IMG/VR virus record: IMGVR_UViG_3300038954_000520 | Location: 1 to 30,168 of that record | From: a virus | Length of the DNA stretch: 30,168 nucleotides | Reading direction: 5' to 3' (one strand) | The notes under the pieces: model-generated | What the model was told of the DNA's origin: nothing | Seen by the model: only the letters and a program-made list of their open reading frames with translations | The model's database searches: none | Position numbers and translations under genes: made by a program | Part shown: positions 1 to 30,168 of the stretch, piece after piece | Position numbering within the stretch: position 1 is the first letter of the stretch | Layout: each line of letters opens with the position of its first letter

Positions 1-489
1 ATTGACCATCGCCCCATTCGGAAAAAGATTGAGGAGTTGGGTGATTATTATGAAATTTTGCAAATCGGGCTGGATCCACACAATGGCCGCCAGATTGAAG
101 GGGAGTTGGTGGAAAAAAATTTTGATGTGGTTGAGATAGCCCAAGGGTACCGGGACACCAACGAAGCGATGGGCAAGATTGAAAAGCGGGTGGTAAATCA
201 AACATTGGTCCATTTGGGGGATCCTGTTTTGAAATGGATGGCGTCGAATGTAGTGGTGAAAGAAAATTGGCTGCAATACATGATGCCGGACAAGAGTAAT
301 TCGTCGGAGAAGATTGACGGAGTGGTGGCCGGGATAATTGCGGAGTGTTTGGTGATTCGGAATGAAGCCGAAGGGCCGAGTGTTTATGAGTCGCGGGGGT
401 TGGAGACAGTTGTGGCGGATGAGGAAGCAAAAAAGGATCAAAAACCATCGACTGGCGGGCGCGGGTTGGTGATGATAGGAGATGTTTAA
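1..489 (+). CDS. Phage terminase large subunit, C-terminal part (5' end outside window)
   Basis: The reading frame is open from base 1, so the gene enters from the left and only the last 162 codons are seen. Terminase large subunits are the ATP-driven motors that package DNA into the prohead, with an N-terminal ATPase and a C-terminal RNase H-like nuclease. The stretch around codons 95-115 (ENWLQYMMPD, then KIDGVVAGIIA) fits the end of the nuclease domain, where a conserved Asp in the K-x-D-x-x-V-A-x-x-x-A pattern closes the active site. The last 30 residues are a charged, low-complexity tail. The stop codon overlaps the next start (TAATG), so the two are translationally coupled. The ATPase motifs lie upstream and cannot be checked. 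The portal gene follows about 0.9 kb downstream, which supports the call. Confidence 0.85.
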   Translation: MDHRPIRKKIEELGDYYEILQIGLDPHNGRQIEGELVEKNFDVVEIAQGYRDTNEAMGKIEKRVVNQTLVHLGDPVLKWMASNVVVKENWLQYMMPDKSNSSEKIDGVVAGIIAECLVIRNEAEGPSVYESRGLETVVADEEAKKDQKPSTGGRGLVMIGDV

Positions 490-833
490 TGTTTACTTCC
501 GAACAATTGATTAAGTTTACAAATTTATTAGGTGGATTGTTTCGAAAGCCGGTTGATGAACCGGAGTATTTGGAAATTAAATTGGAAAAAAATGATTTAT
601 TGATTTTGGAAATGAAAACGATGGATCCAAAATTAATAAAAAGTGTAAAGAATAATTATGCGCATTTTATTAACAATCATAAATCGGATTATCCTAAAAT
701 TTTGTTAATCGATAAACGATTGGCTTCGGTAAAAAAAGTGACCACTAATTCTAAAAATGTAGTAAAACCTATGGATAAATTGGTGTTGAATATGGAAGGA
801 TTAAAGAATGGAGATGACAATGGCGAAAATTAA
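489..833 (+). CDS. Hypothetical protein, AT-rich small gene after terminase
   Basis: I do not recognise this 114-residue protein. It is Lys/Leu/Asn-rich, with no signal peptide, membrane segment or cysteine pair. The start overlaps the terminase stop in TAATG and the 3' end overlaps the next gene. Base composition is much more AT-rich than the terminase and portal genes, with AAA, AAT and TTA codons common, which suggests a recently acquired cargo gene. The continuous frame, the coupling to the terminase and the co-directional neighbours support it as real. Its function is unknown. Confidence 0.6.
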   Translation: MFTSEQLIKFTNLLGGLFRKPVDEPEYLEIKLEKNDLLILEMKTMDPKLIKSVKNNYAHFINNHKSDYPKILLIDKRLASVKKVTTNSKNVVKPMDKLVLNMEGLKNGDDNGEN

Positions 834-1053
834 AACGAGAACAAAAAGTACGGAAGTGAAAAAGCCGAGTGTGCAGGCAGAGTTGAAAACGCCGTTGGTG
901 GAGAGTGAGCCTCGAATGGGGGTGATGTGTCCGCGTTGTAAGGTCTCGGGGTATTCGAGAGTGTATCGATCGGTTCCGGTCAACAATGGGATTCGTCGGT
1001 ATCGGAAGTGCGGCTATTGTGATTTTACGTTTACGACGGAAGAAAAGCACTGA
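820..1053 (+). CDS. Small NrdR-like zinc-ribbon protein
   Basis: A 77-residue protein with one zinc ribbon: Cys37-x2-Cys40 and Cys64-x2-Cys67. Between and after the cysteines it reads SRVYRSVPVNNGIRRYRKC and FTTEE. That matches the N-terminal zinc ribbon of NrdR, the repressor of ribonucleotide reductase genes, whose ribbon has the pattern CPxC...DSR...IRRRRxCxxC...FTTxE. The ATP-cone domain that follows in true NrdR is absent. Similar stand-alone ribbons occur in phages and are presumed to bind nucleic acid. The start at 820 has GGAG 7 nt upstream; an in-frame ATG at 808 is also preceded by a purine-rich site (GGAAGGA), so four extra residues are possible. The 5' end overlaps the preceding gene. 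The role is inferred from the fold only. Confidence 0.7.
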   Translation: MAKIKTRTKSTEVKKPSVQAELKTPLVESEPRMGVMCPRCKVSGYSRVYRSVPVNNGIRRYRKCGYCDFTFTTEEKH

Positions 1054-1068
1054 AAAAGAGGTTATGCT

Positions 1069-1281
1069 ATGGAAATGTTGATAGTAATAGAGAGCGATCA
1101 GGGCAGTGAATTACATAGTTATCATGGTTATCCGCCTGCTGTAGGTGATACGGTGGTTATTGAGGACAAAAATTACCGTGTGATTAATCGAGAGTTTTAT
1201 TTTTGGACAAATCTATTAGGAGGAAAAGATTCAAGTGTTACGGTTATTGTAGAAGAATATCATATAGCAAAAAGCATTTAA
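1069..1281 (+). CDS. Hypothetical 70-residue protein
   Basis: A small acidic protein that I do not recognise. It begins MEMLIVIESDQGSELHSYHG and has a predicted beta-rich pattern (VGDTVVIEDKNYRVINREFYF), as seen in small SH3-like phage proteins. There is no transmembrane segment. A GAGG site lies 8-11 nt before the ATG. It closes the leftmost transcription unit: the palindromes at 1285-1328 and a terminator follow its stop. One ATATAGCA half-site, the same as in the palindromes, lies inside its last codons (1262-1269). Composition is AT-rich, like the other small genes here. Confidence 0.55.
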   Translation: MEMLIVIESDQGSELHSYHGYPPAVGDTVVIEDKNYRVINREFYFWTNLLGGKDSSVTVIVEEYHIAKSI

Positions 1282-1283
1282 AA

Positions 1284-1329
1284 TTGCTATATATAGCACA
1301 AAGTTTTTTGGGGTTGCTATATATAGCAC
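1284..1329. promoter_or_regulatory. Two tandem operator-like palindromes (TGCTATATATAGCA)
   Basis: A perfect 14-bp palindrome, TGCTATATATAGCA, occurs at 1285-1298 and again at 1315-1328, 30 bp apart centre to centre (about three helical turns). A half-site ATATAGCA lies 29 bp further upstream (1262-1269) and TGCTAT recurs at 1366-1371. The 10-bp core CTATATATAG agrees with the remembered NrdR-box core CwAtATaTwG, but the outer flanks do not agree. Exact repetition and regular spacing argue for a dimeric DNA-binding site. I see no convincing -35/-10 pair around it, so the promoter it would control is unknown. Confidence 0.55.
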
Positions 1330-1338
1330 GAAGTTTAG

Positions 1339-1364
1339 GGCCGGTGGTTGACCGGTCTTTTTTT
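1339..1364 (+). terminator. Rho-independent terminator after the terminase-side genes
   Basis: A 7-bp stem (GGCCGGT with ACCGGTC, one G-U pair) and a 5-nt loop are followed directly by seven T residues. It lies between the last small gene and the portal gene and would separate the two transcription units. The portal operon would then need its own promoter in about 1365-1410, or antitermination. Confidence 0.8.
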
Positions 1365-1422
1365 GTGCTATTTTTGGGATGTTATGTGAGTGTAATTACT
1401 TGAGGGTAATAAAGGTTTTGGC

Positions 1423-2772
1423 ATGATTAATCCATTTTTTGGGTCTTGGAATTGGTTGAAGGGGTTGTGGGCCGGTGGGGACCCTAACGATGAGCGGTAT
1501 TGGCCGATCAATGACGCAAACGATTATTTTTTGGCCTTGAATCAAGTGGCCGCGGCCGGGATTCGAGTGACGCCGCAGGTGGCTATGCGCTTTTCGGCGG
1601 TTTTTGCTTGCGTTCGGGTGATCGCGCAAACCATTCAAATGCTGCCTTGGCATTTGCACCGACGGGATGGCAATCAACGAATTGATGCTTTTGACCATCC
1701 TGTGGAGTTGTTTTTGTCGGATCAACCCAATGACGAAATTGATTCAGGCACGTTTCGGGAAACGGCTTGCATTCACGCTTTGACCTGGGGGAACGGGTAC
1801 GCCGAGATCGAGCAGGATTTGCGAGGCCGTCCGTTGGCATTGTGGCTGTTGGAGCCGTGGCGGGTGACGCCCAAGCGGGATGAGCAAAAACGTTTGTATT
1901 ATGAGGTCCGTGATGAGCAATCGGGTGAGACGCGAGATTTGGAGCCCAGCCAGATATGGCATTTGAAGGGCATGTCGCTGGGTGACGGCACTGTGGGCAT
2001 GAGCCCGGTGCGGTACGCGCAAGAGTCGATCGGATTGGGGATCGCGGCGGAAAAATTCGGCGGTTCGTTTTTTGGTAACGGGGGGCATGTGGCCGGTGTA
2101 TTGAAGCACCCAAAAGCATTATCAGAAGGTGCGCAGACTCGCTTACGGGACAATTGGCGCAATTTGTTCGGCGGAGTTGAAAAGGCGCATAAGATCGCGG
2201 TTTTGGAAGAGGGGATGGATTTCGAAAAGATTTCGATTCCACCCAACGAAGCCCAGTTTATCGCGACGCGGGAGTTTCAGGTAACAGACATTTGCCGTTG
2301 GTACGGCGTTCCACCCCATATGGTGGCCGATTTAACGCGGGCCACGTTTTCAAACATCGAAAACCAATCCAGAGAATTTGTGAATTCAGCTATTCAGCCC
2401 TGGACGCGGCGTTTTGAGCGAGAGACCAAGCGCAAGTTGTTGACGCGGCAGGAACGTTTGGATGGATACTATACGCTTTTCAACCTTAACGCTTTATTGC
2501 GGGCCGATACGGCCCGGCGGGCGAATTTCTACAAAATGATGTTCAATACGGGCGCATTTTCCCCCAACGACATTTTAAGGATGGAAGATTTAAACCCAAT
2601 CGAGGGCGGCGATTTGCATATGTTGCCACTCAATATGGTGTCGTTGGAGGAAGCAAACCGGACGGGCAACACCAAACGGGAAAATCAGCGCGAAAGCGGA
2701 GATACAAACAATGCCTCCATTTTATTGGGCGATGGACGCCCGCATGTTAACGGCTCAAATTCACGACTTTGA
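1423..2772 (+). CDS. Phage portal protein, HK97 family
   Basis: Portal proteins form the dodecameric ring at the special capsid vertex through which DNA enters and leaves. The 449-residue length fits the HK97/lambdoid portal family. Family landmarks are present: an early MRFSAVFACVRVIAQTI helix (about residues 56-72), HALTWGNGYAEI (about 118-129), and the clip/crown part with GVPPHMVADLTRATFSNIE followed by SREFVNSAIQPWTRRFE (about 300-335). The C-terminal 40 residues are polar and probably disordered. A purine-rich AAAGG lies about 8 nt before the ATG. The 3' end overlaps the protease start by 62 nt, longer than the usual few bases. It is the first gene of the main late operon after the terminator. 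Confidence 0.95.
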   Translation: MINPFFGSWNWLKGLWAGGDPNDERYWPINDANDYFLALNQVAAAGIRVTPQVAMRFSAVFACVRVIAQTIQMLPWHLHRRDGNQRIDAFDHPVELFLSDQPNDEIDSGTFRETACIHALTWGNGYAEIEQDLRGRPLALWLLEPWRVTPKRDEQKRLYYEVRDEQSGETRDLEPSQIWHLKGMSLGDGTVGMSPVRYAQESIGLGIAAEKFGGSFFGNGGHVAGVLKHPKALSEGAQTRLRDNWRNLFGGVEKAHKIAVLEEGMDFEKISIPPNEAQFIATREFQVTDICRWYGVPPHMVADLTRATFSNIENQSREFVNSAIQPWTRRFERETKRKLLTRQERLDGYYTLFNLNALLRADTARRANFYKMMFNTGAFSPNDILRMEDLNPIEGGDLHMLPLNMVSLEEANRTGNTKRENQRESGDTNNASILLGDGRPHVNGSNSRL

Positions 2773-3628
2773 GATGCGTTACTCGGTGCGGCTGACGGAT
2801 GGTCATGCCGGAGGATCTGTGCAGGCGGGGACGCTTGCGCTTCAAGAAGTGCAGGGGCGGAAGCGGGACAAGGATGATCCGTTTGGATTGTTGCAGATGG
2901 TGGGCTCGACGGCGGTGATTTCGATTAAAGGACCGCTGATGAAATCGCAGCCCGGAACCATTGCGGAGTTTTGCCCGTCGGCGACGACGGTGGATATGCA
3001 AAATCAAATACAGCGAGCAGTGGCCAGTGACCAGGTGGATCAGATTTTGTTATGGATTGATTCGCCGGGTGGATCGGTGGATGGCTCGATCGAGTTGGCG
3101 GATGCGGTGTATGAGGCGCGACAGCAAAAGCCGGTGACGGCCCAAGTGGATGGGTTGGCGGCCTCGGCGGGATATTGGATCGCCAGCCAGGCGAGCGAGA
3201 TCGTGGCCGGACGGTCGGATTTGATTGGATCAATCGGCGTGTTTTCGGTTTTGTATGACATGAGCCGGATGGCGGAAAACGATGGGATTAAAGTGATCCC
3301 GGTGCAGTCGGGAAAATTCAAAACAACCGGTTTGCCTGGTACGAAAATCAGCGATGAGCAGATTGCGGATGAGCAACGGGTGGTGAATGCGTATTTTTCT
3401 GATTTTAAGGCCGCAATTCAGCGAGGTCGCGGCGATCGAATGACTTCGGAGCAAATTGACCAGGTGGCGGACGGGCGCGTGTTTAAGGCGGACAGTGAAG
3501 CGTTAGGCTTTGGATTGATTGACCGGGTGGGCTACCTTCGGCAGACGTTAAGAAACGTACAACAAAACACGAGTAGAAAACGGCGGGCCATGCAGGCGCG
3601 GGTTGCGGCGTTGGGATATCGAAAATAG
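2711..3628 (+). CDS. Head maturation protease, S49 (SppA-like) family
   Basis: The position between portal and capsid is the classic place for the prohead protease, which trims the capsid protein and scaffold during assembly. The 305-residue sequence carries S49/SppA signatures: DSPGGSVDGS (about 117-126), the nucleophile region ASAGYWIAS with Ser152, GSIGVFSVLYDM (about 173-184), and SGKFKTTGLP, where Lys204 would be the general base of the Ser-Lys dyad. GGAG about 10 nt upstream supports the start at 2711, inside the portal gene. The last 25 residues are Arg-rich and may be a self-cleaved tail. GTA-type and many lambdoid phages use this or a ClpP-like relative. Confidence 0.93.
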   Translation: MPPFYWAMDARMLTAQIHDFEMRYSVRLTDGHAGGSVQAGTLALQEVQGRKRDKDDPFGLLQMVGSTAVISIKGPLMKSQPGTIAEFCPSATTVDMQNQIQRAVASDQVDQILLWIDSPGGSVDGSIELADAVYEARQQKPVTAQVDGLAASAGYWIASQASEIVAGRSDLIGSIGVFSVLYDMSRMAENDGIKVIPVQSGKFKTTGLPGTKISDEQIADEQRVVNAYFSDFKAAIQRGRGDRMTSEQIDQVADGRVFKADSEALGFGLIDRVGYLRQTLRNVQQNTSRKRRAMQARVAALGYRK

Positions 3629-3640
3629 CGAGGTGATAAA

Positions 3641-4972
3641 ATGAATCGAAAGCAAATGCAGGAACGTTTGGATGCGATCCAAGCGGAAATGGCGGCGCTT
3701 GTGAATATGGACGATTTAACCGCCGAAGAAGAAAAGAAGTTTGACGATTTGGACGCCGAGTTCAACTCGATCGAAGCGCGGTTGAAGCGGATGGACCGGG
3801 TGGCGGCCAACGAACAGGCGCTGCGTGGAAGCGCGGGCCGGTTTACTTCGCCTGGGCAGCCGAGCGACGGCAGCCATCAAGGCCAGGGGGATGGCCGTGT
3901 GGAAATTACACACGAATATGCGTTTGACTCTGATGGGCACTTTTTGCAAGCGGTGCGGGCGATGGCGGATCCAGCGTCTTGTCCACAAAAAACAGCGGAA
4001 CGCATGATGAATTATCAATCGGAATTGAGAGCGGCCACGGGCATTAGTGAAGGTTCACCCTCCGAAGGCGGTTTTTTGGTGGGAACCGATATGCAACGAA
4101 CCATTCGCCAACGAATGTTTGAAGTCGGTAAGCTGACTGGTCGTTGTGAGAGTCAGCCGATTGGCCCTAACTCAAATGCGCTATCGTATCCGAAATTGAA
4201 AGAAAGCAGCCGCAAAGACGGTTCGCGGCAAGGCGGTATTCAAGTTTACATGACTGGGGAAGCCGCCAGTTTGACCAAAACCAATGCGGAATTCGAACCA
4301 GGCCGTATGCTGTTGGACAAAATGACAGCTTATGTGGTGGCCACTGATGAACTGTTACAAGACGCGGTGGCGTTGAACGGCTGGTATCGCCGCGAAGTCC
4401 CACGGGCAATGGCTTTTAAGGCGGATCAACAAATTTATGCCGGCAGCGGCGCCGGTCAGTTTATTGGGGTGTTGAATTCGAGCGCCTATGTAACCGTAAG
4501 CAAAGAACAAGGGCAAGACGCCAATACCATCGTCGCGCAAAACATAATGAAAATGTATGCGCGACATTTGAACCCAACGAACGCACAGTGGTATATCAAC
4601 CAAGATTGCTGGCCACAGATTTTCAATCTCAGTATTTCGGTGGGAACGGGCGGAGCGCCTTTGTTTATTCCTCCAGGAAATATTCCTGACGCGCCCAGTG
4701 GAACCTTGTTTGGCCGTCCAATTGTTCCGCTGGAACAATGCAAATCGTTGGGCAATCTGGGTGATATTTGTTTTGGCGATTTCAGCCAATATATGCTTAT
4801 CGAAAAAGGCGGTATCCGTTCAGATTCTTCGATTCACGTTGCATTTGACACGGGTGAAACGGCTTTTCGTTGGCAGTACAGAATCAATGGGCAGCCGACC
4901 TACAACAACACTGTGACGCCTTATGAAGGCAGCAACACGCTGGGCGATTTCATTGTGTTGGAAGCGCGATAA
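3641..4972 (+). CDS. Major capsid protein, HK97 fold, with N-terminal delta domain
   Basis: The 443-residue protein begins with a charged coiled coil (about residues 1-65: repeated E, K, L and A, including TAEEEKKFDDLDAEFNSIEA). This is typical of the delta domain that acts as built-in scaffold and is removed by the prohead protease. A linker rich in Gly, Ser and Gln is followed by the HK97 fold: GGFLVGTDMQRTI (about 144-156), then SYPKL, and ATDELLQDAVALNGW (about 233-247). The later LNPTNAQWYINQDCWPQ and FGRPIVPLEQC segments are common in this family. A strong GAGGTGAT ribosome site precedes the ATG. The mature N-terminus is not certain from sequence. Confidence 0.93.
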   Translation: MNRKQMQERLDAIQAEMAALVNMDDLTAEEEKKFDDLDAEFNSIEARLKRMDRVAANEQALRGSAGRFTSPGQPSDGSHQGQGDGRVEITHEYAFDSDGHFLQAVRAMADPASCPQKTAERMMNYQSELRAATGISEGSPSEGGFLVGTDMQRTIRQRMFEVGKLTGRCESQPIGPNSNALSYPKLKESSRKDGSRQGGIQVYMTGEAASLTKTNAEFEPGRMLLDKMTAYVVATDELLQDAVALNGWYRREVPRAMAFKADQQIYAGSGAGQFIGVLNSSAYVTVSKEQGQDANTIVAQNIMKMYARHLNPTNAQWYINQDCWPQIFNLSISVGTGGAPLFIPPGNIPDAPSGTLFGRPIVPLEQCKSLGNLGDICFGDFSQYMLIEKGGIRSDSSIHVAFDTGETAFRWQYRINGQPTYNNTVTPYEGSNTLGDFIVLEAR

Positions 4973-5028
4973 CTTTTTGTCTGATCAAGATAGCCAAGAC
5001 TGACAGATAACGAAGATAGAGGTGAATT

Positions 5029-5514
5029 ATGGAAGCATTGCAATTAAAAGAAGCCCATCATTTGATCAATGTGGGTAATAGTAATTTTATCGCGGCTCAG
5101 GAAGATATTTTTAATGGTGATCCAGCCACGGACATCATCAACCTGAGCCAACAATTGGCGGCGATGTTTATCATTCAAAAGGGTGCAGGCGCAACTGGAA
5201 CGGCCACAATTACAGTGCAATCGTGCGAAGACACGGATGGGACCGGAGCAACGGCGGTACCGTTTGAATACCGCAAGCAAACCAGCGGCGACACGTGGGG
5301 CGCATGGACTTCGGCGACGGCAACGGGGTTTACCACGGAAGCGGGCGCCAACCAGATGTATGAAATTTGGGTTGACCCGCACAATTTGGACGGCAATGAC
5401 AAGTATTGCCGTTTGAAAGCCACCGAAGTTGTGGACTCGCCTTGTGACGGAGCGATGTTGGCTTTGACAATTCCAAATTACGCGAAGGCGGTACCGGATA
5501 CGGTATTGACCTAA
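5029..5514 (+). CDS. Phage structural protein, capsid decoration candidate
   Basis: 161 residues, directly downstream of the capsid gene, where many phages encode a decoration or cement protein. The protein is Ala/Thr/Gly-rich and beta-rich, with ATGTATITVQSCEDTDGTG and later YEIWVDPHNLDGNDKYCRLK, a pattern I associate with uncharacterised virion proteins of GTA-like phages. It has no signal peptide, unlike the next two genes. An AGAGGTG ribosome site precedes the ATG. Function is inferred from position and composition; a specific family is not recognised. Confidence 0.6.
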   Translation: MEALQLKEAHHLINVGNSNFIAAQEDIFNGDPATDIINLSQQLAAMFIIQKGAGATGTATITVQSCEDTDGTGATAVPFEYRKQTSGDTWGAWTSATATGFTTEAGANQMYEIWVDPHNLDGNDKYCRLKATEVVDSPCDGAMLALTIPNYAKAVPDTVLT

Positions 5515-5531
5515 ACAAAAAAAACAATTTG

Positions 5532-5559
5532 CAGGGGTGAGCCGTTGGGTTTGCCCCTG
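5532..5559 (+). other. Intergenic hairpin
   Basis: CAGGGG (5532-5537) pairs with CCCCTG (5554-5559); three further inner pairs, including G-U, extend the stem to about 9 bp. No T-run follows, so it is not a standard terminator. It lies between the decoration candidate and the first signal-peptide gene, and could act as a partial attenuator or an mRNA processing site. Confidence 0.35.
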
Positions 5560-5606
5560 TAATGACCTGTGGGATTTATGGACAGAGTGGACCGAAAGGA
5601 CCGAAC

Positions 5607-6431
5607 ATGAAACGGTTTACATTTAAACAATTTATTGCGGTGGTGTTTTTGTTTTTGTTTGCAGTTGGTGGATGGGCGCAGACCACGTCGGAATATCGAA
5701 ACGGCGTTTTGGTGTTTTACGACAAGGGCAGCGATGAAACCATCTACCCAATGGCGCGGGTGAAATACTACGAAGAATTTACTCAAACTGATACATTTGG
5801 CGGCTATGTATCTGGTGCAACTCCGACTTCTCACTTGACCTTTACAGGCGTGAACGGCGCTGAATTCACCATTGTATCGGCTACTGACGGCGAAAGCCGA
5901 ATGACCACCGGTTCGGCGGATGACGATAATGTGGAGTTGGCCACAGAGTTGGTGTGGCGGGCTTCGCAATCGATTACGGCGGAGGCTCGAATTAAATTAT
6001 CGACTACAGCATTGGGATTTAATTTCGGTTTCAGCGACGCCATCACAGAAGGCGCGGACGATTTGGCTTTTGAAGTGGATGTGGACGGCGCGACTGGCAC
6101 CAGCAACGCCAGCAACGCGGCTTTGATTGTTTCGGACGGCGATCAGACCAGCAATTTGATTCGCGGGATAGCGGTAGATAGTGATACCGACGGGACATTG
6201 ACTAGCAGCGGTATTTCTGCGGATACCGAGTGGCATCTGTATCGCGTGGAGATCAATACTGATGGCGATGTTTCATTTTGGGTGGACGGTGATCATTTTT
6301 ACACGGCAGAGTCTGCGATTACTTTGAATGCGCCATTGTGTGTTTATATGGGAGCCATCAATAGAAACAGTTCGGCCGGCGCTTCGACGATGGACGTGGA
6401 TTACATTTGGGCCTGGCAAAAGGACCGTTAA
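5607..6431 (+). CDS. Signal-peptide protein with lectin-like (LamG-type) beta-sandwich pattern
   Basis: The start at 5607 is chosen because AAAGGA lies 6 nt upstream and the N-terminus is then a clear Sec signal peptide: Lys-Arg, a hydrophobic core IAVVFLFLFAVGG, and GWA|Q as probable cleavage site near residue 24. A longer in-frame start at 5562 would bury it. The mature part (about 250 residues) is beta-rich. It has SITAEARIKLSTTALGFNFGF, LAFEVDVDGATG, and EWHLYRVEINTDGDVSFWVD followed by an MDVDYIWAWQ end, the usual order of a concanavalin/LamG-like jelly roll. Such domains bind glycans. It lies between capsid and connector genes, an unexpected place for an exported protein. A virion-surface or host-surface lectin is the best guess. 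Confidence 0.65.
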   Translation: MKRFTFKQFIAVVFLFLFAVGGWAQTTSEYRNGVLVFYDKGSDETIYPMARVKYYEEFTQTDTFGGYVSGATPTSHLTFTGVNGAEFTIVSATDGESRMTTGSADDDNVELATELVWRASQSITAEARIKLSTTALGFNFGFSDAITEGADDLAFEVDVDGATGTSNASNAALIVSDGDQTSNLIRGIAVDSDTDGTLTSSGISADTEWHLYRVEINTDGDVSFWVDGDHFYTAESAITLNAPLCVYMGAINRNSSAGASTMDVDYIWAWQKDR

Positions 6432-6449
6432 GGGGTCAGGGGAACGGTG

Positions 6450-6890
6450 ATGAAATCTAAATTTTTTATTGTTTCCATATTAAGCTTTTTGGTGGTGGCG
6501 GGGGCGTATCAGGTTTTTGCGGCGCAGAGCGTGACCTTCACGTATCGCGATTGGCCTTCGGTGAATCGGATGCGGTTTGTGGTGCAGAGCGCGACCGATG
6601 GAACGGTGAGTTTTGCAGTGGCGTCGGCTTCGGGATCGATCGATGGCCGAATCATGGGATTTACTTTGGAGCATGACGACACGGCCACACCCACCAATCA
6701 ATACGATGTGTATCTGCGTGATTCAAGCGGATTGGATTTGCTGGCCGGCAATGGGGTGGATATGGCGACCAGCGCCGACCAGGTGATTTTCAATTCGACG
6801 ATGGGTGCGGGATCAAGCGAACCGGTAACGTTGAAGATTGAAAACGCGGGCGATACCAAAAAGGCAACAGTTACTGTTTTTTGGAGATAG
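6450..6890 (+). CDS. Small signal-peptide protein related to phage structural proteins
   Basis: 146 residues from the ATG at 6450 (a GTG lies just before it), with AGGGG about 8 nt upstream. The N-terminus is a Sec signal peptide: MKSKFF, then a hydrophobic core to VFA|AQ, cleaved near residue 25. The mature domain (GRIMGFTLEHDDTATPTNQY, then DVYLRDSSGLDLLAGNGVD) resembles short beta-rich proteins often found among head-tail genes of phages, with a closing ENAGDTKKATVTVFWR strand pair. It is immediately upstream of the head-tail connector gene. A decoration or adaptor role is inferred. The export signal is the odd part, since head assembly occurs in the cytoplasm. Confidence 0.65.
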   Translation: MKSKFFIVSILSFLVVAGAYQVFAAQSVTFTYRDWPSVNRMRFVVQSATDGTVSFAVASASGSIDGRIMGFTLEHDDTATPTNQYDVYLRDSSGLDLLAGNGVDMATSADQVIFNSTMGAGSSEPVTLKIENAGDTKKATVTVFWR

Positions 6891-6900
6891 GCGCAACTCG

Positions 6901-7494
6901 ATGATACAAGGCCATTATTCGCTTGTGCGTACCGAAGATCCTACCGGTGAACTGGTTCTGTTGGGAGAAGCAAAAAACCAGGTTCGACAGGATTTGGATC
7001 ATGAGGACGCCGAGATTCAAGCGTTTATCAATACAGCCTATGAAAAGGTTGAGCAAGACGCACGGCGATCTTTTTTGACGCAAACGTGGAAATTGACGCT
7101 TGATCGTTGGCCGGACCGGACTTTGTTTGTGCCCATGCCGCCTTTGCAAAGCGTGACATCGTTGACCTATGTGGATAGCGCCGGTGATTCAAACACGTTG
7201 GTGGAAGGCACGGATTACGATGTGGATACGCTGTCCGAGCCGGGCCGGATATACCCCAGTTATAACAAGGTATGGCCGAGTGCGCGACTACATGAAAATG
7301 CAATCACGCTGATTTACAAGGCGGGTTATGGCGCCAACGCCAGTGATGTTCCCAAAAAATACAAGCAGGCCATGCTGCTTTTGATTACACACTGGTATGA
7401 AAATCGCGGCATTTTGGGGCCGAACGTGGTGAAAGAGATCCCCGAAGCCTATAAGGTGTTGACCTTGTGTGACCGGGGATCGTATATCGTTTAG
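6901..7494 (+). CDS. Head-tail connector protein (gp6-like, phiE125 gp8 family)
   Basis: 197 residues from the ATG at 6901; GGAG and AGG lie 8-18 nt upstream. The N-terminal part is alpha-helical with LGEAKNQVRQDLDHEDAEIQAFINTAYEKVEQ, the hallmark of connector proteins that dock under the portal ring and begin the head-tail interface. FLTQTWKLTLDRWP followed by PMPPLQSVTSLTYVDSAG and a GTDYDVD strand is highly typical of the phiE125 gp8 and RcGTA gp6 families. The C-terminal helix (AMLLLITHWYENRG) is also typical. It starts a conserved block of four connector and terminator genes. Confidence 0.9.
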   Translation: MIQGHYSLVRTEDPTGELVLLGEAKNQVRQDLDHEDAEIQAFINTAYEKVEQDARRSFLTQTWKLTLDRWPDRTLFVPMPPLQSVTSLTYVDSAGDSNTLVEGTDYDVDTLSEPGRIYPSYNKVWPSARLHENAITLIYKAGYGANASDVPKKYKQAMLLLITHWYENRGILGPNVVKEIPEAYKVLTLCDRGSYIV

Positions 7495-7504
7495 GAGTGA
7501 ACTG

Positions 7505-7840
7505 ATGGCGAAGGTTCGTGCGGGGGAGTTGTTTGAGCGGGTTCAGTTTTGGCGGGCGGTGCCGTTGAAGGATCAACAAGACCAGTATGAGAAATGGCTG
7601 AACCCGATCGCGGCCAAGGTCGACCAGCGCCAGGGGCGCGAAGAGTTGGTGGATTGGGCGATCGTTACGACCGATCAGGTGACTTTGTTTACGATCCGCT
7701 ACACCAACGCGGTTGACCGGAACATGCTGGTCGAGTGGCCGATCGATTCGGGGGATAAATACAAGATCGAATCGATCGATCAGATTGGCCGCCGGGAAGG
7801 CTTGGAGATTCGCGGGGAATTGATTACAGGGCGGTACTAA
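7505..7840 (+). CDS. Head closure / head-tail adaptor protein
   Basis: 111 residues. The start at 7505 follows AGGAGTG by the usual distance. The sequence has the layout of SPP1 gp16/RcGTA gp7-type adaptors: ELFERVQFWRAVPLKDQQDQYEKW, then a beta strand set with AKVDQRQGREE, TIRYTNAVDRNMLVEW and YKIESIDQIGRREGLEIRGE. These proteins form the ring that plugs DNA after packaging and receives the tail. The gene follows the connector by 10 nt. Confidence 0.87.
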   Translation: MAKVRAGELFERVQFWRAVPLKDQQDQYEKWLNPIAAKVDQRQGREELVDWAIVTTDQVTLFTIRYTNAVDRNMLVEWPIDSGDKYKIESIDQIGRREGLEIRGELITGRY

Positions 7841-7869
7841 AGACCTGGGAGAGCGCGGCGGGGTTTTGT

Positions 7870-8301
7870 ATGACTTTTAATGCGAGGGTGCGGGGGTTAA
7901 AGCAATTGCAGGCAACGCTTCGCACGTTGCCGCGAAAGATTGAGACCGGGGCGGTGCGGTCGAGCGTCCGGGCCGGGGCTGGTGAGATCCGGGATGAAGT
8001 CAAGCGGCATGCAGAATATAAATCAATAAAAAAGGCAATCGCCGTACAACCGCGCAAAAAACGCGGGGGGCGTTTCCGGGCAACGGTGGGGATCCGCACG
8101 ACAGGGCGCAACCGGGCTCCACACGCGCACTTGATTGAGTTTGGAACCAAAGAGCGGGTGCAGAAAACGACGGGGCGGCGAACGGGGCGGATGCCTGCGC
8201 GTCCCTATTTTGAACCTGCGGTAGAGGCTTCGCAGGAAAATGCGATTCAAGTGTTTTTGAAAAAAGTCCGCTCGTATATTTTGACTAAGTTGGGGCGTTG
8301 A
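7870..8301 (+). CDS. HK97 gp10 family neck/tail protein
   Basis: 143 residues, basic. It has the family pattern: RVRGLKQLQATLRTLPRKIE at the start, RSSVRAGAGEIRDEVKRHA, a beta strand with GIRTTGRNRAPHAHLIEFGT, then MPARPYFEPAVEASQENAI and a C-terminal helix. The HLIEFGT and RPYFEPA motifs are the best markers of HK97 gp10-like proteins, which take part in neck formation and tail attachment. The upstream ribosome site is weak. The next gene begins 1 nt after its stop. Confidence 0.88.
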   Translation: MTFNARVRGLKQLQATLRTLPRKIETGAVRSSVRAGAGEIRDEVKRHAEYKSIKKAIAVQPRKKRGGRFRATVGIRTTGRNRAPHAHLIEFGTKERVQKTTGRRTGRMPARPYFEPAVEASQENAIQVFLKKVRSYILTKLGR

Positions 8302-8302
8302 T

Positions 8303-8701
8303 ATGAGTTTGGAAATTGAATTGCGGGATCGGTTGTTGGCGGATGCGGCTATTGAAGCCAAGGTGAACGACCGGGCGTATGCGGTGTTTTTGCCGGAAGG
8401 GGTCACCAACGATTCGTTTACCTATGAACGGGTCCGGTTGAACGATCAGGAACGGGCATCGGATATGGAGGGCGAGGCCGGTCCGCAAAAAGTTTATGTG
8501 CAAATTGCCAGTTGGTCGAAGTCGTATACTGGAGCGCAGGAACTGGACGCGGCAGTGGCGGCTTCGCTGAGCGAGTTTTCGGGTTTGTTGGATACGATCA
8601 CTGTTCAAGGGATTTTTGACCAGGGCGCGGTTGATGATTTTGAGGACGCGACGGAGTTTTATCGGATTATGCGGCAGTTTGAAATTTGGTTTGTCGACTA
8701 A
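8303..8701 (+). CDS. Tail terminator / completion protein, DUF3168
   Basis: 132 residues. SLEIELRDRLLADAAIEAKVNDRAYAVFLPEGV at the N-terminus, then TYERVRLNDQE and a VYVQIASWSKSYTGAQEL strand-helix, are standard for DUF3168, the RcGTA gp8/lambda gpU-like proteins. These cap the end of the tail tube and join it to the head. The gene is coupled to the gp10-like gene (1-nt gap). The end FYRIMRQFEIWFVD is the last strand of the fold. Confidence 0.87.
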   Translation: MSLEIELRDRLLADAAIEAKVNDRAYAVFLPEGVTNDSFTYERVRLNDQERASDMEGEAGPQKVYVQIASWSKSYTGAQELDAAVAASLSEFSGLLDTITVQGIFDQGAVDDFEDATEFYRIMRQFEIWFVD

Positions 8702-8778
8702 CGTTTCTTGTCTAAACCAGGGAGGCGGGAATCTGGAAGGACAGGAAAACGGAAAAAACATAGAAGTGAGGTGGCGTT

Positions 8779-9228
8779 ATGAAGTGGATTGATGTTTTGC
8801 TGGCGGTTTTGGTGGTGTTTGCTGTGTTGATGGTTGCCGGTTTGCATGGGCAGTTGCAGGCGACCGAGTTGACGGCGCAGGATGCGGAAGGGCCTTACCC
8901 GTCGGTGTTGCCGGTTCCGACAAACGATTTGGATATTTCGTTTACTGCGTGGCCCAATACGGCGGTCGGTGATGTGACCTTTGAGATCACGGGCAGGGAA
9001 TTGCTGATTGTGAAAAACAGCAACACGGTTACCGGCGCCACGGTGACTTTTGAATCTCAACCGATATTGGGCCGGTCTGGATCGATTGAAAATTATTCGC
9101 TTGGAGCTGGGGATATTGCCGTATTTTGGTATGGCGATAAGCGGGGCTGGGCGAATTCTTCAAATATTGCCAGTGTGTCGGCGGGGACCACGGCGGTGGA
9201 ATTTGCCTTGGTGCAGGTGGATCTGTAA
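8779..9228 (+). CDS. Small signal-peptide protein with phage structural-like domain
   Basis: 149 residues with a GAGGTGG ribosome site. The first 29 residues form a signal peptide: MKWIDVLLAVLVVFAVLMVAG hydrophobic core and a likely cut after LQA. The mature part has ELLIVKNSNTVTGATVTFES and SLGAGDIAVFWYGDKRGW, a pattern (N-x-s, VTVTxxS, laaGxiavf) that I associate with short beta-rich phage structural proteins next to tail tube genes. It sits between the tail terminator and the tail tube. As with the two earlier secreted genes, export of a virion-module protein is unusual. Role unknown; decoration is a guess. Confidence 0.6.
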   Translation: MKWIDVLLAVLVVFAVLMVAGLHGQLQATELTAQDAEGPYPSVLPVPTNDLDISFTAWPNTAVGDVTFEITGRELLIVKNSNTVTGATVTFESQPILGRSGSIENYSLGAGDIAVFWYGDKRGWANSSNIASVSAGTTAVEFALVQVDL

Positions 9229-9295
9229 CGACGGACAAAAGTTGTGATTAAGCCGCGTTTGGCGCGGATAACGGCGATAAGGAAGGTGGAAAACG

Positions 9296-9730
9296 ATGTC
9301 GAATGAAGCTTCGATTGGAAAAGGCACGCTTTTTAAGCGGGAGGATGCGGTCGGCGGGGGCGCGTTTACCACGATCGCCCGGTTGAACAATGTTACCCAT
9401 CCACGGGCGGCGAATGAATTCGATGGTACGTCGATGGAATCGACCACGGTTGAGCCGGTCAAAGATATGGTTGACAACCAGACGTTGAACCTCGAGTTGC
9501 ACTTTGTACCCGGTGAAACCAGCCAGAAATCGTTGGAAGACGATTTTAATGACGAAGATCACACCACCGGTCGCAAGTATCGATTGGTGTACAACGATAC
9601 GGCGAATACGTACCGGGAGTTTACCGGTTATGTGGCTTCGTTTGAAACCGGGCACCCGGTGCGGGGCTTGCAAACGGCGACGGTGGGGATCCGGGTTGTG
9701 GGCGATATTACTGAGGGCACTGGCGGATAA
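9296..9730 (+). CDS. Major tail tube protein
   Basis: 144 residues, with GGAAGGTGG before the ATG. The pattern GKGTLFKREDAVGGGAFTTIARLNNVTHPRAANEFDGTSMES, then a WxxY-like loop region and FTGYVASFETGHPVRGLQTATVGIRVVGDI, is characteristic of phage tail tube proteins of the TP901-1/RcGTA gp9 type. Stacked hexamers of it form the tube. The last strand SFETGHPV...ATVGIRV closes the beta-sandwich. It is followed by the tail chaperone pair, as expected. Confidence 0.9.
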   Translation: MSNEASIGKGTLFKREDAVGGGAFTTIARLNNVTHPRAANEFDGTSMESTTVEPVKDMVDNQTLNLELHFVPGETSQKSLEDDFNDEDHTTGRKYRLVYNDTANTYREFTGYVASFETGHPVRGLQTATVGIRVVGDITEGTGG

Positions 9731-9786
9731 ATAGTTGTCTGTACCAGGAAGTCAGCAAGGTTGGGGAAACGGCGGAGGAATTTGTT

Positions 9787-10170
9787 ATGGGGCTTACGGC
9801 TGAGCAAATTATGCAAGCGAAGGATACCGTTGTTGTTGAGCGGTATATCGAAGAGTGGGGCGGTAACGTGTTCATTCGCAATTTGACGGCGGATGAATGG
9901 GAGAAGGTGCAGGATACTGTTTTTGATAAGAACGGTAGCGCCAAAGGGCCTTCGTTTAAGGCTGTGGTGGCGTTGCATGCCTTGTGTAACAAAGACGGCG
10001 AGCGTTTGTTTGCGGATGAGCAGTATTCCATTTTGGCGGCGAAGGGAAATAAGCCGTTAGCATTCATTGCGAATGTTGCTCAGGGATTGACCGGTTTAAC
10101 CAACGCGGAATTGGAAGAGCGCAAAAAAAAATCCGAGACGATCCCCGAGAACAGTTCCGATTCCGTCTAG
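9787..10170 (+). CDS. Tail assembly chaperone, upstream (G-like) frame
   Basis: 127 residues, GGAGG ribosome site. It lies in the conserved position between tail tube and tape measure, like lambda gpG and RcGTA gp10. Residues such as VVERYIEEWGGNVFIRNLTADEWEKVQD match the GTA gp10/XkdN-type chaperone pattern. The C-terminal part is charged and ends with LEERKKKSE. A run of nine A residues (10123-10131) encodes the KKK and contains an A-AAA-AAA heptamer in the correct phase for -1 slippage. Slippage here would fuse residue 115 to a 113-codon extension in the -1 frame that includes the next gene. Chaperones of this kind bind the tape measure and recruit tube subunits. Confidence 0.85.
   Translation: MGLTAEQIMQAKDTVVVERYIEEWGGNVFIRNLTADEWEKVQDTVFDKNGSAKGPSFKAVVALHALCNKDGERLFADEQYSILAAKGNKPLAFIANVAQGLTGLTNAELEERKKKSETIPENSSDSV
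10125..10131 (+). promoter_or_regulatory. Probable -1 programmed frameshift site (A-AAA-AAA)
   Basis: The heptamer lies in phase as X-XXY-YYZ relative to the upstream chaperone frame. After slipping back one base the frame is open from 10131 without a stop through 10173 to 10472, giving a fusion of about 228 residues. The downstream gene lacks a recognisable ribosome site at its ATG. This is the arrangement of lambda G/GT and many siphoviruses. A nine-A run can also cause transcriptional slippage, giving the same product. Confidence 0.7.
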
Positions 10171-10172
10171 CG

Positions 10173-10472
10173 ATGGTTTTGGGTTATGCCTCGCCCACGA
10201 AGATGTTGCGGGAAATGACGGTTGCGGATTGGGTGGGCTGGCAGGCTTTTGACCAGGTCAACCCGATCGGGGTTCAACATTTGGAGACGTTGTTGGCGTT
10301 GTTGGTGACGGGCTATTACCAGGTGCATTCGAAATCACATTACACGGTCAGCGATTTCTACCCGCCTTGGAAGCGGGAGGCGGAGTTTGAGGAATTGACG
10401 CCGGAAGAAGAAATTGCGCGATTTGACGCAATGACGCGGGGTTGGGGGAAGAAGAGCCAGAGTGAGGATTGA
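10173..10472 (+). CDS. Tail assembly chaperone, downstream (T-like) frame
   Basis: 99 residues from its own ATG, but probably made mainly as the -1 frame extension of the upstream chaperone. The frame is open upstream to 10131, and no Shine-Dalgarno sequence precedes 10173. The sequence KMLREMTVADWVGWQAFDQVNP and the short YPPWKREAEFEE followed by TPEEEIARFDAMTRGWG resemble the second tail chaperone gene before tape measures in GTA-like and lambdoid phages. It ends 4 nt before the tape measure start. Confidence 0.75.
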   Translation: MVLGYASPTKMLREMTVADWVGWQAFDQVNPIGVQHLETLLALLVTGYYQVHSKSHYTVSDFYPPWKREAEFEELTPEEEIARFDAMTRGWGKKSQSED

Positions 10473-10476
10473 TTGA

Positions 10477-13098
10477 ATGGCGGCGAACCGGGTTGGGCAG
10501 CTGATAGTTGATTTTGTTGCGGAAACTAGAGAGTTTCGGCGAGAAGTGGCGTCGATGAACCGCAATTTCAGCCGCCATATGGGCCGCATGACGCGGGATA
10601 CGCGGGGATTGCGGCGCGGGTTGGATTCGTTGGTGATTGGAGCCGGGGCGGTTGTGACCGGCTTTTTGTCGTTTCGGGCGGCGGAAGCGGCGCTGGGCTC
10701 GCTGATTGAGACGGCGCGGGAAAGCGACCGGATCGCGAACAGCTTGTTGGTAGCTGCGGGCTCGGCGGAAGAAGCCGAGCGCGAAATGGCGTTCGTGGAG
10801 GATACCGCCGATACGCTGGGGCTATCGTTGCGGTCGACCGCCAGGGACTACGCCAGTTTGACGGCCGCGGCCAAAGGTACGGTGTTGGAAGGGGAGGCCA
10901 CTAAAGAGATCTATGAGGCGGTCAATGTCGCAATGACGGCGCTGGGGCGGTCTAGCAATGACACCAGCGGGGCTTTGCGGGCGGTCGAGCAGGTGATCTC
11001 TAAAGGGACGGTGCAAGCGGAAGAATTGCGCGGCCAGTTGGGCGAGCGTTTGCCGGGTGCATTCCAGTTGGCGGCGCGGTCGATCGGGATGACGACGCAA
11101 GAGTTGGGCAAGATGTTGGAGCGCGGTGCAGTGACCGCGGAAATGTTGTTGCCGGCATTGGCGGCGGAATTAAAGCGGACGTTTTCGCCCGCGGCGATTG
11201 AGGCTGCTGATAAGCTGAATGCGAATATTAACCGGCTGGAAACCAGCTCGTTTAATTTGAAGCGCCAGATTGGGGAAGGCGGGTTGTCGGATGGAGTGAA
11301 CCGGGCAACACAAGAGATGAGCGGTTTTCTCGATCGGATTACCGAGAGCAATGCGCCGGAGTTGATTGGAGAGGCGCTGGGTGGCGCCATTGAGCATTTG
11401 ACTGATGCGGGAATTGATTTGTCTGAGACCTATGGGCCCAGTTTGGCGCGGGGGATTGAAGACGTTGCGGCTGCGGTAAAGGAATTTACCGCCGAGAAAA
11501 ACAACCTGGAAGGGATTGCGATCACGCTTGGCGCGATTAGCGATTCGCTTTTGTTTATTGGACGCCAGGCAGGCAATGTGGGTAGTTTCTTGGGTGAGTT
11601 GAACCAAGAGCCCGGCAATAATTTTGCTGAGAAATTAGCGTTTCGCCACACTAAACAAGCCGCTGGATTTTTGGGTGGATTGTTCCAAGTGGATACCGGC
11701 TTGATCGCCAATGAACGGACGCAGTTGGACCGCGATTTGAATGAGCTGATTGGGCCGATGTTGCCGGGCTTTCGGGAAAATATTGAAGTGCCAGGCAGCC
11801 GGTTGCAAAAGCAGGCGCAAGGGATATCCGATTGGGTCAAGGAATACAAGCAGGGGATTGAGGATCTGAAAAACACCACCCAAGAAGCGCGTCGCGACCC
11901 GGATGTGCAGGCAGTGTTTGACCCGTCTTTGTTGTCGATGGATGCGTTTCGCGGGCGGACAATGAGCGAGTTGAATTCGGTGTCGTTGCACAATGTTTTC
12001 GAGCCGCGGCCTGGATTGGCCGACCGGTTTCGCAATACCGGCGGGGATGGCGAGTCGGGCCAGTCGGCCTTGGAAAAGCAATTGGCCGAGCAGGCGGAGC
12101 GGGCGCGGGAAGCGTTCGGCCGCCAGATGCGCGAATTGGAGTTGGATTATTGGGAGATGCAAAACCAGCTCTCGATCGCCAGCCTGGAAGGTACCGAAAA
12201 GCGAATTGCGCAACAGCAATTTGAAACCGCTAAGTCGATTACCGAGTTTGTCGACCGGGCGGCGGCGTTTGAGCAAACGGAAGGCGCCACCACCGAGCAG
12301 ATCCAAGCGTTTTGGGATCAAACCTACGACAATATCAACCAATTGGTGGCGATCAACGAACAGGAGATTACGGCGATCGCCCGCGAAGAATCGGAGCGGC
12401 GCAAAGAGATTGCGCGCCAGGAACGCGAAGCGCGGGAGATGGAGTTGCGCAGTTTCACCGATTCGCTGGAACGGGCGACCATGACCCGGCGCGATGTTTT
12501 GGAACAGGAGCAGCGCCAGTTGCGCGACGCCTTTGACGCGGGGGTGATCGACCGCGACCAGTTTGCCCGGCTGGATACGTTTTTGCAGGATGAATTCGAC
12601 GGCATGGTTGAAGCCAGCCGCCGGACCGCGACCGAGATGCGAAATGCGTTTTCGGATATTTTCTTTGCGGGCTTGCAGGGCGAGATGGCGGACCTGGGCA
12701 ATATTAAGCGGGCTTTCGATCGGGTGTTGAGCGACCGCCTGGCTACGGGCTTATTTAACAGCCTGGAAGGCACGTTCGGCGATTCGCTGCCGTTTTTGTT
12801 CGGCGGGGGCCGGGCGGATGGCGGCGGTGTGACCGCGGGTGTGACCTATATGGTGGGCGAGCGCGGGCCGGAGCTGTTTCGATCAAGCCAGAGCGGCACG
12901 ATTGTGCCGAATCATCAATTGCCGGGGATCGCCAAGGCCGCAGGCGCGGTGATGGGCAACGCGGGCGGCGGCAATGTGTTTCAGTTTGGAGACATTATTT
13001 TGCCGGAAAGTGCAGCCGGTCCGGAAGGATCGATTAATTATTCTCCAAGCCAGTTTATGGATGAGTTGGCGCGGCAAGTGCAAGCGCGGCCGGTGTAA
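10477..13098 (+). CDS. Tail tape measure protein
   Basis: 873 residues, the second-longest gene here. The N-terminal region (about 75-250) matches the tape-measure N-terminal domain: SDRIANSLLVAAGSAEEAER, RDYASLTAAAKGT, EQVISKGTVQAEELRGQLGE and RGAVTAEMLLPALAAEL. The middle (about 525-720) is strongly alpha-helical and charged, with long stretches of Glu, Arg and Gln, as expected for a coiled rod. Near the C-terminus (about 777-800) is GGRADGGGVTAGVTYMVGER followed by GPELF, a common tape measure end motif. Tape length sets the tail; by the rule of about 0.15 nm per residue it predicts roughly 130 nm. No peptidase domain is visible. Confidence 0.95.
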   Translation: MAANRVGQLIVDFVAETREFRREVASMNRNFSRHMGRMTRDTRGLRRGLDSLVIGAGAVVTGFLSFRAAEAALGSLIETARESDRIANSLLVAAGSAEEAEREMAFVEDTADTLGLSLRSTARDYASLTAAAKGTVLEGEATKEIYEAVNVAMTALGRSSNDTSGALRAVEQVISKGTVQAEELRGQLGERLPGAFQLAARSIGMTTQELGKMLERGAVTAEMLLPALAAELKRTFSPAAIEAADKLNANINRLETSSFNLKRQIGEGGLSDGVNRATQEMSGFLDRITESNAPELIGEALGGAIEHLTDAGIDLSETYGPSLARGIEDVAAAVKEFTAEKNNLEGIAITLGAISDSLLFIGRQAGNVGSFLGELNQEPGNNFAEKLAFRHTKQAAGFLGGLFQVDTGLIANERTQLDRDLNELIGPMLPGFRENIEVPGSRLQKQAQGISDWVKEYKQGIEDLKNTTQEARRDPDVQAVFDPSLLSMDAFRGRTMSELNSVSLHNVFEPRPGLADRFRNTGGDGESGQSALEKQLAEQAERAREAFGRQMRELELDYWEMQNQLSIASLEGTEKRIAQQQFETAKSITEFVDRAAAFEQTEGATTEQIQAFWDQTYDNINQLVAINEQEITAIAREESERRKEIARQEREAREMELRSFTDSLERATMTRRDVLEQEQRQLRDAFDAGVIDRDQFARLDTFLQDEFDGMVEASRRTATEMRNAFSDIFFAGLQGEMADLGNIKRAFDRVLSDRLATGLFNSLEGTFGDSLPFLFGGGRADGGGVTAGVTYMVGERGPELFRSSQSGTIVPNHQLPGIAKAAGAVMGNAGGGNVFQFGDIILPESAAGPEGSINYSPSQFMDELARQVQARPV

Positions 13099-13109
13099 GG
13101 GAAGTATGA

Positions 13110-13754
13110 ATGAGCAATATTATCCACTATGCGTTTTTGCCTCGAAACATTGCTATCAATGCGGTGGGCGGTCCTTCTTTGTTGACCGATGTGGCGGAAA
13201 CGGATGTGGATGAGCAACGCAACCGGCGGCGGGAGACCGCGCCGGGGCTTTGGAGCATTAACTACAAATATTTGACACATGAACAAATACGAGATTTGGA
13301 AGCTTTTTTGTTATGCCGCTACGGTCAGTGGGCCGGGTTCTTTTTTTGGGATCATCTCGATCACGAATTTGATTACGTGACGGTGACCGGTTCGTATGAC
13401 GGGGCGACCGAATCGTTTAATTTGATTAAGCCGTATAAAGATGGCTACGGTTTTTCGTTTAACCGGCGTATTTGTTTTCCAGACAATGTTATGAAATTGT
13501 ACGTGGACAACGCCAAATGGCCGGATGACCGGTGGAGTTGGAACGAGAGCACTAAACAGATTGATTTGGGAACGCCCAAGCCGGGAACTGGAACGCTGAT
13601 TCGAGCAAAGGGTGAATACCATAACGCGGTACGGTTTGGGGTGGATCGGATCCCTCGGACGTTGCACAGCCGCCGGATCGCGAGTATGAATACGATTCCC
13701 ATTCGGGAATTGTATTTGAACGAGCAGGTGGCGGCGACGGTGCAGAGGGGTTAG
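13110..13754 (+). CDS. Distal tail protein, DUF2460 (RcGTA gp12-like)
   Basis: 214 residues. Features of DUF2460 are visible: LPRNIAINAVGGPSLLTDVA near the start, RRRETAPGLWSINYKYLT, the FLLCRYGQWAGFFFWDHLDH block (about 67-86), YDGATESFNLIKPYKDG, and RFGVDRIPRTLHSRRIAS near the end. In RcGTA the equivalent protein forms the distal tail ring that joins tube and hub. The order tape measure, DUF2460, DUF2163, gp15-like is the standard GTA tail tip order. A purine-rich AGGGAAG lies upstream. Confidence 0.85.
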   Translation: MSNIIHYAFLPRNIAINAVGGPSLLTDVAETDVDEQRNRRRETAPGLWSINYKYLTHEQIRDLEAFLLCRYGQWAGFFFWDHLDHEFDYVTVTGSYDGATESFNLIKPYKDGYGFSFNRRICFPDNVMKLYVDNAKWPDDRWSWNESTKQIDLGTPKPGTGTLIRAKGEYHNAVRFGVDRIPRTLHSRRIASMNTIPIRELYLNEQVAATVQRG

Positions 13755-13776
13755 GGAAACAAGGCAGGTAAGAGAA

Positions 13777-14670
13777 ATGGTACAGTCGGTTTCTTCGGGG
13801 TATTCGGATTATATGGAGACGTTTTTGCATTCGGATGCGGATTTGCTGAAGATTACGCGGTTTGATTCGAATGTGTACCGTTTCGCCAATCATGATGTGG
13901 ATGTGGTTTGGAATTCGGAAACCTATTCAAGCGCCAATGGGTTCCGGCTTACGAATATACGTAAATCGTCCAGTCTAAAACCGGATACGGTGACGCTGGG
14001 CGGGTGGTTTTCGGCCAGCGGGGTGATCAAGCAGGATCTGATAGCGGCGCGATTTGACGGGGCCAAGATCGAATTGTTTGATGCGCGTTGGGATGAGGAA
14101 GGCGGGGCGAGTGACCGGATTATCGGGATTGTCGGATTTGTGGGGAATGTTCGCTATACCGATTTTGAATGGGAATTTGAGGTTGAGGGGCTTGAGAAGA
14201 TTTTTAACGAAAATTTGATGCGCCAATATGAACCGGCTTGCAACGCAGATTTGTTCGACGACCGGTGCGGCGTGAATTCGGCCAATTATGTTGAGACCCT
14301 TACAGTGGACGCCGTAACGGACAATGGCGATTTTACCGCGACCATCAGCGACAGCTACGGGCATCCTGTAGGGGATGGTTGGTTTGCCGATGGAGAGGCT
14401 ACCTGGACCGGGGGAAACAACAATGGCGACAAGAGTGAAATTGATAGCTATACGCATGCAACGGGGCGGATCGTGCTCAAGCAGTTTGCGTATTTTGATA
14501 TACAAGTGGGCGACACCGCGACCCTCTTGCCGGGCTGCAACAAGAGCGGCGCGGTGAGCGATGGGCATTGCAATATTAAATATGACAACCTGGACCGGGG
14601 CCGGATGTTTAACCGGATGCCGCAGAGAAACACGGTCCGTGTGCAAAAAGGGAACTTTGGGGAAGGATGA
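13777..14670 (+). CDS. Tail hub protein, DUF2163 / gpL-like (RcGTA gp13-like)
   Basis: 297 residues. The first half follows the DUF2163 pattern (YMETFLHSDADLLKITRFD, SSLKPDTVTLGGWFS, then DLIAARFDGAKIELFDARW). The second half is the C-terminal domain with four conserved cysteines: YEPAC155, DDRC164GV, LLPGC254NKS, GHC265NIKYDN, then the NRMPQRN end. In lambda gpL the related cysteine set binds an iron-sulfur cluster; the same is likely here. The protein links the distal ring to the tail tip. Its stop is followed after 4 nt by a strong GGGAGGA site for the decayed gene next door. Confidence 0.87.
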   Translation: MVQSVSSGYSDYMETFLHSDADLLKITRFDSNVYRFANHDVDVVWNSETYSSANGFRLTNIRKSSSLKPDTVTLGGWFSASGVIKQDLIAARFDGAKIELFDARWDEEGGASDRIIGIVGFVGNVRYTDFEWEFEVEGLEKIFNENLMRQYEPACNADLFDDRCGVNSANYVETLTVDAVTDNGDFTATISDSYGHPVGDGWFADGEATWTGGNNNGDKSEIDSYTHATGRIVLKQFAYFDIQVGDTATLLPGCNKSGAVSDGHCNIKYDNLDRGRMFNRMPQRNTVRVQKGNFGEG

Positions 14671-14686
14671 CGCGGGAGGAAAAAAA

Positions 14687-14874
14687 ATGAAAATTTACAA
14701 TGGATGCAGACTTATACTAATCAAAAATTTTATCCAGAGTGTCCAGAAATCAATGAATTGAGTATATATGACATTGCATACAGCTTATCCAATATATGTC
14801 GATTCAATGGACATTGTAAAAAATTTTATTCACCAGAAATAGCAAAGCATAAATTTTTGGATAACTTTTTTTAA
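14687..14874 (+). pseudogene. Remnant of HD phosphohydrolase (YfbR-like) gene, frameshifted and truncated
   Basis: A strong GGGAGGA site precedes ATG 14687, which opens MKIYNG and then runs into a stop at 14760. One frame over, from about 14701, the DNA encodes WMQTYTNQKFYPECPEINEL, IYDIAYSLSNICRFNGHCKK, then FYS. This closely matches the N-terminus of phage HD-superfamily phosphohydrolases (W-x-Q-T-x-T-G-x-x-F-x-P...D-I-A-H-x-L-S...C-R-x-x-G-H). One missing base at about 14701 would restore MKIYNW-MQTYT. After FYS the similarity is lost and the frame stops at 14872-14874, so the HD catalytic part is gone. The sequence is very AT-rich compared with both neighbours. It lies where GTA-like operons carry an NlpC/P60 peptidase gene. 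Confidence 0.7.
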
Positions 14875-14891
14875 TTATAGGATTATAAATC

Positions 14892-17800
14892 GTGACGGTG
14901 ATTGGGCAGATTGGGCTTTTGAATCGGGCGGGCGCTGTTGGCGGGGCCGGGGTATCGGCCGGGCTTTCGCCGATCGGTGTGCTGTCGGCGGCGTATTTTG
15001 GCGCCAGTTTGCTGTATAACATTTTTAATCCAAAAAAAATTGAAGGGCCTCGCTTGGAAGATTTGACCTTGCCCGACACCGGCTTTGACCAGGTGCAGGC
15101 GTGGACGGTGGGGACGGTGCCGCAAAACGGATACATTATCTGGCCCAGTGACGCGGATACGCTGATCACGGAGAACAAGCACACCCGCAAAGAAGGCGGG
15201 TTTTTCGGGTTGGGGGCGACTGAGATTACTTTTTACACCTATAAGGCCACGTTTTCGGTGGCGTTTGGGGAGGGCACGGCGGATATTCTTAAATTGTGGG
15301 CGTCGGACGGCAAGGTGATTTACGATGTGACTGATGACGCCGATGACGCCATGTTGCAGAAATCGCGGCAGATGCTGGCCGATGGCCGATTGTATTTGTT
15401 TGATGGATCTGAGAGCCAGGGCGAAGACCCGGTGATGGCAGCTGAGCATGGAAGTGGTAATAATCCCCATTATATGGGTGTGGTGCGGGCCACGTTCAGC
15501 GGATTGTTTCTTGGTAGTTTTGGAAATCAGCTCCCGGGTATGAAGGCGCTGGTGAGCGAGCGCAATATTGAACGCACTTCGCAACTGAAGGCGGTATCGG
15601 GTTTGGGGGATGCGTTCAAGAAGAATCGCGTTTCCGCCGGGTTTGTGAAATGGAATGATCAGTGGTTGCTAATGGGGGGATATAACACGGCGGCCAGCGC
15701 CGATGTGACCATGATTTTTGCCAGCGATAACGGGCGTGAATGGAATTTGCAATCCAATACCAATTGGGCTTTCCCCTCGCAGACGCAACGCTCTCATTTT
15801 GTGCCGCTGGTCTACCAGGGTGCCTTGCGGGTATTTGGCGGCAAGCAGGCGGGGGCGAGTTACGACGGCGATGCCGCGGGCAATGGCATTGCCATGATTC
15901 ATGACGGACAAATTTGGCGGGTTGAGCAGTTGATAGCGAATGTGTTCCCACGTCACGATTATGCGGCTGCCGTTTTCACCCATCCGACTTTGGGTGAGAT
16001 TATGCTTTTGGTTGGCGGACGGGTTGAGGGATCGGTGAGCAAGCCGCCGGGGAATTCGGCGAATGATTTCTATCGAAACATTTGTTATTCGAACGTAACC
16101 AGTTTATCGAACGGCCAGCATTGGCAGGAATTGGCGGCGGACGCCGGGGCGGAGTATCGCACCGGGGCGACTTTGCTGACGCACACGCCCAGCGGGGGCG
16201 GAAGTGATGAACTTCTTTTGATCGGCGGCCAGCACCGGGAGATTGGCGGCGGGACGGATTACAGCAACGCGGTGTATGTTGCCGATTTTAGTGCCTCGCC
16301 GATTTTTAGCCGGCGGAGCGATGAGTTGACCGGGTTGGGTGTGGGGGCGTGGGAGATCCACGGCGCAGTGAGTAAGGATAGTGTTTTGACGGTGTTGGCC
16401 AAGCGGGCCAGCGATAGCAAGTATTATTTGTGGAAGTCGAGCGACGACGGCATGACCTGGACGGTGTGGAACAATGGATCGTTTGCAGTGGATTCGTTTA
16501 GCGATGACGGGGTTGATACCACCGCGGTGGTGAGCGGGGATCAAAGCGCGATCGCGACCAACCAGGCGCATGTGGTGGGGTCGCCAAGTGATGATGATAT
16601 TTACGACATTAGCAGCGCCACTTATTCGAGCAGCACGGACACCACCAGCATTGTGCTGCCGGGGGTTTTGGATTTGACCGGGGCGACGATCTATCACAAC
16701 CCAATTACACCGTTGGATGCGGCGGATTTTGATTTGGATAACCGGCCAGTGTTTGCGGAGATCTTCGGCCAATTTATGGTGATCGGCGGGGCGGGCTCAA
16801 CCGACGGCCAGACCGGCGTGTATATCACACGGAAAACAGTCAAACATTTGCCGGTGAACATCAACAATAATTTGATAGAGCGCATTCGTACACGAGTAAA
16901 CGAAAACAAAGATTCGTTTTATCAGCTGAGCGCCAGCGACCTGGTGACGGATGATTTGGCGGATGAAACCATTGCGGGGATGCGGATCGATGAGCAAATT
17001 ACGGGCCGCGGCATCTTAGAGCCTTTGCGGCAATACAAACAGTTTGATGCGTTCCGCTCGGATGGGAAGATCAAGTTTAAGACGCGGGGCGGATCGAGCG
17101 CGGCCACCATTAACGCCGAGCAGTTGGGGTCGCGGCGGTTGAACGGCCAGGCGGTGGACCGGGTGGAGAGTGATATCCTGCCGCTGAACGAAATGCCCAA
17201 ACGGGTGGTGGTGCATTATATCGATGAAGAATTTGATTGGGGGATCACCAATCAGCATAGTCAAATCATCAACAGCAAAAGCCAGGACACGAAAGAAATT
17301 CGGGTGCCGATCGTGGTGACGAAAAACGAGGCCGCGGTGATGGCGGCGGTAGCGGCGCAGGAAATGCGGCAATCGGCGCGGGCGAATTCGTTTCCCGTGC
17401 CCAAGACTTACGCCAAGTATGAGCCGGCGGACCTGGTGACGATCGAAGAATATGACGGGCACGGGAATGTGGAGGTGTCAACCTTGGCGCGCCTGGTGAC
17501 GGTGGACCGGAACGGGATGATGGGCCGTTGGGATACCGTGGTGGAGCGGGTGGATTTGTATAGCCCGACGGTGCAGCCGGTGGATCCACCGAGCAACCCG
17601 GCTCCGGTGGTGGCTACGCCAAGCGCCTATGTGAGTTTCATCGATGGGCCGATCACTGACCGCGAAGACGATGATTTTGGCTTTTACGTCGTAGCAGGCG
17701 CGAATAAAGACGATTGGGAAGGCGTTGAGATATTTCAAGACAACGACGGCAATTTCGGGGATGATACGCGGATTTTGCGGATCAACAAAAACGGGATATT

Positions 17801-18650
17801 GGGCAATGCTGTGACGGCGTTGGGGGAAGATGTTACCACATATGATTTTGATTACAACCGCACGGTGGACGTGGAAGTGGTGGTGGGATCGCTGGAAAGC
17901 AAAACCGAGCGGGAAGTGTTGGACGGGGCGAATGAGGCGATCTTGGGGGATGAGATTATACGTTTTGTGACCGCGACTTCTTTGGGCGGCGGCCAGTATC
18001 GCTTATCGGGATTGTTGCGCGGTCGGCGCGGCACCGGGTGGGCCACCGGCGATCATGAAGTGAGCGAGCGTTTCGCCCTGCTGAGCACCGCGGTGCGGGT
18101 GCGGGCCAAGGACAGCGCGAACATTGGGGCGGCGCTCCGTTACCAAGTGCGTACCGTGGGTGAGCCTGCCGGGATTGAGTTTGGGTTTACTAACACGGGG
18201 ATCGGCAAGAAGCCCTATGCGCCGGGATCGATCAAGATGTTTCGATTCGGCGAGCCCAAAACCATCGGAAACCGTTTGTATGCAACGGGCAGTTGGTGGA
18301 TCGAGTGGGAGCGGCGTATTCGCGGGTTGAACAGTTGGGCGGGCGGTTTCCCGCTGCCTAGGGGCGAAGAAGAGTTGGTGTACAAGTTGGAGTTTTTGGA
18401 TAGTAGTGAAACGGTGCAGCATACGCAGATTGTGATCGACAACCGGGGGGTGTCGGTGACCGGGCGGCCGTTTTTTGTTTACCCGGTTGATACGTTTGAC
18501 TATGTGGACGAATTTGGCGATACGCAAAAGCAGCACGGGCAGACGGATGCGGATGCGTTTGGGTCTATCCAGGATCGTTTGCATGTGAAGATTTATCAAT
18601 TGGGGGCGCTGGGCTGGGGTTATGCGGCGGAGAAGGTTGTGACGGCTTAG
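14892..18650 (+). CDS. Tail tip protein (gpJ / RcGTA gp15-like) with inserted Kelch/Asp-box beta-propeller
   Basis: 1252 residues from a GTG start; AGGA lies about 10 nt upstream. The N-terminal part (about 45-225) is the usual tip domain: EGPRLEDLTLPDTGFDQVQ, GTVPQNGYIIW, TFYTYKATFSVAFGEG, then the LWASDGKVIYDV strand and NQLPGMKALV. From about 245 to 640 comes a repeat region with Kelch-type LLMGGY, RVFGGK, MLLVGGR, LLLIGGQ and MVIGGAG strands. Between them are Asp-box-like SDNGREW, HDGQIW, SNGQHW and SSDDGMTW, the latter close to SxDxGxTW. The hub/phage-tail_3 part then resumes (IAGMRIDEQITGRGILEPLR, KIKFKTRGG), and the C-terminus carries the GTA gp15 hallmark GDEIIRF followed by YRLSGLLRGRRGTGWATGDH. 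A TIM barrel, seen at the comparable place in GTA gp15, is absent. It should contact the host receptor. Confidence 0.88.
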   Translation: MTVIGQIGLLNRAGAVGGAGVSAGLSPIGVLSAAYFGASLLYNIFNPKKIEGPRLEDLTLPDTGFDQVQAWTVGTVPQNGYIIWPSDADTLITENKHTRKEGGFFGLGATEITFYTYKATFSVAFGEGTADILKLWASDGKVIYDVTDDADDAMLQKSRQMLADGRLYLFDGSESQGEDPVMAAEHGSGNNPHYMGVVRATFSGLFLGSFGNQLPGMKALVSERNIERTSQLKAVSGLGDAFKKNRVSAGFVKWNDQWLLMGGYNTAASADVTMIFASDNGREWNLQSNTNWAFPSQTQRSHFVPLVYQGALRVFGGKQAGASYDGDAAGNGIAMIHDGQIWRVEQLIANVFPRHDYAAAVFTHPTLGEIMLLVGGRVEGSVSKPPGNSANDFYRNICYSNVTSLSNGQHWQELAADAGAEYRTGATLLTHTPSGGGSDELLLIGGQHREIGGGTDYSNAVYVADFSASPIFSRRSDELTGLGVGAWEIHGAVSKDSVLTVLAKRASDSKYYLWKSSDDGMTWTVWNNGSFAVDSFSDDGVDTTAVVSGDQSAIATNQAHVVGSPSDDDIYDISSATYSSSTDTTSIVLPGVLDLTGATIYHNPITPLDAADFDLDNRPVFAEIFGQFMVIGGAGSTDGQTGVYITRKTVKHLPVNINNNLIERIRTRVNENKDSFYQLSASDLVTDDLADETIAGMRIDEQITGRGILEPLRQYKQFDAFRSDGKIKFKTRGGSSAATINAEQLGSRRLNGQAVDRVESDILPLNEMPKRVVVHYIDEEFDWGITNQHSQIINSKSQDTKEIRVPIVVTKNEAAVMAAVAAQEMRQSARANSFPVPKTYAKYEPADLVTIEEYDGHGNVEVSTLARLVTVDRNGMMGRWDTVVERVDLYSPTVQPVDPPSNPAPVVATPSAYVSFIDGPITDREDDDFGFYVVAGANKDDWEGVEIFQDNDGNFGDDTRILRINKNGILGNAVTALGEDVTTYDFDYNRTVDVEVVVGSLESKTEREVLDGANEAILGDEIIRFVTATSLGGGQYRLSGLLRGRRGTGWATGDHEVSERFALLSTAVRVRAKDSANIGAALRYQVRTVGEPAGIEFGFTNTGIGKKPYAPGSIKMFRFGEPKTIGNRLYATGSWWIEWERRIRGLNSWAGGFPLPRGEEELVYKLEFLDSSETVQHTQIVIDNRGVSVTGRPFFVYPVDTFDYVDEFGDTQKQHGQTDADAFGSIQDRLHVKIYQLGALGWGYAAEKVVTA

Positions 18651-18664
18651 CGGAGTGTTTGTTA

Positions 18665-18680
18665 GTGGGCTTAAGCCCAC
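18665..18680. repeat. Palindrome GTGGGCTTAAGCCCAC followed by CCTAC
   Basis: A perfect 16-bp inverted repeat immediately after the tail tip gene and before the ribosome site of the next. The same design (GATGGGCTA ... TAGCCCATCCTAC) appears at 30065-30108, so this is probably one copy of a dispersed palindromic repeat family. No T-run follows, so termination is unlikely. Confidence 0.55.
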
Positions 18681-18697
18681 CCTACATGGAGGAAAAA

Positions 18698-19603
18698 ATG
18701 GAACGGATCACAAATGTTTCGGTGTTAATAATTATATTGTGTGTAGTGTTATTTTCACTAGGGTGTTTGACGCAGACGGTTTGGGCGGATGAAACGGACC
18801 GGCTGGGGTTGGAGAAGTTTGAGGAGGGCGGTGGAAGCCCGTGGGTGACCGGGAACCGGGCGTTAAATAAGTTGGATGCTTTAGTTTTGCCGGTGGTGGA
18901 TGTTTACCCGGCGGATGCTTCGCCGGTGGTGAATTCGGCCACTGATGGGAGTGTGTTTATTGTGCCAGATGGGGGTGAGGGGGATTGGAGTGGGAAAGAC
19001 GATCAGATTGCAATTGTGACGGATTCAGTTTTGGGTTTTTACGATTTTATTGAACCGGCGACAGGTTGGGCGTTTTACGTGCAGAGCGGAACGGCGGAAG
19101 GGTCGGTGTTGTTTTATGACGGCCAGGATTGGGGGCCGAAACAACGGACCTGGACGCGGGGATTGTTGCTATCTGAATCAAGAAGCGGATTCAGCCAATT
19201 TGCGGCGCAAGACCGGATTGTGCAGGAAGCGACGCCCAGTACGGCGTTTACGGTGATGCATTTGGTGCGCAACTTGGAATCGGGAGATAACTATTACGTT
19301 TTTACGGTGAATGATTCCGGCCCAAGTTTGGAACTTTACAACGGGGATGGCGCAAACGTGGATGTGCGGCTGACGACCAGGGGAGACAGCTTTATAAAGG
19401 GCACTGAAGTTTCATTTGGAGATAACCATTCAGCGGATGAGGTTCTGGATGTATCGGGCGTAATTAATTTGCGAGAGCGGTATACCAGTCCATTAGATCC
19501 CGACGAAGGCGCTGGGAAGATTTGGTTGGATACAGCTGGCAATTTTCGCTTTTTATCGAACCCATCAGGAACTGTTAAAGAAGCGACAGTTGAACCCAAT
19601 TAA
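18698..19603 (+). CDS. DUF2793-type phage tail protein with N-terminal signal peptide
   Basis: 301 residues from ATG 18698, which has GGAGG 6 nt upstream; an earlier in-frame start at 18659 is less likely. Residues 1-30 are a signal peptide: MERITNVSVLIIILCVVLFS, a short polar stretch and TVWA|DE. The next about 120 residues follow DUF2793: TDRLGLEKFEEGG, ALNKLDALVLPVV, GDWSGKDDQIAIV, YDFIEPATGWAFYVQ and VLFYDGQDWG. DUF2793 is a common C-terminal tail-gene domain in GTA-like phages and is normally without a signal peptide. The C-terminal half ends with GKIWLDTAGNFRFLSNPSG, typical of tail fibre-associated proteins. A fibre or fibre-base role is likely; export is unusual. Confidence 0.75.
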   Translation: MERITNVSVLIIILCVVLFSLGCLTQTVWADETDRLGLEKFEEGGGSPWVTGNRALNKLDALVLPVVDVYPADASPVVNSATDGSVFIVPDGGEGDWSGKDDQIAIVTDSVLGFYDFIEPATGWAFYVQSGTAEGSVLFYDGQDWGPKQRTWTRGLLLSESRSGFSQFAAQDRIVQEATPSTAFTVMHLVRNLESGDNYYVFTVNDSGPSLELYNGDGANVDVRLTTRGDSFIKGTEVSFGDNHSADEVLDVSGVINLRERYTSPLDPDEGAGKIWLDTAGNFRFLSNPSGTVKEATVEPN

Positions 19604-19612
19604 GGTGAACGT

Positions 19613-19987
19613 ATGGCAACGGAATCGCGGAGTGTTTTGGTTGGCGGGGGGAATGTGGTTTTGTCGGCCGCTTCGGGTGGTGGGTTGCAGGGGGAGTTGC
19701 ATGTGGTGGCCAAGGATGCGCCCAGTTTGAGTAATGAGGTGGTGACCGAAGCGACGCAGATTGATTTGTATGGGATTAAGGGGCACTACTTTGAGGCGGG
19801 ATCGACCAAAGTGTTTTGGAACGATGGCAGCCGGGCGCGGCGGAAAACGAGCGAGACTACGGCGCTGGACAATTGGACCTATCAGGAAAAGGACAACGGG
19901 ATTATTGAGTTTCGTTGGGGATTAAACGCAGATGAGCCGATTCAGATTGATTATACTATTGCTTCTCAGCCTGCCGTTGTGGAGTAA
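19613..19987 (+). CDS. Hypothetical 124-residue protein in adhesin cluster
   Basis: Begins MATESRSVLVGGGNVVLSAA, with an AAGGTG ribosome site. It is a beta-rich, Gly- and Ser-rich protein with no signal peptide, unlike the other members of this cluster. The middle reads YFEAGSTKVFWNDGSRARRK and the end is FRWGLNADEPIQIDYTIASQ. I do not recognise a family. The end overlaps the next gene by 56 nt in another frame, so the two are translationally coupled. A structural or chaperone role for the neighbouring secreted proteins is possible but not shown. Confidence 0.6.
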   Translation: MATESRSVLVGGGNVVLSAASGGGLQGELHVVAKDAPSLSNEVVTEATQIDLYGIKGHYFEAGSTKVFWNDGSRARRKTSETTALDNWTYQEKDNGIIEFRWGLNADEPIQIDYTIASQPAVVE

Positions 19988-20534
19988 TGCCCAGCGCCCG
20001 CCAGCCATTGATTATGGCGACCGGGAGATTAAGGGCGAATTGAACGTGGTGGGCGACGCGACCGCGAGCGCGTTTCATGGCAATGTGGGCGCGGGCATTT
20101 TTGACGACGCCGCCGGCAACTACTCCACCGACACGGTGGACGCGGCCTTTGCTGCTTTGGCGGGATCGATCGACTTTGCCAGCGGGGTCAGCGAGTTTAA
20201 GTATCGGGCGGAGATTGCGGCAGCAACCAGCCAAATTTACGTAGATCTCGGTGAGAATAAATCTCTCAAGAGGGACTCGCCGATTTTGTTTACTGTAAAA
20301 GGTTCGCCGTTTCAGCGGATTGGCGAGACGTTTCAGGTTGTGCAGGCCAGCGACGGCGAGGATTTGTATGTATCGCTGTCGAGCGGATATGAGTGGAGCG
20401 CGGGAGATTTGGTTCAGGTTCGGGCGTTTTTGGAAGATCAGGACTCGATTGCAAGCGCCACTGGCACGGCGGATGGGTTGAGTGATGGGTTGAGGATTAG
20501 AGGATTGGAACGGATAGGAGCGGTACGATGGTAG
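19932..20534 (+). CDS. Signal-peptide protein of the adhesin cluster
   Basis: 200 residues; the start lies inside the previous gene and has GGGG about 12 nt upstream. Residues 1-21 are a textbook signal peptide (MSRFRLIILLLLSLPLWSNA|Q). The mature protein starts RPPAIDYGDREIKGELNVVG and contains DATASAFHGNVGAGIFDDAAGNY, a layout seen at the start of phage fibre-like proteins with repeated short beta strands. Later IYVDLGENKSL and EWSAGDLVQVRAFLEDQDSI suggest a beta domain. Composition is GC-rich and Ala/Asp/Gly-rich. The stop overlaps the start of the next gene by 7 nt. Function unknown; a fibre or appendage component is likely from context. Confidence 0.65.
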   Translation: MSRFRLIILLLLSLPLWSNAQRPPAIDYGDREIKGELNVVGDATASAFHGNVGAGIFDDAAGNYSTDTVDAAFAALAGSIDFASGVSEFKYRAEIAAATSQIYVDLGENKSLKRDSPILFTVKGSPFQRIGETFQVVQASDGEDLYVSLSSGYEWSAGDLVQVRAFLEDQDSIASATGTADGLSDGLRIRGLERIGAVRW

Positions 20535-20857
20535 TTATTCAACGATTGATAATGATTTTTTTGATTTTGTTGGTTGGCTTGGGGATATATCAGGCCGGGG
20601 ATTGGAGCAGGAGCGCCGAGGCACAGCCGGCGGAGCCGCCGGGGCAGGCGAAGAAAATTGAGAAGCGCGAGCCTCGAACGTTTGTTACAAATCGAGCCTA
20701 CAAGCCGCAGGAATGGCCGGAACTTACCGGCCAGCAAAAAGCGCAGATTGCTCGAGATCGGAAAAATCGTGTGCAACAACTGAAAGCGCAAGGTCGCAAG
20801 GTTGCGAAGGGTGGAGGAGTGAAGCCCAGGGGCAAGGGAAAAGGGAGAAATAAATAA
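20528..20857 (+). CDS. Small exported protein with strongly basic tail
   Basis: 109 residues. The N-terminus is hydrophobic (MVVIQRLIMIFLILLVGLGIY) and is followed by SAEA|QP, so cleavage or membrane anchoring are both possible. The rest is unusual: highly basic, with KKIEKREPR, then LTGQQKAQIARDRKNRVQQL, and a Gly/Lys-rich end (KGGGVKPRGKGKGRNK). Such a tail could bind nucleic acid, acidic polymer or membrane. The start overlaps the upstream gene by 7 nt and the stop overlaps the next ATG by 1 nt. No family recognised. Confidence 0.6.
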   Translation: MVVIQRLIMIFLILLVGLGIYQAGDWSRSAEAQPAEPPGQAKKIEKREPRTFVTNRAYKPQEWPELTGQQKAQIARDRKNRVQQLKAQGRKVAKGGGVKPRGKGKGRNK

Positions 20858-23379
20858 TGAATCAAGATAAATTTGCTGCTCGTTTTTGGTGTACGCTTTT
20901 TTGGATATTGTCTTTTCTGTTTTTGCTGAATATGGTTTTGCAAGTCTTCGCACCAACCGCAAGCGCTCAACAAACAGTCACGTTTTCGGCCGCTGACCGT
21001 GACACTGACTTTGTGCAAATCGATAGCAACCATTGGCAAGCAGCAAGCCCAAATTATACCTATACAGTGAATCGATCACTGGAAGCCTCGCTTGAGATTG
21101 CAGGTGCCTCGTTTTCGCTTGAGCCTACAATTACGTATACAGATGACGGTCTTATTTATTACGAGGCCGGAATTAAGAACGTGACTGCACCCATTATCGG
21201 CGGTCTGCACCCAAAACCGGAAAGCGCAATCCTCTGGCACAACTCTTACGATTTTGGCCGTTTTCAGATGAGGACCTTTCCAGGAAAGATTATTCAGGAA
21301 TTTCATTTTAAGGGTCAAGCAGGTGATGTAATACCCGCTACAGCGACACATATTAGTAAACTTGAAGCATTTCTCACCGATTGGGATGGTGATATTTATG
21401 CAGATGGAGTGTTGATTGAAGCAACTGCTTCTATTCGGGCTGCAACGATGCGATTCATTAAAGAAAATTTCAGTTTTACTTTTGATGCCGTGTCTGCGAA
21501 ACGAGTCTCAGTAGAAGATGGAGTGAAAGGATGGTATAAGTGGGATGGATCAGCCGGAACATTAATTTCTGAAGTCACAAATTTTGCTGATATTGTAAGT
21601 ATTGACCCCACGATCACAATCCAGGATACCAGTAATACGGGGGATACTTATTTTAACAGTGGTGCAACCACCACTAACTATGGAACAGACACTCTATTGA
21701 GAGTCGGGGAGGATAATAACCCGTTTGATTACCGAGGGGCGGTTGGTTTTAATATCGACTTGAGTGGGTCGGTTTCCTCAATAGAACAAGCTACCTTGAC
21801 TATGGTTATCGACTCAGTCCAAGGGGCCGGGCAATCTGCGGTTGATTTGTATGCCCTAGAGGAAACCACCAACATCGAGACAACTGGAACTTGGGCCAAC
21901 CAACCCTCAATTCGAGAAACAATTGCTACAGGTGTTTCAAGCGCAAACTCAGCAGGGGCTACCGATGAATTTGATATTCTTTCCAGTAGTTTAATTACTT
22001 CTATTAATAGTTCTAATTGGCATTGGATTCGTATAGACGGAAACAATCTTCCGAATGATGGAACAGATCGGCGGATCTGGTATTATTCGGAAGTAAACAC
22101 GACCGCCGAGGAATATGATTTTTTGGTAGAGATTACTTACACTGAAAGGGGGCCAGAAAAAGTTAGCGCACGGCGTACGGATTCTAATTTATTTGTGTAC
22201 AGCAGTTCTACTTTTTCTGGAACACCGACTGTGTTTATAAAAAGTTCCACTGATTCTCTTTTTGAATTAACGCCGACTTTAATTGATACGACATTAACAA
22301 ACGTTATTGAATATATGCTTCCAATTTATCCTGGAATCTCGGATAACGAGACAATTTTATGGGCGAGTGACGCTATATCAGCGACTGCATATATGATGGA
22401 ATTATCCAATCGCGGGAGTGCTTCGGTGGACACTGACTCTATTGCGAATGCGGTGTGGCAGGAGATTCAGGCGGATCATAGTAGTATATCGGGCAGCGCT
22501 GCGGATTATTTAGCGAATCTTGTGGCGCGAAGCACCGAAGTTGCAAACGCCAGCGAATCCATCGGCGCGGATACAGATTGGCTGATTGCGGGGATTGCTA
22601 CGGATGTGACGCCGTATGTTCAGCATGCTGGCAGTCTGGCTCCAGCTAACGGGATCAATCTTATCGATAATTTTACCGACGTTCGTTTTTCGGACGGCAG
22701 CACTGTAGAATCTATTGATATTATGGGGTTTTCGCAGAGCGGGGCGGCAGTGAATTGGAATGCCGGGCTTTACGAATTAGAGCCGGGCGGGACGTACACC
22801 TCAATCATTCCGCTGGACGCCTCGTTTACATATTCACAAGTTGCGTTGGAAGGGACCTGGTTGCACCGTTGGTCAGCCGAAGAGCCTTCGATCACGCTTG
22901 CAAAAACGCAAGCGATTATCCTCAACGCCAGCGGGGCGGACGGTATTACCGAGAATGCGATTGCGGGGCCGCAGACGCTGCCTACGCAAACTATTACGAT
23001 TTCGGATCAACTGACGCAAACTAAATTCCTGCAAACGATCGAGAGCGCTACTAGCGCGATTGAAGATGACCTGTTTGATCTTTCGTATGGGATCGTCAAG
23101 CAGGTCACTGCCGTTGTGGCTAAAACCACGGTTGCCCGCACGACGGCCACTGTTTCTTCCACTTCATCAATTCGTTTAGTACAGAACAAATTGGTAGGGA
23201 TCGATGTTACGCGGACACAGATTGACGGGAGCGATCAAACCAAGTCGATGCTTTTCGACTACTCTGACGCGACCGATACGCGGTTTAACGAATTGGAGTT
23301 GACCGGCCAGACGGTGACCGCTTGGGCGTTGGCCAACTTATCGGCTTCGCAATACGATTACCCTGGAAAGGATTTTTAG
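20857..23379 (+). CDS. Large secreted fibre-like protein with DNRLRE-type domain
   Basis: 840 residues. A signal peptide is visible (about 1-38: basic start, FWILSFLFLLNMVLQVF, then ASA|QQ). The part from about 40 to 250 is an unassigned beta-rich domain (TVTFSAADRDTDFVQID; YDFGRFQMRTFPGKIIQEFHF). Residues about 253-430 follow the DNRLRE (CBM96-like) pattern: ITIQDTSNTGDTYFNSGATT, NYGTDTLLRVGED, GFNIDL, EQATLTMVI and VDLYALEE. Residues about 526-558 carry SIANAVWQEIQADHSSISGS, a sequence typical of phage tail fibre proteins. The first 525 codons are AT-rich; the rest matches its GC-rich neighbours, so the gene looks mosaic. Adhesin or fibre role is inferred. Confidence 0.7.
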   Translation: MNQDKFAARFWCTLFWILSFLFLLNMVLQVFAPTASAQQTVTFSAADRDTDFVQIDSNHWQAASPNYTYTVNRSLEASLEIAGASFSLEPTITYTDDGLIYYEAGIKNVTAPIIGGLHPKPESAILWHNSYDFGRFQMRTFPGKIIQEFHFKGQAGDVIPATATHISKLEAFLTDWDGDIYADGVLIEATASIRAATMRFIKENFSFTFDAVSAKRVSVEDGVKGWYKWDGSAGTLISEVTNFADIVSIDPTITIQDTSNTGDTYFNSGATTTNYGTDTLLRVGEDNNPFDYRGAVGFNIDLSGSVSSIEQATLTMVIDSVQGAGQSAVDLYALEETTNIETTGTWANQPSIRETIATGVSSANSAGATDEFDILSSSLITSINSSNWHWIRIDGNNLPNDGTDRRIWYYSEVNTTAEEYDFLVEITYTERGPEKVSARRTDSNLFVYSSSTFSGTPTVFIKSSTDSLFELTPTLIDTTLTNVIEYMLPIYPGISDNETILWASDAISATAYMMELSNRGSASVDTDSIANAVWQEIQADHSSISGSAADYLANLVARSTEVANASESIGADTDWLIAGIATDVTPYVQHAGSLAPANGINLIDNFTDVRFSDGSTVESIDIMGFSQSGAAVNWNAGLYELEPGGTYTSIIPLDASFTYSQVALEGTWLHRWSAEEPSITLAKTQAIILNASGADGITENAIAGPQTLPTQTITISDQLTQTKFLQTIESATSAIEDDLFDLSYGIVKQVTAVVAKTTVARTTATVSSTSSIRLVQNKLVGIDVTRTQIDGSDQTKSMLFDYSDATDTRFNELELTGQTVTAWALANLSASQYDYPGKDF

Positions 23380-23381
23380 AT

Positions 23382-23819
23382 ATGAAAAATATTGTATACA
23401 CGTCAATTATTCTTGTGATGGGATTTCTGCTCGCGCAAGCCAGCGAACCGCTTGGAGACCTGGCGCGGCTGGCGCAACAGAATGGAGTTCTGTTTTCCGA
23501 TGGCCGGACGACACTCAGCGGAACGCTAAGCAACGCTGATGGAATGCTCGCTATTGATGGCGCCAACGCTACCGTGAAAGCCGACGGGCTCATTCTCAAT
23601 CTCATGACCAGCGACACCGAGGACGATTTGAAGGCTCTTATGGAGAACGGCGAAATCCGCCGGTGGAACGGGGGCGCCGAGGAAACCGCTTATTTGCTTC
23701 GCAATGGCCGGTTGATTCCGGCGAAACTTACCGCGTTTGATCCGGCGACGCATACCGGCAATTGGACGTTGATTAAGTTGGGCGGGGAACTATACGTGTT
23801 TGACCGAAAGCAGGCTTAA
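23382..23819 (+). CDS. Signal-peptide protein, 145 residues
   Basis: The start at 23382 is chosen because GGAAAGGA lies 9 nt upstream and the N-terminus is then a signal peptide (MKNIVYTSIILVMGFLLAQA|S). The mature protein begins EPLGDLARLAQQNGVLFSDG and has a repeated short-strand pattern, GTLSNADGMLAIDGANATVK, then ADGLILNLM. The C-terminal part includes EIRRWNGGAEETAYLLRNG and a TLIKLGGELYVFDRK end. The DNA is GC-rich. The stop overlaps the next gene's ATG (TAATG). No family recognised; context suggests an adhesin-cluster component. Confidence 0.6.
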   Translation: MKNIVYTSIILVMGFLLAQASEPLGDLARLAQQNGVLFSDGRTTLSGTLSNADGMLAIDGANATVKADGLILNLMTSDTEDDLKALMENGEIRRWNGGAEETAYLLRNGRLIPAKLTAFDPATHTGNWTLIKLGGELYVFDRKQA

Positions 23820-25879
23820 TGCGATTTACAATTTTTTTTTATATAATTTTGATCTTAACAAATGTGTCCGGAGCCGCTTCGTTTGACGATGGCGGCCCGG
23901 TTACGTTGTATGATGACGCGCAAGAGAATTACTTTGGGGATGCACCGGGGGATGGGATTTACCAAGCGGGCAGCGGGTCGATTGAGATTCTAACCTACGG
24001 CTATACGCCGCAAGCGCCTTCCTGGTCGCGCCCTGCGACCACTTCATTTACTGATATCGACAGTAACGATCCATTTCGAATTCTCGCAACTTACCCAATC
24101 AGTTGGACGGATATTGACAACATTTTTGATTTTGACGGCGACGGCGACAAAGACGCGGTGCAGTCGGTGCAGGTCCGCTGTTATGTAGCCTGGTCTTTTT
24201 CCGGCGGGTGGCAACTGGCCGGAACGTTTGAAAGTTTCGCAGTGAACTATTCGGATATGTTGCAATTGTGGATTGTGACACCGCAGAATAGCGGAATTGC
24301 TGACAGTTCGTTTCGCATCCGCTGGAACGTTTATGTTTCGCCGCTTGATTTTGCTACCGATCCAGGCACCTATTCGAATAATGAGTATTCACCGGTATGG
24401 ACCTGGTCAACTCCGGCAACGCCAACACCGACCTTCACGCCCTCGAACACTCCAACACCGGTGCCGACGGCGGAACCGACACCGACACCGACTTTCACGC
24501 CGACCGCAACACCGACCGCAACCAACACGCCGACACCGCGCCCGGCAATGCCCAATCCGAATTTAGGCTATCCGGACAATGGGGCGCTGAGCAATGGCAC
24601 GTTTCGTTTTACGGTCTTGGAAAATGGTGGCGGGCCAAACGACCCCTACTTACATTCGGCATTCAAAGAATTTCGTGTATGGCTGGCCGTTTATAACGGA
24701 ACGTGGCCACAGCCTGGTGATTTTCAGTTTCGATCGTCGAACACCGGTACAGCGGGCAATCCCACGATTCACAAAATTACTGGATTGTCGCCGGGTGATA
24801 TTTTTCAAATCCGGGTTCAAATTATACCGACTTCGGAAAGTGGCTATACACTTTCGGATCGAGTGGATTCGGCGATTTTTGTGGTGCCGCAACCGCCGAC
24901 GGCGACGCCAACCGCCACAGCAACGCACACACCTACCTTTACGCCGACGCCGACTGAGCCGCCCGACCCGACGGCAACCAACACGCCGAGTCACACACCG
25001 ACGCCGACCGATACGGCCACGGCCACCGCGACACCGACACCGACGGACACGGCCACACACACGCCGACCTTCACTCCAACGGATACGCCACCGCCGGATG
25101 CGACCGCGACACCGACACCGACGGCCACCTTCACGCCGAGCCACACTCCGACACCATCGAACACGCCGACGGCCACCAACACGTTCACTCCGACTAGCAC
25201 TTTCACCTTTACGCCGACCTTTACCAACACGCCGTTGTCGAGCAATCCAACGGCCACCTTTACGCCAACATTCACACCGAGTAACACGTTTACGGCCACG
25301 CCGACTTTTACGCCGAGCCATACGCCGACGGCGACCCATACCCACACGCCACAGCCGACCGATCAGCCGACCCATACGCCGACCTGGACGCCATCAGCAA
25401 CCAAGGCGCCAACCGCGACACCGACGCCGCAGTATGTGCAGGAGCCCCTCGAATTCCTGGCGGCCAGCGCGGTTGTGGGGATCCCGACCGAGACTTCGAT
25501 TCAATGGGGATTGCCTGACCAGGTTCTATTCAACAACGAGGCGGACCGGGCAGACATTCGCGCCGTGACAGGGGTGGCGGATAATGTGGACGCGGCTAGC
25601 GCGTTTATCGTTGGACAGTTTGCCGAGCCGCAGGAAATCGCGAGCAGCACGATCTTGCAGCCGGGCAACACATACACGATTTGGGGATCAACGTTTAACT
25701 TGCCGCGCAGTGCTCGCAGCGCCTGGCTGCGGATTGAGTACACAATGGCGGAGTTGTCGCCGACGCCGACACCTACGCCGGTGGATACACCGACACCGAC
25801 GCCTACGCCGATTCCGCCCGGCTGGGGCGTGTTCGAAAAGAGCGGCGGAGTTTTATATGAATGGTTGAAATCGATTTAG
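23819..25879 (+). CDS. Secreted Thr/Pro-repeat (stalk-like) protein
   Basis: 686 residues. A signal peptide at about 1-20 ([20 protein letters not shown]) is followed by an N-terminal domain containing a Ca-binding-like [10 protein letters not shown] (about 103-112). Two low-complexity blocks of TPTPTFTPS-type repeats (about 197-243 and 359-540) flank a middle domain (about 244-358), which may be fibronectin III-like ([24 protein letters not shown]). The C-terminal domain (about 541-645) includes NPRSARS-like and [11 protein letters not shown] parts. A last short repeat ends in [20 protein letters not shown]. Such Thr/Pro linkers are long, extended and often O-glycosylated. A stalk carrying two binding domains is the simplest reading. 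Confidence 0.65.
24895..25437 (+). repeat. Thr/Pro-coding low-complexity repeat
   Basis: About 540 bp of imperfect repeats of ACGCC, ACACC and ACTCC units coding for TPT/TFTPS/TPTAT motifs within the large secreted protein. A second, shorter block lies at 24410-24545. The DNA is Cys- and Gly-free in translation, and its opposite strand has long spurious open frames rich in Val and Gly. Length variation between strains is likely by slipped replication. Confidence 0.8.
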
Positions 25880-25897
25880 TGTTGAGGTGCGAACAAA

Positions 25898-26206
25898 ATG
25901 AGTGGTGAAAATCAGAATGGATATGTCCGAGTTCGCGAATTTGATGCGGGTATAAAAAATCTCAGCGACAAAATGGATGAGATTAAAAAAATTGTGCAGC
26001 AGCAAAAATCAGAAACCGATCAGGATGTCCAGCGAGTACACCACCGGGTGGATGCGGCGGAAAACCGTTTGAATCAAGTGGAGATAAGCTTGTCATCCGC
26101 CACAACAAAATCGGATGCTAGCGAACGAAAGTGGGAGCGCGTGTTTTGGGTTATCCTTGCGGCGGCTGTTGGGTTGGTTGTATCTGTGATTCAGGGAGGC
26201 GGGTGA
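25898..26206 (+). CDS. XhlA-like lysis protein (coiled coil plus C-terminal membrane segment)
   Basis: 102 residues. The N-terminal about 75 residues are a coiled coil (DAGIKNLSDKMDEIKKIVQQ; VQRVHHRVDAAENRLNQVEI). The C-terminus is one membrane segment (VFWVILAAAVGLVVSVIQ). This design is typical of haemolysin XhlA-type proteins found just before holin and endolysin genes. It probably sits on the inner membrane with the coiled coil in the cytoplasm. The stop shares bases with the next start (GTGATG). It starts the lysis cassette. Confidence 0.7.
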   Translation: MSGENQNGYVRVREFDAGIKNLSDKMDEIKKIVQQQKSETDQDVQRVHHRVDAAENRLNQVEISLSSATTKSDASERKWERVFWVILAAAVGLVVSVIQGGG

Positions 26207-26652
26207 TGGTCCGGCTCACAAAGAATTTTCGGAGTGAGGAATTTGAATGTAAATGCGGGTGTGGCGCCTATCATGTAAATCCATTTTTGGTGATGACGCT
26301 GCAAGAGTTTCGGGATTTTTTGAGAGTGGAAACGGATAGGGAAGTGATTTTGAAAGTGCTATCCGGAGTGCGTTGTTTGGAGCACAACAATAAATCGGTG
26401 AAAAAAGGCGGAGCGGGGAGTTATTCGGGATCACAACATACGTGGGATCCTAAGTTATTGATTTGGGAGGACGGCCGCCCGTGCGCGGCGGATCTGCGGG
26501 CGATTGATAAGAAAACAGGCGGTATTCTTTCGCCCCGGCGTGTGCACCAATTGGCGATCGAGTTTGGGAAGTGGAAGGGATTGGGGCTGTATTCGTGGGG
26601 GATCCATGTCGACGTGAGGCAAGGCCGGAAGGCCAGGTGGGGCGGGAAATAA
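26206..26652 (+). CDS. Endolysin, M15-type (D-Ala-D-Ala carboxypeptidase-like) peptidase
   Basis: 148 residues from ATG 26206, with GGGAGG 7 nt upstream. It begins MVRLTKNFRSEEFECKCGCG, the usual start of phage M15_3 peptidases. It has LSGVRCLEHNNKSVKKGGAG (53-72), zinc ligand His78 in SGSQH, Asp96 in AADL and His134 in HVD, with catalytic Asp136, and ends with VRQGRKARWGGK. Between His78 and Asp96 there is an insertion of about 10 residues. No signal peptide, so it needs a holin to cross the membrane. It cuts peptidoglycan cross-links. Confidence 0.85.
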   Translation: MVRLTKNFRSEEFECKCGCGAYHVNPFLVMTLQEFRDFLRVETDREVILKVLSGVRCLEHNNKSVKKGGAGSYSGSQHTWDPKLLIWEDGRPCAADLRAIDKKTGGILSPRRVHQLAIEFGKWKGLGLYSWGIHVDVRQGRKARWGGK

Positions 26653-26673
26653 AAAAAATAGGAGGATTGGGCG

Positions 26674-27144
26674 ATGCGATTGCAAGAGGATACCAAACGG
26701 CATTTGGCGGCAGTGGCGGGGATATTGATTGGGCCCGCGCAGGTGGCTCTGATTGTTTTTGCGGTGCTCTTTTTTGTGGGGTGCCGGAGTTTTTCGGTTC
26801 GGGATCACAATGGGCCGGTGATTGTCAGTGGATCCAATATGTATAACAAAAAGGATCCGCAAAATACCGAGATCGATGCCGAAGTGTTTCGGCGAAGCGG
26901 ATCGATCCAACTCAATCAAATGATTTCGGGGACGATCGAGGGCGGCACCGGCCTGGTGATGATTCGATTAAATAACATCGGGAATGAAGGTTTTGACAAG
27001 AATTATTTTTTGGATGATTTGGTTTGGCGGTATCCGCAAATTATGAATTCTCTTGTAGAAGGCTATTTGAAAAACGTACAGGAAGGGGGAAGCGGTGATG
27101 GATGGATCCAGTCAGGAGTCCAAAAACAAAGCGGGCCTGAGTAA
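26674..27144 (+). CDS. Lipoprotein-like lysis-cassette protein (spanin candidate)
   Basis: 156 residues with GGAGG 8 nt upstream. The N-terminal 37 residues have a hydrophobic core (LIGPAQVALIVFAVLFFVGC) ending in a lipobox-like FVG|C37. The rest is polar and beta-rich (NGPVIVSGSNMYNKKDP, GGTGLVMIRLNNIGNEG). Gene order after the endolysin fits an o-spanin or other lipoprotein that helps disrupt the outer envelope. It could instead be a holin with one membrane segment. The 3' end overlaps the next gene by 47 nt. The lipobox call is plausible but untested. Confidence 0.5.
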   Translation: MRLQEDTKRHLAAVAGILIGPAQVALIVFAVLFFVGCRSFSVRDHNGPVIVSGSNMYNKKDPQNTEIDAEVFRRSGSIQLNQMISGTIEGGTGLVMIRLNNIGNEGFDKNYFLDDLVWRYPQIMNSLVEGYLKNVQEGGSGDGWIQSGVQKQSGPE

Positions 27145-27322
27145 TTTTCAGAAGGCGGAGCGAGTGGCAGGATACGGGATGAGCGGCTATTTGGCCACCC
27201 AATTGCAGGCGGTGGAGCCGGGTCATTATTTGTATTTGCTCGGCGCGATCGTGCTGCTTGTGGTTCTTTCAGGCGTACGGGATGTTTTGACGCAATTGCT
27301 CGAATTGAAATACGGGAAGTAA
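27098..27322 (+). CDS. Small membrane protein, holin candidate
   Basis: 74 residues from ATG 27098 (GTG at 27095 is an alternative), with a purine-rich GGAAGGGGGAAG upstream. One or two hydrophobic parts: a weaker GYGMSGYLATQL and a clear membrane segment YLYLLGAIVLLVVLSGV, then a charged tail. It overlaps the lipoprotein-like gene and is the last gene of the late operon; terminators follow. Small size, membrane segment and lysis context suggest a holin, though the XhlA-like protein may also take part. Confidence 0.55.
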   Translation: MDGSSQESKNKAGLSNFQKAERVAGYGMSGYLATQLQAVEPGHYLYLLGAIVLLVVLSGVRDVLTQLLELKYGK

Positions 27323-27332
27323 CGCTCCCAAG

Positions 27333-27348
27333 GCTCGCTGAGGCGAGC
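27333..27348. other. Short GC-rich hairpin
   Basis: GCTCGC pairs with GCGAGC around a TGAG loop, just after the last late gene. No T-run follows; it may help protect the mRNA end or form part of a dispersed palindrome. Confidence 0.35.
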
Positions 27349-27360
27349 ACTTTCCTCCCC

Positions 27361-27401
27361 AAAGGCCCGGTGGCCGGTGCTTCCGCCGGGCCTTTCTTTT
27401 T
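27361..27401 (+). terminator. Rho-independent terminator of the late operon
   Basis: A perfect 10-bp stem (AAAGGCCCGG with CCGGGCCTTT) and a 15-nt loop, followed by C and five T residues. It lies 38 nt after the holin candidate. The A-rich 5' side could also serve a leftward transcript. Confidence 0.88.
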
Positions 27402-27475
27402 GGGTGGGAAATTTGGTGGGAAGAAAATTTCTTGTTTTTTGTAAGTCTAGAAATACAAGTTATAAACAAGTTTTA

Positions 27476-27526
27476 AGCACCGGTCTCCAAATCAGCAGGT
27501 TGGGGGTTCGAGTCCCTCCGCGCCTG
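27476..27526 (+). other. Phage attachment site: 3' part of a tRNA-Trp(CCA) gene
   Basis: The 51 bp begin AGCACCGGTCTCCAAA, the end of a tRNA D-stem followed by an anticodon arm with loop CTCCAAA (anticodon CCA, Trp). They continue with a T arm (GGGGG-TTCGAGT-CCCTC) and an acceptor strand ending CGCGCCTG. The 5' half of a tRNA is missing and no CCA follows, so this is not a working tRNA. The anticodon stem 3' side (TCAGC) does not pair with CCGGT. Such tRNA 3' copies next to an integrase gene are the usual attP/attL/attR cores. Flanking copies of CAAGTT and inverted CTTGT/ACAAG (27431-27470) could be integrase arm sites. Confidence 0.75.
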
Positions 27527-27533
27527 AGTTTGT

Positions 27534-27566
27534 AAAGCCCCTTTTTTAGGGGCTTTTTTTATTTTT
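27534..27566 (+). terminator. Rho-independent terminator after the att site
   Basis: AAAGCCCC (27534-27541) pairs perfectly with GGGGCTTT (27549-27556) around a 7-nt loop; T-rich sequence follows. It may be the natural terminator of the tRNA-Trp gene carried over with the att core. The region 27567-27674 to the integrase holds TTGTCGTTAA/TTGTTGTCAA near-repeats and weak promoter-like pairs (TTGTGT-N17-TATGGT), but nothing certain. Confidence 0.85.
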
Positions 27567-27674
27567 GCTTGATTTTATGGGGGTTTTGGCGGTTTCATTT
27601 TTGTGTTGCGTTCTTTGGTGAATTATGGTAGATTGTCGTTAATTGTTGTCAATTGAAAAAAATTGGTGGGAGAT

Positions 27675-28754
27675 ATGGTGGGTAAGCGCGACTATGGGAC
27701 CGGGACAGTGATTCGGCGGGGATCGCGGTATTATTGGCGGGTGCGGATCGACGGCCAGCGGCGGGATGTGGCGATAAAAGTTCCCGGCGCGTACCCTGAG
27801 CAACCGGCGCGATCGCGGGCCGAGGCGGGGCGCATGGTGCAGCGCTATGGCTCGCAGTTGTGGGAAAAGCCGGAACGGGTGGAAGAATGGACGCTAGAGG
27901 GGCTGTTTGACGCGTTTAAGACTGCCTGCGGGGAAAGAGTCGCCTTGCGTAGCCAGGCGCAACGAGACGGCTGGTTTTGCCGTTTTTGCCAGGTGTGGCC
28001 ACGGGTCTCAGATATCACCCATGAATCCATCGGGCAGTACGAACGGCGGCGCATGTGGGAAGCGGTCGAGGGCAATGGATACAAGAGCGCCAACCGGACT
28101 GTGTCGCGGTCGACCGTGAACCGGGAGTTGGCCGCCTTGCGCCGGGTTCTCAATTGGGCCGTGGCCACCGGCAAAATCGAGCGATCGCCAATGGCCGGCT
28201 ATACGCTGGGCCGGGAACGGCCGCATAAAGACCGGGTGTTGACCCCAGCGGAGCGCTGGCGCCTTTTGAAAGAGGTCATGCGGCCGGAGTGGGGGTCGAT
28301 TCGGGTGATAGTGCTGTTGGCGCTGTTTCATGGGTTTCGCAAGGGGGAATTGCTGCGGCTTGAGCGATCGCACGTCAACCGCAAGCGCCGGGAGATCCAT
28401 GTGGTGTATGGCAAGGGCGGGCGGTCGCGTATTGTGCCGGTGCGGGCCAGCGTCTGGCGGCGGTTGGAGCGGCATTTGTCGGTTGGCGATCAAGAGTGGG
28501 TGTTTGAGTCGCCAAGGCGGCCGGGGCAGCCTTGGCAGGATGTGAAGTCGGTTTTCGGGCGGTTGCTGGAACGGTGCGGGATAAATGATTTTGTGTTTCA
28601 CGATTTGCGGCATACGGCGGCGACGCGGATGCTGGAAGCGGGGGTGGATATTCGGACGGTGCAAATGATTTTGGGGCATGCTTCCGTCAAGACGACGGAG
28701 CGGTACACCAATCCACAGGGGGACGCGAAGCGGCGAGCGGTGGAGATGGGGTGA
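27675..28754 (+). CDS. int: Tyrosine-family site-specific integrase
   Basis: 359 residues from ATG 27675; GTG 27678 is better spaced from GGGAG and TTG 27663 is also possible. The N-terminus has an arm-binding-like beta domain (GTVIRRGSRYYWRVRIDGQR), then a SAM-like core-binding domain (about 80-175). The catalytic domain has the full tyrosine recombinase set: Arg222 (HGFRKGELL), Lys247 (GKGGRSR), His309 and Arg312 (HDLRHT), His335 (LGHAS) and the nucleophile Tyr344 (TERYTN). It would recombine the nearby attP with the host tRNA-Trp gene. It is 148 bp right of the att core. The gene is GC-rich and looks intact. Confidence 0.95.
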   Translation: MVGKRDYGTGTVIRRGSRYYWRVRIDGQRRDVAIKVPGAYPEQPARSRAEAGRMVQRYGSQLWEKPERVEEWTLEGLFDAFKTACGERVALRSQAQRDGWFCRFCQVWPRVSDITHESIGQYERRRMWEAVEGNGYKSANRTVSRSTVNRELAALRRVLNWAVATGKIERSPMAGYTLGRERPHKDRVLTPAERWRLLKEVMRPEWGSIRVIVLLALFHGFRKGELLRLERSHVNRKRREIHVVYGKGGRSRIVPVRASVWRRLERHLSVGDQEWVFESPRRPGQPWQDVKSVFGRLLERCGINDFVFHDLRHTAATRMLEAGVDIRTVQMILGHASVKTTERYTNPQGDAKRRAVEMG

Positions 28755-28780
28755 GAGTGTGAAGTGTGAAGCCAACAGTT

Positions 28781-28802
28781 GCCCAGGGTTGAAACCCTGG
28801 GC
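28781..28802. repeat. Perfect hairpin GCCCAGGG-TTGAAA-CCCTGGGC
   Basis: An 8-bp perfect inverted repeat (stem GCCCAGGG, loop TTGAAA) between the convergent integrase and the leftward operon. It may end transcription on either strand even without a T-run, or be a copy of a host dispersed palindrome. Confidence 0.5.
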
Positions 28803-28804
28803 TG

Positions 28805-29050
28805 CTAACGTTCGCCCTTACGGACGTGTTCTTTATTTCCTTTTTGGGTGAGGCGGTAGTGTTGGGCTTTGGGGCCGCCTGGTTTGTAAGTTTTAGGCGG
28901 TTCGCAGGGTTCTATGAGGCCCGCGAGTTGCATGCGATCGAGGTGTCGGGCGGTGGTTTGGCGGACCGCGCCGAGTTCTTTGGCGATTTGGTAGCAAGTG
29001 AGCCGCCTGCCCTTTAGGCAGGCGGCGATTTCGCTTTGTTTGGGGGTCAT
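28805..29050 (-). CDS. Small winged-helix DNA-binding protein
   Basis: 81 residues; GGAGA lies 7-11 nt upstream on the minus strand. The helix-turn-helix lies at residues about 17-47 (LTCYQIAKELGAVRQTTARH, LDRMQLAGLIE), followed by a wing (KAQHYRLTQKGN) and a basic tail. It resembles MarR/ArsR-like winged-helix proteins in the phage/plasmid class. It is the last gene of a leftward four-gene unit. It could be the regulator of the operator found in the promoter at 29992-30020, but this is not shown. A hairpin lies just beyond its stop. Confidence 0.65.
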   Translation of the reverse strand: MTPKQSEIAACLKGRRLTCYQIAKELGAVRQTTARHLDRMQLAGLIEPCEPPKTYKPGGPKAQHYRLTQKGNKEHVRKGER

Positions 29051-29070
29051 GATGGATCTCCGTTGTCAAG

Positions 29071-29331
29071 TCAGTCTATCAATAAATAGGGATTTTCTTT
29101 TAACTTCTGATTAACTGATTCATTCTCGCGTTCACAATCCCTGCAAAAATGCGAAATATCTTGTGGATGCACACCCATGTCGGTGGGTGCGCAACCAAAA
29201 GCACTTCTACCCCACTGCCTCCAAGATTTGACTTCTCCACATTGCGGACAAGTGGCTTGAAGACAATTTCCCATTTCTATTCGTTCCCAATCCGTTGTAG
29301 GGTAGACGACCCCATAGACTTCCTTTGACAT
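29071..29331 (-). CDS. Small zinc-ribbon protein
   Basis: 86 residues with AAAGGAG upstream of the ATG. It has two Cys pairs, Cys28-x2-Cys31 (CPQCGEV) and Cys63-x2-Cys66 (FCRDCERE), typical of a zinc ribbon, with AFGCAPTDMGVHPQDISHFC between. No known family is recognised. AT-rich DNA. It is the third gene of the leftward unit; a 9-bp hairpin (29353-29377) lies between it and the upstream gene. Confidence 0.6.
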   Translation of the reverse strand: MSKEVYGVVYPTTDWERIEMGNCLQATCPQCGEVKSWRQWGRSAFGCAPTDMGVHPQDISHFCRDCERENESVNQKLKENPYLLID

Positions 29332-29352
29332 TTTATATTTCTCCTTTGCGTG

Positions 29353-29377
29353 GCAGGGGCGGATTCAGCGCCCCTGC
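29353..29377. other. Intercistronic hairpin in the leftward unit
   Basis: GCAGGGGCG pairs perfectly with CGCCCCTGC, with a 7-nt loop. It lies after the stop of the 99-residue gene and before the ribosome site of the zinc-ribbon gene, in the leftward direction. No T-run follows on the minus strand, so it is more likely an mRNA stabiliser or processing point than a terminator. Confidence 0.5.
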
Positions 29378-29387
29378 TGTTTGGGTT

Positions 29388-29687
29388 TTAGCGTTTGAGC
29401 CAGCCCTTTTTTTGGGGGCGGCCGTTGGATTTTTTGGTTTCGTATTCTTGGACGATATGATCGATCGAGTCTCCGGATGCGGTTTGTTTGATTGCCTGGA
29501 CCGCGTTGAAGACGTTTTTTACCTGGCGATCGGGGAGAGCGGCCAGGGCTTTGATGATCTCTGGAATCGCCCGGGCGGCGCGGAGTTCTTCGGTGTCGTG
29601 GGATCCATTGCCGCCGTTGCCGCCGATTGAGTTGATCACGGCATCGATGCCGCGATTGGGTTGGGTGTTGGTGTTTTCTTGATTCAT
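29388..29687 (-). CDS. Hypothetical protein, 99 residues
   Basis: The ATG at 29687 follows AAGGAG. The protein starts with an Asn/Gln/Gly-rich stretch (TNTQPNRGIDAVINSIGGNG) and has a helical middle (ELRAARAIPEIIKALAALPD; VKNVFNAVQAIKQTASGDSI), then a basic end (NGRPQKKGWLKR). I recognise no family. The basic tail could bind nucleic acid. It is the second gene of the leftward unit. Confidence 0.55.
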   Translation of the reverse strand: MNQENTNTQPNRGIDAVINSIGGNGGNGSHDTEELRAARAIPEIIKALAALPDRQVKNVFNAVQAIKQTASGDSIDHIVQEYETKKSNGRPQKKGWLKR

Positions 29688-29716
29688 GGTATACTCTCCT
29701 TAAGTATTGTATGTTT

Positions 29717-29758
29717 CCCCGTTGGCGCGGGGAGTGGCCCTCGGCATAGCCGAGGGCC
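29717..29758. other. Two adjacent hairpins in the leftward unit
   Basis: CCCCG (29717-29721) pairs with CGGGG (29728-29732). GGCCCTCGGC (29736-29745) pairs perfectly with GCCGAGGGCC (29749-29758) around ATA. They lie just after the stop of the first leftward gene. On the + strand GTTTTGATTTT follows, so rightward termination is possible. On the minus strand there is no T-run. They may set relative expression of the genes. Confidence 0.55.
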
Positions 29759-29767
29759 GTTTTGATT

Positions 29768-29950
29768 TTAGTTCATCATGCTTTGCAATTTTTCCATTTC
29801 AGTACCGATTTGTTCTTGGTTCATGTTGCCTTGGGTTACGTGCCGCATTAGGAATTTTGCTCTCACTTGCGCTTGTTGGCTTCCGTATTGAATTGCTTCC
29901 CATAGTCTGGTGATCACTTCTTTTTCTTGTGCTTGGTTTAGTTGGTTCAT
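29768..29950 (-). CDS. Hypothetical protein, 60 residues, first gene of leftward unit
   Basis: The start at 29950 is supported by AAAGGAG 6 nt upstream (minus strand). An ORF beginning 33 bp earlier is less likely. It begins MNQLNQAQEKEVITRLWEAI and is a helical, Gln-rich protein with Arg/Lys patches and a Met/Asn-rich end. No family recognised. The promoter at 29992-30020 lies directly upstream. Confidence 0.55.
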   Translation of the reverse strand: MNQLNQAQEKEVITRLWEAIQYGSQQAQVRAKFLMRHVTQGNMNQEQIGTEMEKLQSMMN

Positions 29951-29991
29951 TTTTGCTCTCCTTTGTTTGTTTTTTTTAACCATCTACACAT

Positions 29992-30020
29992 ATAATATAC
30001 TAGGATTCTCCTAGTGTCAA
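29992..30020 (-). promoter_or_regulatory. Sigma70-type promoter with operator between -35 and -10
   Basis: On the minus strand TTGACA (30015-30020), a 17-nt spacer and TATTAT (29992-29997). The spacer contains CTAGGAGAATCCTAG (30000-30014), a perfect 6-bp inverted repeat with a 3-bp centre. A repressor bound there would block RNA polymerase directly. It would drive the four leftward genes to 28805. Confidence 0.78.
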
Positions 30021-30064
30021 GAGAAAATTTCACTTTTTTTGATTTTTTTTTACTGGGTGGGGTT

Positions 30065-30105
30065 GATGGGCTACGCGGACAAACGGCGTCCGCTTTTAGC
30101 CCATC
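30065..30105. repeat. Nested palindromic repeat
   Basis: GATGGGCTA pairs with TAGCCCATC (9 bp), and inside it GCGGAC pairs with GTCCGC, making a two-part hairpin. The outer arm and the following CCTAC resemble the palindrome at 18665-18685. Probably a dispersed chromosomal or phage palindromic element rather than a gene. The window from 30021 to 30064 holds nothing that I can assign. Confidence 0.5.
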
Positions 30106-30168
30106 CTACTGGGTGGGCCAGTTTTGGATTTTGGTTTCGGGTGCTGTGATGATTTGTTCGTGGGTTAA
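30106..30168 (-). CDS. Possible 3' end of a leftward gene (partial)
   Basis: On the minus strand one frame is open from the right edge for 20 codons (LTHEQIITAPETKIQNWPTQ) and stops at 30106-30108, right at the palindrome. Its composition is protein-like and another open frame crosses the hairpin. It is too short to identify and is only a possibility. Confidence 0.25.
   Translation of the reverse strand, partial: LTHEQIITAPETKIQNWPTQ

Follow-up and report, generated by a model that had tools for sequence, protein, structure and literature searches.

Nine genes in the virion and late region of an uncultured tailed phage, a temperate siphophage, encode proteins that begin with predicted cleavable signal peptides for the Sec pathway. 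The phage is represented by a single stretch of DNA of 30,168 nucleotides (hereafter the window), which also carries an integrase gene. The best explanation, to which we give a probability of about one half, is that accessory virion proteins (decoration proteins and fibres) are exported via Sec and either become part of the virion or encounter it outside the cytoplasm, lysis being the simplest occasion. In the textbook view, tailed phages assemble wholly in the cytoplasm.

A particle core without export signals

The genes for the core of the particle, and those for lysis, are the following:

1423..4972, + strand: portal, head-maturation protease and HK97-type major capsid protein; no signals; cytoplasmic head core
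5029..5514, + strand: conserved 161-aa protein directly after the capsid gene; no signal; phrog_5707, E = 5e-7
14892..18650, + strand: tail-tip/host-specificity protein (Phage-tail_3, Rcc01698-like); no signal
25898..27322, + strand: lysis genes, namely XhlA-like (25898), endolysin (26131), membrane/lipoprotein-like protein (26674) and TM protein (27095)

The head core was assigned by PHROGs matches (portal 1e-131, protease 1e-54, major head protein 1e-47). The 5029 family follows the capsid gene in ∼14 relatives, the copy in contig G006 being 57% identical, and its product may be a cytoplasmic, cement-like head accessory. The tip protein (Pfam 1e-19 and 4e-20; PHROG tail protein 5e-99) is expected to be the docking site for fibres. 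Capsid, connector, tube, tape measure and tip all lack a signal, and the export of core structural proteins, a possibility raised when the first-pass annotation pointed to signals among their genes, is not supported. Among the lysis genes, the 26674 product has a hydrophobic segment ending in FFVGC and is possibly a tenth exported protein, perhaps a lipoprotein.

Nine predicted signal peptides

The nine genes, with the one that interrupts the tail-fibre cluster, are listed here (a slash marks the predicted cleavage site):

5607..6431, + strand: signal peptide (1-24, ..GGWA/QTTSEY) and 250-aa mature protein with an N-terminal SEYRNGVLVFYD motif
6450..6890, + strand: signal peptide (1-24, ..YQVFA/AQS) and predicted all-beta protein of ∼122 aa
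8779..9228, + strand: signal peptide (1-28, ..QLQA/TELT) and protein of ∼121 aa, between the tail terminator and the major tail protein
18698..19603, + strand: signal peptide (1-30, ..VWA/DETDRLGL) and DUF2793 tail-fibre protein
19613..19987, + strand: signal-less 124-aa protein, flanked on both sides by signal-bearing ones; phmmer match in L020 at E 3e-6
19932..20534, + strand: signal peptide (1-20, ..WSNA/QRPP) and fibre-like protein with a GELNVVGDATAS motif
20528..20857, + strand: hydrophobic start (signal or anchor) and short basic protein; the least certain of the nine
20857..23379, + strand: signal peptide (1-37/38, ..TASA/QQTV) and 803-aa protein with a CBM96/DNRLRE carbohydrate-binding domain
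23382..23819, + strand: signal peptide (1-20, ..LAQA/SEPL) and 125-aa protein, no family assigned
23819..25879, + strand: signal peptide (1-18, ..NVSG/AASF) and protein with a long Thr/Pro stalk (33% T+P)

The nine signals reported by the first-pass annotation were confirmed: every start codon exists and opens the expected frame. In each, a basic N-region precedes a hydrophobic core of 10 or more residues without charge (mean Kyte-Doolittle 2.6-4.0), and position -1 holds a small residue, position -3 a small or aliphatic one. Signals were called with a strict home-made Sec/signal-peptidase-I grammar calibrated on controls; compatibility of the signals with the host's signal peptidase is assumed. 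Eight of the nine passed, 19932 failing only through a proline that interrupts its core; it was accepted by eye and on the hydrophobic start of its G006 homologue. No other gene of the window passed. The rate in the window (8/32 genes) compares with 15/1,709 in control phages (Fisher p=2e-9), made up of 80 portal-related contigs (5/1,146 genes) and 79 DUF2793 contigs (10/563, several of the ten resembling spanins or lysis lipoproteins). An E. coli-trained cleavage matrix, used alone, discriminated poorly; the claim relies on the hydrophobic cores and the homologues rather than on the matrix.

Shine-Dalgarno matches of 4-6 bases precede 5607, 8779, 18698, 20528, 20857 and 23382, and weaker ones (3 bases) precede 6450, 19932 and 23819; 19932 and 23819 are coupled to the upstream gene, and 6450 comes after an overlapping GTG. 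The mature parts of all nine contain no further TM segment (maximum 19-aa Kyte-Doolittle ≤1.21), have neutral to acidic N-termini and hold 2 Cys in 2,612 residues, versus 21 in 5,186 residues of the signal-less structural proteins (p=0.013). The Tat route was rejected, no twin arginine being seen in any of the nine, as was the lipoprotein route: the LGC of 18698 is a poor lipobox and is missing from the G006 homologue. No C-terminal sorting signals were found by NCBIfam. By these sequence measures, the nine N-terminal signals are judged to be real.

Within the late operon the signal genes stand close together, the gaps between them ranging from -56 to +92 bases and being mostly <20. Consensus scans, the only kind made, detected no strong intrinsic terminator between them and a single 9/12 promoter match, inside 5607-6431; the own promoter and terminator within the late operon that would characterize a lysogenic-conversion moron were not found. 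A strong terminator lies at 27534-27556, downstream of the lysis genes.

Two candidate head-surface proteins

The 5607 and 6450 genes lie between the capsid and the head-tail adaptor, and their homologies to known decoration folds are weak. The 5607 product is a candidate head decoration protein or lectin: a homologue that also bears a signal (L002:11865) matches Laminin_G_3 (1.3e-6), and two signal-less homologues, L021:11612 (E 1e-33; a Rhodoblastus prophage) and L006:5453, begin at the shared SEYRNGVLVFYD-type motif. Within this family, the window and G001 have the signal. The AF2 model of the family reached a pLDDT of 48.

The 6450 product is, on its modelled fold, a candidate capsid cement or decoration protein (AF2 pLDDT 71, all-beta). 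Its best Foldseek match in the PDB was 7eel_H, a cyanophage Pam1 capsid chain (E 5e-4, TM-score only 0.39), the match to KHP30 being weaker; in sequence, no homology to a known cement protein was detected and no PDB chain fell below E 0.6. Like the Ig-like cement proteins of Pam1, KHP30 and Ralstonia GP4 (PMC9698820), it is small, modelled as all-beta and encoded near the capsid gene; unlike them, it belongs to a family in which six of nine members carry a signal. These six (window, L002, L191, L192, L211 and L214) have a small-x-small site just ahead of the domain, and the three signal-less members (L006, L188 and L189) start with MAGSI or MAAAV at the same point. Since the N-terminal loop of the trimeric Pam1 cement protein contacts the capsid (PMC9698820), an uncleaved 6450 signal would be expected to obstruct.

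Taking the two head genes together, signals are found in the window, G001, L211 and L214, with L191 and L192 adding to one family; the families occur without signal in L006, L021, L188 and L189. The closest relative, G006, has neither gene, which indicates that both are dispensable. Finished heads can be bound in vitro by decoration proteins, as with phage L Dec on P22 (PMC7602432).

The tail-fibre cluster and 8779

The 18698 product is assigned to the DUF2793 tail fibres (Pfam DUF2793 2e-15, 56.9 bits against a curated cut-off of 27; tail-fibre PHROGs too). The gene directly follows the tail-tip gene, as in G006 and in the Rhodobacter/Paracoccus phages, where a fibre with the same domain (DUF2793, PF10983; RcRhea gp19) comes directly after a GTA-type tip gene. 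What sets 18698 apart is the 30-residue signal before the domain, shared among the relatives checked by G006 alone, whose homologue (32% identical) has its own signal, VFA/DTTKRLGL. In both, the cleavage site is the start of the domain. At 79 of 80 other DUF2793 loci there is no signal and the domain nearly always lies within a few residues of the Met; this extreme N-terminal position, usual for the family though not part of the Pfam definition, is not reached in the primary product of 18698 but only after cleavage. Single-sequence scans with 18698 and the tip protein gave no matches.

The placement of the signal-less 19613 between two signal genes is conserved in G006, as is the overlap of the 19932 start with the preceding gene. 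The 20857 protein matches Pfam CBM96 (7e-13) and NCBIfam DNRLRE (3e-9). The Thr/Pro stalk of 23819 is possibly an O-glycosylated fibre stalk, and a similar TPTPT stalk is present in an exported fibre protein of G006. The 20528 product has a 77-residue mature part, a long gap between core and cleavage site and a weak Rz-like-spanin score (E=0.09-0.12). No homologues of 8779 were found.

Signal state differs within the same families

Three virion-protein families have the signal added precisely in front of a domain that elsewhere starts with Met at the same position; the cleavage sites coincide with the beginning of the domain, yet the signals have no sequence in common. G000 and G006, at ∼30-50% identity, retain the signal-plus-fibre arrangement. 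The capsid tree implies ∼5 changes of signal state, at least three forced by well-supported branches, a count that rests on that tree while the history of the accessory genes may differ (the 6450-domain tree is poorly resolved). These comparisons indicate that the signals are kept by selection and are not artefacts.

A contig scan for the host or related prophages returned only two distant prophages, and genomes sampled from the phyla of their hosts held no match to the 6450 family. Nor was a match found in cultured phages for 20857, the G001 LamG protein, the 6450 family or the L093 spike. L093, a podovirus-like contig, may be an unrelated case of exported virion proteins.

A model for assembly and its alternatives

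We infer that the two head-surface candidates, the protein whose gene lies near that for the tail tube and most products of the tail-fibre cluster would be made as preproteins that the real host's Sec machinery exports and signal peptidase I trims to mature proteins starting at the domain that binds capsid or tip. Capsid, connector, tube and tip would be put together in the cytoplasm as the core particle; holin and endolysin would then open the cell, and within the periplasm or on the cell surface the particle would encounter and bind the exported pool of decoration proteins and fibres, finishing assembly outside the cytoplasm. Likely benefits would be that carbohydrate-binding fibres are kept off cytoplasmic glycan precursors, that Thr/Pro stalks are folded or glycosylated in the periplasm, and that free fibre or decoration protein is shed as receptor blocker. 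Against this model count the absence of both head accessory genes from G006, the weak resemblance of 5607 and 6450 to known decoration folds, the lack of a signal-less virion homologue that would point to a structural role for 8779, 20528, 23382 and 23819, and the position of 19613, which has no signal, inside the fibre cluster. Of the three explanations offered by the first-pass annotation, the best supported is that of exported decoration proteins or adhesins which encounter the virion at the membrane or once the cell has lysed; proteins that modify the host surface are a less likely option.

The leading alternative, which we consider unlikely, is that these fibre- and decoration-type genes yield secreted or surface proteins of the infected cell or lysogen that never enter the virion and act as adhesins, glycan binders or receptor masks blocking superinfection. 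Lectin-like and carbohydrate-binding domains (CBM96, LamG), the Thr/Pro stalk, the integrase and the dispensability of the head accessory genes would all suit such roles. There is also a precedent in lambda Lom, an outer-membrane protein encoded beside the host-specificity gene J; Lom, however, is a lone outer-membrane barrel moron, whereas several soluble proteins of fibre and decoration families are involved here. Against this reading, the genes are embedded in the late morphogenesis operon and consensus scans gave them no strong promoter or terminator of their own, which makes expression in the lysogen unexpected. In other phages, members of these families that lack a signal occupy the same place, as fits a virion role, and DUF2793 is a tail-fibre domain adjoining its tip gene.

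That the signals are uncleaved anchors tethering fibres, decoration proteins or the whole assembly to the inner membrane, as had also been suggested, is improbable. Anchoring would suit the length and strong hydrophobicity of some cores (18698, 20528) and the weak spanin-like score of 20528, but small-x-small motifs directly abut the conserved domain in six divergent homologues of 6450 and in the two of DUF2793, the signals vary in sequence where the point at which the domain begins does not, and a signal left in place would be expected to mask the docking surface. Mosaic capture, in which genes for exported host proteins entered the operon by fusion or insertion and kept signals without phage function, is similarly doubtful. 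G+C drops to ∼0.44-0.48 across 20857-23379, and the S74 chaperone domain carried by an exported protein of G001 also occurs in cellular exported proteins; on the other hand, the arrangement persists in G000 and G006, signal state recurs on the same families in divergent phages, and the phage would pay a cost for useless fibre signals. Misassigned start codons, or N-termini that are hydrophobic by chance, to which the weak Shine-Dalgarno matches (19932, 23819) and the home-made predictor might point, are very improbable given the excess over controls, the conservation of signals of unrelated sequence and the small number of internal starts close to the mature N-termini that have ribosome-binding matches. 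Signal-less homologues, which had been proposed as the sign of such an artefact, begin with Met exactly at the domain, and in the window and divergent phages a further cleavable signal, opened by a start codon of its own, precedes that domain.

Relation to known systems and significance

The coat proteins pVIII and pIII of Ff phages have cleavable type I signal sequences and undergo Sec export before entering the particle (PMC4823517), and the candidate virion proteins described here are likewise predicted to carry cleavable signals for Sec. Assembly of Ff particles, however, takes place at the membrane and draws on coat proteins anchored in it, whereas the nine mature proteins lack a membrane anchor and an HK97 capsid and tape measure are present. 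Phage endolysins with signal or SAR sequences are exported by Sec (PMC7143992); they too are phage-encoded Sec users, but the present proteins belong to the virion module, and the endolysin of this phage (26131) has no signal. A literature search that took in few subscription papers and preprints found no description of signal peptides on tailed-phage head-decoration or fibre proteins. Somewhat more tentatively than for the window itself, these signals may reflect a recurrent, undescribed tailed-phage strategy in which a cytoplasmic core receives Sec-exported fibres and decoration proteins at or after lysis, signals being gained and lost on the same families.

The absence of a signal peptide has been used to mark phage as opposed to bacterial surface proteins (PMC6199706). 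Because export tags stand, in this phage and several of its distant relatives, on head-surface and tail-fibre proteins whose counterparts elsewhere have none, the sequences suggest that in some tailed phages a portion of the particle crosses the membrane before assembly ends. If so, the no-signal-peptide rule for phage proteins would fail, phage proteins in metagenomes would be misfiled as host secretome, and particles could gain periplasmic modifications; families that exist with and without a signal would offer a natural comparison for when decoration proteins and fibres join the particle.

Signal peptides on late-operon proteins

The 30,168-base IMG/VR virus record was handled as a fragment, as were the metagenome contigs compared with it. 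To judge from its gene content, the phage is a temperate siphophage; according to the gene annotation, a single rightward late operon spans its genes from the terminase end through the lysis genes:

Head, rightward: terminase end, portal, protease, HK97 capsid, connectors
Tail, rightward: major tail protein, tail chaperones, tape measure, DUF2460, DUF2163-like protein
After the tail, rightward: GTA/RcRhea-type tip (14892), fibre cluster, lysis genes
27534-27556: strong terminator, 3′ of the lysis genes and followed by the integrase

The first-pass annotation had placed N-terminal Sec signals on nine genes (5607, 6450, 8779, 18698, 19932, 20528, 20857, 23382 and 23819); all nine were present, with plausible starts. 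A home-made predictor applying a strict sequence grammar, which asked for a basic start, ten uncharged core residues with a mean hydropathy ≥2.6, a small-x-small site and a ribosome-binding match, called 8 of the 32 window genes, every one within the nine, versus 5/1,146 genes on 80 portal-related contigs and 10/563 on 79 DUF2793 contigs (window versus control, P = 2e-9). Among the latter 10, several resemble lysis lipoproteins or spanins. For 8779, 20528, 23382 and 23819 the signal is predicted from sequence grammar alone. The window's core structural genes scored low, except for the tip protein, whose glycine-rich hydrophobic start scored on the cleavage matrix. No other membrane segment was found within the mature parts of the nine proteins, whose mature N-termini are neutral to acidic and which hold 2 cysteines in 2,612 residues, versus 21 in 5,186 for signal-less structural proteins. 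In the lysis region, 26674-27144 encodes a 37-residue leader, lipoprotein or signal-anchor like, ending FFVGC|RS (the bar marks the end of the leader or signal), and is a possible tenth exported protein, a candidate spanin.

None of the nine is a core virion part. The DUF2793 domain adjoining the tip (18698) is, by sequence, a tail-fibre domain; 20857 carries a CBM96/DNRLRE carbohydrate-binding module and 23819 a Thr/Pro stalk, while the 5607 homologue in the relative G001 matches a LamG-type lectin domain. The 6450 family is predicted to be all-beta, with a Pam1 capsid-unit chain as nearest solved fold; the cement proteins of Pam1 form trimers that reach the capsid by way of the N-terminal loop (PMC9698820). 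The assignable signal proteins have the look of outer, glycan-facing virion components.

Signals in relatives

Conservation of the signals in homologues held for function, not for sequence. G006, with a capsid 53% identical to the window's, has the same fibre cluster: its DUF2793 protein's signal ends ..VVFA|DTTKRLGL (..TVWA|DETDRLGL in the window), the second gene encodes a signal-less, 114-aa homologue of 19613, and the next, overlapping gene a homologue of 19932 with a hydrophobic start. G001 (capsid 42% identical) has signals on its 5607 and 6450 homologues and three signal-bearing proteins after the tip gene, one with a C-terminal S74 intramolecular chaperone. Between its two signal-bearing head genes lies a gene of unknown family (L002:12687-13391), to which L013:7791 looks related by eye. 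Four more capsid relatives bear signals on head-accessory genes (L191:7811, L192:2905, L211:6709 and 7261, L214:5433 and 6321); since L191 and L192 have a signal on only one of the neighbouring genes, signal state is gene-specific.

The podovirus-like 63-kb contig L093 (IMGVR_UViG_3300036774_000098), with tail genes unrelated to the window's, has two signal-bearing genes and is possibly an independent case of signals on virion-module proteins:

1212-1841: directly after a Bbp16-like (PF21190) head gene
6401-8392: 663-aa product, adjoining a tail tubular gene; beta-helix tailspike by eye (DFAGVADGVTNNYTAL..)

The prophage contig L141 encodes, among tail genes and adjoining a transposase-like ORF, a clearly signal-bearing LamG-type protein (16964-17761), which is probably insertion cargo.

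The same families without signals

Of 80 DUF2793 loci from IMG/VR, 79 were signal-less, the exception being G006; where the domain start was covered, nearly all signal-less proteins begin within a few residues of it. The cultured example, RcRhea gp19, starts MEALMAITPNLGLP. In the 5607 family, N-termini read MGTRSRYEAGVLRFFDD (Rhodoblastus prophage), MVVHSEYRNGALVFYD (L006) and ..GGWA|QTTSEYRNGVLVFYD (window). Signal-less 6450 homologues start MAGSI/MAAAV (L006, L188, L189), and signals end FA|AQS (window), FA|SGS (G001), LA|QST (L192), VA|GVS (L211) and LA|AGS (L191), with L214 similar. A signal has therefore been gained or lost ahead of an otherwise unchanged virion-module protein. On the capsid tree, the signal state of the head genes switches about five times, and supported branches require at least three of these switches; the count is approximate, since accessory genes may recombine and the 6450 domain is too short for its own tree to separate the branches.

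The DUF2793 tail-fibre protein of Paracoccus phage vB_PmaS-R3 (KP162168.1, 41021 onward) is deposited as 'ribonuclease III'; in a fold search, an entry for Roseobacter phage RDJL Phi 1 bore that name too, so the misannotation may have spread.

A possible assembly route

We propose, as the most likely route, that the core particle would be built in the cytoplasm, that the accessory proteins would be exported and then trimmed, and that the two would meet once the cell is opened. Finished heads can bind decoration proteins in vitro (PMC7602432), so late addition is chemically possible. Speculatively, 19613, signal-less between two exported fibre genes and conserved in G006, could be a cytoplasmic socket on the tip. 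In the main rival reading, secretion serves some other end and the proteins stay out of the particle; against it speak the late-operon position of their genes and the signal-less homologues that occupy the same place in other phages.

Sec-dependent export is known for the coat proteins of filamentous phages (PMC4823517) and for endolysins of some tailed phages (PMC7143992); in the former the exported protein is the coat and in the latter a lysis enzyme, whereas here decoration and fibre candidates of a tailed phage carry the signals. One paper counted the absence of signal peptides in favour of a phage origin (PMC6199706), and the open-access literature searched contained no description of cleavable signals on the decoration or fibre proteins of tailed phages. 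There is a credible chance that signals on tailed-phage decoration and fibre proteins reflect a new mode of assembly.

Follow-up and report, generated by a model that had tools for sequence, protein, structure and literature searches.

Opening of the tail channel, in GTAs as well as in many Pseudomonadota phages, is attributed to tail-tip proteins called megatrons. In RcGTA, the megatron (Rcc01698, gp15) is made of an iris/penetration region (residues 1-46) followed by adhesin-like (47-229), peripheral (230-744), central (745-984) and fibre-binding (985-1304) domains, of which the peripheral one is TIM-like and also props up the fibre-binding domain (PMC7296036). Three megatrons are present per baseplate both in RcGTA (PMC7296036) and in the roseophage R4C (PMC10276861). 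For the peripheral region of the R4C megatron, carbohydrate binding was proposed by its authors (PMC10276861).

Beta-propellers have been described in other phage structural proteins. In Staphylococcus phage phi11, the RBP Gp45 displays a propeller of five blades, for which a GlcNAc site was proposed (PMC4901313), and giant phages, CBB among them, have Kelch domains in structural proteins (PMC5259590). The Kelch propellers with solved structures (KLHL12, KEAP1, KLHL20; PF01344) are six-bladed, GG strand-containing protein-interaction domains of eukaryotes. In the open-access papers searched, no description of a propeller in the megatron slot was found.

The window megatron and its peripheral slot

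The stretch of DNA analysed here (the window) is a virus record of IMG/VR with a length of 30,168 bases, the genes of which include portal, protease, capsid, tape measure, Dit, hub and integrase. In the megatron ORF, Pfam detected the domains PF13550 (Phage-tail_3) and PF23666 (Rcc01698_C), both far above cut-off, and the product matched PHROG 4271 tail protein at 5.4e-99 (Table 1). Based on its C-terminal Pfam domains, the product is assigned to the megatron/gp15-like proteins. The tape measure, Dit and hub genes were identified by Pfam directly upstream, which corresponds to the gene neighbourhood of RcGTA. The RcGTA protein also shares with that of the window the hydrophobic N-terminus, the adhesin-like domain, a large slot domain, the PF13550 central domain and the PF23666 C-terminal domain (PMC7296036). 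Window residues 9-222, which cover the adhesin-like domain, matched the relative L002 at 6e-21 as well as many other relatives. When the window protein was aligned to its relatives, the flanks matched the RcGTA layout and residues ~222-658 corresponded to the peripheral slot.

The content of the slot is different. While RcGTA harbours a TIM-like domain at this position (PMC7296036), the slot of the window is occupied by a predicted Kelch propeller of ~437 aa, and the Pfam search revealed no GTA_TIM (PF13547) peripheral domain in the window megatron. The R4C megatron is comparable in that it likewise comes from a phage and its peripheral region is variable; unlike that of the window, however, it has kept a mannanase-like peripheral domain with a CBM11-like domain added inside, and no propeller was reported (PMC10276861). 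Giant-phage Kelch proteins differ in that they are encoded by separate myovirus genes with no megatron insertion (PMC5259590).

An earlier, sequence-only reading of this DNA had located a propeller at 15630-16830, inserted between a tip domain and a hub domain. The location was right, although the domain is larger (15555-16865) and includes a nested insertion at residues 525-618. The hub is a separate gene, and the sequence after the insert belongs to the central and fibre-binding part of the megatron itself. The same reading had pointed to a TIM barrel in a similar place of GTA gp15, in agreement with the RcGTA structure (PMC7296036).

Kelch repeats and fold of the slot domain

The five GG strands on which the sequence-only reading was based are all present in frame (LLMGGY, residues 259-264; RVFGGK, 313-318; MLLVGGR, 371-377; LLLIGGQ, 441-447; MVIGGAG, 629-635), together with the near-perfect SxDxGxTW motif (SSDDGMTW, 516-523), the single such Asp-box of the window domain. 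The [DN]G..W motif was detected at four distinct sites (residues ~279, 338, 407 and 518), and the statement that each GG strand lies near a DG-x-x-W motif consequently applies to four of the six expected blades and not to the rest. Five hydrophobic-hydrophobic-GG motifs were observed in residues 222-658, where 0.30 were expected from 5000 shuffles, and six [DN]G..W matches, at the four sites, where 0.18 were expected. Neither count was equalled in any of the 5000 shuffles, and both motifs are absent from the flanks. In an alignment to the relative L152 (see below), six repeats could be marked, with GG in repeats 1-4 and 6 and W-type motifs in repeats 1, 2, 3 and 5. The nested insertion gave no Pfam match. 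A lone SxDGGxTW motif is not diagnostic, as it also occurs towards the C-terminal end of the megatron in many relatives.

Table 1. Coordinates of the megatron gene, its predicted parts and the genes upstream (nucleotide positions in the window; residues refer to the megatron)
Feature	Position	Strand	Evidence
Tape measure protein	10477..13098	+	PF20155, 2.2e-30
Distal tail (Dit) protein, DUF2460	13110..13754	+	PF09343, 1.2e-25
Hub protein (phiJL001 Gp84_N plus BR0599)	13777..14670	+	PF09931, 1.6e-33; PF09356, 2.9e-11
Megatron/gp15-like tail-tip protein, 1252 aa, GTG start	14892..18650	+	Pfam, PHROG
Residues 1-50, Gly/Ala-rich hydrophobic N-terminus, expected iris/penetration region	14892..15041	+	Inferred from position and composition as RcGTA residues 1-46 (PMC7296036)
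Residues 51-221, adhesin-like domain (GPRLEDL ... FGNQLPG)	15042..15554	+	Aligned to relatives, 31-35% identity
Residues 222-658, predicted Kelch-type beta-propeller in the peripheral-domain slot	15555..16865	+	Motif statistics, weak Kelch match, homology to L152
Kelch repeat 1, LLMGGY ... DNGREW	15666..15743	+	Sequence; aligns to L152 AIGGW ... DGSAW
Kelch repeat 2, RVFGGK ... HDGQIW	15828..15917	+	Sequence; aligns to L152 VIGGA ... GGW
Kelch repeat 3, FPRHDY ... MLLVGGR ... SNGQHW	15945..16124	+	Sequence; aligns to L152 FPREGY ... NGTTW
Kelch repeat 4, GAEYRTG ... LLLIGGQ ... PIFSRR, no Trp	16146..16316	+	Sequence; aligns to L152 GAGYR ... LFGGT
Repeat 5 without GG, SVLTVLAK ... SSDDGMTW (near-perfect Asp-box)	16380..16460	+	Sequence; aligns to L152 SDNRYFLWESSDGVTW
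Residues 525-618, nested beta-rich insertion preceding the last blade	16464..16745	+	Common to L152 (both aligned in one profile)
Last GG strand MVIGGAG, probable closing blade 6	16776..16796	+	Sequence; aligns to L152 YVVGGG
Residues 659-858, start of central domain (PF13550 at 700-858)	16866..17465	+	Pfam, 1e-19
Residues 859-1252, remaining central and fibre-binding part (PF23666 at 970-1061)	17466..18650	+	Pfam, 3.9e-20; names from PMC7296036

Searches with the window insert alone were of limited yield. Pfam returned Kelch (PF24681) with an E-value of 0.0012, the 18.7 bits being far under the curated cut-off of 50, and the single-sequence AlphaFold model of residues 213-700 was uninterpretable (pLDDT 33). 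Both results speak for another beta-rich repeat fold, in which the Kelch-like motifs would be accidental. Insert-only homologue searches gave no match in viral contigs, genome contigs or annotated phages, and neither did a sequence search of the PDB; marginal matches only were obtained in 398 Pseudomonadota genomes.

A scan using the N-terminal alignment retrieved the relative L152 (IMG/VR 3300033149_003672, 1254 aa). It is 29% identical to the window megatron over 1301 columns, that is, over the whole length including the slot. The two slots taken alone aligned with a local score of 247, while shuffles reached 46±7 (maximum 72), and tblastn with the window slot alone retrieved L152 at 1e-17. 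The L152 slot matched Kelch_1 (PF01344) at 2e-13 with 50.0 bits (curated cut-off 20.1), the best stretch lying in the region aligned to window repeat 4, and in a PDB sequence search it matched the Kelch domains of KLHL20 at 1e-9. A two-row profile of the window and L152 also retrieved Kelch chains from the PDB. An AlphaFold model of the L152 slot, built from only two sequences with the window as second row, had a mean pLDDT of 44.8 (blades ~50-79) and a pTM of 0.50. The nearest solved structures to this model were Kelch domains (Foldseek 8.9e-10, prob 1.00), which are six-bladed and superposed over 230-290 residues with VIA Z scores of 17.4-18.5 and rmsd values of 3.0-4.2. As the window domain is homologous to L152, the slot of which is Kelch according to Pfam, PDB sequence matches and model fold, it is identified by homology as a Kelch-type propeller. 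Given this homology to a domain above the curated cut-off, the motif statistics and the Kelch-like model, we consider another repeat fold with accidental motifs to be very improbable. The window domain resembles the solved Kelch propellers in its six expected blades and its GG strands, through the sequence and model of L152, but differs from these eukaryotic domains in its nested insertion, its Asp-box-type W motifs and its placement inside a phage tail-tip protein.

Trypanosomal sialidases were also near the L152 model (Z 17.4-17.8). Together with the one near-perfect Asp-box and with the presence in the same slot of a GH113-like TIM barrel in GTAs and of a probable hydrolase in phage R7M, this would be compatible with an enzyme (sialidase-like, epimerase-like or a glycan lyase) that trims the host surface polysaccharide. 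Kelch domains, however, scored equally well or better against the model with the same blades covered, no enzyme family matched the window or the L152 domain, and the slots of the relatives are too variable for a common active site. Asp-boxes are structural rather than catalytic. An enzymatic propeller is therefore regarded as unlikely; catalysis by the window domain is not supported, and neither is the glycan-processing role that had been suggested for it. Between the two folds put forward by the sequence-only reading, Kelch or sialidase-type, a propeller is supported through L152 and Kelch is the better supported, because only one Asp-box is near-perfect. In the profile searches, Kelch was weak in the window and strong in L152, and no sialidase profile matched the window domain.

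Slot occupants of related megatrons and their exchange

From one scan, the best 80 of 540 confirmed relatives were kept for the survey, which is biased towards the N-terminus of the window protein. PF23666 was present in 93 out of 398 Pseudomonadota genomes. The loci fully fetched from such genomes are mostly GTA-like with a slot of ~505-583 aa, and those inspected read as the GTA TIM domain. Among 74 surveyed viral slots, Pfam detected GTA_TIM in six, LVIVD, Kelch and DUF6242 in two each, and WD40-like, PQQ_2, Beta_propel and two-component-regulator propeller models in one each. A cluster of five slots displayed repeated SxDGxxW boxes, and its profile gave weak matches in the PDB with a DUF6242 protein as the best one; profiles of three slot clusters gave nothing useful against the PDB. 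In Alteromonas phage R7M (L007, 404-4990), the slot contains an insert of many hundred residues which reads like a helical glycoside hydrolase and is probably a hydrolase. Empty slots of 27-32 aa were also found, which shows that the family can dispense with the domain. With TIM barrels, propellers, a probable hydrolase and empty slots in the survey, the earlier proposal that the slot accepts different domains is supported, and Kelch repeats are not universal among gp15-type proteins, as GTAs have TIM barrels and some phages an empty slot. Other propeller families are frequent in the slot, so that a propeller there is less exceptional among phages than had been implied.

The 76 distinct non-TIM slots fell into 42 groups by single-sequence linkage, a procedure in which the link between the window and L152 was lost under default filters, while the flanks remained recognisably homologous. 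Direct evidence of a propeller fold was obtained in a minority only of these groups. L152 was the one homologue of the window Kelch type found: in slot-to-slot searches across relatives, no other slot matched the window significantly, two further scans for slots of the Kelch type yielded the L152 contig again or nothing, and a search for relatives with the hub gene found none. In a Foldseek comparison with predicted viral proteins, Kelch-like propellers turned up widely in phage proteins with other names or none.

Slot contents were then compared with their flanks. In L011 and L012, which originate from different metagenomes, the flanks share 90% and 94% identity, compared with 22% for the slots; at the DNA level, identity is 85-89% on either side of the slot with no match inside. 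Misassembly is an unlikely cause, as the frames are open, the breaks lie at domain edges and other pairs are alike. The same contrast was seen in L012/L028, L189/L216 and L014/L027, at 68-75% flank identity. For pairs with a mean flank identity of 60-80%, the median slot identity was 28-40% without TIM versus 75-77% with TIM, and GTA slots change no faster than their own flanks. In L144/L148/L150, dN/dS was 0.48-0.58 in the slot versus 0.02-0.06 in the flanks at similar dS, and in L157/L161 it was 0.35 versus 0.05-0.10; these fast pairs gave no Pfam evidence of a propeller. No such rise was observed in TIM-type pairs, nor in one prophage pair (L117/L120). The slot behaves as a cassette, the occupant of which is replaced or rapidly remodelled while the flanking machinery is kept.

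The peripheral domain of RcGTA contacts and positions the fibre-binding domain (PMC7296036), and because of this support a structural role of the slot domain is possible by analogy. The propeller could then be a spacer positioning the fibre-binding domain, and its own sequence would drift, as any rigid disc suffices. The megatrons having an empty slot argue against such a spacer, and whole replacement between near-identical flanks fits a host-facing surface better than a scaffold. The tenfold rise in dN/dS at similar dS also fits a host-facing surface better, although relaxed constraint could explain part of it. We give the spacer a small chance.

Taken together, it is probable that the window megatron carries a six-bladed Kelch propeller in its peripheral slot, which serves as an exchangeable, non-catalytic adhesin. 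Residues ~222-658 would fold as the propeller, with the nested beta-rich insertion before the last blade, and would be plugged into the slot that holds the TIM-like domain in RcGTA. The tail tip would be surrounded by three protruding copies, by analogy with the three megatrons of RcGTA and R4C. These would bind a glycan or protein on the host surface and hold or orient the tip while the channel is opened by the conserved parts of the megatron. Phages would swap or rapidly remodel the occupant and keep the flanking machinery, which would affect host range. The phi11 Gp45 protein may serve as a precedent for receptor binding, being a siphophage tail-tip propeller with three copies per trimer and proposed surface-sugar binding; it is unrelated to the window domain, however: its propeller has five blades, the RBP is encoded by its own gene and has a coiled-coil stem, and the host is Gram-positive (PMC4901313). 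For the slot domain in general, an exchangeable receptor- or glycan-binding adhesin is the most likely function, and the far faster change of slot contents than of the rest of the protein suggests a part in the choice of the bacterial surface target.

A broader proposal appears to us evenly balanced: the slot of phage megatrons would generally serve as an exchangeable socket for adhesins, mostly beta-propellers of families unrelated to one another, cassette exchange and fast remodelling there would be a main way for GTA-like siphophages to alter host recognition, and GTAs, with no arms race, would have frozen the TIM barrel. Were the slot to serve as an adhesin socket, sequences could directly reveal the host-recognition modules of a large and mostly uncultured phage group, and phage and GTA slots would form a natural experiment on the effect of an arms race at the tail tip.

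Neighbouring genes and further megatron loci

The gap between the hub and megatron genes (14671-14891) is AT-rich, with 27.6% GC versus ~55% within the megatron gene. It contains an ORF of 56 aa (14704-14874, +) which by eye resembles the start of an HD-domain hydrolase and gave no match in a Pfam search. At this position, where GTAs have an NlpC/P60 gene, no peptidase gene was seen in the window. Downstream of the megatron, the regions 18659-19603 and 20857-23379 (both +) matched DUF2793 (2.3e-15) and CBM96 (7.1e-13), respectively, which makes it likely that they encode more carbohydrate-binding tail parts; one surveyed viral megatron slot likewise matched DUF2793. A protein with long TPTPTP-type repeats (23819-25879, +) is probably a stalk or linker.

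In the Manatee Spring phage (L010, MW202657.1), the megatron slot is nearly empty, and a separate gene annotated as kelch (4969-6222, -) is located beside the tail-tip genes, with a weak Kelch_1 match (0.036). The megatron gene is in two open frames in L018, L035, L037, L107 and L135, for which sequencing error and decay are both possible. Finally, the viral contig L013 harbours two overlapping megatron-like ORFs in tandem (2502-6422 and 6299-9697), each of them matching the window protein in both its N-terminal and its C-terminal part.
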